Assembly (NCBI GenBank): GCA_903873295.1
Contig: CAIQNV010000088.1
Span: forward strand, 1 to 49,340
DNA from: an uncultured Elusimicrobia bacterium
GTDB taxonomy: Bacteria; Elusimicrobiota; Elusimicrobia; Elusimicrobiales; UBA9959
Direction: 5' to 3'
Length of the DNA: 49,340 nucleotides
Shown piece by piece: positions 1 through 49,340 of the stretch. The position numbers were made by a program, and so were the translations under genes. The notes below the pieces were generated by a model, which ran no database searches, was not told the DNA's origin, and saw only the letters and a list, made by a program, of their open reading frames with translations. Within the stretch, counting starts at the first letter, position 1; each line of letters opens with the position of its first letter.

Positions 1-1719
1 ATGACTCATTTAAACAGGATTGAAGCACTGTTTTCTCGACGTTCGTGCACTGTAATTCCAGAAGTTCCCTTTTTTCTTAAAAACACCTCGCCGGAAAAGA
101 GAAAAGCGTGGCTGTTTAAGTCTAAGGTTCTTGCGGTATATGGCGCCTTCGTTCTTTTGAGGCTGCTGGGCTTTAGCCTGGTATTTATAAGCGGCCTTAG
201 CCTTAGCACTTTTTCTCCGTTCAATTCTTCAGTTATTACTCTGTCCGCTGCTTTGCTCGCGGCTGCCGCCGTATCCTTTTATATTCTTCCCTGGGCAGCG
301 CCCAAAAGGGGGATTTTTAAAATATTAGGGATCGAGATACGAGAGAAAACGCCTGAAACACGCGAGCTCTTCTGGGTTAAATGGATTTCTCATCGTGTGA
401 ATACTTCCGGCAGCGCGGAAATACGCGGGCTACCGCCGCTGCTTCTCCGCCTCGCCGCGGTGTCAGCCGGCTCGCTGCTGGTTGTGCTCTTCACTCACGG
501 CATCTGGCACGCAAAAGCGGAGGCCTTGAAACAGAGCGTCAAGGAGAAGGGCTGGTCCTCCAGCCTGGCTGACTTTCAGGCGAATGTGCCGGATGAGCAG
601 TACGCCGGCCAGGCGGCCGAAAGCGCCATGATAAAGATAGGGATGGGTGCTATGGACGAGAAAACTGATATGGCGCTGAAAACGCTTAAGTGGGATAAAG
701 AAATATTTGAGCTGCAATCAGCGTACGTCGCGCGGCAGCTGCCCATAATTGCGAAGGAATTATCGCCGGCGATAAAAGGGCGCACCCGGTGGATAAAACA
801 GGACTACCAGGCCGCGGTTAAAAATCCTTTCGGTTTGCAGGTTCCTCAATTCGCTGACCAGATAAAGTTATCTAAGTTCTTGCGGCTATGCGCCAGCGTG
901 GAGGCTTTCCGCGGTAACCTGCCGGAAGCGTGGGGTTATGTCAGGCTTCAATTAAGCATTGCCGGCCTTGTCTCCTCCGATCCTTCTCTTATTGCCAAGA
1001 TGATCACAGTTGTCCTGCGCCGCCAGGCCGCTTTGGCCGCGGTCGGCATTATGCTCAGCCGCCCCTCGGCCGGCATTCCGGCTGATATTGCCAAAAGTCT
1101 GCAGGTATTTCCCTCTGAATCTCTGGTTTCGGACGGTATGAAGACGGAGGTGGCAAAGTTCTCTGATCTTATAGCGTCTCCTCTTACTGTAGAAGACAGA
1201 ATGAAAATCAGCGGGGTGAAGTATTATAAGGGCGTGGTTCAGTCGCATATTTGGGCTTTTACGGGCTTGACCGACCTAAGCATCGCCAAATCCGTTTCCT
1301 ACTACTCAGAATTAGTTATCACACCTTCCCGCTATAAGTTATTCGAGCCCCGGGGCAGTAAAGCCGACATGGAATTTAAGAACCTGCCGGATTGGCCCTA
1401 TTTTCTCACTAAGACTATGACGGGGATATTCAGCGACCTGCACGAGAAGGAATGGGAGATGAAAGCCTGGGGGCAAATGTCACTTGTTACCTCTGCGGCA
1501 GGGAAATATTACCGCGTCCAAGGCCGCTATCCCGGGAAGCTCAGCGAGCTCAGCCCGAAGTTCATTGCCGTAAATCTCCTTGAAGACCCCTTCTCGGCTA
1601 AGGATTTTAAATATGCCGCAACCACGGCCGGGAAGGGTTTCTTCCTGTGCAGCGCCGGGCCTAAAGGAAACCGTAAAGATTTTAGGGAGCTAACATTCTG
1701 TATTCAGCAGGCGCGCTGA
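1..1719 (+). CDS. Membrane protein with pseudopilin-like C-terminal module, possibly 5' partial
   Basis: I do not recognise this 572-residue protein as a named family. Three hydrophobic segments are visible at about residues 43-68, 77-98 and 146-167, followed by a long soluble part that is probably extracytoplasmic. The last ~75 residues contain a YP..L..L stretch (GRYPGKLSEL), then DPF and a SAGPKGN motif. This order resembles the C-terminal region of GspG-type pseudopilins, where such motifs bind calcium, but there is no N-terminal prepilin signal. The reading frame opens at the first base of the window, so the true start may lie upstream. It ends 66 bases before the next gene, which is also an unfamiliar envelope protein, and the two may be co-transcribed. 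Function unknown. Confidence 0.7.
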   Translation: MTHLNRIEALFSRRSCTVIPEVPFFLKNTSPEKRKAWLFKSKVLAVYGAFVLLRLLGFSLVFISGLSLSTFSPFNSSVITLSAALLAAAAVSFYILPWAAPKRGIFKILGIEIREKTPETRELFWVKWISHRVNTSGSAEIRGLPPLLLRLAAVSAGSLLVVLFTHGIWHAKAEALKQSVKEKGWSSSLADFQANVPDEQYAGQAAESAMIKIGMGAMDEKTDMALKTLKWDKEIFELQSAYVARQLPIIAKELSPAIKGRTRWIKQDYQAAVKNPFGLQVPQFADQIKLSKFLRLCASVEAFRGNLPEAWGYVRLQLSIAGLVSSDPSLIAKMITVVLRRQAALAAVGIMLSRPSAGIPADIAKSLQVFPSESLVSDGMKTEVAKFSDLIASPLTVEDRMKISGVKYYKGVVQSHIWAFTGLTDLSIAKSVSYYSELVITPSRYKLFEPRGSKADMEFKNLPDWPYFLTKTMTGIFSDLHEKEWEMKAWGQMSLVTSAAGKYYRVQGRYPGKLSELSPKFIAVNLLEDPFSAKDFKYAATTAGKGFFLCSAGPKGNRKDFRELTFCIQQAR

Positions 1720-1785
1720 ATTGTTTTGGGCGAAAGTGCGTCTAATATGGACAGGGAAAGCCGGCGGGGTTTTGAGGCCAAACAT

Positions 1786-4026
1786 ATGAAGAACAAATAC
1801 CTGGCTTTAATACTAACGGTTGCAGCCGCCCTTCCATGTTTGATCGTAGCTTGTCCGGCGGGGGGCGTGAAAACCGTCAAGCTTGGCGAATTAATGCCGG
1901 TCTCGGAAATATATCTCGGGTATCATGTTCTTCGGCTGGACAAGCATAAGTCCACCGGGCCGGTGACGGTTGCAGGCTGGGTGTTTGATGACGGGATAGG
2001 CGTTGAAATAAATTCAAGCCTTATCTACGCGCTTAACGGGGAATATAAGCAGTTGGATATTAAGGCCGGCCTTAACCCGGCTGGAAAGACGTTTTATTCC
2101 GATAAGAAGGTGAGGTTCGAGATACGCGGCGACGGCAAGCTCCTTTTTTCAGGCCAGGTAAGTAAATTGAACGAGGGGCTGGGGCTTATCCGTGTGCCGC
2201 TTGAAGGTGTGCAGAAGCTGGCCTTAAGGACCAGGGGCCCCCTTGTGTCGGGTACCGACCCCAGGGCGGCGTTTTGGGTCGGCGGCAGGCTGCTTAAGGC
2301 GGCGCGGCCGAGCGGCAGGGACTCGGCGTATACAAAGTCCATACAAACTTACGACGGGCCGGAACTGGCGATCTCGCGGTTCGGGGATAACGGGTTAATA
2401 ATCGAGGAATATAATTGCCTGGTGCAGTTCATTAAGAGCCCGGCTTACCCAATGGGCTCGGAACTGTTTATAACCAGGAACACGCCCTATACAGCCCTCG
2501 ACATCAAGGGCGACCTTGCCGCAGCGGGCGGCCTTGGCGCCGACGCGGGGATGGCTTCCTGGGACACCAGCCAGCGCCCTCCCAAGTCCCGCACCTACAG
2601 GGTCAGCAAGATGGGCCACCGCATCCTGCGCAAAGCGCCGGAAGTAATTAAATTTGAAAGAACTATGGCGGAGCCCTCCGTCACCGCGGCCGATAAAAAG
2701 AAAGTTAAAAAGTTCCTTGCAAGCATGGGGGCCTGGAGCAGCGGGGATTTGCTGGTAATACTAAAGGAAGGAAAAGACGCGGTATTATGGAACAATATTG
2801 TTACCGACGGGCACTTGGAAATGATGCGGGACTTTCGGGCCGAGGAATACAAACAGTACCTTGCCGCCAAGCCCCTGAACCTTGTCCCGGAATTTAACGC
2901 CCTGATAAGCGGCAGGGCGGCGGTCGACGTTTCTATGGAGGACTGCGGGGCAAAACTATGCACCGCGTATGTTATACAGATCCCCGCGCGCCTGGCCTGG
3001 AAATTACCCTGGCGGGTGGAGCTTCTGCGTTACTTAGTACGCGGCGCAAGTGCGCTTGGGCTTCCCGGCGCGGTCCTGCTGGGTGTCTTGATCCTCAGGC
3101 GGAAGCGGCGGCTGCTGAAGTACTACCTGGCGGTTTCGTTTCCCGCGGCGGCGCTCTGGCTTTACGGTGTATATACTGTTACTCATGCTATAGACGCTAT
3201 GGACATACTGGCTATAGGCTGTATCCATCTTCCGGTTCTTCTGGTATTCGCGCTAATCTATTTCTTTCTGCCGGCGGAATACCTGCCGGCTAAAACGGCT
3301 TTTTCCCGCGGTGCGCAAGGGCTGTGCAAGTGGCTGTTCCTCACAGGCGCGGCGGCCTCGCTGCTGTTCTTAGCGCTTTTGCCGGTATATAACAAGCTTA
3401 AAGAACCGAGAATTGTCGAGACTAAAACAGAGGGCGGGCTGCGGATAAGTTTTGTGAGAATAAATCCAATTATTGCCGCTGTGGACGGGCTGCTGGGCAG
3501 AACTGACCGCCGCTGGGGCTGGACAATGAAAAAAGACAATAAAGTCGGTTGTTATATTGTTCTCTCCGCAATTGAAAATGAAGGGAAGAAAATAAACCGG
3601 AATTGGGATAAGATCAAGCTGCGTAAGGACTTTGAGTCAAAGGTGCTGTGGACATTGTTAAAGGATACTCCTCCGTCCGAGCGGAGTAATTATTTTTCGG
3701 CGCTGGAGATAAAGGCTATCACGGCCCATGAAAAAGCGCATGGCGAGGATTATTTAAGCAGCATCAATGGCGATGGGCCCGAAGGCGACAGCACGGCTGA
3801 AAACGCCAAGCGGGAAACCAAAGCTTATCTGGCGGGCTTGCAGATCTCGCCGTACGCTCTTGTGCTGCTTAGCAGGTTCTCGGGGCAGGAGGCTGCGGCC
3901 GGCGCCAAAAAAGAGATCTTCAGTAATTTCATGAAATACGCCGACACACCTGCTATGGATGACGTCGCTGACCTTGCCCCCGCGGAGATATCCCGGCGGG
4001 CGGCTGAAATATCTAAAAAGATCTAG
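1786..4026 (+). CDS. Lipoprotein-like membrane protein with NPCBM-like domain and HExxH motif
   Basis: No full-length family recognised. I chose ATG 1786 over the in-frame TTG at 1726 because it has a GAGG about 10 bases upstream and begins a signal peptide (MKNKYLALILTV...) ending in an IVAC lipobox-like site. Residues ~40-180 resemble the NPCBM/NEW2 carbohydrate-binding module: a GIGVEINSSLIY stretch, then a VRFEIRGDGKLLFSG strand pair and a closing FWVGGRLL. About four transmembrane helices follow at ~430-555. The C-terminal soluble part has HEKAH at residues 648-652 and an E-x-x-A at 677-680, the spacing expected for a gluzincin-type zinc peptidase. That the protein is a peptidase is inference from a short motif; the family is otherwise unknown to me. 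Confidence 0.7.
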   Translation: MKNKYLALILTVAAALPCLIVACPAGGVKTVKLGELMPVSEIYLGYHVLRLDKHKSTGPVTVAGWVFDDGIGVEINSSLIYALNGEYKQLDIKAGLNPAGKTFYSDKKVRFEIRGDGKLLFSGQVSKLNEGLGLIRVPLEGVQKLALRTRGPLVSGTDPRAAFWVGGRLLKAARPSGRDSAYTKSIQTYDGPELAISRFGDNGLIIEEYNCLVQFIKSPAYPMGSELFITRNTPYTALDIKGDLAAAGGLGADAGMASWDTSQRPPKSRTYRVSKMGHRILRKAPEVIKFERTMAEPSVTAADKKKVKKFLASMGAWSSGDLLVILKEGKDAVLWNNIVTDGHLEMMRDFRAEEYKQYLAAKPLNLVPEFNALISGRAAVDVSMEDCGAKLCTAYVIQIPARLAWKLPWRVELLRYLVRGASALGLPGAVLLGVLILRRKRRLLKYYLAVSFPAAALWLYGVYTVTHAIDAMDILAIGCIHLPVLLVFALIYFFLPAEYLPAKTAFSRGAQGLCKWLFLTGAAASLLFLALLPVYNKLKEPRIVETKTEGGLRISFVRINPIIAAVDGLLGRTDRRWGWTMKKDNKVGCYIVLSAIENEGKKINRNWDKIKLRKDFESKVLWTLLKDTPPSERSNYFSALEIKAITAHEKAHGEDYLSSINGDGPEGDSTAENAKRETKAYLAGLQISPYALVLLSRFSGQEAAAGAKKEIFSNFMKYADTPAMDDVADLAPAEISRRAAEISKKI

Positions 4027-4072
4027 CCGAAGCCGGGTTTGATCACCGGGCGGGGGAAGCCGCGAAAGCGAC

Positions 4073-4102
4073 TTGAATGCAGGGCGTGAAGATTGCGATA
4101 AT
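4073..4102 (+). promoter_or_regulatory. Candidate sigma70-type promoter for the phosphofructokinase gene
   Basis: TTGAAT at 4073-4078 and GATAAT at 4097-4102 are separated by 18 bases, and the start codon follows 33 bases later. Both hexamers deviate from consensus, so this is a prediction from pattern only. Confidence 0.4.
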
Positions 4103-4135
4103 AATTCAAGGACAATTTGAATCTCTGGGGGCTGT

Positions 4136-5251
4136 ATGGTAAAAAATAAAACTAAAATTAAGAAGATCGCGATCAACACCGGGGGCGGGGACGCGCCGGG
4201 GCTTAACGCCGTTATCAGGGCGGTGGTGGTGTCCGCGCTGAACAAAGGCTGGGAAGTGGTAGGCATACGGGACGGCTATAACGGGCTGATGAAGCCTGAA
4301 GAGTATCCCGAGGGCGGCCTTATCACGCTCTCCCGCGGCAAGGTGCGCGGCATCACCCACCTGGGCGGAACCATACTGGGGACCACCAACAAGGGCAATC
4401 CGACTAAATATCCGACGATGGGCAGCGACGGGAAGATGTACGAGAAGGACCGCAGCGACGAGCTGGTGGCGGCTTTTAAAAAGAACGGCATAGACGCGCT
4501 GGTGGCGCTCGGCGGCGACGGCTCGCTGGCCATCGCCAATGTGCTGGCCGAAAAAGGGATACGCGCCATAGGCGTGCCGAAGACCATAGACAACGATCTG
4601 GATAAAACCGTCATAACTTTCGGTTTCGACACCGCTGTTTCCTTCGCCACCGAATGTCTTGACCGCCTGCATTCCACCGCCGAGGCGCACCGCCGGGTGA
4701 TGGTGGTGGAGGTGATGGGCCGCTACGCCGGGTGGATAGCGCTTAACGCGGGTATTTCAGGCAACGCCGACGCGATCCTGATCCCGGAGATTCCCTACGA
4801 TATAAACAAGGTCGCGGCGGCCCTCAGGGAAAGGCCCAAGCGCGGCAAACATTACGCCATAGTGGTCGTGGCCGAGGGCGCGAAGCCGAAGGGCGGCGCG
4901 GTTTCCGTAGTCAGCAAGGAGCTGGGCCGCGCGGAGAAGCTGGGCGGCGCGGGCGAGCGCCTGGCCCTGGCGCTGGAGCCGCTGGTGGGCAAGGAATGCC
5001 GCACCGTGGTGCTGGGCCATCTGCTGCGCGGCGGCAGCCCCACCACTTTCGACCGTCTTATTTCGCTGCGCTTCGGCGCGGCCGCGGTGCGCGCGCTCGA
5101 GGAAGGCTATTCCGGAGTGATGGTGGCGCTGGACCCCCCGACGGTGCGCTATGTCCCTCTTAAAGAGGCCACCAGCCGCATGAAGGTGGTCCCGCTCGAC
5201 TGCGACACTATAATCACCGCGCGCGACCTGGGTATAAGCTTTGGGGACTAG
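4136..5251 (+). CDS. pfkA: 6-phosphofructokinase
   Basis: Phosphorylates fructose 6-phosphate to fructose 1,6-bisphosphate in glycolysis, in the cytosol. The 371-residue protein has the family's N-terminal GGGDAPGLNAVIR loop (16-28), GGDGS at 126-130, PKTIDNDL at 148-155 with the catalytic Asp152, and MGRYAGW at 194-200. The pair Gly129/Lys149 corresponds to E. coli positions 104 and 124. Glycine at 104 is associated with ATP use, while lysine at 124 is typical of the PPi/group III branch; the combination is known in ATP-using group III enzymes, so ATP is the likelier donor. A molybdenum cofactor nucleotidyltransferase gene starts 21 bases downstream and is probably co-transcribed. Confidence 0.93.
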   Translation: MVKNKTKIKKIAINTGGGDAPGLNAVIRAVVVSALNKGWEVVGIRDGYNGLMKPEEYPEGGLITLSRGKVRGITHLGGTILGTTNKGNPTKYPTMGSDGKMYEKDRSDELVAAFKKNGIDALVALGGDGSLAIANVLAEKGIRAIGVPKTIDNDLDKTVITFGFDTAVSFATECLDRLHSTAEAHRRVMVVEVMGRYAGWIALNAGISGNADAILIPEIPYDINKVAAALRERPKRGKHYAIVVVAEGAKPKGGAVSVVSKELGRAEKLGGAGERLALALEPLVGKECRTVVLGHLLRGGSPTTFDRLISLRFGAAAVRALEEGYSGVMVALDPPTVRYVPLKEATSRMKVVPLDCDTIITARDLGISFGD

Positions 5252-5272
5252 GAAATTGAGCGATTAGAAACC

Positions 5273-5872
5273 ATGCTATCAGCGATAATACTTGCGGCGG
5301 GGGAATCCTCAAGGATGGGGCGGCCCAAGGCGCTGCTCCAATGGCGGGGGAAGACTTTTCTGGAGCATGTGTGCGCGGCGGTCCGGTCGGCCGGGGTGGA
5401 GGACAGGGTCGTGGTGCTGGGCCGGGCTTCGCCTGAAATACTCGCCGCCTGGACGCCCGCTGGAGAGAAAGTGGCGGTAAACCTGAAGCCGGAGAACGGC
5501 CAGCTCTCGTCCCTGCGCGCGGGGCTCGATACCGCGTCGAAATATTCAGAAGGCTACCTGGTCTGCCTGGCGGACCAGCCGACCATACTGCCGGAAAGCT
5601 ATAAAAAAATAATCGGTTTCTGGTCCTACCACAAAGATTCTCTGGTGATACCGCGGACTCTCCGCGCGTCGGATTCCCGACTAAAAAGGGGCCACCCCAT
5701 AATTATCCCCGCGGCGCACAGGCAGTTGTGCTTTGAGGCGCCGCTCGACAAGGGCCTGCACTGGGTGACCCACCACCCGTCGGTGAGGATAGCCGATCTG
5801 GAAGTGTCGGACCCGGAGATAATAAGGGATTTTGACACTCCCGGGGATTACGAAAGCCTGGAATCCAGCTGA
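5273..5872 (+). CDS. mocA: MocA-like molybdenum cofactor cytidylyltransferase
   Basis: A 199-residue MobA/MocA-family NTP transferase. The N-terminal signature LAAGESSRMGRPKALL (residues 7-22) is the nucleotide-binding loop and Mg-binding region of this fold; a LADQP motif near 100 is also typical. MocA attaches CMP to molybdopterin to make the MCD form used by xanthine dehydrogenase-family enzymes. The assignment to MocA rather than another sugar-nucleotide or MobA-type transferase rests mainly on context: xdhC and two Mo hydroxylases follow within 2.5 kb. It starts 21 bases after the phosphofructokinase stop. The single odd feature is the cyclase gene lying between it and xdhC. Confidence 0.82.
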   Translation: MLSAIILAAGESSRMGRPKALLQWRGKTFLEHVCAAVRSAGVEDRVVVLGRASPEILAAWTPAGEKVAVNLKPENGQLSSLRAGLDTASKYSEGYLVCLADQPTILPESYKKIIGFWSYHKDSLVIPRTLRASDSRLKRGHPIIIPAAHRQLCFEAPLDKGLHWVTHHPSVRIADLEVSDPEIIRDFDTPGDYESLESS

Positions 5873-5980
5873 TGTTCCCGATCGCCGCGCTGCTCCTTAG
5901 CCCGCGCGGGCGTGAATTCCGCTTACTTTCATAAATGCCATAATATACTGGGTTTTTCTGAAATTCCTTTAGGAGATTCA

Positions 5981-7477
5981 ATGACAGCCAAGACCGACGA
6001 AGCCGGGCGCAAGAAAAAAATGAAGGAATTTTTCGATATGCTGATGCTGCCGTTCGCCCTTGCCTTTGTAAAATCGGTTTTTTTAAAAATGGCAGTAGCC
6101 GCCTTTACCGGAGCAGCTTCAGGAAAAACCTTTTCTTTCTCCTTCTCCCTCAACCTCGATTTTCTGCTAATGCTCGTGCTTATTCATTTCTGGGCCAAGC
6201 CTGCGTATAAATACGTCAAAAATCCCGACGATAAGCTTAAAGTCGCGGTGCGGCTCCGCATAGGCAACGTGTACAGGGACGCTTTCCTGATGCTGATCAT
6301 CGTGCAGGCCGTCTCAATGGGGATATCCTATGCGCTGTCCGGGCTGGCTTCCGGAGCGAAGCTCGCTGCCGCGGGGGTAGCCTTTCTGGCGCAGGCCTCT
6401 CTGGCGGTCGTTTATATAGACAGCATTCTTTCAAAGCAGAAAAACCTTATGGAGGCGCTTTATTCACCGGACGAGCTCTCGCTTCTGAGGCCGGGTTTCT
6501 CAATACCGGTTTATATAAAGGTCTCCAGTATGGTGTTCGGCTTCGCTTTGATCCCGTTCCTGCTGATCTATACCGCTTTCCTGAACCGGGTCCCCTGGGA
6601 CGTTTTTTCCGGCGAGCTTGTTATGATGATGTTCCTCTCGGGAGTGGTGCTGATCAAAGGGCTTTCCAGCATCTACAACGGCATGCAGGTCCCGCTGGAC
6701 GGTCTGATAATCAAAATGAAGCGCGTGGCCGGTGGGGAATTCGTCAAAACCCGGATCTATTTCTCCGACGAGGTGGCGCATCTCAAAGCCGGGTTCAACG
6801 AGATGGTGGACGGGCTGAAGGAACGGAAGGAGCTGCAGGACACTTTCGGCAAATACCTTTCCATAGAAATAGCCAGAGAACTGATAAAGAACAAGAAGGT
6901 GAACCTGGGCGGCGAAGCTATGGAGGCCGCGGTGATGTTCTGCGATATCCGCAATTTTACCCCGCTGAGCGAAAAGATGAGCGCCTCCGATCTTATCGAC
7001 TTTCTCAACAGCTATTTCCACTACATAACCCCTCCTATAGCCCTGCATAACGGCGTTATAAACAAGTTCATGGGCGACGCCGTGATGGCGATCTATACCC
7101 CGCTGCTCGGCTCCGAAGATTACGCGGCCGACGCTGTGCGAGCCGCCGTCGCTATGCGCAAGGCCCTCGCCGAATTCAACGCCTCCGGCAAGGCCCCGTC
7201 GCGGGTAGACTTCGGGATAGGCGTGCACGCCGGCAGGCTCGTGGCCGGCAATATAGGCACTTCCGCCCGGCTTGAATACACTTTTATAGGCGACACTGTG
7301 AATATCGCCTCCAGGCTGGAGTCTAAGACCAAGGACCTTAATACCGACATAATAGTCAGCGGGATCGCGCTGGAGATGGCCCGCGGCTCGCTGGGCGGCT
7401 CCGTGGCTTTTGAGTCGCTTGGTAAAGTGGCGCTTAAAGGTAAAGCCGAAACGATGGAACTGTACAAAGTGGTCTGA
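5981..7477 (+). CDS. Membrane-bound class III adenylate/guanylate cyclase
   Basis: Makes cyclic nucleotide from ATP (or GTP). I chose ATG 5981 because AGGAG lies seven bases upstream; an earlier in-frame start at 5912 has no such site. The 498-residue product has about six transmembrane helices (22-42, 58-76, 99-120, 126-148, 181-200, 210-230), a HAMP-like linker (~232-285) and a C-terminal cyclase domain. Visible catalytic residues are metal-binding Asp322 and Asp366, Lys362, Thr434, Asn441 and Arg445. Threonine in place of the purine-selecting aspartate (YTFIGDTVN) marks a class IIIb enzyme, a group often bicarbonate-responsive. All essential residues are present, so it should be active. 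Its input signal is not evident. Confidence 0.9.
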   Translation: MTAKTDEAGRKKKMKEFFDMLMLPFALAFVKSVFLKMAVAAFTGAASGKTFSFSFSLNLDFLLMLVLIHFWAKPAYKYVKNPDDKLKVAVRLRIGNVYRDAFLMLIIVQAVSMGISYALSGLASGAKLAAAGVAFLAQASLAVVYIDSILSKQKNLMEALYSPDELSLLRPGFSIPVYIKVSSMVFGFALIPFLLIYTAFLNRVPWDVFSGELVMMMFLSGVVLIKGLSSIYNGMQVPLDGLIIKMKRVAGGEFVKTRIYFSDEVAHLKAGFNEMVDGLKERKELQDTFGKYLSIEIARELIKNKKVNLGGEAMEAAVMFCDIRNFTPLSEKMSASDLIDFLNSYFHYITPPIALHNGVINKFMGDAVMAIYTPLLGSEDYAADAVRAAVAMRKALAEFNASGKAPSRVDFGIGVHAGRLVAGNIGTSARLEYTFIGDTVNIASRLESKTKDLNTDIIVSGIALEMARGSLGGSVAFESLGKVALKGKAETMELYKVV

Positions 7478-7499
7478 CGAAAATTAGTAAAATATCTCC

Positions 7500-8333
7500 A
7501 TGAATGAATCTAAAAACCTCATCAAAATACTTTCCGAAGCCATAGACGGCGGCCGCGGCGCCGCATTCGTCACCGTCATCTCCGTGGGCGGCTCCACGCC
7601 CAGAGAGGCCGGCGCCAAAATGCTGGTATACGCCGACGGTTCCATCGAGGGCACGGTGGGCGGCGGCTCCATTGAGGCCATGACCATAAAGCAGGCCGTG
7701 GACTGCCTGAAGCGGGGCGCGGGCGGAAAATTCGTCTTTGACCTGAAGCCCGGAGGCAATACCGGCATGATCTGCATGGGCAAGATGGAAGTTTACATTG
7801 ACGTGTACAAGAACCCTTTAAAGGTGTTGATACTCGGCGGCGGGCACGTGGGGATGAAGCTCGCCGAGGCCTGCCGCCTGGCCGGCTACCCTTTTATAGT
7901 GGCCGACGATAGGAAGGAATTCGCCAACGCCGGGCGTTTCCCGGGGGCGCTGGGAATAATAAACGAGGCGCCGCACAAGGCCGTGGCGCTGGCCGCCCCG
8001 GATAAGGACACCTACGCCGTGATAGTGACCCGCGGCCACGCGTTGGACAGGGAATGCCTTGAGGCCTTGATGAAAACCCCGGCCGCCTACATAGGCATGA
8101 TAGGCAGCGCCGACAAGGTGCGGGAGATCTTCCGCCTGGCCGGAAAGAAAAAACTTTATCCGCTCAAGGACCCCCGCGTGCATTCTCCCATAGGGCTGAA
8201 CCTGGGCGGTAAAGCGCCGGGGGAGATAGCCGTTTCCGTGCTGGCCGAGATAATGAAGACGCACTATAAGCGCGACGGGGCGCAGATGCGGGTGACGGAT
8301 AGCCACGGCTCACAGGCGGCAAGCCGCAAATAA
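7500..8333 (+). CDS. xdhC: XdhC/CoxI family molybdenum hydroxylase maturation factor
   Basis: XdhC proteins bind the molybdenum cofactor, support its sulfuration and deliver it to xanthine dehydrogenase-type apoenzymes. The 277-residue product shows the N-terminal XdhC/CoxI domain (GSTPREAGAKM around 31-41 and GTVGGGSIE around 51-59), then a C-terminal Rossmann domain opening with GGGHVG near 113 and ending with RGHALDRECLEAL and IGMIGSADKVREI. It lies 22 bases after the cyclase gene and 18 bases before the first Mo subunit, so it is almost certainly co-transcribed with the hydroxylase genes it serves. Confidence 0.93.
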   Translation: MNESKNLIKILSEAIDGGRGAAFVTVISVGGSTPREAGAKMLVYADGSIEGTVGGGSIEAMTIKQAVDCLKRGAGGKFVFDLKPGGNTGMICMGKMEVYIDVYKNPLKVLILGGGHVGMKLAEACRLAGYPFIVADDRKEFANAGRFPGALGIINEAPHKAVALAAPDKDTYAVIVTRGHALDRECLEALMKTPAAYIGMIGSADKVREIFRLAGKKKLYPLKDPRVHSPIGLNLGGKAPGEIAVSVLAEIMKTHYKRDGAQMRVTDSHGSQAASRK

Positions 8334-8351
8334 CAAGTCACGGGTGATCTT

Positions 8352-10643
8352 ATGGAAAAACTTTCTTATGTCGGAAAATCTTTGCCCAGGAAGGACGCGC
8401 TGATAAAAGCCGTCGGCGCGGCGCAGTACGCCGGAGACAGGGAATTCGCCGGCATGCTGCACGCGGCCGCGGTCCGTTCCCCCAGGCCCAGGATAAAGAT
8501 CCTCTCCATCTCGGATACGGCGGCCCGGCGGGTCCCCGGCTACGTGACCTTGGTCACTTACAAAGACATCAAGGGCGTAAATAAGTGGCCGGTAGTTCTG
8601 CAGGATTACCCTTTCCTGCCGGAAAAAGAGTCCCGCTTCGCCGGAGAAACTATTGCGCTGGTGGTGGCTCAAACCGCCCGCGCCGCAAAAAAGGCGGCCG
8701 CGCTGGTAGAAGTCAAATACAAGGAATTGCCCTTTCTTGAGGAGCCTCTGAAAGCGCTCGAGAAAGATGCCGTAAAGATCTACGGCGACGACAATGTGTT
8801 CTCCAGTTTTGTGATCAAGAAAGGCTCGGTGGACGAGGCGTTCAAAAAAGCCGCCTTTACGGCGGAGGGGGAGTTCTCTACCAACTACCAGGTGCACGCC
8901 TACCTGGAAACCCAGGGCGCGATCGCCCTGCCCGAGTCCGACGGCGGGATGACGGTGCACAGCACTACGCAGTGCCCCTTCTATGTGCTGGACGCCGTGG
9001 CGGCCGCGCTCAGCCTTCCGTACCACAAGGTTAAGATCCTGCAGACCGTCACCGGCGGAGGTTTCGGCGGCAAGGAGGACGTGCCGGCGCTGGTCGCCTC
9101 GCACGCCGCTCTCTGCGCCGCGAAGACCGGCCGCCCGGTGAAGCTTATTTACGGCCGCAAAGAAGATTTTCAGAGCATGTCGAAGCGCCATCCCGGCTGG
9201 GCCCGCGTCGCTTACGCCGCCGACAAGAACGGAAAGCTCACCGCCTGCCGCGTAAAGTACGTGCTGGACGGCGGGGCTTATTCCACGCTTTCCCCTATTG
9301 TGCTGTGGCGCGGCACCGTGCACGCCGCCGGGCCTTACAAAATAGCGAATGTCGATATAAAAACCTACGCCGCCGCCACCAATAAGGTGCCCTGCGGGGC
9401 TTTCCGCGGCTTCGGCCAGCCGCAGATCTGCTTCGCGCAGGAGTCGCTGATCGACGAGCTGGCGGAGAAGGTCGGCATGGACCCGGTGCAGTTCCGGCTT
9501 AAGAACCTGCTCGAGCCCGGCGACAGGACCGTGACCGGACAAAAGCTGAATTCCTCCTGCGGGCTGAAAGAAATAGTTCAGGCCGTGCGGAAAAAGTCGG
9601 GCTGGGATAAAAAGATCAAGGATAGAAGATCGAAGCCCGAAGACCGGGGGGATGTGGCTACGGGGATAGGGTTTTCGGCCGTCTACTACGGGGTGGGGCT
9701 GGGCGCGAAGGGCCGCTATCTCGACCGCGCCGGGGCCTTCGTGAACATTTACAAGGATTCCTCCGTAGGCGTGAACGTCGGGAACGCAGAAATGGGGCAG
9801 GGCGCGCTTACGGTGCTGGCTCAGATAGCCGCCGAGACCCTGAACGCGCCGTATGAAAGCGTGAAGGTTGAAGAGGTGGATTCCTCCAAGGTGCCGGATT
9901 CCGGCCCGACGGTGGCCAGCCGCACCACGCTGATGAGCGGTAACGCTATTATCGAGGCCGCCACGCCCATACGGGAGCGCATCTTTAAGACCGCCTTCGA
10001 TCTGCTTACGGCAATGGGCGCCGGCGCATCGCAAAAGATGACGGCCTGCGGCGGCCTTTTCTCCATGGGGGGGAAGTCCATCGACTTTAAAAAGGTCGTG
10101 GCCGAATGCTGGTTCCGCCGGCTTAAGATGAGCGAGCAGGGCTGGTACGCCGCCCCGCGCACCACTTTCAAAATGGAGGACGGACAGGGCGACGCCTATG
10201 TGATCTACTCCTACTCGGCCGACGCGGCCGAAGTGGAGGTGGACCTGAAAACAGGCGCGGTAAAAGTGATAAAGATCTGGGCCGCCTACGATGTGGGCAA
10301 AATAGTCAACCCGCGCCTGGCCGTGGGGCAGGCGCAGGGCGGCATACTGCAGGGGATGAGCTGGGCCGTGTTCGAGAACCTGACCTACAGGAACGGGATC
10401 ATGGTCAATCCCAACTTTACCGACTACGTTCTGGCTACTACCGCCGATAAACCCGAATATGATATAACTTTTATAGAAAAACCCTACGCCGAGGGCCCCT
10501 ATAAAGCAAAAGGCCTGGGCGAGATTCCGCTTATAGGCGTAGCGCCGGCCGTAGCCAACGCGATAAAGAACGCCTGCGGAGCCCGGGTCAGGTCCGTGCC
10601 GCTGCTGCCGGAGAAGATTTGGAAGGCGCTGAAAGTAGGTTAG
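8352..10643 (+). CDS. Xanthine dehydrogenase-family molybdopterin-binding subunit, set 1
   Basis: Large catalytic subunit of a Mo hydroxylase, 763 residues. Domain order is the a/b hammerhead domain (~18-130) then the two Mo-binding domains. GGGFGGKED at 235-243 contacts the cofactor, CGAFRGFGQPQ near 350-360 carries the substrate-facing arginine loop, and Glu724 in KGLGEIP is the expected catalytic base. These features fit xanthine/aldehyde-type hydroxylation, but the substrate cannot be read from sequence. Its FeS and FAD partners follow after a 98-base gap that holds a small palindromic repeat. Length is normal for a split three-subunit enzyme. Confidence 0.9.
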   Translation: MEKLSYVGKSLPRKDALIKAVGAAQYAGDREFAGMLHAAAVRSPRPRIKILSISDTAARRVPGYVTLVTYKDIKGVNKWPVVLQDYPFLPEKESRFAGETIALVVAQTARAAKKAAALVEVKYKELPFLEEPLKALEKDAVKIYGDDNVFSSFVIKKGSVDEAFKKAAFTAEGEFSTNYQVHAYLETQGAIALPESDGGMTVHSTTQCPFYVLDAVAAALSLPYHKVKILQTVTGGGFGGKEDVPALVASHAALCAAKTGRPVKLIYGRKEDFQSMSKRHPGWARVAYAADKNGKLTACRVKYVLDGGAYSTLSPIVLWRGTVHAAGPYKIANVDIKTYAAATNKVPCGAFRGFGQPQICFAQESLIDELAEKVGMDPVQFRLKNLLEPGDRTVTGQKLNSSCGLKEIVQAVRKKSGWDKKIKDRRSKPEDRGDVATGIGFSAVYYGVGLGAKGRYLDRAGAFVNIYKDSSVGVNVGNAEMGQGALTVLAQIAAETLNAPYESVKVEEVDSSKVPDSGPTVASRTTLMSGNAIIEAATPIRERIFKTAFDLLTAMGAGASQKMTACGGLFSMGGKSIDFKKVVAECWFRRLKMSEQGWYAAPRTTFKMEDGQGDAYVIYSYSADAAEVEVDLKTGAVKVIKIWAAYDVGKIVNPRLAVGQAQGGILQGMSWAVFENLTYRNGIMVNPNFTDYVLATTADKPEYDITFIEKPYAEGPYKAKGLGEIPLIGVAPAVANAIKNACGARVRSVPLLPEKIWKALKVG

Positions 10644-10670
10644 CGCTGGAACACATGACTGGCTGAGATA

Positions 10671-10732
10671 AAACAGCCGCGGGCCGGGCAACCACATGAC
10701 TGGCCCGTACACATGTTAAGCCCGGAAGCCCC
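10671..10732 (+). repeat. Short core-less copy of the palindromic intergenic repeat family
   Basis: Between the Mo and FeS subunit genes. Bases 10671-10690 match the left boundary of the 16.4-kb element (AGCCGCGGGYCGGGCA), and 10691-10732 match its right boundary (ACCMCATGACYG, then CCCG...TAA.CCCG.AAGC). The ~83-base apical core found there is absent. GGGCC at 10681-10685 can pair with GGCCC at 10702-10706. An extra ACACATGACTGGC copy lies at 10651-10663. Confidence 0.55.
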
Positions 10733-10741
10733 GGTATCATT

Positions 10742-11224
10742 ATGAAACAGTTGGAAAATACGTTTAAACTGGCATGCCTGGTTAATGGAAAAAGAACGGA
10801 GCTGGAGATAGATTCTTCCCGCTCCCTGCTGGATCTTATCCGCGAGGACCTGGGCCTGAAGGGAACCAAGGAAGGCTGCGGCGAGGGCGAATGCGGCGCC
10901 TGCATGGTGCTGGTGGACGGCAGGGCGGTTAACTCCTGCCTCATGATGGCCGTGCAGGTACACGGCAAAGAAATGGTAACGATAGAAGGGATAAAAGGCA
11001 AAGACGGCGGCCTGCACCCTCTGCAAAAAACTTTTATAGCCGAGGGGGCCGTGCAGTGCGGCTTCTGCACGCCCGGCCTGATAATCGCCTCCGAGGCGCT
11101 GCTGCGCCGGAACCCGAAGGCCACGCTTGAAGAGATAAAGCTGGAGCTTACCGGCAACCTGTGCCGCTGCACCGGCTACGAAAAAGTCCTGTCCGCCGTG
11201 GAAAAGGCGCGGGGGAAGAAATAA
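10742..11224 (+). CDS. Xanthine dehydrogenase-family [2Fe-2S] subunit, set 1
   Basis: Small electron-transfer subunit, 160 residues, the usual length for this family. The N-terminal plant-type ferredoxin domain holds Cys46, Cys51, Cys54 and Cys66; the C-terminal helical domain holds Cys106, Cys109, Cys141 and Cys143 (QCGFCTPG and LCRCTGY). All eight ligands for two [2Fe-2S] clusters are present. It passes electrons from the Mo centre to FAD. Its stop codon overlaps the start of the FAD subunit by one base (TAATG), showing tight translational coupling. Confidence 0.93.
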   Translation: MKQLENTFKLACLVNGKRTELEIDSSRSLLDLIREDLGLKGTKEGCGEGECGACMVLVDGRAVNSCLMMAVQVHGKEMVTIEGIKGKDGGLHPLQKTFIAEGAVQCGFCTPGLIIASEALLRRNPKATLEEIKLELTGNLCRCTGYEKVLSAVEKARGKK

Positions 11225-12078
11225 TGCCCGAGATGATCGTAAAGCCCGCCACGCTCAAAGAACTCTGGAAAATACTGCCGGCCCTGCCGCCCGCCCGCCG
11301 CTACCTCGCGGGGGGGACGGACATCGTCGTGGCCTGCAACGGCGGCTGCGAAAGCTCCGAATGCTGGATGGACATCAGCGATATCCCGGAGCTTAAGACC
11401 ATAAAAGAGACCGCCTCCTCGCTGTTCCTCGGCGCGGCGGTGAAGATCTCCGACCTGGAGCGCTCCGCCGCGGTCCGTAAATGGTGCCCGGCGCTGATCG
11501 CCGCCATACCCTATTATGCCAGCCCCAGTCTGCGCAACATGGCCACGCTGGGCGGAAACGCCGGCAACGGCAGCCCCTGCGCCGACGGCGTCTGCGCGCT
11601 GGTGGCGGAAGGCGCCTCTGTATTGCTGGAACTGAAGGGGAAAAAGCGCCGCCTGCCGCTGAAAGACCTTTTTCTCGGCCCCAAGAAGACAGCCCTGAAG
11701 AAGGACGAGTTGATACTGGGCTTCGAGGTTCCCAAGCGGGCCCGCCTTGGCGCCTACCAGAAGTTGAGCGCCCGGCCCTATTTCTGTATTTCCAAGGCGG
11801 CCGTGGCCGTCACTCTGGAAATTTCAGGGGGAGTGATAAAAAGAGCCGGCATAGCGCTGGGCTCGGTCGCCCCGGTTCCGCTCTACGCGGCTAAGACCGC
11901 GGCCTGGCTGGCCGGTAAAAAACTTTCAGCCGTAACCGCGGCAGCGGCCGCCGGGATAGTCAAAGCGGAGGCGGCCCCGATCACCGACGCCCGGAGCGAG
12001 GCTGATTACCGCCGCGAAATGTGCGGCGTGCTGCTGGAGCGCGCCCTGGTGTCGCTGGTCCCGCTGGCCGGCCGATAG
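11224..12078 (+). CDS. Xanthine dehydrogenase-family FAD-binding subunit, set 1
   Basis: Medium subunit carrying FAD, 284 residues. The start at 11224 overlaps the stop of the FeS gene; the in-frame ATG at 11161 would read through the end of that gene and is unlikely. YLAGGTDI near residue 27 and SLRNMATLGGNAGNGSPCADG-like sequence near 100-120 are the two FAD-binding motifs of the molybdopterin dehydrogenase FAD domain. A CO-dehydrogenase flavoprotein C-terminal domain follows. It completes the first three-subunit enzyme in the order Mo-FeS-FAD. Confidence 0.92.
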   Translation: MPEMIVKPATLKELWKILPALPPARRYLAGGTDIVVACNGGCESSECWMDISDIPELKTIKETASSLFLGAAVKISDLERSAAVRKWCPALIAAIPYYASPSLRNMATLGGNAGNGSPCADGVCALVAEGASVLLELKGKKRRLPLKDLFLGPKKTALKKDELILGFEVPKRARLGAYQKLSARPYFCISKAAVAVTLEISGGVIKRAGIALGSVAPVPLYAAKTAAWLAGKKLSAVTAAAAAGIVKAEAAPITDARSEADYRREMCGVLLERALVSLVPLAGR

Positions 12079-12093
12079 CTTTCAGGAGGAACT

Positions 12094-12909
12094 GTGAAAA
12101 ATATTAAATACTACGTCTGCCCTTCCACCGTCAAAGAGGCGCTTGCCGTGCTGCTCAGCAAGAAATACAAAGCCATGGCGCTCGCCGGCGGCACGCTGGT
12201 CTCTAAGACCCTGCCGGATACCGTCGAGACTTACCTGGACCTGAAGAACCTGCCGATAAAAGGGATCAGGCTGCAGGGCGGGAACCTGGTCATCGGCGCG
12301 GGCGCCACTTTCGACGAGATAGACCGCTCCAAGCTCTGCCGCTCCTGGGCGGGCGGGTGCGTCTCCAGGGCGGCGGAGGCCTGCTCAAGCCAGCTTGTAC
12401 GCAATATGGCCACAATAGGCGGCAATATCGCCCGCCCTCACTCCTTTAATATTTTCCCGGTAGTCCTGCTCGGCCTGGACGCCAAAGTGCGCCTGCAGAC
12501 AAAAAAGGGCGCGCAGCTGGTGGATTTCCAGGACCTGTATTCCTCCGGTCTTGGTCTGCGCCCCGGGCTGGACAGCCTGATAACGGAAATAGTGATCCCG
12601 GTGAAAACCAGGAAGTGGAAATGCGAATTTATCAAGCTGGCGAAGACGGCTTCCAGCTGGGAATCCTATATAAAGCTCTTCTTCTCCGCCGAGAAAAAAG
12701 GGAAGTCCGTAATACAGGCCCGCGTGGCCGTGGGCGCGCTTTCGCCCAGGCCGTTCCGGGCGCCGGAGGCTGAGAAAGCTCTGCTCTCGGGGGCGGGGGC
12801 GGAGGCGGCCGCAAAGGCTTTCGCCGCCGAGCTTGAAGCCGCCAGGGCGGGGGAGTACCGCTCGTCCGCAGCCTCGAGCCTGTTCAAACGCTTCGTAAAT
12901 TCTCTCTGA
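12094..12909 (+). CDS. Xanthine dehydrogenase-family FAD-binding subunit, set 2
   Basis: Second FAD subunit, 271 residues, starting with GTG 12094 behind a strong AGGAGGA eight bases upstream. The FAD motifs are ALAGGT near residue 30 and NMATIGGNIARPHS near 106-119. It is distinct in sequence from the set 1 FAD subunit and begins a second hydroxylase operon segment in the reverse gene order FAD-FeS-Mo. Only 15 bases separate it from the preceding stop, so both enzymes are probably on one transcript. Confidence 0.92.
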   Translation: MKNIKYYVCPSTVKEALAVLLSKKYKAMALAGGTLVSKTLPDTVETYLDLKNLPIKGIRLQGGNLVIGAGATFDEIDRSKLCRSWAGGCVSRAAEACSSQLVRNMATIGGNIARPHSFNIFPVVLLGLDAKVRLQTKKGAQLVDFQDLYSSGLGLRPGLDSLITEIVIPVKTRKWKCEFIKLAKTASSWESYIKLFFSAEKKGKSVIQARVAVGALSPRPFRAPEAEKALLSGAGAEAAAKAFAAELEAARAGEYRSSAASSLFKRFVNSL

Positions 12910-12916
12910 GGTAAAT

Positions 12917-13435
12917 ATGAAAACCGGCATAATAGAAACAAAAAAAGGTTTTTTCGAAATAACGGTCGCTATAAACGGCGAAAAGAAGGAACTCTCCGTG
13001 AAGAACGACGAGTCCCTGCTGGACGCGCTGCGCCGCCACGGCTGGAAAGGCACAAAGAAGGGCTGCGACACCGGCGACTGCGGCTCCTGCGCGGTCCTGC
13101 TTAACGGCCGGCCGGTGCTGGGCTGCCTCGCGCCGGCGGTTACGGCGCACGAGGGGGAAATTACCACAATAGAGGGCCTGGGCTCCGTGCGCGCTCCCCA
13201 TCCGCTGCAGGTGGCTTTCGTCGAGGCGGGCGCCGTGCAATGCGGCTTCTGCATCCCGGGCATGATACTTTCCTCCAAGCATCTGCTGGACCGGACGCCC
13301 AACCCGACGGAAGCCGAGATACGCAAAGCGCTCGACGGCAATCTGTGCCGCTGCACCGGCTACGTGAAGCAGGTGGAGGCCGTAAAAGCGGCCGCGCAAA
13401 AACTGCGCGGCAAGGGTAAAAGGGCCAGGGCCTGA
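12917..13435 (+). CDS. Xanthine dehydrogenase-family [2Fe-2S] subunit, set 2
   Basis: Electron-transfer subunit of 172 residues. The eight cluster ligands are Cys50, Cys55, Cys58 and Cys70 in the ferredoxin domain and Cys109, Cys112, Cys144 and Cys146 in the helical domain. A 12-residue N-terminal extension precedes the first strand compared with the set 1 protein, and the C-terminus ends in a basic tail (GKGKRARA). It starts seven bases after the FAD subunit stop. Confidence 0.93.
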   Translation: MKTGIIETKKGFFEITVAINGEKKELSVKNDESLLDALRRHGWKGTKKGCDTGDCGSCAVLLNGRPVLGCLAPAVTAHEGEITTIEGLGSVRAPHPLQVAFVEAGAVQCGFCIPGMILSSKHLLDRTPNPTEAEIRKALDGNLCRCTGYVKQVEAVKAAAQKLRGKGKRARA

Positions 13436-13467
13436 GGCCGGAGCCGGAAGACGGACAAGGAAAATTT

Positions 13468-15792
13468 ATGGACGCCAAAAACTTAAAAGTGGTAAATAAA
13501 CCGGTGATAAAAATGGACGCGCTGGGCCTGGCCTGCGGCGAGCCGGCCTTCACCGACGACGTGGAATTCAAAGGCCTGCTGACCGGCAAGATACTGTGGA
13601 GCCCCCACGCCCACGCCCGCATTAAAAAGATAGACGTCTCCGCCGCCTTGAAAGTGCCCGGCGTCAAGGCCGTGCTAACCTACAAAGATCTGCCCCGAGT
13701 GCCGCATACCACCGCCGGCCAGGGCTACCCTGAGCCTTCGCCCTACGACTCTTATACGCTGGACAATAAAGTGCGCTTCGTGGGCGACCGCGTGGCCGCC
13801 GTCGCCGCCGAAACCCCGGAAGCGGCCAAAGAGGCCCTCTCGAAAATAAAAGTGGAGTATGAGCTGCTGCCCGCGGTCTTCGACACCTTCGAGGCCATGA
13901 AGGACGGCGCCCCGGTCATCCACGACGAGGAAGATTCCAAGAATATCCCCGACGCCAAACACAATATCGCCGCCAAGTTCGACTTTGAGGTGAAGAACGG
14001 GGAGTGGTTCAAGGAAGCCGACTTCGTGTTCGAGCACAGCTGGAGCATCCCTTACCTGCAGCATTGCGCCATCGAGCCTCATATCACCATAGCGCATTTC
14101 GACAACACCGGCCGCCTGGTGCTGCGCACCTCTACGCAGGTTCCCTTCCATGTCCGCCGCATAGTGGCGCAGGCGCTTAAGATCCCGGTCAAGAAGATCC
14201 GCGTGGTGAAGCCGCGCATAGGCGGCGGCTTCGGCTCCAAGCAAGAGGTCCTGCTGGAGGATATCACCGCCGCGCTGGCGCTCAAGACCGGCCGCCCTGT
14301 CAAGCTGGAATATACCCGCAAGGAAACTTTCATTTCTTCCCGCACCCGCCATCCCGCCGTCTGCCGCATGAAGGCCGGGGTGAAGAAGGACGGCACTATC
14401 ACCGACGCCGAGATGGAGATAACGCTGAACACCGGGGCTTACGGCTCCCACGCGCTCACCGTCATGATGTGCTCCGGCTCGCACACCATCCCGATGTACC
14501 GCGTGAAGAACAATATCCGCTTCATAGGGCGCAGCGTCTACACGAATCTGCCGGTGGCCGGGGCCTACCGCGGCTACGGCGCGACGCAGGGCTTCTTCGC
14601 CTGGGAATGCCTGATGGACATGATGGCCGCGAAGATCGGCATGGACCCGGTGGAATTCAGGAAGATGAATTACATAAAGCTCGGCGAGGGCTCGCCGGTG
14701 TTCAAGGCCATGGGCGAGGGCCGCGAAGGCGTTGAGCAGGTGATAACTTCCACGGGTCTCTTCGAGGCCATTCAGAAAGGCAGCGACGAAATAAAATGGA
14801 CGGAGAAGAAGCTGAAGTACGCGGCCCAGAGCGGCCCGATCCGCCGCGGCGTGGGCGTGGCCTGCATGATGCAGGGCTCCGGCATCCCCGAAGTCGACAT
14901 GGCCTCCGCCACGATGAAGATGAACGAGGACGGCTCCTTCAACCTTCTGGTAGGCGCGGCCGACCTGGGCACCGGTTCCGACACCATCCTGGCCCAGATA
15001 GCGGCCGAGGTGCTGGGGATAAAGACCGACGATATTATCGTAACCTCGTCCGATACCGACATCACTCCTTTCGACGTGGGAGCCTATGCCTCTTCCACCA
15101 CCTTCATCTCCGGCGGCGCGGTGAAGAAGACCGCCGAGAAGGTGCGCGACATGATACTGGAGGTCGGGGCCAAGATCCTGGACCAGAAGAAAGAGGACCT
15201 GCGCCTTGAGGACGGCAAAGTGGTAGCGAAGGACGGCGCTTCCTGCTCTCTCTCCGAGGTGGCCAACACCTCGCTGTATTATTACAATCAGCACCAGATA
15301 ACCGCCTCGGCCTCGCATTTCGCGCATACTTCTCCGCCGCCTTTCCAGGCGAATTTCGCCGAGGTAGAAGTGGACACCGAGACCGGCCAGGTGAAGATAC
15401 TGGACTATGTGAGCTGCGTGGACTGCGGCACCGCTATAAACCCGCAGCTCGCCGAGGGCCAGAACGACGGCGCGGTCCTGAACGGCATAAGCCATACGCT
15501 TTCAGAGGCGATGGAGTTCTCCTCCAACGGCACTCCGCTCAACGCCTCCTTCCGCCGCTATAAGATCTTCTCGGCGGCGGATACCCCGCCGGTCCGCACC
15601 TTCATCATCCCAAGCTGGGAGCCCGCCGGCCCCTTCGGCGCCAAGTCGGTTTCGGAAATAGGCATCAACGGCCCGCTGCCGGCGGTGGCCAACGCCATCT
15701 ACAACGCCTGCGGCGTCTGGCTGTTCGAAGCCCCGTTCACCCCGGACAAAGTGCTGAAAGCGATACAGAAAGGCAAAAATAAAGGCCTATAG
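13468..15792 (+). CDS. Xanthine dehydrogenase-family molybdopterin-binding subunit, set 2
   Basis: Catalytic subunit, 774 residues. GGGFGSKQE at 252-260 binds the cofactor, GAYRGYGATQ near 366-375 is the arginine loop and Glu730 in AKSVSEIG is the predicted active-site base. The C-terminal SVSEIxING...AVANAIYNA pattern is, from memory, typical of clostridial-type purine hydroxylases, which makes xanthine, hypoxanthine or a related N-heterocycle plausible. The set 1 protein instead has KGLGEIP, so the two enzymes probably differ in substrate. A perfect bidirectional terminator follows 38 bases after the stop. Confidence 0.9.
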   Translation: MDAKNLKVVNKPVIKMDALGLACGEPAFTDDVEFKGLLTGKILWSPHAHARIKKIDVSAALKVPGVKAVLTYKDLPRVPHTTAGQGYPEPSPYDSYTLDNKVRFVGDRVAAVAAETPEAAKEALSKIKVEYELLPAVFDTFEAMKDGAPVIHDEEDSKNIPDAKHNIAAKFDFEVKNGEWFKEADFVFEHSWSIPYLQHCAIEPHITIAHFDNTGRLVLRTSTQVPFHVRRIVAQALKIPVKKIRVVKPRIGGGFGSKQEVLLEDITAALALKTGRPVKLEYTRKETFISSRTRHPAVCRMKAGVKKDGTITDAEMEITLNTGAYGSHALTVMMCSGSHTIPMYRVKNNIRFIGRSVYTNLPVAGAYRGYGATQGFFAWECLMDMMAAKIGMDPVEFRKMNYIKLGEGSPVFKAMGEGREGVEQVITSTGLFEAIQKGSDEIKWTEKKLKYAAQSGPIRRGVGVACMMQGSGIPEVDMASATMKMNEDGSFNLLVGAADLGTGSDTILAQIAAEVLGIKTDDIIVTSSDTDITPFDVGAYASSTTFISGGAVKKTAEKVRDMILEVGAKILDQKKEDLRLEDGKVVAKDGASCSLSEVANTSLYYYNQHQITASASHFAHTSPPPFQANFAEVEVDTETGQVKILDYVSCVDCGTAINPQLAEGQNDGAVLNGISHTLSEAMEFSSNGTPLNASFRRYKIFSAADTPPVRTFIIPSWEPAGPFGAKSVSEIGINGPLPAVANAIYNACGVWLFEAPFTPDKVLKAIQKGKNKGL

Positions 15793-15830
15793 GCCTTCAT
15801 TGAAAACAACAGCAGAATCGGAGTAAATAT

Positions 15831-15857
15831 AAAAGCCCGCGTTCAGCGCGGGCTTTT
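15831..15857. terminator. Bidirectional rho-independent terminator
   Basis: AAAAGCCCGCG (15831-15841) and CGCGGGCTTTT (15847-15857) form a perfect 11-base-pair stem around a TTCAG loop. It has A and T runs on both sides and lies between convergent genes, ending the hydroxylase operon on the plus strand and the rhodanese gene on the minus strand. Confidence 0.9.
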
Positions 15858-15876
15858 ACTAATTAGGGGAGCGCTC

Positions 15877-16371
15877 TTATTTAACTACGGGCAGGCCGGC
15901 GGTTATCCAGGCGTTTATGCCGCCCTCTATGTCGTGGGTGTCGATAAAGCCGAGGTCCTTCATAGTAAGCAGCGCGGAGGCGCTGCGGCGGCCGCTGCGG
16001 CAGTAGATCAGGTATTTAGCGGTTTTATCCAGGGCCGCCAGTTTTTCTTTGAAGTCGGGGGCGTAGTAATCCAACTGGAGGGTTGCGGCTTCAAGGTGCC
16101 CGGCGGCGTATTCGTCCGCGGTGCGGATGTCTATCACTACCGGCCTTTCGGACTCAATGTAAGAGCGGGCTTCCTCGGGCTTTATGTTCAAAGGGAAAGC
16201 GGCGGCGGAGACGGGTTCGGCGGTGGGAGCCGGCACGGCCGGAACCGCGCTGACCGCCAGGCCTTTTATGGCGGCGGGGGGTACGCTGCCGGTGAATAAG
16301 CGGCTGAGCTCAAAAGCCTGGGCGCCGGCTGCCGCGGAAACCACAAAAACCATAGCGAGAAGTATTTTCAT
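15877..16371 (-). CDS. Exported rhodanese-domain protein
   Basis: A 164-residue secreted protein with a signal peptide (MKILLAMVFVVSAAAGAQA, predicted cut after residue 19), a proline/alanine-rich linker (~25-60), and one rhodanese domain (~62-164). The active-site loop is CRSGRRS with catalytic Cys124, preceded by VVIDIRTADEYAAGH. Such domains transfer sulfane sulfur or bind sulfur/oxyanion ligands in the periplasm. The loop has the six-residue size seen in sulfurtransferases. It faces the molybdenum hydroxylase operon and shares its terminator, but no functional link is shown. Confidence 0.88.
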   Translation of the reverse strand: MKILLAMVFVVSAAAGAQAFELSRLFTGSVPPAAIKGLAVSAVPAVPAPTAEPVSAAAFPLNIKPEEARSYIESERPVVIDIRTADEYAAGHLEAATLQLDYYAPDFKEKLAALDKTAKYLIYCRSGRRSASALLTMKDLGFIDTHDIEGGINAWITAGLPVVK

Positions 16372-16419
16372 AAGTATATTTTATCAAAAAACTGCGCTTG
16401 TTGAATCTAAAATAGCCGC

Positions 16420-16529
16420 GGGTCGGGCATGGGGTTGCTCTGGAGCCGCTTTGCGGAGGGGGGCCCCGCTTCGGGGGGAACCACGCAAGGGTTCCTGCGC
16501 GGCGGAATGGGCAACCCCATGACCGACCC
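16420..16529. repeat. Palindromic intergenic repeat, type A, complete copy
   Basis: Outer arms 16420-16438 and 16511-16529 pair over 19 positions with one mismatch. The enclosed core has GCCGC/GCGGC, a CCCCG-CTT-CGGGG hairpin and a GGAACC/GGTTCC hairpin with an ACGCAAG loop. Bases 16431-16515 match 49256-49340 at 80 of 85 positions with no gap. It fills most of the 260-base gap between the divergent rhodanese and glycosyltransferase genes. Confidence 0.85.
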
Positions 16530-16631
16530 GGACTCAAGCTAAACCCGAAAGCACTGAAAACATAAGCGGTCTTTATTTTCGGCTCACGGGAAGGCGCGGC
16601 GGAGTTTTTTGTATTATATAGCTCCACGATC

Positions 16632-18344
16632 ATGAGCAAAAAAATCAGGTTCCCCGCTATCCTTGCCGCCGCCGCGCTGGCCTTCCATCTTTTCGCGGGG
16701 TTTTCTTTTATCCGCTCCGCCGCGGCCACCTACGACGAGCCTGTCCATCTCTCCAGCGGCTATTCCTACCTTTATACCGGGCGCTACGTGATGAATATCA
16801 TGGACCACCCGCCCTTTTCCGAGATGCTCTCGGCCCTGCCGCTGCTGGCGCTGAAGCCACTGGCTTTTGCCGGCCACCCGTATTTCGCGGATTTCATGCC
16901 CTACCATTACGGCGATCTTTTTCTTTATCAGAATTCAATTTCGCCGGAGCGCCTGCTTAATACCGCGCGCGTTTTTACTTTCGTGAGCTGGACGGCGCTG
17001 TTCGCCTGGTTCATCTGGCTTTTCGCTTCGCGCCTGGAATCAGCGGCGGCCGCCGCGCTCAGCCTGGCCATTTTCTGTTTCATGCCGGTTTTCATCTCGA
17101 ACGACGCGCTTATAAGCACGGACGCCGCCGCGGCTGTGTTTTATTTCGGCTCTTTTGCGCTGGGCTGGCTTTTTACTTCGCAGAAAACGGCCGGGGAGGA
17201 GGGAAAACGCGCCCTGAAAACCGAAGCCGGCGGCGGCGGGCTGCGGCTCCGGGCGGCGCTGGCGGGCGCGGTTTCCGGCCTGGCGCTGGTTTCCAAGTTC
17301 AGCATGTTCATCGTCCCGCCTATGGTGGCGGCCTTCTGGATAGCGGACAATCTGCTCCGGCCCCGGTTGAAGTTCTCAAAGCTGGCGGGCTATCTTCTGC
17401 TTTACTTCGCCGCCTGCCTGCTGGTGGTGGCGCTTGTCTACAGGTTCAACCTGGCCCTTTACTGGGACGGCCTGTCCGCCACCCTGAGCCGGCTGGATAA
17501 CGGCCGCTCGTCTTTTGTTATGGGCCGCTACACGCTTAAGGGCGTATGGTGGTATTTCCCGGCCGCGCTGGCCGTTAAAACCCCGCTCCTGGCCCTGCTC
17601 GGCGCGCTGGGGGGGCTGTGGCTGGTCTTCAGGAATTTCCGCAGGGATTATTTGTGGCTTATCCTTCCGCCCGCTGTTTTTTTCGCGGTCTCGCTGACGG
17701 CCAAGGTGCAGATAGGCTACCGGCATATAATGCCGGTGATGCCTTTTGTCGCCGTGCTGGCCGGCCTGGCGCTGGCCCGCCTGCTTGAGCTGAAAAAGGG
17801 CGCCTGGCTCGCGGCCGCCCTGCTCGCGCTTAACGCCGCGTCGGTCGCGCGCGCGCATCCGCATTATCTCGCGTATTTTAACGAGCCGGCCGGCGGGCCC
17901 TCCGGCGGCTACAAGCTTTTCGTGGATTCCAATCTCGACTGGGGCCAGGAGGTGAAGGGGCTGGCCGACTATTTGAAAAGCAGAGGTAACCCGCCGGTGA
18001 TCTTCTCCTACTTCGGGACGGCGAGGCCGGAAAGCCGCGGCATTGATTATCTTCCCCTGGGCATTATATCCAACGTTGAAATGAAAGGGAGCGGGGCGCA
18101 GGTCTGCGGCATGAAGGAGATCCTGCTGGCGGTTTCGGCCACCAATCTGCAGGGCACCTATTACCCCGACAAAGGAACCTTTTCCTGGCTGAAGGCCCGC
18201 GAGCCTGTTTTTACGGCGGGCTATTCAATTTTTGTGTATAATCTTTCTTCAGACAAGGATGGGCTTGGAAAACTGGCCGCCCTCTTCGACCGGGAAGGCC
18301 GCAACTCCGAGGCGGACTGCCTCTACGCGCGCGCCGGCAAATAA
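16632..18344 (+). CDS. GT-C family membrane glycosyltransferase (PMT/ArnT-like)
   Basis: A 570-residue polytopic protein with roughly ten transmembrane helices. The first external loop holds TYDEPVHL (Asp35-Glu36) and MDHPPF (Asp58-His59), the acidic and His-Pro-Pro motifs of GT39/GT83-like lipid-phosphate-sugar-dependent glycosyltransferases. A soluble C-terminal domain with DSNLDWGQ and SYFGTARPES follows. It probably moves a sugar from a polyprenyl-phosphate carrier to a lipid or protein on the outer face of the inner membrane; donor and acceptor are unknown. A TPR protein gene follows after 18 bases and may work with it. Confidence 0.82.
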   Translation: MSKKIRFPAILAAAALAFHLFAGFSFIRSAAATYDEPVHLSSGYSYLYTGRYVMNIMDHPPFSEMLSALPLLALKPLAFAGHPYFADFMPYHYGDLFLYQNSISPERLLNTARVFTFVSWTALFAWFIWLFASRLESAAAAALSLAIFCFMPVFISNDALISTDAAAAVFYFGSFALGWLFTSQKTAGEEGKRALKTEAGGGGLRLRAALAGAVSGLALVSKFSMFIVPPMVAAFWIADNLLRPRLKFSKLAGYLLLYFAACLLVVALVYRFNLALYWDGLSATLSRLDNGRSSFVMGRYTLKGVWWYFPAALAVKTPLLALLGALGGLWLVFRNFRRDYLWLILPPAVFFAVSLTAKVQIGYRHIMPVMPFVAVLAGLALARLLELKKGAWLAAALLALNAASVARAHPHYLAYFNEPAGGPSGGYKLFVDSNLDWGQEVKGLADYLKSRGNPPVIFSYFGTARPESRGIDYLPLGIISNVEMKGSGAQVCGMKEILLAVSATNLQGTYYPDKGTFSWLKAREPVFTAGYSIFVYNLSSDKDGLGKLAALFDREGRNSEADCLYARAGK

Positions 18345-18362
18345 AGCGGGTATCTTAAACAG

Positions 18363-19163
18363 ATGAACAGAAGAATAATATCGGGAGTTATCATTCTCGC
18401 CGCGGCGGGGATGATCTATACCGCTTCCAGCCTTTTTACGAGCTACAAGAAGAAAAGCTGTCTGGAAAAAGAAGGCTCGCGGGCGATAGAGGCCTGTACA
18501 TATATTATAAGCGGACGCGCGTCCGGTTCCAAGGGAAGGTATCTGGTCAGAAGGGCGGAGCTTCTGGAAAAAGAGAAGAGATGGGACGAGCTCCTCTCAG
18601 ACCTTAACGCGATAGTCGCTTTAAAAGGCTCGGAGCAGGCCCGGCCCGAATGGGTGCTCGCCGCCTATGAAGCGCTGGGTAAAATTTACGCGAAAAGAGG
18701 CAATACCGCTGAAGTGAAGAAATACCTTGAGCTCGCCACGCTGAGCGGCAGCAAAGACCTGGAAATTTATGTTTCCCTGGCCGAGGCTTATATCGAGGAT
18801 AAAAAATTCCAGGAGGCTTTAAGCCTGCTTGAGATCGCCGGCGGCCTTGGCAAGGCAAAAAAACATCCGTATTACAACGCGCTGGCCTACTCCTATGAGG
18901 GGCTTAGTGATTCTAATAAGGCCTACGATGCCTTAAAGACCGGCCTTAGCGTTCCCGCTCCGCGCCCCGTCCTCGCCGCAACCTCAAAGCACCTTGGCCT
19001 TGTCTGCTTCGACCTGCAGCGGTACAGAGAAGCCGAAATGTACCTGGGTTACACTCTCAGGGTCGGGCTGGACTGCCCCGAGTGCGTCCTGCTGCTGACT
19101 ACCATACGCGGAGCCCTCGAGCCGCCCGAGCCCGTCAGCCGGCCTAAAAAGACCCGCAAGTAG
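18363..19163 (+). CDS. Membrane-anchored TPR-repeat protein
   Basis: A 266-residue protein with one N-terminal transmembrane helix (~5-26) and a mostly helical remainder. Several tetratricopeptide-like helix pairs can be seen, for example WVLAAYEALGKIYAKRG (~95-111), EIYVSLAEAYIEDKKFQEAL (~134-153), and the pair around NALAYSYEGLSDSNKAYDAL. TPR arrays bind protein partners. Two cysteines (CPEC) near the C-terminus may be structural. It directly follows the glycosyltransferase, so a scaffolding role in the same envelope process is plausible but unproven. Confidence 0.75.
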   Translation: MNRRIISGVIILAAAGMIYTASSLFTSYKKKSCLEKEGSRAIEACTYIISGRASGSKGRYLVRRAELLEKEKRWDELLSDLNAIVALKGSEQARPEWVLAAYEALGKIYAKRGNTAEVKKYLELATLSGSKDLEIYVSLAEAYIEDKKFQEALSLLEIAGGLGKAKKHPYYNALAYSYEGLSDSNKAYDALKTGLSVPAPRPVLAATSKHLGLVCFDLQRYREAEMYLGYTLRVGLDCPECVLLLTTIRGALEPPEPVSRPKKTRK

Positions 19164-19183
19164 CCGCGCTTAGGAGCCCTCCG

Positions 19184-19222
19184 ACATTTTCATTCTAAAA
19201 TATATATTTTCAAATGAAATGT
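19184..19222. other. AT-rich extended palindrome, possible terminator
   Basis: ACATTTTCATT (19184-19194) pairs with AATGAAATGT (19213-19222) with one bulge, and AAAATATATATTTT (19197-19210) is a perfect 14-base palindrome inside it. Next to it, TTTTAGACTAAAA (19233-19245) is another palindrome between two GGCCGGTTT copies. It follows the TPR gene by 20 bases and could end transcription. The rest of the 253-base gap to the TolC-like gene shows no ORF and no convincing promoter. Confidence 0.45.
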
Positions 19223-19416
19223 TCAGGCCGGTTTTAGACTAAAAGGCCGGTTTATGCCCGCCAAAACAGCTAAAAGCGGAGTTTTCCTTCCTGGCATAAT
19301 AATTTCTCTGTTGCCGGCAAGCGGCTATATTTACCGCGATTCGGCTTATATTGTAAACTTTATTTATAGCCAACATCCCCGGCAGCGGCTTAACTGTCTT
19401 CGTCCGATTGGCAAAT

Positions 19417-20724
19417 ATGAAAAATAAAACTATTCTCCGGCTTTGCGCGGCAGCGCTGCTTTCGGCGGCGCCGTCCGCCCGGGTTTCAGCGGAGCCTTTT
19501 ACCCCTAAAGCCTATATTAAGACGGTCTTTGACGCGTCCCTCTCGCTGCGCAAGGCCGAGGAGAGCTTTAAACAGGCGGAGAATTCCTATAAAGCCGCGG
19601 TTCTGGACGCGGCCCTTCCGTCTTTTTCCTTCAGTATGTCCGATAGCTTTTACGACGACCAGGACAGGAGTCTGCGCCTTAAACAGGCAGAGGTCTCCTC
19701 CAGCCTGTCCGCCTCCTGGAACCTTTACGATTCGGCCTCCAGCCCGGTGCGCAGGATAAAAATAGCCAGGCTGGATTATGAGTCGGCCCGGCTTTCCCTG
19801 TTGATCGCCAGGCAAAACGAGGCCGTGAAGGCGCTTAACCGGTTTTACGCGCTTTATTCCGCGCAGCGGCGCATAGGCACGGCCCAGATAAATCTGGCCT
19901 CGCGCGAGCGCCAGTACAAGGACACTAACGAGCAGTTCGAATCCGGCACCAGGAGCCGCATCGAGGTGACGCAGAGCGAGGGCGACAAGCTGCAGAGCGA
20001 GCTCGCGCTGGCGCAGGCGGAGACGGCGGAGCGCAAGGCGCTGATGGCCTTTAATGAGCTTATCAACGCCGAGCCGGAAGTCCAGCAGGCGGTGGAGGTA
20101 AGTACGCTGCCGGCGGACATAAAACTGCCACTGCCCAAAGAGGATGCCGCGAAAGCGCTGGAAAACAACTTCAGCCTGCGCGGGCAGAAGCTCTCTCTGG
20201 AAAAAACCAGGCTTTCCAGCCGCTCCGGCATCCTCGCAAATTATCCCCGGCTTAAGCTGGACGCGGCCTGGCGGAAGACGGCGCTGGGGATACTCGGCAC
20301 GCAGGGCGGCTCCGGGAACGGCAACCCCGCCTACGGCCTTGGCGCTTCCTTAAGTTTTCCCTTTGGCTTCCTGGGCGTTCAGAATTCCCTCGAAACAAGC
20401 GTTCTCGAGGCGGAGCTCAGGTCCGCCGAGCTGGAGATAGCAAATTCGGCGCGCGCGCTTAAAACGAGCGTGCTGTCGGCGCAGAAAGATATCGAGCTGC
20501 AGGTAAAATCCCGTCAGCTGCTGGAATTTCAGGTGAAGGCTCAGAAGGATACCATGGATAACCTGCTTACGGAATACTCTCTGGGCGGAGCGTCTTTCCT
20601 CCAGCTGGACAGCTCGCAAACCAAGCTCCTGGATTCCAGCAACAGCCAGATCACCGCGGTGACCGACCTGGACCTGGCGCTGGCCGACTACAAGGCGCTG
20701 CTGGGCGAGAAAATCTGGGAGTAA
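19417..20724 (+). CDS. TolC-family outer membrane efflux protein
   Basis: A 435-residue outer membrane channel protein. ATG 19417 begins a signal peptide (MKNKTILRLCAAALL...) with a probable cut after RVSA; the in-frame TTG at 19408 is less likely, and no strong ribosome-binding site is visible for either. Long amphipathic coiled-coil helices typical of the two OEP repeats are visible at about 35-75, 130-205, 250-270 and 320-430. It should form the trimeric exit duct for the HlyD/MacB-like inner-membrane pump encoded immediately downstream. Confidence 0.88.
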   Translation: MKNKTILRLCAAALLSAAPSARVSAEPFTPKAYIKTVFDASLSLRKAEESFKQAENSYKAAVLDAALPSFSFSMSDSFYDDQDRSLRLKQAEVSSSLSASWNLYDSASSPVRRIKIARLDYESARLSLLIARQNEAVKALNRFYALYSAQRRIGTAQINLASRERQYKDTNEQFESGTRSRIEVTQSEGDKLQSELALAQAETAERKALMAFNELINAEPEVQQAVEVSTLPADIKLPLPKEDAAKALENNFSLRGQKLSLEKTRLSSRSGILANYPRLKLDAAWRKTALGILGTQGGSGNGNPAYGLGASLSFPFGFLGVQNSLETSVLEAELRSAELEIANSARALKTSVLSAQKDIELQVKSRQLLEFQVKAQKDTMDNLLTEYSLGGASFLQLDSSQTKLLDSSNSQITAVTDLDLALADYKALLGEKIWE

Positions 20725-20738
20725 CAGGATAATATACC

Positions 20739-21659
20739 ATGAAAAAAATCGTTAAACCCGCTCTGTGGCTCGTGGTGCTGGCGCTTTTGAGCGCGCTGGG
20801 TTTTGCCGGCTATACGCGCTATAAAAAGATGCTGCTGCGCGAGGATCTTTCGGATTTTATAAGGACGGTCAGCAAAGGCGACCTCAAGCTGGACATGCAG
20901 GAGTCGGGCGAACTGGTATCGCGCGACACGGTGGATATTTTTCCGCCCAGCAAGGGCTTTATCGTCGAGATAATAAAGAAAGAGGGCGAGTACGCGGAGA
21001 AGAACGAGAGGATCATGATGTTCAAGGGCGGCGAGCGCATAGATTCCACCCAGTACGTCCCGGTCACGATAGTCGCGCCGCGCGCCGGCCTGCTGACCCG
21101 CTGCGTAAGCACCAGGGGCGGCAGCGACGCCGAAGTGCGCGAGGGCAAGCGCGTGGACAGTTCCGCCTCCTGCGTGGCCCGCGTAGTGGATATGAACATG
21201 CTGGCGGTAAACCTGCAGATCAGCGAGATAGACATCTTCAAGCTCAAGCTGGGCATGCCGGTCTCCATCACCTTCACCTCCATTCCCGGCGAGAAATTCT
21301 CCGGCAAGATCGACGTGATAGCGCCCATGGCCGAGAGCAAGTCGAGCAACTGGGGGGGCGGCGGCACCAAAGTTTTCCGCGTCGTCATAAACATAGACAA
21401 GCCCAGCCAGAAGATGCGCGTAGGGATGAGCGCGGTGGTCACGGCCAATATGAAGGCGAAAAAAAACGTGCTGAAGGCCCCCATAGAGGCGCTTTTTCAG
21501 GAGGGCCTCAACCATTATGTCTACCGTCAGCTCCAGGGCTACGAAGCCGAGAAGCTGCAGGTGTTCCCCGGCCTGCGGTCGGAGGCCGAGGTGGAGCTGG
21601 CCGGCCCCCTCAAGCCCGGCGACAAGCTGTTTACCGCGGCGCCGGAGAGTCTTAAATGA
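20739..21659 (+). CDS. HlyD/MacA-type periplasmic adaptor
   Basis: A 306-residue membrane fusion protein with an N-terminal transmembrane anchor (~5-24). A first biotinyl-lipoyl half (VDIFPPSKGFIVEIIKKEG, ~65-83) is followed, after only a short stretch, by a second half (VTIVAPRAGLLTRCV) and then b-barrel and membrane-proximal domains. The a-helical hairpin normally found between the lipoyl halves is very short, unlike classical MacA. It should link the MacB-like pump with the TolC-like channel. Its stop overlaps the ATPase start (ATGA). Confidence 0.87.
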   Translation: MKKIVKPALWLVVLALLSALGFAGYTRYKKMLLREDLSDFIRTVSKGDLKLDMQESGELVSRDTVDIFPPSKGFIVEIIKKEGEYAEKNERIMMFKGGERIDSTQYVPVTIVAPRAGLLTRCVSTRGGSDAEVREGKRVDSSASCVARVVDMNMLAVNLQISEIDIFKLKLGMPVSITFTSIPGEKFSGKIDVIAPMAESKSSNWGGGGTKVFRVVINIDKPSQKMRVGMSAVVTANMKAKKNVLKAPIEALFQEGLNHYVYRQLQGYEAEKLQVFPGLRSEAEVELAGPLKPGDKLFTAAPESLK

Positions 21660-22321
21660 GCATAAGCTGCTTTGAGCTTACCAAAGTTTACGACGGAGGC
21701 AAGGCCGGGTGGCCGGCCCTGCGCGGGCTTTCCTTTGAAATAAAAATGGGGGAGTTCGTAGCCGTTACCGGGCCTTCCGGCTGCGGCAAGTCCACGCTGC
21801 TCAATATAATCGGTCTCCTGGACGAGCCCACCGGCGGCAGATACGCCCTTAACGGGCGCGATGTGCTTACGCTTTCCGACCGGGAGCGCTCCGACACGCG
21901 CCGCGACGAGATAGGCTTTATTTTCCAGTCTTTTCACCTGTTGAACAGGCTTTCTTCGGTAGAGAACGTCGGCCTCCCTCTGATGTATGCGGGGGCGGAC
22001 GGCGCCGAGAGGAAGGAGCGCGCCGTAGCTCTTCTGCGCAAGGTGGGGCTGCACGGAAAGGAAAAGAAGATCCCGCTGGAGCTCTCCGGCGGCGAGCGGC
22101 AGCGCGTGGCCATAGCCCGGGCGCTGGCGAATTCCCCGAAGCTCATACTGGCCGACGAGCCTACCGGCAACCTGGATTCCGCCTCCAGTAAAGAAATAAT
22201 GCAGCTGCTGGTCGACCTTAACGCGGAGGGCATTACCGTGATCATGGTGACCCACGATAAAGAGCTGGCCGCGCGGGCCGGGCGCAATATCAGGATGCGT
22301 GACGGGAGGATCGAACAATGA
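21656..22321 (+). CDS. MacB/LolD-type ABC transporter ATPase
   Basis: A 221-residue cytoplasmic ABC ATPase. Walker A is GPSGCGKST (~39-47), the Q-loop is IFQSFHLLNRL, the signature is LSGGERQRVAIARAL and Walker B is LILADEPTGNLDS, all of the MacB/LolD/FtsE class. It is split from its permease, which follows with a 4-base ATGA overlap. In MacB systems ATP hydrolysis drives a mechanical transmission motion that expels periplasmic substrate through the TolC channel. Confidence 0.94.
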   Translation: MSISCFELTKVYDGGKAGWPALRGLSFEIKMGEFVAVTGPSGCGKSTLLNIIGLLDEPTGGRYALNGRDVLTLSDRERSDTRRDEIGFIFQSFHLLNRLSSVENVGLPLMYAGADGAERKERAVALLRKVGLHGKEKKIPLELSGGERQRVAIARALANSPKLILADEPTGNLDSASSKEIMQLLVDLNAEGITVIMVTHDKELAARAGRNIRMRDGRIEQ

Positions 22322-23613
22322 GAGCCCTCTTTAACGCCGTTAAAACGGGCTTCACCGAGATCTGGGCGCACAAGACGCGCTCGGTGCTAAGTTTCCTCGC
22401 TATCGCGGCGGGGTCGGTGGTTTTTATAGACGCCTTTTCCGCCATCTTCGCCACCTATGAGCGGATCGAGAAGCAGAAGGAAGTTTCAGGTATGGCCAGG
22501 CTGAAGATCTCCCAGAATTACAGCCAGACCTACTCTTCCCCGGACGATTATGTGCCGCCGCCGGTGATCACCTACGAGGACGTGCTGAGGCTGCGCGAGA
22601 AACTGCCCGGCTTTTATATGGTCTCGCCGGAGGGCCGCGACTGGCGCAACGTGCTGGAATACGGCGAGCACCGCGTGACCACCAGCGTGATGGGCGTGAC
22701 GCCGGAATGGACCAAGCGGGATTTCATCTACAAGCTCAGAGGCCGCTTCCTGGACTGGCATGACGTGGAAAATAAGCTGAGGGTCTGCGTGCTGGTGAAA
22801 AAGGCGGCCCCTCCGCCCGGCAACAGCTTCAATAAGAGCATGATGAAAAAATATAATTTTACCGGCGGCTTCGACACGCTGGTGGCCCATAACGACCTGC
22901 TCGGGAAGACGGTCAGTATAGACGGCTTCACCTTCACGGTCATCGGGATACTGGAGGAGCTGCCGTATTCCAGGCGCCCGGAGACGATGACGGGCTATTC
23001 CCAGGAGTATAAAGTGCTGGCGCCCGTCACCACGCTGATCCATTATAATTTCATTGGTTCCTACCAGACCCTCGACGTAAGCATAGACACCGGCAGCGAG
23101 CAGAATTTCGAGGAGTCGCTCAGGAAGATCAATAACTTCTTAAAGATACGCTTCGGCGACGGGGACTTTTTTATAGTGGAGAACCAGCTGGAGCTTATCC
23201 GGGAGCGGATAGCCGCCAGCATGAAATCGGCCCTGGTCACGATCTCGCTGGGGATGCTGGCTTTCCTCGCCGGGGGCATCGGCATAATGAACGTCACGCT
23301 GGCGACCGTATTCGCGCGCACCAGGGAGATAGGCGTGCGCCGCGCCATAGGCGCCAGCCGGCGGGATATAATGCTGCAGTTCATAGTCGAGGCCGTCATG
23401 CTGGGGCTTATCGGCGGCGTGCTGGGCTCCGCCCTCGGCTACCTGTGGGGCGTCCCGGTTAAAGTTATGCTGGGCATGGGCGGCAGCCCGATAAAAGCCT
23501 GGATGCCTTTAGTCTCGGTTTTGATAGCAGCGTTCACGGCGTTCGTTTTCGCCATTTACCCGGCCTGGGTGGCCGCCGGCCTAAAGCCCGCCGACGCGCT
23601 GCGGGCCGAATGA
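22318..23613 (+). CDS. MacB-like FtsX-family ABC permease
   Basis: A 431-residue inner-membrane protein with an N-terminal helix (~20-42), a large periplasmic MacB core domain (~45-295) and three C-terminal helices making up the FtsX domain (~305-425). The TREIGVRRAIGASRRDIMLQF motif region after the second helix is typical of MacB/LolC coupling segments. With the separate ATPase it forms a tripartite exporter. The substrate could be a lipid, lipopeptide, antibiotic or small protein; nothing in the sequence decides this. Confidence 0.93.
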   Translation: MRALFNAVKTGFTEIWAHKTRSVLSFLAIAAGSVVFIDAFSAIFATYERIEKQKEVSGMARLKISQNYSQTYSSPDDYVPPPVITYEDVLRLREKLPGFYMVSPEGRDWRNVLEYGEHRVTTSVMGVTPEWTKRDFIYKLRGRFLDWHDVENKLRVCVLVKKAAPPPGNSFNKSMMKKYNFTGGFDTLVAHNDLLGKTVSIDGFTFTVIGILEELPYSRRPETMTGYSQEYKVLAPVTTLIHYNFIGSYQTLDVSIDTGSEQNFEESLRKINNFLKIRFGDGDFFIVENQLELIRERIAASMKSALVTISLGMLAFLAGGIGIMNVTLATVFARTREIGVRRAIGASRRDIMLQFIVEAVMLGLIGGVLGSALGYLWGVPVKVMLGMGGSPIKAWMPLVSVLIAAFTAFVFAIYPAWVAAGLKPADALRAE

Positions 23614-24332
23614 GCGGGCGGATTCCCATTATGAGATTTAAACAGCTCCTTCTCGCGGTTTCGGCCGCTGTCCTTTTGTCCGGCTGCGGGGAGGCAAAAC
23701 TTTACCTGTCCCAGCTTGTCGGGCCTGATCATTACTATATAGCTGCGGCGCAGCCGGTTGCGGCGGTGCCCGCTCCGCCGGAGCCGGGCTCTCCTGAAGA
23801 CAAGAAAGATCTCGAGACGCTGCTGGACTGGCAGGCCAGGCGCACTGAAGCGGATTGCGGCAGGGCCAAAGAGCAGTCCCGGGCCGATTATAATGAATTT
23901 TTCGGGGATATTTCTCCTTTCCCCGACCCGCTGCCTCCGGAGGCGTCTAAAATACTTTTCCGGGTTTATTATGACGGCGCTAAAACGGTCGCAGCGGCCA
24001 AGAAGCGCTTCCCCCGCAAGCGGCCCTTCCGCCGGAATAAGGCGCTCGAGCCCTGCCTGGGGCGGATAGCTGGCCTTTCCTATCCCAGCGGCCATGCGAC
24101 GGTGACGCGGCTTTTCGCCCTGCTCTTCTCCGATCTGGTCCCGGCTAAGCGGGGGACTTTCCTGGCCCGGGCGGATGAGGCCGCGCTTAACCGCGTAATA
24201 GGAGGGGTGCATCACCCGTCAGATATAGAGGCGGGCAAACTGCTGGGCGACGCCATCTATGCGGGGCTTTTAAAAGAGCCGTCTTTCCGCGCCGATCTTG
24301 AGAAACTCAGGTCCCTGCTGAAGCCGCAATAA
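23610..24332 (+). CDS. PAP2-family phosphatase lipoprotein
   Basis: A 240-residue exported acid phosphatase-like protein. The start at 23610 overlaps the permease stop; an alternative ATG at 23631 gives a tighter signal peptide. LLSGC is a lipobox, so it is probably lipidated. The three PAP2 motifs are present: KRPFRR with an upstream lysine, YPSGHAT, and NRVIGGVHHPSDI where the usual SR is NR, with catalytic His before PSD. Members remove phosphate from phosphomonoesters or lipid phosphates. Its place as last gene of the export operon is unusual and suggests a link to a phosphorylated or lipid substrate. A terminator follows. Confidence 0.85.
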   Translation: MSGRIPIMRFKQLLLAVSAAVLLSGCGEAKLYLSQLVGPDHYYIAAAQPVAAVPAPPEPGSPEDKKDLETLLDWQARRTEADCGRAKEQSRADYNEFFGDISPFPDPLPPEASKILFRVYYDGAKTVAAAKKRFPRKRPFRRNKALEPCLGRIAGLSYPSGHATVTRLFALLFSDLVPAKRGTFLARADEAALNRVIGGVHHPSDIEAGKLLGDAIYAGLLKEPSFRADLEKLRSLLKPQ

Positions 24333-24345
24333 AGCCGGGAAATTG

Positions 24346-24377
24346 AAAAGGCCGGGATTGCTCCCGGCCTTTTTTTA
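24346..24377. terminator. Bidirectional rho-independent terminator
   Basis: AAAAGGCCGGGA (24346-24357) and TCCCGGCCTTTT (24362-24373) make a perfect 12-pair stem with a TTGC loop, followed by more T. It separates the plus-strand exporter operon from the convergent minus-strand oxidative stress operon. Confidence 0.92.
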
Positions 24378-24392
24378 ATGCCGCTCCGTATT

Positions 24393-24554
24393 TTAATTCT
24401 CGACTTCGAACTCCTCTTTGCCGGCGCCGCAGACCGGGCAGACCCAGGTGGCCGGCAGTTTTTCGAAGGCGGTGCCGGGGGGGATATTATTGTCGGGGTC
24501 GCCCACGGCGGGATCGTAGATGTAGCCGCAAAGCTTGCATACGTATTTTTTCAT
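24393..24554 (-). CDS. Rubredoxin
   Basis: A 53-residue one-iron electron carrier. The translated minus strand begins [15 protein letters not shown] and ends in [17 protein letters not shown]. The two CxxCG knuckles (Cys6/Cys9 and Cys39/Cys42) bind the iron, and the aromatic residues Tyr4, Tyr11, Tyr13, Phe30 and Trp37 match the rubredoxin core. An AAGGAG site lies eight bases upstream. It is the last gene of a four-gene operon, where it should donate electrons to superoxide reductase and rubrerythrin. Confidence 0.97.
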
Positions 24555-24569
24555 TTTTTTCTCCTTGGT

Positions 24570-24950
24570 TTAAGCTTTCCACAATCCATGCAGATTGCAG
24601 TATTCCCGCGCTTCTAAAGTCTTGGGGGTAAAGCAGACGCAGAAGGTGGCTTCCGCCGGCTGGCCGGGCTTCAGGAATTCCCTGAACACCTTCCCGTCGG
24701 CCACGAGCTCGATCCATTCTATGAAATGTTTCTCTTCCATCGGGTGCGGGATCGAGCCTATCCTGACCTTTATTCCTTTCTCTGTTTTTTCTATAACGGG
24801 GATGTGCTTTTCTTTTGCCGCGTCCGTGGTGTTCTCAAAAAGCTGCCGCATATCCGAGCCGCAGCAGATAATTACACCCGGCCCGCCATGCAGCACTTCT
24901 ACAATATTGCCGCAGGCGTCGCATTTATAAATTTCGCTTTTTTCAGCCAT
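24570..24950 (-). CDS. dfx: Desulfoferrodoxin (2Fe superoxide reductase)
   Basis: Reduces superoxide to hydrogen peroxide without making oxygen, a typical anaerobe defence. The 126-residue protein keeps both iron sites. Center I ligands are Cys10, Cys13, Cys29 and Cys30; Center II ligands are His49, His69, His75, Cys118 and His121. The conserved Glu47-Lys48 pair that assists catalysis is also present. It sits between the thiol peroxidase and rubredoxin genes with gaps of 25 and 15 bases, so the peroxide product and the electron supply are both covered by neighbours. Confidence 0.97.
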
Positions 24951-24975
24951 AATGTTCTCTCCTTAATATTAATTT

Positions 24976-25524
<549 letters not shown>

Positions 25525-25540
25525 AAGTCCTTTGTGTCGA

Positions 25541-26113
25541 TCACCAGTTCTCGGCCAGCACTTCAAAATAGGCTTTGGGGTGGGCGCAAGCCGGGCAGTT
25601 CTCCGGGGCCGCTTCGCCTTCGTGAGTGTAGCCGCAGTTGATGCAGCGCCAGACGGTCTTCTTGTCCTTCCTGAAAACCTTCCCGTCTTCCAGGTTCTTA
25701 AGGAAGCCGCGGTAGCGCCGCTCGTGCTGCTTCTCGGCCGCGGAGATAGCTTCAAAAGTTTTCGCCACGGGCTCAAAGCCCTCTTCGCGGGCGACCCTGG
25801 CGAACTCGGGATACATGCTGCCCCATTCGTGGTTCTCGCCGTCGGCGGAAGCCTTAAGGTTGGCCTTAGTATCTGCAACCCTGCCTGCCGGGAAAGTGGC
25901 GGTTATGGTCAGGTCGCCTCCCTCCAGGAAACTGAAGAAGCGCTTGGCGTGCTCCTTTTCCTGGCCGGCGGTTTCCTCGAAAGCCAGGCTAACCTGAAAG
26001 TAGCCTTCCTTCCTGGCGGCGCTGGCGAAATAAGTGTAGCGGTTCCTGGCCTGCGATTCTCCCGCGAAGGCGGCGAGCAGGTTCTTTTCTGTTTTAGAGC
26101 CTTTAAGGTTCAT
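25541..26113 (-). CDS. Rubrerythrin
   Basis: A peroxide-reducing di-iron protein of 190 residues. ATG 26113 follows AAGGAGG by six bases; an ATG 36 bases further up lacks support. The four-helix domain contains the ExxH-type ligand motifs (AFAGESQARNRY, AGQEKEHAKRF, AREEGF, AAEKQHERRY), and the C-terminus has a rubredoxin-like iron site (CINCGYTHEG...CPAC). It is the first gene of the rubrerythrin-tpx-dfx-rubredoxin operon. Confidence 0.96.
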   Translation of the reverse strand: MNLKGSKTEKNLLAAFAGESQARNRYTYFASAARKEGYFQVSLAFEETAGQEKEHAKRFFSFLEGGDLTITATFPAGRVADTKANLKASADGENHEWGSMYPEFARVAREEGFEPVAKTFEAISAAEKQHERRYRGFLKNLEDGKVFRKDKKTVWRCINCGYTHEGEAAPENCPACAHPKAYFEVLAENW

Positions 26114-26175
26114 CTGTTCCTCCTTAATTTTAACTTGCGGTTTCCCCAAAGCGATTAAACTATTTTACTACAAAA

Positions 26176-26931
26176 TCAAACGTTATTAGCGCGGATTCCG
26201 GCTCTGGTCAGGGAGAAGTCGTATTTAACGGGATCGTCAGGGTTCACTTTTCGGAAGTACGCGGTTATTTCCGCGGCGGTCCTCATCGAGGTGTCCTTGC
26301 GCGAGGTTATCCCCAGCCGCATTGAAACCTGCCGCATATGCGTGTCCAGCGGGATTATCAGCTTGGAGGGGGAAACCCGGGTCCAGACGCCGGGGTCCAC
26401 GGAGTCCTTCCTCACCATCCAGCGCAGGAACAGGTTTATCCGCTTGAAGGAGCTCTTGTGTTCCGGGCGCGGCGTAAGGGAGGGGGCGCAGCCCCGGGAG
26501 TTGAACGCGGTCACGAATTTATAAATAGCGTTCTCCACCGTCTCTTCCTCCCGGCTGTAGCCCTTTAAGAACAAGCGTTCAAGGGACGCGTGTTCGCCAA
26601 GCGCGTGTTTGAGGTTAAGCAGGAAGACGGCGAGTTCGGCGCCCGCAGTGAACCGGTGTCTGAAGGAGGAGAAAGTTTTTTTTATCTTATTGTTATCGGC
26701 GGCCTTAAGCCAGGCTGACGGAGACTTCCCCATGGGGGCCAGGACTTTTTCCACGCTCTTGAGTATCTGCGTCACGTTGCCGTAGGCCAGGCAGGCGGCT
26801 ATAAGCCCCGCTATCTCCCTGTCCGCGCGGCTTTTATAGCGCCAGACGAATTCCAGCGGGTCGGGATGGATGAACCCGGGCTTGTTGAATTCCCGGTAGG
26901 TTTTTTCAAAATGTGTTTTATCGGTTTTCAT
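26176..26931 (-). CDS. TIGR02757 family protein (DUF2400)
   Basis: A 251-residue protein that I recognise as the TIGR02757/DUF2400 family, found in anaerobes and Bacteroidetes-type genomes and of unknown function. Visible conserved stretches are DPLEFVWRYKSRADREIAGLIAA near the N-terminus, the central INLFLRWMVRKDSVDPGVW, and IPLDTHMRQVSMRLG. The pattern recalls a helix-hairpin-helix DNA glycosylase fold without its catalytic motif, which is only my impression. It lies 62 bases upstream of rubrerythrin on the same strand and may share its transcript. Confidence 0.85.
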   Translation of the reverse strand: MKTDKTHFEKTYREFNKPGFIHPDPLEFVWRYKSRADREIAGLIAACLAYGNVTQILKSVEKVLAPMGKSPSAWLKAADNNKIKKTFSSFRHRFTAGAELAVFLLNLKHALGEHASLERLFLKGYSREEETVENAIYKFVTAFNSRGCAPSLTPRPEHKSSFKRINLFLRWMVRKDSVDPGVWTRVSPSKLIIPLDTHMRQVSMRLGITSRKDTSMRTAAEITAYFRKVNPDDPVKYDFSLTRAGIRANNV

Positions 26932-26939
26932 AATATTCC

Positions 26940-26963
26940 GCCGGTCCCCGTCAGGGGACCGGC
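26940..26963. other. Perfect hairpin between hcp and the TIGR02757 gene
   Basis: GCCGGTCCCC (26940-26949) and GGGGACCGGC (26954-26963) form a perfect 10-pair stem with a four-base loop. No T-run follows on either strand. It lies 8 bases before the start codon of the downstream minus-strand gene, so it may be a weak terminator for hcp or may shield translation initiation. Confidence 0.6.
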
Positions 26964-27006
26964 AGATATTCTACAACTTTGGCCGTTTACCGGGCACGAT
27001 CCGGCT

Positions 27007-28665
27007 TTATTTACCCGCCTTCACGCCCAGGATGTCAGCCAGGTCCCTTTCGGCGGTGGTCACCGGCATGATGTTGAACTTCTCCACCAGCACCTTCAGC
27101 ACGGCCGGCGTCACGAAGGCCGGCAGGGTGGGGCCCAGCCTTATGTTCCTGATGCCGAGCGACAGCAGCGTCAGCAGTATGCAGACGGCTTTCTGCTCGT
27201 ACCAGCTCAGCACCAGCGAGAGCGGCAGTTCGTTCACTCCCGTATTGAAGGCCTTGGACAGCGCAAGCGCCACCTGTATGGCCGAGTAAGCGTCGTTGCA
27301 CTGCCCCATGTCCAGCAGCCTTGGTATCCCGTCGATGTCCCCGAATTCCTGTTTGTTGAACCTGAATTTGCCGCAGGCCAGGGTCAGGATAACGGTGTCC
27401 TTCGGAGCCTGCTCGGCGAACTCGGTATAGTAGTTGCGGCCGGGCTTCGCGCCGTCGCAGCCGCCCACCAGGAAGAAGTGTTTTATCCGGCCCGCTTTCA
27501 CCGCGTCTATAACTTTTCCCGCCACGCTCATGACCGTATTATGGGCGAAGCCCACCAGGATGGTTTTAGGGTCGCCGTCCTGCGCGAAGCCCTCAGCCTT
27601 CAGCGAGGCCTCTACGGCGGAGGCAAAGTCGCCCCCCTGGAGGTGGTTCACGCCGGGCCACTCCACCAGGCCGGTGGTGAAGAGGCGCGCCTTATAGCCG
27701 TCCAGCGGCTTCTGTATGCAGTTGGTGGTCATCACGATCGCGCCGGGAAAGGCGTTGAATTCCTTCTGCTGGTCCTGCCAGGCGCCGCCGTAGTTGCCGG
27801 CCAGATGCCTGTACTTGTTCAGGCCGGGGTAGCCGTGAGCGGGGAGCATCTCGCCGTGGGTGTAGACGTTCACGCCCTTCCCCTCGGTCTGCTTAAGAAT
27901 ATTCTCCAGGTCTTTCAGGTCATGGCCCGAAACCAGCAAGGCCTTCCCTTTGAGGGGGGTAACGCGGACCTTAGTGGGCACCGGGTGGCCGTACGTCCCC
28001 GTATTGGCCTTATCCAGCAGCTCCATCACGAGCAGATTAACTTCGCCGCACTTCATGTTGTAGCCGACTAATTCGTCTACGGTAGGGCTGGCTTTTGTGA
28101 GGAAGTCCAAAGCCTCGTGGATGAAGGCGTAGACGGCCTTGTCTTCCTGGCCGAGGATAAGGGCGTGGTCGGCGTAGGCGGCCAATCCCTTAAGGCCGCT
28201 GGTCAGCAGTTCCTGCAGGCCGGCGGCGTCGTCGCCCAGCGCGGCTCTTCTGACGGCTATGCCTTTTCCGGGCGCCTCTTCCAAAAGAGTATTGTAGTCA
28301 GCCGGGGGCTCCCAGGCGGCGGGGCCGCCGAGTCTTTCGGGGCTGCTTACGGCTTTTTCATACAGCAGGCGCGCCTTTTCCTTTATAGTCTGGCCTTTCC
28401 TTATGAGCTTTTCTATCTTGGCGGCGTCGAAGTTGACGTTGGTTACGGTGGTGAACAGCGCCTCGATCACGAACACGTCGACCTCTCTGTCGCGCGCGCC
28501 GGCCAGGGCCGCACGCCGCGCGTACATGCTTATCCCCTCGGCCTGCCAGAGCAGGAGGTCCTGCATCTTCGCCGTCACGGGGTCCTTGCCGCATACCCCC
28601 TGCACGGTGCAGCCCGTGCCTTTCGCCGTCTGCTCGCATTGGTAACAGAACATGTTATCGCTCAT
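27007..28665 (-). CDS. hcp: Hybrid cluster protein (hydroxylamine reductase / NO detoxification)
   Basis: A 552-residue iron-sulfur protein of nitrosative stress defence; Hcp reduces hydroxylamine in vitro and NO or acts as a nitrosylase in cells. The N-terminal Cys7-x2-Cys10-x8-Cys19-x5-Cys25 spacing is the class I form that carries a [4Fe-4S] cluster, as in Desulfovibrio, rather than the enterobacterial [2Fe-2S] form. Hybrid-cluster ligands are visible in THGEMLPAHGYP, NCIQKP, GGCDGAKPG, LACGKFRFN, GQCNDAYS and SWYEQKA. AAGGAG precedes the ATG. It follows the Rrf2 regulator gene by 32 bases, forming a two-gene operon. Confidence 0.97.
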   Translation of the reverse strand: MSDNMFCYQCEQTAKGTGCTVQGVCGKDPVTAKMQDLLLWQAEGISMYARRAALAGARDREVDVFVIEALFTTVTNVNFDAAKIEKLIRKGQTIKEKARLLYEKAVSSPERLGGPAAWEPPADYNTLLEEAPGKGIAVRRAALGDDAAGLQELLTSGLKGLAAYADHALILGQEDKAVYAFIHEALDFLTKASPTVDELVGYNMKCGEVNLLVMELLDKANTGTYGHPVPTKVRVTPLKGKALLVSGHDLKDLENILKQTEGKGVNVYTHGEMLPAHGYPGLNKYRHLAGNYGGAWQDQQKEFNAFPGAIVMTTNCIQKPLDGYKARLFTTGLVEWPGVNHLQGGDFASAVEASLKAEGFAQDGDPKTILVGFAHNTVMSVAGKVIDAVKAGRIKHFFLVGGCDGAKPGRNYYTEFAEQAPKDTVILTLACGKFRFNKQEFGDIDGIPRLLDMGQCNDAYSAIQVALALSKAFNTGVNELPLSLVLSWYEQKAVCILLTLLSLGIRNIRLGPTLPAFVTPAVLKVLVEKFNIMPVTTAERDLADILGVKAGK

Positions 28666-28697
28666 TTGTGATTCTCCTTATAATTTTCCGATAGCTT

Positions 28698-29105
28698 TTA
28701 CTTTCTCCCGGAAATATCCAGGACCCCCGCGTTCAGGAACTTTTCAAACCGCCTGTTGGTTTCGGAAAGAAAACCTCCGAGCATGCAGTCCTTGTGTTTG
28801 CAGACCTTGTGCTTCAACAGGCAGAGGTTCATTGTTACGGGGCCGTCTATGGCGGAAAGAAAGTCACGGACTTTGGCTTTTTTTCCGGCCGCTGAAAGCG
28901 CGAAGCCGCCTTTGGGCCCGCGCGCCGGCGTAACCAGCCCGGCCCTAGTGAGCTGCTGCAGCACTTTGGAAAGGTGGTTGTAGGAGACCTTCAGGGCTTT
29001 GGTTATTTCCATGGCCGGGCTTATAGTTCCGCCCCTGCCGGCCAGGTAGTCCGCGGTGTGAAGAGCTATAACGGCCGCGTCCGAGATTCTGAGTACGCTT
29101 TGCAT
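28698..29105 (-). CDS. Rrf2-family Fe-S transcription regulator (NsrR-like)
   Basis: A 135-residue winged-helix regulator. The recognition region is SYNHLSKVLQQLTRAGLV (41-58), followed by the wing GPKGGFAL. Three cysteines at 95, 102 and 107 match the Fe-S ligand region of NsrR/IscR/RirA members, though the spacing (x6, x4) differs from E. coli NsrR. NsrR senses nitric oxide and represses hcp in many bacteria, so control of the downstream hcp is likely. The promoter region carries an inverted repeat over the -10 box, suggesting autoregulation. Confidence 0.93.
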   Translation of the reverse strand: MQSVLRISDAAVIALHTADYLAGRGGTISPAMEITKALKVSYNHLSKVLQQLTRAGLVTPARGPKGGFALSAAGKKAKVRDFLSAIDGPVTMNLCLLKHKVCKHKDCMLGGFLSETNRRFEKFLNAGVLDISGRK

Positions 29106-29130
29106 GGGTTTCCTGCTCCTTAATGGCTAT

Positions 29131-29148
29131 CTAGTACAACAATACCAG
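29131..29148. promoter_or_regulatory. Candidate Rrf2 operator
   Basis: CTAGTA and TACCAG flank CAACAA in an inverted repeat matching at five of six positions. It completely overlaps the predicted -10 box of the rrf2-hcp operon, where a bound repressor would block polymerase. No published motif is being matched; this is inferred from position and symmetry. Confidence 0.5.
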
Positions 29149-29167
29149 TAAAGCTGAAGCTTGTCAA
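29139..29167 (-). promoter_or_regulatory. Sigma70-type promoter of the rrf2-hcp operon
   Basis: Read on the minus strand: a perfect -35 TTGACA (29162-29167), a 17-base spacer and a -10 TATTGT (29139-29144), 33 bases before the regulator start codon. This is one of the best promoter matches in the window. Confidence 0.75.
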
Positions 29168-29239
29168 GGGTATTTTAGCGCAAAGAAATAAGCGTATTGC
29201 GCTGTTGCGGAGCTTCACGACGAGAAAAGGTTTATGGAT

Positions 29240-29268
29240 TTGTGCCGGCGGTTTTAAAATCGTAGAAT
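29240..29268 (+). promoter_or_regulatory. Candidate promoter for the purine genes
   Basis: TTGTGC (29240-29245), a 17-base spacer and TAGAAT (29263-29268) lie 34 bases before the purE start. It is divergent from the rrf2 promoter, leaving about 72 bases between the two -35 boxes with nothing else I can identify. Confidence 0.5.
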
Positions 29269-29302
29269 TGTTCTGCGGTAATCTTTCCTCAAAGAGGTGC
29301 GT

Positions 29303-29818
29303 ATGCTGAAAGCAGCCATCGTCATGGGAAGCGATTCGGACCTGGGAGTACTGTCCGCCGCCGCCGGTGTCCTCGGCCATTTTTCTGTTCCTTTCGAGCT
29401 CAAGATCCTTTCCGCCCACCGTACTCCGGAGGCCGCTCTTTCTTATGCCGCTTCCGCGGAAAAAAAGGGTTTCGGCGTGATCATAGCGGGGGCGGGGGGG
29501 GCGGCCCATCTGCCCGGCGTGCTTGCGGCGGCCACCCTGCTGCCGGTGATCGGCGTGCCCATGAACGCGACCTCCTTTAACGGGCTTGATTCCCTTTTGT
29601 CCATTGTGCAGATGCCCTCCGGGATCCCGGTGGCTACCGTGGGCGTTAACGCCGCGAAGAACGCCGGCCTGCTGGCCGTGCAGATCCTGGCCGTTAAAGA
29701 AGCTTCGCTCAGGGCAAAGCTTAAAGCCTACAGGGCAGCGATGAAGAAGGAAGTGCTGGCCAAGACGAAGAAACTGGACAAGAAAGGTTACAAGAAATAT
29801 TTGGAAGAGATGAATTGA
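29303..29818 (+). CDS. purE: N5-carboxyaminoimidazole ribonucleotide mutase, class I
   Basis: Moves the carboxyl group of N5-CAIR to give CAIR in purine synthesis. ATG 29303 is preferred to GTG 29297 because GAGG lies six bases before it. The 171-residue protein has MGSDSDL (8-14), SAHRTP with catalytic His39, and AGAGGAAHLPG, all features of class I PurE, which works on the product of PurK. No purK is found in this window. It is the first gene of the purine series. Confidence 0.95.
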   Translation: MLKAAIVMGSDSDLGVLSAAAGVLGHFSVPFELKILSAHRTPEAALSYAASAEKKGFGVIIAGAGGAAHLPGVLAAATLLPVIGVPMNATSFNGLDSLLSIVQMPSGIPVATVGVNAAKNAGLLAVQILAVKEASLRAKLKAYRAAMKKEVLAKTKKLDKKGYKKYLEEMN

Positions 29819-29862
29819 GCCTCGGCATAGTCTAACCGGCAGTCTACCGCAAGGAGATGAGC

Positions 29863-30741
29863 ATGGCTGAACTTAAGTTGATCCACAAGGGCAAAGTCAG
29901 GGACCTTTACGCGGCGGGGGAGAAGTATCTCCTGATAGTTTCCTCCGACAGACTCTCCGCCTTCGACTTCATACTGCCTTCACCTATACCGGGCAAGGGC
30001 GCCATACTCAACGAAATAAGCGCTTTCTGGTTCGGGAAAACCGGCCACATAATCAAGAACCATATAGTTTCCACGGACATCGACGAGGTCAGGTCGCGGC
30101 TGGCCGGGCAGGCCCCGCCGGGCTTTGACTGGGAAGCCCTGCGCGGACGCGCGATGCTGGTCCTCCGGACGAAGCGGGTGGACTTTGAATGCATAGTGCG
30201 CGGCTACATCACCGGCTCGGGCTGGAAGGAATACCTGAAGCAGGGCAGCGTATGCGGCATAAAGCTGCCGCCGGGCCTGAAAGAGGCGCAGAAGCTGCCG
30301 GAGCCGGTGTTCACTCCCACCAGCAAGGCCGACCAGGGCCACGATGAGAATGTGACCTTTGAACAGATGGCGGAGGCGCTGGGGCCGGAGCTGGCCGGGA
30401 AGATAAAGGAGAAAAGCCTGGCGCTTTATCAATTCGCGGCAGAATACCTGGAGAAGCGCGGGATACTATTGGCGGACACGAAATTCGAGTTCGGGCTGCT
30501 GGACGGGGAGCTGATACTGATAGACGAGGCGCTGACGCCGGATTCTTCCCGGTTCTGGGACGCGGCGCGGTATAAGACAGGGACCAGCCCCGAGAGCTAC
30601 GACAAGCAGTACGTGAGGAACTGGCTGGAGGGGAGCGGCTGGGACAAGGAGTCCGCGCCGCCGGCGCTACCCGCCGAAGTAGTGCGGGGCACCCTCAAAA
30701 AATACGAGGAAGCCCTTAACAAAATAACCAAAGCCGGGTGA
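29863..30741 (+). CDS. purC: SAICAR synthase
   Basis: Joins CAIR and aspartate using ATP. ATG 29863 is chosen because AAGGAG lies six bases upstream; ATG 29857 would abut that site. The 292-residue protein starts IHKGKVRDLY and contains SSDRLSAFD, ECIVRGYITGSGWKEY and DEALTPDSSRFWD, the standard PurC motifs. It is the longer form, similar in length to yeast ADE1 rather than the ~237-residue E. coli enzyme. A 431-base gap with a large palindromic element follows before purS. Confidence 0.95.
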   Translation: MAELKLIHKGKVRDLYAAGEKYLLIVSSDRLSAFDFILPSPIPGKGAILNEISAFWFGKTGHIIKNHIVSTDIDEVRSRLAGQAPPGFDWEALRGRAMLVLRTKRVDFECIVRGYITGSGWKEYLKQGSVCGIKLPPGLKEAQKLPEPVFTPTSKADQGHDENVTFEQMAEALGPELAGKIKEKSLALYQFAAEYLEKRGILLADTKFEFGLLDGELILIDEALTPDSSRFWDAARYKTGTSPESYDKQYVRNWLEGSGWDKESAPPALPAEVVRGTLKKYEEALNKITKAG

Positions 30742-30800
30742 AGTGCCGCCCGGCTTCTGAATTTTCAAGGATGAATTCAATGCAGGAAAAACGGATTATA

Positions 30801-31115
30801 AGACCGCGAGAAGCCCAGTCGGGGCCTACCGCGGGGGCAGGAACGAAAAACACGCTCGTCCACACCGTGGCCTCGCTCGGTATTCGCCCGCCGGGCTGTG
30901 CAACCGGCGGGCTCAACGACGGTTTTTCTTATCCTGCCACCGCGGTCTCCCCTCCATTAATTTCTGCGGAGGCGGCTTTCGGAGGGGTGGCCGGGGTTTT
31001 GTTTTGCGCACCCTTTGCGGAAGGGGGGGCCCCGCCTGGCGGGGGGAAACCGACGCAAGGGTTTCCATCTTCCAGGGTGCGCGGGGCAAAACCCCGGACA
31101 GGCCCCCGACTGGGC
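30801..31115. repeat. Compound palindromic element, type B, between purC and purS
   Basis: This holds most of the gene-free stretch 30742-31172. Closing arms 30813-30827 and 31100-31115 pair with one bulged G. Inside are two branches. The left one pairs 30828-30851 with 30922-30946 and is capped by CCCGCCGG/CCGGCGGG; AGACCGCG at 30801-30808 could also pair with 30941-30948. The right one pairs 30991-31014 with 31074-31097 and encloses the family core. Bases 31017-31095 are identical to 37483-37561. No credible ORF; function unknown. Confidence 0.8.
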
Positions 31116-31172
31116 ATCTGTGACGTGAGTTTCTTTGAGCCGCCGAACCCGTTTCCTTTAAGGTAAATTAAA

Positions 31173-31622
31173 ATGATAATAGAAATATGGACCAAAGAGA
31201 AATATGCGGGGAACGAGGAGGCCGCTTTCATGGCCAGGCTGGCGCACGCCGGGCTGAAAGTGAAGACCGCGCGCCTTTCCCGGCTCTACCGGGTGGACGC
31301 GGATTTCAGCAAGGCGGAATTCTCTAAAATAGCCTCGGAGCTGCTGACCGATAATATAACGGAGCGCTGCTCCCTTTCGCCCGGCAAAGCCGGGCTTAAG
31401 AACGCCTACAGGGCGGAGGTCTGGCTGAAGGACTCGGTCTCCGACGTGGTCGGAGAAAGCGTGAAAAGCGCGATAACCGACGTTCTCGGCAGGGAACCCG
31501 GGGCCGTCCGGTTCGGCCACGCCTATTATGTGCCCTGCGATTCCGAGCTAAAGCTCAGGCGCGCCGTTTCGAAAACACTGGTGAATGAAGTGGTAAATAA
31601 ATTCAAGATCGGGAAATGTTGA
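31173..31622 (+). CDS. purS: PurS-type subunit of FGAM synthetase, tandem duplication
   Basis: PurS is the small structural subunit that holds PurL and PurQ together. The usual protein is about 80 residues; this one is 149 and reads as two PurS-like units. The first (~1-68) ends SELLTDNITERCSL, echoing the family's KLLANTVIE-type end. The second (~79-147) begins YRAEVWLKDSVSDVVG, close to the family's start, and ends TLVNEVVNKFKI. A short linker joins them. Since PurS acts as a dimer and large single-chain PurL carries a PurS-dimer-like N-terminal domain, a fused dimer makes sense. It lies three bases before purL. Confidence 0.82.
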   Translation: MIIEIWTKEKYAGNEEAAFMARLAHAGLKVKTARLSRLYRVDADFSKAEFSKIASELLTDNITERCSLSPGKAGLKNAYRAEVWLKDSVSDVVGESVKSAITDVLGREPGAVRFGHAYYVPCDSELKLRRAVSKTLVNEVVNKFKIGKC

Positions 31623-31625
31623 ACT

Positions 31626-34010
31626 ATGACCGATAACCTTTTAAACTTTACCTCCCTGAACAAAAAGCAGCTGGTGGAGCTGGACAGGACTTACGGCTGG
31701 TCGCTGAGCGCCCTGGAGCTCGCCGAAGTGCAGCGGCAGTTCGGGGAAACGGGACGGCAGCCCTCCCGCGGCGAGCTCGAGACCATCGCCCAGACCTGGT
31801 CCGAACACTGCAAGCATAAAACATTTTCCGGCCCCGTCCGCTTTAAGTCCGGAGGAAAAGTTAAAAGATATAAAAACCTTTTCAAGGAAACCATAGTTAA
31901 GGCCACCCGGAAGCTCAATAAAAAATGGTGCCTCTCCGTGTTCACCGATAACGCCGGCATCGTGGAATTCGGCAAGAACGGGAAGTGGGGCCTCGCCTTC
32001 AAGGCTGAAACCCACAACCACCCCTGCGCGGTGGAGCCCTACGGCGGAGCGGAAACAGGGGTGGGCGGCGTGGTGCGGGACATCCTGGGCGTGGGGCTGG
32101 GGGCGAAGCCGGTGCTGAACACCGACAACTTCTGCTTCGGCTATCTCGACAGCAAAACAAAGCTGCCGAAGAATTCCCACTCCCCGGAGCGCATCATGCG
32201 CGGCGTAGTGGAGGGGGTCAGGGATTACGGCAACCGCATGGGCATCCCCACCGCTTCCGGCGGCCTTTATTTCGACGACGGCTACCTGCTTAACCCGCTG
32301 GTCTATGTCGGCTGCGCGGGGCTTATCCCGGTCGACAAGATCGCAAAAAAGGTCATTCCCGGCGACCTCATCGTCTCCATAGGCGGGCGCACCGGCCGCG
32401 ACGGCATCCACGGCGCGACTTTCTCTTCCGCCAATATCGACGAGGACACTTCCGCCTCGGCCGTGCAGATAGGCCACGCGGTGAACGAGAAGAAAACTTT
32501 GGACGTGCTGATGCGCGCCCGCGACCTGGGCCTGTATAACGCGGTCACCGACTGCGGTGCCGGCGGCTTTTCTTCGGCCATCGGCGAGCTCGGTTCGGAG
32601 ACCGGGGCGCGCGTGCGGCTCGAGAACGCGCAGCTGAAGGATACCCATATACAGCCCTGGGAGATCTGGGTGTCCGAGTCGCAGGAGCGCATGATACTTT
32701 CGGTGCCCGGGAAAAAGCTTAAAAAACTGGAAGTAATCCTGAAGGCTGAAAGCTGCGAATACTGCGTGCTGGGGACTTTCCCCGGTGACGGCCGCCTGCT
32801 TGTAACGCACGGCGCCGAGAAAGTGGTGGATCTGCCCATGTCCTTCCTGCACGGCGGCGTACCCAATTTCGAGAAGGCCGCCGTACGGCGCAAAGTGAAG
32901 ATCTCGGACGGCAGCCCGGTCAGCCCCGCCAAAACGTACTGCGGGATCTTAAAGGACATGCTGGCGCATCCAAATGTATGCTCCAGGCATTCGGTCATAA
33001 CGCAGTACGACCACGAGGTGCAGGGCGGCACCGTTATAAAGCCGCTCCAGGGGAAATACGGCGACGGCCCCGGCGACGCCGCGGTCATCTGGCCGCAGGC
33101 CGCGACCCTGGACCTGAACGATTTCTCGGGCTTCGCCGTTACGCACGGCTTCAATCCCGCGGCCGGCAGGATCGACCCCTACCAGATGGCGCTGCATACG
33201 GTGGACGAGGCGGTGAGGAACCTGCTTTGCGTGGGGGCGGATATCTCGCGCACGGCCATACTGGATAATTTCTGCGCGGCCAGCCCGCGGGACCCCGAAG
33301 TGATGGGGGACCTGGTGCTGGCCGCCGAGGGCTGCCACGACGCGGCCATGGCCTACGGCGCGCCCTTCATCTCCGGCAAAGACAGCTTCTATAACCAGGC
33401 CAAAGACGCGGAGGGGAATGAATACCCGATCCCGATCTCGCTGCTTATCTCGGCCACCGCCCCCGTTGAAGATATCCGCAAGGCGATAACGATGAACTTC
33501 AAGGAAGCGGGCAACCCGGTTTACCTGGCCGGCGTGAACCGCCGCGGCCTGGGCGGCTCGGTGTACGGCGATATGATGGTCGCCGGGAATAATTTTATAA
33601 GCCCGCTGGCCATGAAAGAAGCCGTGAGGCTTTACCTCGCCGTCTCGAAAGCGATCTCGGCCGGCTGCGTTATCGCGGCGCACGACGTGTCGCAGGGGGG
33701 GCTGGCCGTGACTTTGGCCGAGATGGCTTTCTCCGGAGGCCTGGGGGCTGAAATAGAGCTTGCCGGGGCGGCCCGGGAAAAGGGCCTTGGCCCGCTGGAG
33801 CTGCTTTTCGGCGAAAGCCCGGCCCGCCTGGTCCTGGAAGTGACCAAAGGAAAAGAAACGGAGTTCCTTAAGCTGGTGAAGGGCCTGCCCGTGAATGAGA
33901 TCGGCTATGTGAACGAGGAGCCGGTGCTGGACGTTAAGGACGGCGAAGCGCGGCTTTTTACGGAAAATATCAACGCGCTGAAAACCTGCTGGAAGAGGGA
34001 ATTGCTATGA
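31626..34010 (+). CDS. purL: FGAM synthetase large subunit
   Basis: ATP-dependent conversion of FGAR to FGAM with ammonia from PurQ. The 794-residue protein is the small-PurL type, since separate purS and purQ flank it, but is ~60 residues longer than common members. Visible motifs are WSEHCKHKTFSG (58-69) with the active-site His, KAETHNHP, GGVVRDILGVG, and in the second half SGKDSFYNQ and HDVSQGGLAVTLAEM. An inserted lysine-rich stretch at ~75-100 may explain the length. Its last four bases overlap purQ (ATGA). Confidence 0.96.
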   Translation: MTDNLLNFTSLNKKQLVELDRTYGWSLSALELAEVQRQFGETGRQPSRGELETIAQTWSEHCKHKTFSGPVRFKSGGKVKRYKNLFKETIVKATRKLNKKWCLSVFTDNAGIVEFGKNGKWGLAFKAETHNHPCAVEPYGGAETGVGGVVRDILGVGLGAKPVLNTDNFCFGYLDSKTKLPKNSHSPERIMRGVVEGVRDYGNRMGIPTASGGLYFDDGYLLNPLVYVGCAGLIPVDKIAKKVIPGDLIVSIGGRTGRDGIHGATFSSANIDEDTSASAVQIGHAVNEKKTLDVLMRARDLGLYNAVTDCGAGGFSSAIGELGSETGARVRLENAQLKDTHIQPWEIWVSESQERMILSVPGKKLKKLEVILKAESCEYCVLGTFPGDGRLLVTHGAEKVVDLPMSFLHGGVPNFEKAAVRRKVKISDGSPVSPAKTYCGILKDMLAHPNVCSRHSVITQYDHEVQGGTVIKPLQGKYGDGPGDAAVIWPQAATLDLNDFSGFAVTHGFNPAAGRIDPYQMALHTVDEAVRNLLCVGADISRTAILDNFCAASPRDPEVMGDLVLAAEGCHDAAMAYGAPFISGKDSFYNQAKDAEGNEYPIPISLLISATAPVEDIRKAITMNFKEAGNPVYLAGVNRRGLGGSVYGDMMVAGNNFISPLAMKEAVRLYLAVSKAISAGCVIAAHDVSQGGLAVTLAEMAFSGGLGAEIELAGAAREKGLGPLELLFGESPARLVLEVTKGKETEFLKLVKGLPVNEIGYVNEEPVLDVKDGEARLFTENINALKTCWKRELL

Positions 34011-34747
34011 AACCTAAAGCTATAATTCTCCGCGGCACCGGCACCAACTGCGACATAGAGACCTTCAACTCGTTCAAGTACGTCGGAGCGGAGCCGGAGC
34101 TGGTGCATATAAATCAGCTGCTGTCCGGCGCAAAGAAGGTGCTGGATTATTCCATAATGGCGTTCCCGGGCGGCTTCTCTTATGGCGACGATATCTCGGC
34201 CGGCAAGATCTACGCCGTGAAGATGAGCAGGCTCTCGGCCGATTTCGGGGCTTTTATAAAGGACAAGAGGCCGGTCCTCGGTATCTGCAACGGTTTTCAG
34301 ATACTGGTCAAAACCGGGTTCCTGCCCGAGAACAAGGCCGGCGCGCAGGTCTCCACGCTCTATACCAACGACTGCGGGCATTTTCTGGCCAAATGGATAA
34401 AGCTGAAAATAAATAAAAAAAGTCCCTGCATCTTCACGAAGGGGCTGCCTGACGAGATAGAGCTTCCCATAGCGCACGGGGAAGGCAAGTTCATTATAGA
34501 GGATAAAAAAGTGATGGCCGAACTCGTCGCGCGCGAGCTCCACGCCATGACGTATGAGGAGAACCCGAACGGCTCCATGCTGGACATCGCCGGAATTACC
34601 AACTCCTCGGGCACCTGCTTCGGCCTGATGCCGCACCCGGAGCGGAATTTCTTCGCCTGGCAGCACCCGGACCGGCCCGCAGCGGCGCGCGAGGCCGCCG
34701 CCGCAGGCTTCCAGTTCTTCAAGAACGCCGTTGATTACGCGGGATAA
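34007..34747 (+). CDS. purQ: FGAM synthetase glutaminase subunit
   Basis: Class I glutamine amidotransferase that supplies ammonia to PurL. The 246-residue protein has the nucleophile Cys94 in GICNGFQ and the His210/Glu212 pair in MPHPERN, completing the catalytic triad. FPGGFSYGDD near 53-62 is the oxyanion loop characteristic of PurQ. It overlaps purL by four bases, and purF follows after 11 bases. Confidence 0.96.
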   Translation: MKPKAIILRGTGTNCDIETFNSFKYVGAEPELVHINQLLSGAKKVLDYSIMAFPGGFSYGDDISAGKIYAVKMSRLSADFGAFIKDKRPVLGICNGFQILVKTGFLPENKAGAQVSTLYTNDCGHFLAKWIKLKINKKSPCIFTKGLPDEIELPIAHGEGKFIIEDKKVMAELVARELHAMTYEENPNGSMLDIAGITNSSGTCFGLMPHPERNFFAWQHPDRPAAAREAAAAGFQFFKNAVDYAG

Positions 34748-34758
34748 AAGGATAACAC

Positions 34759-36138
34759 ATGTGCGGAATATTCGGGATAACCGATTCTAAAGACGCTTCA
34801 AAACTGGCCTATGTCGGGCTTTTCACCCTCCAGCACCGCGGCCAGGAGTCGGCCGGCATCGTCACTGACGACAAGGGGACCCTGCGGCATCACATAGGCA
34901 TGGGGCTGGTCAGCGAGGTGTTCACTAAAGACGCGCTGGAGAGCCTTACCGGGCGCAGCGCCATCGGCCACATCCGCTATTCTACCACCGGCTCGAGCCA
35001 CATAAAGAACGCCCAGCCGCTGGTCCTCGATTCCTACCTGGGGCAGGTGGCCGTGGCGCACAACGGCAATATAACCAACGCGGACCGGCTGAAGGCGGAT
35101 CTCCAGAAGAACGGGGCGATATTCCAGTCCACCAGCGACACCGAGGTTATCCTGCACCTGGCGGCAAAATACCGCGGCAGCAGGCTGGAGGATACGCTGG
35201 CAAAGAACCTGCCGAAGCTCGAGGGGGCCTACGCCTTCCTCTTTATGGCGCCGGGGAAGGTCATAGGAGCGCGCGATCCCAGCGGGTTCAGGCCGCTGGT
35301 GCTGGGCAGGCTCGGCAAGTCTTTTATACTTGCTTCCGAGACCTGCGCTATCGACGTGGCCGGAGGCAAAACCATACGCGAGATAGAGCCCGGGGAGATG
35401 GTGGTAATAGAGGGAGGCAAGGCCTCCTTCAGGCGTTTCGCCCCGGCTCAAAAGTTCACCCGCTGTATCTTCGAGCAGGTATATTTCGCCAGGCCGGATT
35501 CCGTCGCGGCCGGCAGGACCGTCCAGACCGCGCGCTACGAGATCGGCTCCGTGCTGGCGCGGGAGCTGAAAGACGTGAAGGCCGATCTTGTCTCCGGAGT
35601 GCCGGACTCCGGAACGGTTTACGCCCTCGGCTTCTCAAAAGAAGCCGGCATCCCGTTCCAGACCGTTTTCATGCGCAATCATTACACCGGCCGCTCGTTC
35701 ATACAGCCCGACCAGCGCCTGCGGGAGTTCACCGCCCACCTCAAGCTGGCGCCTATCCGGGACGTCATACAAGGTAAGACTATAATACTGATAGATGACT
35801 CCCTAGTGAGGGGGACAACTTCGCGCAAAATAATTAAAAGCCTGAAGAAGGCCGGCGCGAAAAAAATAATACTGGCCATCGCTTCGCCGCCTATAATCTC
35901 GCCGTGTTTCTACGGCATAGACACTCCGAACAAGACTGAGCTCATCGCCAATAAGCTGACGGTCGAAGAGACGCGGCGCTTCATCGGCGCCGATGAGCTG
36001 CATTACCTCGGGTTGGAAAATCTCGTAAGCGCCTGCGGCGATAGGAAGGACAGGAATTTCTGCTTTTCCTGCTTTACCGGAAAGTACGCCGGCTATCCCG
36101 GCGGACGCCGGGCGCGCCGGCCGGCGGCGGCGCTGTGA
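34759..36138 (+). CDS. purF: Amidophosphoribosyltransferase, Fe-S type
   Basis: First committed step of purine synthesis: PRPP and glutamine to phosphoribosylamine. The 459-residue protein begins MCGIFG, so the nucleophile Cys2 is exposed by removing Met alone, with no propeptide. The PRPP loop is ILIDDSLVRGTT (343-354). Cys236, Cys383, Cys435 and Cys438 align with the four [4Fe-4S] ligands of the Bacillus subtilis enzyme (CIFE, PCFYGID, FCFSCFTGKY), so an oxygen-sensitive cluster is expected. The C-terminus ends in a short Arg/Ala-rich tail. It overlaps purD by four bases. Confidence 0.96.
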   Translation: MCGIFGITDSKDASKLAYVGLFTLQHRGQESAGIVTDDKGTLRHHIGMGLVSEVFTKDALESLTGRSAIGHIRYSTTGSSHIKNAQPLVLDSYLGQVAVAHNGNITNADRLKADLQKNGAIFQSTSDTEVILHLAAKYRGSRLEDTLAKNLPKLEGAYAFLFMAPGKVIGARDPSGFRPLVLGRLGKSFILASETCAIDVAGGKTIREIEPGEMVVIEGGKASFRRFAPAQKFTRCIFEQVYFARPDSVAAGRTVQTARYEIGSVLARELKDVKADLVSGVPDSGTVYALGFSKEAGIPFQTVFMRNHYTGRSFIQPDQRLREFTAHLKLAPIRDVIQGKTIILIDDSLVRGTTSRKIIKSLKKAGAKKIILAIASPPIISPCFYGIDTPNKTELIANKLTVEETRRFIGADELHYLGLENLVSACGDRKDRNFCFSCFTGKYAGYPGGRRARRPAAAL

Positions 36139-37385
36139 ACGTCCTGCTTATAGGTTCCGGGGGCCGCGAGCACGCTCTGGCCTGGAAACTGCGGCAGAGC
36201 CCGCTGTTGGGGAAACTCCACGTCATACCCGGTTCGGCCGCCCTGGAAAATCTTGCCGAGCGCCCCGCGATAGCGCAGGACGATTTCAAGAAAATACTCG
36301 CCTACTGCGCCGATTATAAAATAGAGCTGGTCGTGGTCGGGCCGGAAGCGCCCCTGGCCGCCGGCATAAGCGATTTTCTCACCGCGAAAGGCGTAAAAGT
36401 TTTCGGCCCGTCGCAAAAAGGCGCGATGCTGGAGGCCTCGAAGCAGTTCGCCAAGGAGTTCATGGACAGGAACTCTATTCCCACCGCCTCTTTCTCCGTG
36501 CTTTATGACGCTTCCTTCGCCCGGGAGAAAATAAAGGAGAATAAGAAGTATCCGGTGGTCGTAAAAGCCGACGGCCTGGCCGCCGGGAAAGGCGTGCGCA
36601 TCTGCGCCGACGAAGGAGAGGCGCTCGAAGCCGTGGCGGATTTCATGGAGCGGCGCATCTTCGGCGCCGCGGGCTCGAAAGTGGTGCTTGAGGAGTTCCT
36701 GACCGGAACAGAAGCCTCCGTGATGGCTCTCGTGGACGGCGAAACCTTTCTGATGCTGCCCGTTTCGCGGGACCATAAGCGGCTGCGGGACGGCGGCGCA
36801 GGGCCTAACACCGGCGGCATGGGCGCGGTCTGCCCGGCCGAAATAGCCGCCTCCGACCTGGAGTTCATCCGGAGGGAAATACTGCAGCGCTTTGTGGACG
36901 GCGTAAAAAGAGAGCGGATCCCGTTCTGCGGCGTGATCTTCGCCGGGCTGATGTTAACCCCGGACGGCCCTAAAGCGCTCGAGTTCAACTGCCGCTTCGG
37001 GGATCCGGAGACGCAGTCGGTAATGCCGCTGATAAAGAGCGACCTGCTGGCGCTGCTGAGGGCCTGCGCCGTCGGCGAGCTGGCCGGAAAAGAATTGGAT
37101 ATTTCCGGGCAGACCTGCGTCTCGGTGATCCTGGCCGCCGGGGGTTACCCGGAGAGCCCGGAAAAAGGCAGGGAGATCACCGGCCTGTACAAAGTTCCGG
37201 CGGGGACGCTGGTCTTTCACTCCGGCACGGAAATTAAGGATGACGGCTACATAACCGCCGGCGGCCGCGTCCTCTCCGTAACCGCCGCCGCCGATACTCT
37301 GGCAGAAGCCAGGCAGAAGGCCTATGACGCCGTCTCAAAAATAAATTTCGAAGGCATGCAGTACAGAAAAGATATCGGATTGTGA
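36135..37385 (+). CDS. purD: Phosphoribosylamine-glycine ligase
   Basis: ATP-grasp enzyme joining phosphoribosylamine and glycine to form GAR. The 416-residue product starts at GTG 36135, overlapping the purF stop (GTGA). Visible features are IGSGGREHALAWKL (6-19), VVVKADGLAAGKGV in the ATP-grasp domain, MGAVCPAE, and EFNCRFGDPETQ, the metal-binding end of the active site. Coupling to purF fits direct transfer of the unstable phosphoribosylamine. A 251-base gap with a palindromic repeat follows. Confidence 0.95.
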   Translation: MNVLLIGSGGREHALAWKLRQSPLLGKLHVIPGSAALENLAERPAIAQDDFKKILAYCADYKIELVVVGPEAPLAAGISDFLTAKGVKVFGPSQKGAMLEASKQFAKEFMDRNSIPTASFSVLYDASFAREKIKENKKYPVVVKADGLAAGKGVRICADEGEALEAVADFMERRIFGAAGSKVVLEEFLTGTEASVMALVDGETFLMLPVSRDHKRLRDGGAGPNTGGMGAVCPAEIAASDLEFIRREILQRFVDGVKRERIPFCGVIFAGLMLTPDGPKALEFNCRFGDPETQSVMPLIKSDLLALLRACAVGELAGKELDISGQTCVSVILAAGGYPESPEKGREITGLYKVPAGTLVFHSGTEIKDDGYITAGGRVLSVTAAADTLAEARQKAYDAVSKINFEGMQYRKDIGL

Positions 37386-37390
37386 GAAAG

Positions 37391-37607
37391 TATGGGCGGC
37401 CGGACGGCCAGACAGCTTGAGAAAAGTCGATCGCAGCGAATTTCTTGGAGGGATGGCAGGGGTTTTGCCCCTCGCACCCTTGGCGGAAGGGGGGGCCCCG
37501 CCTGGCGGGGGGAAACCGACGCAAGGGTTTCCATCTTCCAGGGTGCGCGGGGCAAAACCCCTGACAGCCCTCCCCGAGCCGACTGCCTAGCGGACCCGGG
37601 CTCAATA
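37391..37607. repeat. Palindromic element, type B, between purD and purM
   Basis: Arms 37457-37480 and 37540-37563 pair over 24 positions with one mismatch, and GGAGGGATGG (37447-37456) partly pairs with 37564-37573. The enclosed core matches the purC-purS copy exactly over 79 bases (37483-37561). The left flank (TATGGGCGGCCGG) resembles the left flank of the 49.2-kb copy, and GACCCGGGCTCAA near 37594-37606 resembles the right flank of the 16.4-kb copy. It fills most of the gap; no ORF supported. Confidence 0.8.
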
Positions 37608-37636
37608 TAGTTTCCGGTCTTACAACAGGAGAAATA

Positions 37637-38605
37637 ATGACAACTTACAAGAAAAGCGGAGTGGACATAAAGCTCGCAGATAAATTCACCGAATTCCTTG
37701 AAAAGAAATCCAAGGCCATCGGCGGCTTCGCCGGCCTGCTGCCCATAGAGGAAACCGGGAACCAGTACAGCCTGGTCGCCTCCACCGACGGCGTAGGCAC
37801 CAAGCTCAAACTCGCTTTTCTCCTCGATAAACACCATACCATAGGCATCGACCTCGTAGCCATGTGCGTTAACGACCTGCTCTGCTGCGGCGCCCGCCCC
37901 ATGATCTTTCTCGACTACTACGCCACCGGCAGACTCGACCTCGCGCGCTCGAAGAAAATAATAGAAGGCATAATGGAAGGCTGCCGCCAGGGGGAATCCG
38001 TCCTGCTCGGCGGAGAAACCGCGGAGATGCCCGGCTTCTATCAGCCGGGGGAGTACGACCTGGCCGGTTTCTCGGTCGGCATAGTCAAAAAGTCCCGGAT
38101 CCTCGACGGCAGAAAAATCCGGCCCGGCGACGTCCTGATCGGCCTTAAGTCCACCGGCTTCCATTCCAACGGGTTTTCCCTCATAAGAAAAGTGCTCGGC
38201 GATAAAAAACTCCTGAAGAAGTACGCCGCCCGCCTGCTTACCCCGACAAAGATCTACGTGAAAGACATCAATAAGCTGCGCGCCGCCCTGCGAGGACAGA
38301 AGCAGGAGCTGCTCGCCCTCGCCCATATAACCGGAGCCGGCATCCCCGGCAATCTGCCGCGGGTGCTCCCTAAGAAGGCCGGAGCGGTGGTCTATAAAAA
38401 TTCCTGGAAAACGCCCGCTATCATGCGCGAGCTGCAGCGCCTCGGAAGCATTCCCGAAGCCGAGATGTGGGATTCCTTCAATATGGGGATAGGCATGATA
38501 GCCGTGGTCCGAAAGGAAGCCGCAAAGACCGCGTTAAAGGCCTTGCAGGGTTCCGTCGTTATCGGCGAAGTGGTAAAAGGCAGGAACGAAGTCACTATAA
38601 AATAA
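37637..38605 (+). CDS. purM: Phosphoribosylformylglycinamidine cyclo-ligase (AIR synthetase)
   Basis: Closes FGAM to AIR with ATP. The 322-residue protein has the PurM motifs ASTDGVGTKLKLA (48-60), DLVAMCVNDLLCCGARP near 73-90, GGETAEMPGFY near 128-138 and KSTGFHSNGFSLIRK. CAGGAG lies eight bases upstream of the ATG. It ends seven bases before the purN-purH fusion. Confidence 0.96.
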   Translation: MTTYKKSGVDIKLADKFTEFLEKKSKAIGGFAGLLPIEETGNQYSLVASTDGVGTKLKLAFLLDKHHTIGIDLVAMCVNDLLCCGARPMIFLDYYATGRLDLARSKKIIEGIMEGCRQGESVLLGGETAEMPGFYQPGEYDLAGFSVGIVKKSRILDGRKIRPGDVLIGLKSTGFHSNGFSLIRKVLGDKKLLKKYAARLLTPTKIYVKDINKLRAALRGQKQELLALAHITGAGIPGNLPRVLPKKAGAVVYKNSWKTPAIMRELQRLGSIPEAEMWDSFNMGIGMIAVVRKEAAKTALKALQGSVVIGEVVKGRNEVTIK

Positions 38606-38612
38606 GGAGCCT

Positions 38613-40778
38613 ATGAAAAATATCGTCGTTTTCGCTTCGGGTGAAGGTACGAACCTGCAGGCTTTGATAGAGGCGGCCAAAGGCGGCCGCATAAAAGGAA
38701 AGATCGCGCTGGTGGTCTCAAGCAGGAGAGATGCCGGGGCGCTCGAAAGGGCCAAAACAGCAGGCATCCCTTCCGAGATCGCCTGCCCTAAAGATTTCGC
38801 CCCCGGCAATTACGACGACCATTTAGCCTCTCTCTGTCGCGGCTGCGGCGCGGACCTGGTCTGTCTGGCGGGTTTTATGCTGAAGCTCGGGCCTAAAATG
38901 CTTTCGGAATACAAGGATAAAATAATTAATGTGCACCCTGCGCTGCTGCCGGGCTTCGGCGGAAAAGGCTTTTACGGGATGAAAGTGCATGAGGCCGTGA
39001 TAGAGTCCGGCGCCAGGGTGAGCGGAGCTACCGTCCATTTCGTGGACGAGAATTATGACTGCGGTCCTATAATAATACAGCAGCCGGTGCCGGTATTGCC
39101 GGGCGATACTCCGGAAGCGCTGGCTAAAAGGGTGAATGAGGCCGAGCTTGCCATTTACCCGAAGGCGGCGGCCCTGTTCTGCGCCGGCCTCCTGACGATC
39201 AAAGGCCGCCAGGTCGAGGTCTCCGGCCCCGCGCCCGAGACGGGCAAAGTGCGCCGCGCGCTCCTCTCAGTCTCGGATAAGAGCGGCGCCGCGGAATTCG
39301 CAAAAGCCCTGGCCGCTGAAGGCGTGGAGATAGTCTCCACCTCCGGCACCTATAAACTGCTAAAAGAGGCCGGCGTGCCGGTGCGCGCCCTGGAAACCCT
39401 TACCGGCTTCCCCGAGATGCTCGACGGGCGGGTAAAGACCCTGCACCCGGCGGTGCACGGCGGTATACTTTACAGGCGGGATAACCCCGCGCATGCGGAG
39501 ACGGTTTTCAACTTCGGCATTGAGCCCATAGACATGGTGGTGGTGAACCTTTACCCTTTCGCCGAGACGGCTAAAAAAGCCGCGCCCTGGTCCGAAGAGC
39601 TGATAGAGAACATCGACATAGGCGGAGTCGCGCTGCTCCGCGCGGCAGCCAAGAACTACCTGGCGGTCGCGGTGCTGACCTCGCCGGCCGACTACGGTCC
39701 GGCGCTGGCCGCCATGCGCGCGGGCTCGGGCGCCATCCCCGTCGGTCTGAAAAAGGAGCTGGCGGCCAAAGCCTTCGCCCATACCGCGGCTTACGACGGG
39801 GCTATAGCCGGAGAGCTTTCAAAGGAGGGGCCAGTCGGTTTTCCCGCCGCCCTTCAGGTAACGCTTAAGAAAATACACGACCTGCGCTACGGCGAGAATC
39901 CGCATCAGGTTTGTGCGCTTTATTCCAGGAAGGATAAGCTCCCTTTCGCGCAGTTGCAGGGCAAGGAGCTTTCCTATAACAATATCCTGGACGCCTACGG
40001 CACCTGGCAGGCCGTGCGGGAATTTGAAAAGCCCGCCGCCGTAATTTTCAAGCACGTCACGCCCTGCGGGGTGGGCACCGGGCAGGATATCGCGGAAGCT
40101 TTCGAGCGGGCCTGGAGCGGCGATCCCGTCTCGGCCTTCGGGGGGATAATAGCCCTCAACCGCAGGCTCGACGGCCGCATAGCCGATTTCCTGGCCAAGA
40201 AATTCGTGGAAGTGATCTGCGCTCCGGAGTATGACGAAAGGGCGCTTGAGCTCTTCGCAAAGAAACCGAACCTGCGCCTGCTGAAATGGGACAGCTTCCC
40301 GGCGGATAATAACGTGCTCCGCTCCGTAGGCGACGAGGTGCTGGTGAGCTCGGATGACAAGCTGCTGCTCGGTGATAAATGGGAAGTCCCCACCAGGCGC
40401 AAGCCGACCCGGGAGGAGGAGGAGGCGCTGCGCTTCGCCTGGGCGGCCGCCAAGTACGTCCGCTCGAACGCGATAGTGCTCGCCGATACCTGCCGGACGG
40501 TCGGAATAGGGGCGGGACAGATGTCGCGGCTGGATTCTGTTTTCATGGCCGGACACAAACTCGAGGCCTTCCTGAAAGATAATCCACGGCCGCCCACGCT
40601 GGTTATGGCCTCCGACGCGTTCTTTCCTTTCCCCGACGCGCTTGAGGAAGGGGTAAAGCTGGGCGCTACGGCCGTGATCCAGCCGGGAGGGTCGGTTAAA
40701 GACAAAGAAGTGATCGAAGCCGCCGACAGGCTGGGCGTCGCCATGGTGCTCACCGGCGTCAGGCATTTCAGGCACTGA
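38613..40778 (+). CDS. purN-purH: Fused GAR formyltransferase (PurN) and AICAR formyltransferase/IMP cyclohydrolase (PurH)
   Basis: One continuous 721-residue frame carries two usually separate proteins. Residues 1-~205 are PurN: SGEGTNLQAL (9-18), Asn106 and His108 in NVHPALLP, and Asp149 before CGPII, the formyl-transfer residues at nearly E. coli numbering. Residues ~213-721 are PurH: the IMP cyclohydrolase start RRALLSVSDKSG, STSGT, then the AICAR formyltransferase motifs RYGENPHQ, KHVTPCG and DPVSAFGGI. A short linker (~200-212) joins them with no frameshift or stop. All three activities use or follow 10-formyl-tetrahydrofolate chemistry, so the fusion unites both formyl-transfer steps and the last ring closure. 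Confidence 0.95.
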   Translation: MKNIVVFASGEGTNLQALIEAAKGGRIKGKIALVVSSRRDAGALERAKTAGIPSEIACPKDFAPGNYDDHLASLCRGCGADLVCLAGFMLKLGPKMLSEYKDKIINVHPALLPGFGGKGFYGMKVHEAVIESGARVSGATVHFVDENYDCGPIIIQQPVPVLPGDTPEALAKRVNEAELAIYPKAAALFCAGLLTIKGRQVEVSGPAPETGKVRRALLSVSDKSGAAEFAKALAAEGVEIVSTSGTYKLLKEAGVPVRALETLTGFPEMLDGRVKTLHPAVHGGILYRRDNPAHAETVFNFGIEPIDMVVVNLYPFAETAKKAAPWSEELIENIDIGGVALLRAAAKNYLAVAVLTSPADYGPALAAMRAGSGAIPVGLKKELAAKAFAHTAAYDGAIAGELSKEGPVGFPAALQVTLKKIHDLRYGENPHQVCALYSRKDKLPFAQLQGKELSYNNILDAYGTWQAVREFEKPAAVIFKHVTPCGVGTGQDIAEAFERAWSGDPVSAFGGIIALNRRLDGRIADFLAKKFVEVICAPEYDERALELFAKKPNLRLLKWDSFPADNNVLRSVGDEVLVSSDDKLLLGDKWEVPTRRKPTREEEEALRFAWAAAKYVRSNAIVLADTCRTVGIGAGQMSRLDSVFMAGHKLEAFLKDNPRPPTLVMASDAFFPFPDALEEGVKLGATAVIQPGGSVKDKEVIEAADRLGVAMVLTGVRHFRH

Positions 40779-40793
40779 GCCGGAGCTTCCGGC
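40779..40793. other. Small hairpin at the end of purNH
   Basis: GCCGGA and TCCGGC pair around GCT directly after the purNH stop codon, in a 22-base gap to the convergent kinase gene. There is no T-run, so termination is uncertain. Confidence 0.35.
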
Positions 40794-40800
40794 CGGGAGG

Positions 40801-41895
40801 TTATATTACGGCGGGGAAATAGATGGTGAAAACAGCGCCGCCTTCCGGGCGGTTGGCGGCCAGGATCTGGCCCCCGTTCTGGTTTACGATGCCGTACACG
40901 GTGGAGAGTCCCAGCCCGGTCCCTTTGCCTTTGGCCTTGGTGGTGAAGAAGGGTTCAAATATGCGCGGAAGCGCCTCCGGCGGTATGCCGGGGCCGGTGT
41001 CGGAGATCTCAAAAGCGACGTAGGCGCCGCGCCGCAGAGAGGGGGGGAGTTCCTCGGGCCCGGCGTTGTAGGTCTTTATGCTGATCACGCCGGAGCCGCC
41101 GACCGCGTCTCTGGCGTTCACGGCCAAATTCATTACTGCCTGCTTGAAATTTTCGGGCTCTATCTTTACCCGGTCGAGGCCGGCGGCCAGCGAATAGGAC
41201 ACCGTGACGCTTTTCCCAAGCAGGCTGTCCATCAGGACCTTAAGCTCGGCCAGCGGCTCGTTAAGCGTGGTCAGCACGGCGCAGGGCTCCTGTTTTCTGG
41301 CGAAAACCATCAGCTGTTTTATAAGGTTCGCGGACTCTTTTGAGGAGCGGAGTATTTCCACCGCCAGCCTGGCTCCCGTCGAGCCGGGGTCGAGTTCCTC
41401 CCCGATAAGCTCCATGGAGCCGATTATTATTGTCAGCAGGTTGTTGAAATCGTGCGAGATCTGGCCGGCCAGGAGCCCCAGCGATTCCATTTTCTGGCTC
41501 TGGTTCAACTGGGACTCGAGCTGCGTTTCGCGGGCTATGTCGTGGCGCAGCGCGAGGAAATACCTGGGCTTCCCGTCCGGGCCGGAGACAGGGGAGATCC
41601 TGACCTCCTCGGTGTAAAGAATCCCGTCCTTGCGGCGGTTTACGATGCGCCCGCTCCAGCGTCTGCCGGCCAGCACCGTGTCCCACAGCTCCCTGTAAAA
41701 TTCGGGGGAGTGCTCGCCGCTCTTAAGTATGCCGGCTTTTTTTCCGATGACTTCTTCCCGGGTATAACCGGTAAGCTCTTCGAAAGCCGGGTTGACATAA
41801 AGGATAATGCCGTCCGCCGAGGTGACAAAAAAAGTTTCGCTGGTCTGTTCTATGGAGTCCAGGAGAAGGGCGGCGACTTCGGCGGGGATTTGCAT
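40801..41895 (-). CDS. Soluble PAS-domain sensor histidine kinase
   Basis: A 364-residue cytoplasmic kinase with no transmembrane helix. Order: PAS domain with PAC extension (~10-130), HisKA dimerisation domain with the phospho-acceptor His148 in SHDFNNLL, and an HATPase domain (~240-364) with NLAVNARDA (N-box), DTGPGIP and GKGTGLGLSTVYGI (G-boxes). The HDFNN form is of the NtrB-like kinases. I start it at ATG 41895 where the PAS homology begins; no Shine-Dalgarno is visible, and the frame is open well upstream without homology. No response regulator lies nearby. It is opposite in orientation to the purine genes on both sides. Confidence 0.88.
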   Translation of the reverse strand: MQIPAEVAALLLDSIEQTSETFFVTSADGIILYVNPAFEELTGYTREEVIGKKAGILKSGEHSPEFYRELWDTVLAGRRWSGRIVNRRKDGILYTEEVRISPVSGPDGKPRYFLALRHDIARETQLESQLNQSQKMESLGLLAGQISHDFNNLLTIIIGSMELIGEELDPGSTGARLAVEILRSSKESANLIKQLMVFARKQEPCAVLTTLNEPLAELKVLMDSLLGKSVTVSYSLAAGLDRVKIEPENFKQAVMNLAVNARDAVGGSGVISIKTYNAGPEELPPSLRRGAYVAFEISDTGPGIPPEALPRIFEPFFTTKAKGKGTGLGLSTVYGIVNQNGGQILAANRPEGGAVFTIYFPAVI

Positions 41896-41919
41896 GCAGA
41901 TATTGTAGCAAAACCCGGT

Positions 41920-41949
41920 TTTACTTGCCCGGGCGATTTGTGTTAAAAT
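41920..41949 (+). promoter_or_regulatory. Candidate promoter for purB-purA
   Basis: TTTACT (41920-41925), an 18-base spacer and TAAAAT (41944-41949) lie in the divergent gap between the kinase and purB. This would give a leader of about 110 bases ahead of purB, in which I see no recognisable riboswitch. Confidence 0.4.
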
Positions 41950-42065
41950 TAGTCGTAAGACCCTGCTCCGGGCAGTTCCTGGCCGACCTGCGGGCATGCG
42001 CCGATACGGCGCCTGCACAGGTATTACGAACGCGGACGCGGGTATTTTTTTGTGGAGGCGACTAT

Positions 42066-43472
42066 ATGCCGGTTCGGCGCAATATAAACGCGGTAAGCCC
42101 CCTGGACGGCAGATATGCCGGCAAACTGGGGAGCCTGAGCCGCGTCTCCGGCGAAGGCGCGCTGGCGCGTTATCGGGCGCTGGTGGAGTGCCGCTACCTT
42201 CAGAAGCTCTGCGCCACGCCCGGCGTGAAGATAAGGAGGCTGAAGCCCGCCGAGGAGGCCATCCTTCAGAAACTGCCCCTTCTTTCCGACAGGGACGTCC
42301 TTGGGATAATAGCCATAGAGGAGACCGGCTCCGCCCGGGTCCCGCCCACAAGACACGACGTGAAAGCGGTGGAATATTTCCTCAAAGAGAAGCTCCGCCG
42401 CACCTCGCTGCGCGACATAACCGAGTTCGTGCACTTTGCCCTTACGTCCGAGGATGTCAACAACATCTCCTACGCGCTGATGCTCAGGGACTGCCTGAAC
42501 GCCGAAGTGCTCCCGGCGCTGGCCGAGATACTGGGCGCCCTGGACGCCATGGCGGTAAAATACGCCGCGGCCCCTCTGCTGGCCCGCACGCACGGCCAGC
42601 CCGCTGTTCCCACCACCTTCGGCAAGGAATTCAGGGTTTTTCACGCGCGCCTCTCGCGGCAAGCCGCCCAGCTCAAGGCCGCCCGCATCTGCGCCAAGCT
42701 GAACGGCGCTTCTGGCAATTATAATGCCCACGCGGCGGCCTTCCCCGGCGCCGATTGGCGCAGGTTCTCAAAAGAATTTATAGAAAGCTTCAACTCCGGC
42801 GCCGGGCCCGCGCTGGAATACAACCCGCTCACCACCCAGATAGAGCCCCATGACAGCTACGCTGAGCTGTTCGATAATCTGCGCCGCGCCAACACCATAC
42901 TCCTGGCGTTCTGTCAGGATATGTGGCGCTATATCTCCGCCGGGCTGGTGGCCCAGAAGGCGGTAGCCGGTGAGGTCGGTTCCTCGACCATGCCGCAGAA
43001 AGTTAACCCTATACATTTTGAGAACGCCGAGGGGAATCTGGGCCTGGCCAACGCGCTGCTGGGCTTTTTCTCCTCCAAGCTGCCCGTTTCCCGGCTGCAG
43101 CGGGACCTCTCAGATTCCACCGTCGAGCGCAATTTCGGAGCGGCCCTGGGGCACGGGCTGTCGGCGTATAAGTCCGTGCTTGCCGGCCTCTCCCGGGTCG
43201 CCGTTGACGAAGCCGCGGCCCGCGCGGAGCTGGAGCTGCACCCGGAGGTGCTGGCGGAGGGCATACAGACCATCCTGAGGCGGGAAGGCGAAACCGGCCC
43301 TTACGAGCTGCTTAGCAGGTTTACCCGGGGCCGCGCCGTGACCGCCGCCGGGCTGCGAGGCTTTATAGACGGGCTTAAGCTCAAGCCGGCGGTAAAGGCG
43401 GAACTCAAACGGCTCTCGCCCCTTAACTATACGGGGCTTTCGGAGAAACTCGCGAAAACAAAGGAGTCCTAA
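42066..43472 (+). CDS. purB: Adenylosuccinate lyase
   Basis: Removes fumarate from SAICAR and from adenylosuccinate, so it serves both the IMP pathway and AMP formation. I use ATG 42066, preceded by GGAGG, since homology begins immediately with NINAVSPLDGRYAGK, as in the E. coli-type enzyme; upstream in-frame sequence is unconvincing. The 468-residue protein has the fumarase-superfamily signature SSTMPQKVNP near 304-313 and the TSEDVNN and ARTHGQPAVPTT motifs carrying catalytic histidines. It abuts purA with no spacer. Confidence 0.95.
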   Translation: MPVRRNINAVSPLDGRYAGKLGSLSRVSGEGALARYRALVECRYLQKLCATPGVKIRRLKPAEEAILQKLPLLSDRDVLGIIAIEETGSARVPPTRHDVKAVEYFLKEKLRRTSLRDITEFVHFALTSEDVNNISYALMLRDCLNAEVLPALAEILGALDAMAVKYAAAPLLARTHGQPAVPTTFGKEFRVFHARLSRQAAQLKAARICAKLNGASGNYNAHAAAFPGADWRRFSKEFIESFNSGAGPALEYNPLTTQIEPHDSYAELFDNLRRANTILLAFCQDMWRYISAGLVAQKAVAGEVGSSTMPQKVNPIHFENAEGNLGLANALLGFFSSKLPVSRLQRDLSDSTVERNFGAALGHGLSAYKSVLAGLSRVAVDEAAARAELELHPEVLAEGIQTILRREGETGPYELLSRFTRGRAVTAAGLRGFIDGLKLKPAVKAELKRLSPLNYTGLSEKLAKTKES

Positions 43473-44492
43473 ATGCCAGTTGATATCGTTGTAGGCGGTC
43501 AGGCCGGTGATGAAGGTAAAGGAAAGATCGCGGCTTACCTGGCGGTAAAGAACAATTACGACTACTCCATAAGGGTGGGCGGGCCCAACGCCGGGCACAC
43601 CATATTTTTCAAAGACAGGATCTATGCGCTCAAAACCATTCCGGGCGCCTTCGTGAGCAGGCGCACCAAACTCGTGCTGGGCGCCGGTACTTACATAATA
43701 ACCGATTGGCTTGAGAAGGAAATAGCGCTGACCGGAGTGGAAAACCGCCTGATAATAGACCCGCACGCCGTGATCATAGAGCAGCGCCATACCGGGGCCG
43801 AGCGCGCCGACGCCCGCCTGATGGGGAAGATAGGCAGCGTGGGCACCGGCCTGGGTGCCGCGGTCCGCGACAGGGTGGATCGCAAGAAGCTGCGCTTCGC
43901 CAAGGACGAGCCGCGCCTGAAGCGGTACGTGAAGGATGTGCCGGAGCTCCTGAACAAGGCCCTGGCCAAAGGTTCCCGCATGCTGCTGGAGGGTACGCAG
44001 GGGATGAAGCTCTCGATGCTGCACGGCGAGTACCCGTTCGTCACCTCGCGCGATACCACCGCCTCCACCTTTATGGGAGAGGCGGGCCTGGGGCCGAAAT
44101 ACGCCGGAGAGGTCTACGCGATATTCAAGCCCTATGTCACGCGCGTGGGGCCGGGAATGGTAGCTAAAGAGGTGAAGGACAAAAAGACGCTTTCCAGGTA
44201 CCATACGCAGGGCCGCGAGGTGGGCAGCGTCAGCGGCCGCCTGCGCCGGGTGGGGGAGTTCGAGATGGACGTGGCGCGCCGGGCCGTCAGCATAAACTCG
44301 GCCACCAGGCTGGCAGTGACCCATATAGATCTGCTGGAGGGGGCTGATGTCTCGCGCGGGATAAAGAGCTTTACCGGAGAGGCAAAAAAATTCCTTGCCA
44401 CATTGGAGAAGGTCTGCGCCGTCTACCCTTATCCTAAAGTGGAGCTTATCTCCTACGGCCCGGGCTTGTTCGATGTGCTGGACCTGAAATAG
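43473..44492 (+). CDS. purA: Adenylosuccinate synthetase, short archaeal-type form
   Basis: GTP-dependent conversion of IMP and aspartate to adenylosuccinate, the first step to AMP. The 339-residue protein is about 90 residues shorter than typical bacterial PurA (~430) and matches the length and layout I recall for Pyrococcus-type enzymes: it lacks a central insertion after residue ~160 and a C-terminal segment. Catalytic Asp13 and His42 are present in GQAGDEGKGK and NAGHT, with GTQGMKLS and SGRLRRVGEFE further on. The guanine-recognition motif usually written TKLD is THID here. It begins right after the purB stop, with AAGGAG upstream. Confidence 0.93.
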   Translation: MPVDIVVGGQAGDEGKGKIAAYLAVKNNYDYSIRVGGPNAGHTIFFKDRIYALKTIPGAFVSRRTKLVLGAGTYIITDWLEKEIALTGVENRLIIDPHAVIIEQRHTGAERADARLMGKIGSVGTGLGAAVRDRVDRKKLRFAKDEPRLKRYVKDVPELLNKALAKGSRMLLEGTQGMKLSMLHGEYPFVTSRDTTASTFMGEAGLGPKYAGEVYAIFKPYVTRVGPGMVAKEVKDKKTLSRYHTQGREVGSVSGRLRRVGEFEMDVARRAVSINSATRLAVTHIDLLEGADVSRGIKSFTGEAKKFLATLEKVCAVYPYPKVELISYGPGLFDVLDLK

Positions 44493-44531
44493 ACTATCAG
44501 CCGGCTTGTATTCCCGGCCCGCGCCTTCCGA

Positions 44532-44560
44532 TTGACGCTCTTTATGGGAAATGATATTTT
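44532..44560 (+). promoter_or_regulatory. Sigma70-type promoter of the liv operon
   Basis: TTGACG (44532-44537), a 17-base spacer and TATTTT (44555-44560) lie 32 bases before the livK start codon. Together with the ~100-base gap after purA this marks a new transcription unit. Confidence 0.7.
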
Positions 44561-44592
44561 ATCTGTGCATTCCGTCGGTTTAAGGAGAAGAA

Positions 44593-45756
44593 ATGAAAAG
44601 CAAAAACATCATGGCGATCCTCGCGTTCTTTTTCGTGCTGGCCGGTTGCGGTAAGCCGAAGACCGATACGGTGCGCATCGGCGTTATCGCCGAAATAACC
44701 GGGGCGATCCCGGCCGTGGGCGCCTCCTGCAAGAACGGCGCGCAGATGGCCGCCGGAGAAATAAACGACGCCGGCGGAATAGATATCGGCGGAGTAAAAA
44801 AGAAAATAGAGCTTTTCATCGAGGACAGCGCCTCCAAGCCCGAGCAGGCCGCGGCGGCGGCGCAGAAGCTTATAGCCCGCTCGGAAGTGCTCGCCATCGT
44901 GGGCCCGAATTCAAGCAGCAACGCCCTGCCCGCGGCGGAGATCGCGGAAAAGTCCGCCACGGTGCTTATGACCCCCTGGTCCACGGACCCCAAGACCACT
45001 ATCGACTCCAAGACCGGACAGGCCAAGAAATTCGTCTTCAGGGCCTGCTTTACCGACACTTTCGAGGGAAAGGTGCTGGGCGGCTTCGCCCGCAAAGAGC
45101 TCAAAGCGGCCAAAGTGGCGGTTCTCTACGATGTGTCCTCCGACGTGCTCAAGATCCAGGCAGAGATGTTCAAGAAAAGCTTCGAGGAGAACGGCGGCAG
45201 GATCGTGGCGCTGGAAACCTACACCAAGGGCGATAAGGATTTTTCCGCCCAGTTCACCAAGATAAAGAACGCCAGGCCCGACCTGATCTTCCTTCCCAGC
45301 TATTATACCGACGTTCCTCTGCAGGTGCAGCAGGCGCGCCGCCTCGGGATCAAAGCCCCGTTCCTCGGCTCCGACGCCTGGAGCAGCGAGGACCTGGTTA
45401 AAATGTGCGGCGCGGACTGCGAAGGCTCCTACCTTCTGAACCATTACTCGCCCGGCACCACTAATCCCGTTACGCAGAAGTTCATCGCGGATTACAAGGC
45501 CCGGTTCGGCGGCTCCACCCCCGACGATGTGGCCGCGCTGGCCTATGACGCTTTCGGAGTTCTCGCCAAAGCCGTCGCCAGGGCAGGAACGCTCGACAGG
45601 GCCGCGGTCAGGGACGCGCTCTCCCAGATCCCCGCTTATCCCGGAGTTACGGGCGTGATCAAATACAGCGCCGATTCCGGCGACCCCGTCAAGGGCGCGG
45701 TGATCCTACAGATAAAGAACGGCGGCTTCTCCTGGTTCGCCGACGCGCAGCCCTAG
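44593..45756 (+). CDS. livK: Branched-chain amino-acid-type ABC transporter, substrate-binding lipoprotein
   Basis: A 387-residue periplasmic binding protein of the type I fold. The signal peptide ends in the lipobox LAGC (Cys at ~19), so it is tethered to the inner membrane. The mature part opens TVRIGVIAEITGAIPAVG and contains AIVGPNSSSNALPAAEIAEK, the amino acid a-group binding site region. The family takes up leucine/isoleucine/valine but also other amino acids, amides and aromatics, so the ligand is open. An AAGGAG site lies seven bases upstream. The four other transporter genes follow directly. Confidence 0.93.
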   Translation: MKSKNIMAILAFFFVLAGCGKPKTDTVRIGVIAEITGAIPAVGASCKNGAQMAAGEINDAGGIDIGGVKKKIELFIEDSASKPEQAAAAAQKLIARSEVLAIVGPNSSSNALPAAEIAEKSATVLMTPWSTDPKTTIDSKTGQAKKFVFRACFTDTFEGKVLGGFARKELKAAKVAVLYDVSSDVLKIQAEMFKKSFEENGGRIVALETYTKGDKDFSAQFTKIKNARPDLIFLPSYYTDVPLQVQQARRLGIKAPFLGSDAWSSEDLVKMCGADCEGSYLLNHYSPGTTNPVTQKFIADYKARFGGSTPDDVAALAYDAFGVLAKAVARAGTLDRAAVRDALSQIPAYPGVTGVIKYSADSGDPVKGAVILQIKNGGFSWFADAQP

Positions 45757-45807
45757 CCGCTGAAAGTCTTTAATGAGAATTTATTCCTTCCTTTCCGGAC
45801 GTAAGCG

Positions 45808-46683
45808 GTGATATATTTTTTTCAGCAGGCCCTGAACGCCGTGCAGCTGGGCAGCGTATACGCCCTCATCGCCCTCGGCTATACGATGGTCTACGGCGTG
45901 CTTTCTATGATAAATTTCGCCCACGGCGATTTTTTCATGGTCGGGGCTTTCCTCTGTTTCGTCGGGGCCGCCTTGCTGCACCTGCCCTTCGTGCCCGTCC
46001 TGCTGCTGTCGATGACGGGCGTCACCCTGCTCGGCGTCGCCACGGAGCGCATCGCCTACCGCCCTTTGCGGAACGCGCCCAAGGTCTCCGCGATAATAAC
46101 TTCCCTCGGGGTAGGGATCTTCCTGGAGAACTTTACGCTGGGGCTGAGCCCCTATCCGAAGTACATCCCGCAGCTCCTTCCTTCCTTCACCTATACCGTA
46201 GGCGGCGTGTCGGTCTCCACTTTCCAGCTCGCCACGATCGGCATTTCTTTCCTGCTGATGTTCGCGCTTCATCTTATAGTCAATAAAACCAAAGCCGGCC
46301 TCGCGATGAGGGCGATCTCCGCGGACCGCGCCGTCGTTCCTCTCATGGGCATTCCTGTGGATAAAATAATCGCCCTCACTTTCGCCCTGGGCTCCGGGCT
46401 CGGCGGAGCGGCCGGCGTGATGTACGCCATGGCCTATCCCGTTATCGATCCGTATATCGGCATCCTCGTCGGGTGGAAGGCTTTCATCTCCGCCGTCATC
46501 GGCGGCATCGGGAACATCCGCGGAGCGGTGCTCGGCGCCTATATCCTCGGGATGGTCGAGATCATGACGGCAGCCTTTCTGCCTTCGACTTACCGCGACC
46601 TGGTCACGTTCTCCCTGCTGCTCGCGCTGCTTATCTACCGCCCGCGGGGACTGCTCGGGCGCGCGGAGATCCAGAAGGTATGA
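45808..46683 (+). CDS. livH: Branched-chain amino-acid-type ABC transporter permease LivH
   Basis: A 291-residue inner-membrane permease with about eight helices. It starts at GTG 45808 (MIYFFQQALNAVQLGSVYALIALGYTMVYG in translation is the typical LivH opening in part: GSVYALIALGYTMVYG). The NFAHGDFFMVGAF motif and the late VIGGIGNIRGAVLGAYILG stretch are hallmarks of LivH. It overlaps livM by four bases (ATGA). A 51-base gap separates it from livK and no strong ribosome-binding site is seen. Confidence 0.94.
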   Translation: MIYFFQQALNAVQLGSVYALIALGYTMVYGVLSMINFAHGDFFMVGAFLCFVGAALLHLPFVPVLLLSMTGVTLLGVATERIAYRPLRNAPKVSAIITSLGVGIFLENFTLGLSPYPKYIPQLLPSFTYTVGGVSVSTFQLATIGISFLLMFALHLIVNKTKAGLAMRAISADRAVVPLMGIPVDKIIALTFALGSGLGGAAGVMYAMAYPVIDPYIGILVGWKAFISAVIGGIGNIRGAVLGAYILGMVEIMTAAFLPSTYRDLVTFSLLLALLIYRPRGLLGRAEIQKV

Positions 46684-47672
46684 GCGGGCTCATTGAATTC
46701 CTGCGGGCGCTCCGCCCCGCCGAGAAATATCTGTCGGCCAGGAGCGTGGCCGCGGCCGGCTTCGTCCTGGCCCTCGCCATTCCGCGCTTCAACCTGCTGG
46801 ACAATTATCTCCAACTTCTTCTCATGCTGATCGGCATCAACATCATACTGACGCTGAGCCTGAACCTTATAAACGGCTATATGGGCGAATTCTCGGTGGG
46901 GCACGCTGGGTTCATGGCGGCGGGCGCTTACGTCTCCTCCATCCTCAGCGTTAGAATACTCGCCGCCCATTCCCCGGTCTGGGTCTTCCCGTGTGCGGTG
47001 CTGGCGGGCGGCCTGGTCGCCGGCGCCGTGGGCTTGATCGTAGCCGTGCCGTCTTTTAAAACGCGCGGCGATTATCTGGCCATCGTGACCCTCGCCTTCA
47101 GCATGATCGTGAAATCCGTGATCGAGAACATCGACGCCGTCGGCGGGCCGCGCGGCTTCCTGGGCATGGATAAGCTGACGAACCTGCCATGGGTGTTTTT
47201 CTGGGTCGTCGTCACGATCTGGATCACGAGGAACTTCATCTATTCCCGCTTCGGGCGCGGGATCCTGGCGGTGCGCGAGGACGAGATCGCGGCGGACCTC
47301 ACCGGCGTCAACACCAGGAACGTGAAAATGCTGGCCTTTGTCGTCTCCTCTTTTTTCGCGGGGATAGCCGGCGGGCTCTACGCCCACCTTATCCAGTACA
47401 TCAGCCCCGGCTCTTTCGATATCGTAAAATCCACCGAGATGCTGGTCATGGTCTATCTCGGCGGGGTGGGCTCCATCGCGGGCTCCATCCTCGGCGCCGC
47501 CTCATACACCGTAATGCTGGAGGCGCTGCGCCCCCTGGGGATCTGGCGCATGGCGGTGATGCCCCTGCTTCTTGTCCTGCTGATGATCTTCCGCCCGAGG
47601 GGAATCATGGGCTTTCGGGAAGCCCGGTGGCTGGTCCCTTTCTTGGAGCGGGACGGCGGTGCTAAGAAATGA
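46680..47672 (+). CDS. livM: Branched-chain amino-acid-type ABC transporter permease LivM
   Basis: A 330-residue second permease. ATG 46680 overlaps the livH stop; the same frame is open upstream to 46473 but that would cover livH. LSLNLINGYMGEFSVGHAGFM (about 53-73) and the YLGGVGSIAGSILGA stretch near the C-terminus are LivM motifs. About nine helices are visible. It overlaps livG by four bases. Confidence 0.94.
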   Translation: MSGLIEFLRALRPAEKYLSARSVAAAGFVLALAIPRFNLLDNYLQLLLMLIGINIILTLSLNLINGYMGEFSVGHAGFMAAGAYVSSILSVRILAAHSPVWVFPCAVLAGGLVAGAVGLIVAVPSFKTRGDYLAIVTLAFSMIVKSVIENIDAVGGPRGFLGMDKLTNLPWVFFWVVVTIWITRNFIYSRFGRGILAVREDEIAADLTGVNTRNVKMLAFVVSSFFAGIAGGLYAHLIQYISPGSFDIVKSTEMLVMVYLGGVGSIAGSILGAASYTVMLEALRPLGIWRMAVMPLLLVLLMIFRPRGIMGFREARWLVPFLERDGGAKK

Positions 47673-48478
47673 CCAACGCTGAAATAAGCGGGCTTCCCCG
47701 GCCGGGCGCCGCCCCGGCGGCACTTGAGCTGATCAACGTTACCCATCATTTCGGCGGGCTTCGCGCTCTTTGCGGAGTTAATTTTACCGTGGCGCCCGGC
47801 GAGCTGGCCGGGATCATAGGGCCTAACGGGGCGGGAAAGACCACGGTCTTCAACCTTATAAGCGGGGTCTATAAACCTTCGAAAGGGAACATCCTTTTTC
47901 ACGGCGGCGATATCACCGGGCTGCGTTCTTCCGCGATCACCGAGCGCGGCATAGCCCGGACCTTCCAGAATATCCGCCTGTTCAAAGAGCTCACCGTCCT
48001 GGATAATGTCAGGGCGGCCCATTACGCCCGCATGCGGGTCAATCCCCTCGAAGCGCTGTTCCACTCGGGCAGGCACGGCAGCGAGGAAAAGAGGGTGACG
48101 GCGGAAAGCCGGGACCTGCTGGACAGGTTCGGCCTCGGCGCGAGCGCAGGCGAGCTTTCCAGGAACCTTCCCTACGGGCTCCAGCGCCGTCTTGAAATAC
48201 TGCGGGCCGCCGCCACCGGTCCGTCCCTTATCCTGCTGGACGAGCCCGCGGCGGGAATGCATCCGGGCGAAGTGGAGCAACTGATGTCTTTTATCCTGAA
48301 GCTCAAGGAAGAGCTTTCTCTGACCGTGCTTCTCATCGAACATCAGATGAAGCTCGTTATGGGGATGTGTTCGCATGTGGTAGTGCTGGATTTCGGTATG
48401 GTTATCGCCGACGGGGAGGCCGGGCAGGTCAGGTCCGACCCCGGGGTCAGGAAAGCCTACATGGGGAGCGCGAAATGA
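47669..48478 (+). CDS. livG: Branched-chain amino-acid-type ABC transporter ATPase LivG
   Basis: A 269-residue ATPase. An N-terminal extension of ~18 residues precedes the ABC core. Walker A is GPNGAGKTT, the Q-loop region is RTFQNIRLFKELTVLDNV, and Walker B is LILLDEPAAGMHP, the typical LivG form. The signature region reads LPYGLQRRLEI, where LSYGxQRRLEI is usual. The C-terminal IEHQMKLVMGMC segment and the end KAYMG match the family. It overlaps livF by four bases. Confidence 0.94.
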   Translation: MTNAEISGLPRPGAAPAALELINVTHHFGGLRALCGVNFTVAPGELAGIIGPNGAGKTTVFNLISGVYKPSKGNILFHGGDITGLRSSAITERGIARTFQNIRLFKELTVLDNVRAAHYARMRVNPLEALFHSGRHGSEEKRVTAESRDLLDRFGLGASAGELSRNLPYGLQRRLEILRAAATGPSLILLDEPAAGMHPGEVEQLMSFILKLKEELSLTVLLIEHQMKLVMGMCSHVVVLDFGMVIADGEAGQVRSDPGVRKAYMGSAK

Positions 48479-49185
48479 CGCCTCTGCTTGAAGTCAGCGG
48501 GCTTACGGTCAATTACGGCGTGATAGCGGCCGTGCGCTCCGTTTCCTTCGAAGTCCGGAGCGGCGAGATAGTAGTGCTGCTCGGCGCGAACGGGGCGGGA
48601 AAAACCTCCATCCTAAAGGCGGTTTCAGGGCTTATCCCCGGCGGAGGTCTGGTGCGCTTCGAGGGCGCCGACCTGGCCGCTGTCCCCGCGCACGAAAGAG
48701 TGGGCAGGGGGATCGCGCATGTTCCCGAGGGAAGGCGGATCTTTTACAATCTCAGCGTCAGGGAAAATCTGCTGCTGGGCGGTTGGGTGCAGGCCTCAAA
48801 GGCCGGAGCGGCGCAGGAGCTCGACCGCGTGCTCGCGCTGTTTCCCCGCCTCGGGGAAAGGCTTTCCCAGGCCGGCGGCACGCTTTCCGGCGGAGAGCAG
48901 CAGATGCTGGCCGTCGGGCGCGCGCTCATGAGCCGTCCGAAACTGCTGCTGCTAGATGAGCCTTCCATGGGGCTCTCCCCGAAGCTGGTCGAATCCATCT
49001 TCACGATGCTTTCCGATTTTCACAAAAGCGGGATGACCCTTCTGGTGGTGGAGCAGAACGCTGCTATGGCTCTGACTCTGGCCTCCCGCGCCTACGTCCT
49101 GGAGGCGGGGGAAATAAAGCTCAGCGGCGCGGCTGCCGAGCTTCGCGACAATCCGCTGGTCCGCCGGGCATATCTCGGGGAATGA
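48475..49185 (+). CDS. livF: Branched-chain amino-acid-type ABC transporter ATPase LivF
   Basis: The second ATPase, 236 residues, starting at ATG 48475 overlapping the livG stop; an earlier in-frame start at 48367 would lie inside livG. Walker A is GANGAGKTS, the signature is LSGGEQQMLAVGRAL, Walker B is LLLLDEPSMGLSP, and VEQNAAMAL gives the H-loop region in its LivF form. It ends the operon; a palindromic repeat follows within 60 bases. Confidence 0.95.
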   Translation: MTPLLEVSGLTVNYGVIAAVRSVSFEVRSGEIVVLLGANGAGKTSILKAVSGLIPGGGLVRFEGADLAAVPAHERVGRGIAHVPEGRRIFYNLSVRENLLLGGWVQASKAGAAQELDRVLALFPRLGERLSQAGGTLSGGEQQMLAVGRALMSRPKLLLLDEPSMGLSPKLVESIFTMLSDFHKSGMTLLVVEQNAAMALTLASRAYVLEAGEIKLSGAAAELRDNPLVRRAYLGE

Positions 49186-49241
49186 GCCTCAGCTCTCCAT
49201 AACAACTTAATCGTATTGAGATTCCCGGCTTTTAGCCCGGG

Positions 49242-49340
49242 TATGGGCCGGCCACGGGGTTGCTCTGGAGCCGCTTTGGGGAGGGGGGCCCCGCTGGGGG
49301 GGGAACCGCGCAACGGTTCCTGCGCGGCGGAATGGGCAAC
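49242..49340. repeat. Palindromic intergenic repeat, type A, cut by the window end
   Basis: Bases 49256-49340 match 16431-16515 at 80 of 85 positions without a gap. The left flank differs (TATGGGCCGGCCACGG). The GGAACC/GGTTCC hairpin is kept and extended by a G-C pair, with a CGCAA loop. The right outer arm lies beyond the window. The preceding 56 bases after livF show no gene. Confidence 0.8.

What the first reader, a model, noticed from the sequence alone, without database searches (positions are those of the whole stretch)
16420..49340. A family of GC-rich palindromic intergenic elements with a conserved two-hairpin core
Four elements (16420-16529, 30801-31115, 37391-37607, 49242-49340) share a core: a G-run, a CCCCG-type hairpin, then a GGAAACC/GGTTTCC-type hairpin with a CGCAA loop. 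The stems vary in a compensated way. Hairpin 1 is CCCCG-CTT-CGGGG, CCCCGC-CTG-GCGGGG or CCCC-GCTG-GGGG. Hairpin 2 is GGAACC/GGTTCC in type A and GGAAACC/GGTTTCC in type B, lengthening on both sides together. Pairing kept while sequence changes suggests that the folded form, as RNA or as a DNA hairpin, is what is selected or copied. All copies are intergenic and I know no family matching them.
Basis: seen in the sequence. Interest (0 to 1): 0.8.

Follow-up and report, generated by a model that had tools for sequence, protein, structure and literature searches.

The report
Mobile elements with conserved folded core
These short intergenic palindromes are copies of miniature transposons of Elusimicrobia bacteria whose interior folds into a conserved two-hairpin shape that evolution has kept while changing most of its letters, which points to a working RNA of unknown job inside a jumping element.

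Summary
All four window elements match one covariance model on the + strand (two are training copies). The own genome has 74 model hits at about 67 places. Copies occur in nine genera and five families of the class. No Rfam family matches.

They are non-autonomous transposons (MITEs). Copies in two relatives have terminal inverted repeats and 8-bp target duplications far above shuffled controls. Type A copies of the own genome share ends with a resident ISL3 insertion sequence; three have exact 8-bp duplications, but the nine tested do not exceed all shuffles. A REP/RAYT origin is not supported; IS66 is absent.

The interior is more than a palindrome: 33 of 41 pairs show two-sided changes, 23 in shuffles. 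Stem mismatches are one-sided: G.U 149 to A.C 36, G.A 239 to C.T 9, alike in sense and antisense copies and in other genera. Three positions switch together in 155 of 159 copies. So the + strand fold is selected. I infer an RNA; its function is not shown. A retron-RNA resemblance is noted, not established.

The parts
16420..16529 (+). Type A copy: outer stem GGGTCGG..CCGACCC plus two-hairpin core
   Evidence: R1 hit 16425-16527, 50.6 bits
16464..16476 (+). Hairpin 1 of copy 1 (CCCCG-CTT-CGGGG)
   Evidence: read
16477..16495 (+). Hairpin 2 of copy 1 (GGAACC-ACGCAAG-GGTTCC), state 1 (TTGC with A..G)
   Evidence: read; states
16540..16555 (+). Right end of the type A shell, decayed ISL3-like terminal repeat (TAAACCCGAAAGCACT, 13 of 16 to consensus); matching left end not found
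16385..16611 (.). Possible other unit around copy 1: ends 12 of 14 complementary, 8-bp flanks 7 of 8 alike; unverified, may be chance
   Evidence: row L031
30813..30985 (.). Different palindromic repeat lying inside element 2; not part of the core family; bounds approximate
30989..31102 (+). Type B copy: outer stem and core, between open frames that read like purC and purS
   Evidence: R1 hit 123.3 bits, a training sequence of R1
31030..31044 (+). Hairpin 1 of copy 2 (CCCCGC-CTG-GCGGGG)
   Evidence: read
31045..31066 (+). Hairpin 2 of copy 2 (GGAAACC-GACGCAAG-GGTTTCC)
   Evidence: read
37455..37568 (+). Type B copy between open frames that read like purD and purM
   Evidence: R1 hit 122.9 bits, a training sequence of R1; gap without this copy in most relatives
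37496..37510 (+). Hairpin 1 of copy 3 (CCCCGC-CTG-GCGGGG)
   Evidence: read
37511..37532 (+). Hairpin 2 of copy 3 (GGAAACC-GACGCAAG-GGTTTCC)
   Evidence: read
49218..49241 (+). Left shell arm of copy 4, resembling the ISL3 terminal repeat; bounds approximate
   Evidence: read
49245..49340 (+). Type A copy cut by the contig end
49289..49300 (+). Hairpin 1 of copy 4 (CCCC-GCTG-GGGG)
   Evidence: read
49302..49320 (+). Hairpin 2 of copy 4 (GGAACC-GCGCAAC-GGTTCC), state 2 (TTGG with G..C)
   Evidence: read; states

Best explanation
The elements are miniature non-autonomous DNA transposons (MITEs) of Elusimicrobia. Shown: copies in relatives carry terminal inverted repeats and 8-bp target-site duplications, the mark of transposase-made insertion of double-stranded DNA, and type A copies of the own genome share the ends of a resident ISL3-family insertion sequence. 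Inferred: that ISL3 transposase moves type A in trans; the mover of the other shells is unknown. Shown: inside the shells lies a core (long outer stem, a single-stranded [TAGC, TTGC or TTGG]GGA plus G-run, hairpin 1 with a variable loop, hairpin 2 with a conserved loop) whose + strand fold is kept by compensated changes across genera, whichever way the copy points relative to its neighbours. Inferred: selection acts mainly on the element itself, most likely through a small RNA (or a single strand made during copying) that must fold this way, perhaps to bind a protein that stabilises or helps spread the element. Transcription and the protein are not shown.
For: MITE: in G006, 8-bp flank identity 0.75 (15 copies whose ends passed, of 26 copies given) against shuffled 0.31, max 0.49, with 6, 7, 9 and 10 bp at background; in G200, 0.816 (19 of 20 loci) against 0.316, max 0.513, 14 of 19 with 7 or 8 of 8 matching. 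Own-genome copies L046, L054 and L056 have exact 8-bp duplications. ISL3: the G011 element (L345:746-2055) matches my type A end consensus at 23 and 25 of 25 bases; copies match its right end at 24/25, 23/23 and 21/22; three own-genome contigs begin in ISL3 coding sequence (E 8.8e-7 to 1.6e-6) followed by the same end, 24 of 25; the ISL3 copy of G042 has an exact 8-bp duplication, so the family makes that length here. Core: covariation; strand asymmetry; three-position switch; core in 12 of 12 genomes examined outside the genus. Intergenic: 161 of 162 copies do not overlap a predicted gene by more than 60 bases. Insertion: in the purD-purM gap 19 of 23 relatives show neither this nor another recognised repeat (by eye).
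Against: No transcript data. Type A as a group (9 of 37 copies with both ends passing) has 8-bp identity 0.569 against shuffled mean 0.374 but max 0.583, so only the three exact copies speak clearly. The left ends match ISL3 less well: L054 22/24, L056 11 bases, L046 none reported. Core-less derivatives L307 and L308 keep the terminal repeats with exact 8-bp duplications read from their flanks, so the core may not be needed to jump, unless it was lost afterwards. No mover was found for the GTAAC shell: IS66 0 of 32 genomes, no ISL3 match in G006. Type B shells gave no clear ends; the automatic search listed 17 of 161 copies of all types, several plainly chance. No window copy has a verified duplication. 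The L345 insertion sequence has unlike flanks. Some copies look orthologous between genomes, so site-level selection is not excluded. Copies are related, so counts are not independent; in distinct contexts G.U to A.C is 97 to 32. On starred branches the switch gives only 5 of 5 independent pairs, p 0.0625.
Confidence: 0.7

Rival explanations
1. Plain palindromic MITEs. The interior has no function; arms match because palindromes are repaired against each other at the DNA level (template switching), which makes compensated changes without selection on a folded strand.
For: Core-less derivatives with intact ends exist. The elements are near-palindromes and R1 also hits the reverse strand of several copies. 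Orientation relative to genes is near random (47 sense-sense, 35 anti-anti; p 0.22).
Against: DNA repair gives no reason for mismatches to be one-sided: G.U 149 to A.C 36, G.A 239 to C.T 9, G.G 34 to C.C 1, repeated in other genera (69:10, 119:4, 14:3). Core letters are kept across genera while stem letters change. The three-position switch is not a palindrome correction.
Confidence: 0.15
2. REP-like elements moved by a RAYT (Y1_Tnp) enzyme that recognises hairpins on one strand.
For: Strand-specific hairpins, many intergenic copies; Y1_Tnp present in 27 of 31 genus genomes.
Against: 0 of 20 fetched Y1_Tnp loci, one per genome and none from the own genome, have an R1 hit. In the own genome five of six Y1_Tnp contigs have no R1 hit and the sixth has its hits about 13 kb away. 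G003, G016 and G023 have 24, 15 and 20 model hits but no Y1_Tnp at the threshold, and G011 has 3 Y1_Tnp but no R1 hit. 8-bp duplications do not fit single-strand HUH transposition (recalled knowledge).
Confidence: 0.03
3. Cis-acting RNA parts used by the host at each site, for example mRNA stabilisers or RNase III sites as in Correia/NEMIS and ERIC elements, kept by selection after insertion.
For: Two window copies lie between genes of what reads like a purine operon. The upstream neighbour is sense in 80 and antisense in 51 copies, p 0.014. By eye three pairs of copies look orthologous between genomes: L287/L299 and L280/L294 (similar flanking genes) and L112/L212 (nearly the same duplication).
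Against: One-sided mismatches are as strong in antisense copies (34:8) as in sense copies (50:16), so host mRNA is not the main thing that keeps the fold. At the purD-purM gap and elsewhere in that operon the sites differ between species.
Confidence: 0.09
4. A retron-like RNA: outer stem as a1/a2, TAGC as priming site, hairpins as msr/msd, spread as MITEs with the reverse transcriptase elsewhere.
For: In 55 copies of 11 other genomes the four bases before GGA at the inner end of the outer stem are TAGC in 46 and TAGT in 7; five further copies printed (L368, L370, L373, L382, L390) all have TAGC. A review gives TAGC as the commonest retron priming sequence at that place (PMC6868368, passages seen).
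Against: In the window genus the site is TTGC or TTGG. No convincing reverse transcriptase by motif in 2696 open frames of genus loci or in 906297 fetched bases of G200. 8-bp duplications with terminal repeats indicate a DNA transposase.
Confidence: 0.03

Closest known systems
Correia/NEMIS elements of Neisseria (PMC2229807; outline and part 1 of 2 of its section on MITE motifs seen)
   Same: Small mobile repeats of about 107-155 bp whose transcript folds; MITE-like
   Different: Different phylum and sequence; here a multi-hairpin core with covariation is shared across genera
ERIC/IRU and RUP repeats (same review)
   Same: Intergenic repeats of 107-127 bp; RUP thought to be moved by a resident IS with matching ends, as inferred here for ISL3 and type A
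   Different: RUP uses IS630-like ends at TA sites; ours have 8-bp duplications and a core common to several shells
ISL3-family insertion sequences
   Same: Type A ends equal those of a resident ISL3 element; 8-bp duplications in three full copies
   Different: No transposase gene inside; the other shells have other ends
REPIN/RAYT systems (recalled)
   Same: Many intergenic hairpin elements with strand-specific structure
   Different: Terminal repeats with 8-bp duplications; no copy beside the Y1_Tnp loci examined
Retron ncRNA and the msDNA-like repeats of Nannocystis exedens (the latter seen only as reference titles in PMC6868368)
   Same: Outer pairing arms, a TAGC at the inner end of the 5' arm in other genera, hairpins between
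   Different: No reverse transcriptase found in what was examined; TTGC or TTGG in this genus; DNA-transposon ends

Membership tests
MITE | Terminal inverted repeats | tested here: met
   GTAACTACTCAGGT in G006 and GGCGCTTCCGGG-like ends in own type A, about GTAARGGTTTAGC in G200; not resolved for type B
MITE | Target-site duplication of fixed length | tested here: met
   8 bp, sharp peak against shuffled flanks in G006 and G200; type A group not above all shuffles; not verified for window copies or type B shells
MITE | No transposase gene inside, short, many copies | tested here: met
   About 132-213 bp; about 67 places in the own genome
MITE | Shares ends with an autonomous partner | tested here: met
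   Type A with ISL3; for the GTAA-ended shells no partner was found
ISL3-derived MITE (type A) | Moved by ISL3 transposase | not testable with these tools
   Needs a transposition assay
IS66-derived MITE | IS66 transposase in the genomes | tested here: not met
   PF03050 in 0 of 32 genus genomes
REP/RAYT | RAYT gene flanked by copies | tested here: not met
   0 of 20 fetched Y1_Tnp loci have an R1 hit; own-genome coordinates also apart
Known Rfam family | Score above gathering threshold | tested here: not met
   0 matches in the window
Retron ncRNA | Priming G in TAGC-type motif at the inner end of arm a1 | tested here: inconclusive
   TAGC 46 and TAGT 7 of 55 in other genera, but TTGC or TTGG in this genus
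Retron ncRNA | Reverse transcriptase gene with the RNA | tested here: inconclusive
   None convincing by motif in genus loci or part of G200; no genome-wide family search was made

The most novel reading that the evidence does not exclude
A class-wide family of mobile RNA modules: one conserved RNA, possibly retron-like and reverse-transcribed from its TAGC, that rides in different DNA-transposon shells, swaps peripheral domains, and is selected for its fold at the level of the element rather than the host.
Probability: 0.1. Interest if true: 0.88.

Novelty: new variant of a known kind. Interest (0 to 1): 0.62.

Why it matters
Bacterial MITEs are usually seen as passive, with ends that matter and an interior that does not. 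Here an interior fold is kept across genera and families, in shells with different ends, and on one strand whatever the orientation. That makes a testable claim that a non-autonomous transposon carries its own working RNA. It also suggests why several contigs of these genomes end inside copies, and gives a covariance model for annotating them.

Tried and rejected
RAYT origin: rejected. IS66 as mover of the GTAAC shell, suggested by recalled GTAA ends: rejected. Known RNA family: none. A simple pseudoknot TTGCG with CGCAA: fits state 1, but state 2 and other genera (TAGC with CGGGA) do not keep it, so it is not claimed. A partner gene beside copies: open frames of genus loci were clustered; by eye the printed clusters were ordinary genes, orthologues and antisense frames, not run through Pfam. 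Autonomous partner of the G200 ends: by eye no insertion-sequence-sized pair in 906297 bases, about two fifths of that genome. Viral contigs: 6 pattern hits, 0 R1 hits, taken as chance. Three pattern loci from other groups (L157, L172, L204) have no R1 hit.

Errors found and mended: one search printed the wrong stretch for L368, L370 and L373, and I first took them for non-core hits; searches show that all three have the core, so 12 of 12 genomes examined have it, not 11. One search had a faulty pattern and is not used; one search replaces it. In one search L391 was misparsed at its right end and counts as a miss; by eye it has an exact duplication.

Rows dropped: one search dropped copies whose ends scored under 9 of 14 (G006) or 8 of 12 (type A); one search used 128 of 159 copies, those with both arms; one search dropped 5 of 164 as regex artefacts; one search took 100 of the loci at hand; one search was given 66 loci and left out L368, L370, L373 and L382. 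The gene predictor was trained on the 38 window genes it recovered, so that check is not independent. Gene names (purC, purS, purD, purM and others) are read by eye.

Literature: searches gave no paper on these elements in their listings; most subscription papers are not held. PMC10969869 and PMC6868368 were seen as passages.
Full report
What is there. The window is the whole contig C88 of a 3.49-Mb draft genome. Of the 99 pattern loci from named genomes, most titles name Elusimicrobia or Elusimicrobiales MAGs, some only 'bacterium', and three other groups (L157, L172, L204), which have no R1 hit. The four stretches are confirmed. Three fold far better than shuffles (z -5.75, -5.43, -4.18; 0 of 200 shuffles each); the fourth is cut by the contig end. 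Model R1, made from 17 own-genome copies, finds all four on the + strand; two of the four, 30989-31102 and 37455-37568, are training copies. Element 2 also holds a different palindromic repeat at about 30813-30985.

How many and where. The own genome gives 34 DNA matches to the type B copy, 40 to the type A copy with scoring stopped at 40 of 133 candidates, and 74 R1 hits, of which 7 are the reverse strand of another hit, so about 67 places. Among 41 genomes including the own one, 24 of 25 of the same genus have hits (none in G011) and 0 of 16 from other genera of the order. In a sample of 294 genomes of the phylum, 36 have a hit at E up to 1e-4, in 12 of 90 genera. I looked at loci of 12 of the genomes outside the genus, and 12 of 12 have the core. 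With the own genus that makes nine genera and five families by the tool's codes.

What kind of element. In G006 the copies have the 14-base terminal repeat GTAACTACTCAGGT and an 8-bp duplication: flank identity 0.75 at 8 bp (15 copies whose ends passed, of 26 given) against 0.31 in shuffles (max 0.49), while 6, 7, 9 and 10 bp lie at background. In G200, a different family, the ends are about GTAARGGTTTAGC and identity at 8 bp is 0.816 (19 of 20 loci) against 0.316 (max 0.513); 14 of 19 match at 7 or 8 of 8. In the own genome the type A set is weaker: 9 of 37 copies had both ends, mean 0.569 against 0.374 but with a shuffle maximum of 0.583; three, L046, L054 and L056, are exact. Type A ends are those of an ISL3 insertion sequence: the 1310-bp element of G011 with a 420-residue open frame and a PF01610 match matches my type A end consensus at 23 and 25 of 25 bases, and three own-genome contigs begin in ISL3 coding sequence followed by the same end, 24 of 25. 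Single copies match the right end at 24/25, 23/23 and 21/22 and the left end less well. The ISL3 copy of G042 has an exact 8-bp duplication; that of G011 has unlike flanks. Two core-less derivatives in G006 keep both ends and, read from the printed flanks, exact duplications. The window copies are decayed or cut: copy 1 has a right end at 13 of 16 bases and no matching left end (a different possible unit, 16385-16611, is listed and may be chance), copy 4 has a left arm only, and copies 2 and 3 belong to type B, whose ends I could not fix.

Insertion. Upstream of the purM-like gene the own genome has copy 3. Of 23 relatives, 19 show no recognised repeat there (one of them, L241, has a longer unrecognised gap), one (L247) has a degenerate copy without hairpin 1, and three (L258-L260) have another palindromic repeat (by eye). 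In G013 and G024 a copy lies just downstream of purM instead (coordinates). On the other side, three pairs of copies look orthologous between genomes: L287/L299 and L280/L294 by flanking sequence, L112/L212 by nearly the same duplication. Of 162 copies, 161 do not overlap a gene predicted by my script by more than 60 bases.

Why the interior matters. On 99 distinct rows of 101 aligned copies, 92.5% of cells are paired against 76.1% in shuffles, 33 of 41 pairs have two-sided changes against 23.1, the covariation score is 0.443 against 0.144, and slid controls fall to 39-56% paired. The alignment was fitted to the model, so it leans towards the structure. A test that does not depend on the model is the mismatch spectrum in the outer stem, scored without favour for G.U: 149 G.U to 36 A.C, 239 G.A to 9 C.T, 34 G.G to 1 C.C in 128 copies; G.U exceeds A.C in 76 copies, the reverse in 11, equal in 41. 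The G.A count includes a tandem A.G/G.A motif; without those columns G.U is 104, G.A 38 and A.C 9 on the aligned set. The reverse strand would show the opposite, so the + strand is the one that folds. The ratio is alike in copies that point with their neighbours (50:16) and against them (34:8), so host mRNA is not the main thing that keeps the fold. In 55 copies of 11 other genomes it repeats: 69:10, 119:4 and 14:3.

A long-range switch. Copies have either TTGC with loop A-CGCAA-G or TTGG with loop G-CGCAA-C. Of 159 copies 155 fit one or the other at all three positions; in a wider set the first and last position agree in 164 of 166 and the other two have T. Both states occur in all three shell classes that I labelled, though only 1 of 22 GTAAC copies is in the second state. 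On a poorly resolved tree the state changes 23 times; on well-supported branches only 5 independent pairs remain, all concordant, p 0.0625. This suggests a tertiary contact but does not prove it.

Modularity. Hairpin 1 has loops from 3 bases to a stem of more than 80, in some copies a guest inverted repeat, and some copies have an extra hairpin domain after hairpin 2.

How it may work. Shown: transposon ends, duplications and a strand-specific conserved fold. Inferred: ISL3 transposase moves type A in trans; another transposase moves the GTAA-ended shells; the core acts as RNA, since G.U is the mismatch best tolerated outside the tandem motif, though a single DNA strand is not excluded. Since the asymmetry does not depend on orientation, selection seems to act on the copies that spread, for example by binding a protein that helps expression or copying. 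This last step is a guess.

The boldest reading. Outside the genus the bases at the inner end of the outer stem are TAGC in 46 and TAGT in 7 of 55 copies, and TAGC in five more printed. A retron review gives TAGC as the commonest priming sequence at this place (PMC6868368, passages seen). Within the window genus the site is TTGC or TTGG, and I found no reverse transcriptase by motif in what I examined, so this stays a lead.

Novelty. No Rfam family and no paper in the listings. MITEs with folding transcripts are known (PMC2229807; PMC10969869, passages). What is new is a conserved, covarying, strand-specific core shared by several shells across a class.

Noticed in passing
window 30813-30985; L258, L259, L260 upstream of purM: A second palindromic intergenic repeat family, sometimes beside or inside copies of this one, occupies the same purD-purM gap in three relatives.
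   Followed up: no
L196:4901-5061, L206:3021-3187, L309, L310: An extra hairpin domain (GTGCCGTATCAAAGGGCTATGCCC..AGACGGCC) sits after hairpin 2 in some copies, with compensated stem changes between L309 and L310 by eye.
   Followed up: partly
L078:1501-1684, L203:1-188, L305: Hairpin 1 carries a guest inverted repeat (AAAAAGGTGCCAGCCTCCTTTTT and its complement), as if one small element had inserted into another.
   Followed up: partly
L173:2931-3132 and L174:1415-1619: Two copies in the same named MAG (GWC2_64_44) have hairpin 1 enlarged by about 90 bases with shared stem but different loop sequence.
   Followed up: no
L285, L287, L299, L300: Some type B copies sit between the two arms of an inverted repeat of about 10-11 bp in the flanks, as if inserted in a hairpin loop.
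   Followed up: no
L112 and L212: A fourth kind of end, CCGTGGGCTGAGGGG, with 8 of 8 and 7 of 8 flank matches in two genomes, apparently the same site; the unit is 119 bp.
   Followed up: no
own genome, contig ends: Several contigs begin or end inside a copy, so these elements seem to limit short-read assembly.
   Followed up: no
window 8352-15792: Cluster of genes that look like xanthine dehydrogenase or related molybdenum hydroxylase subunits and accessory proteins (read by eye from the open frames).
   Followed up: no
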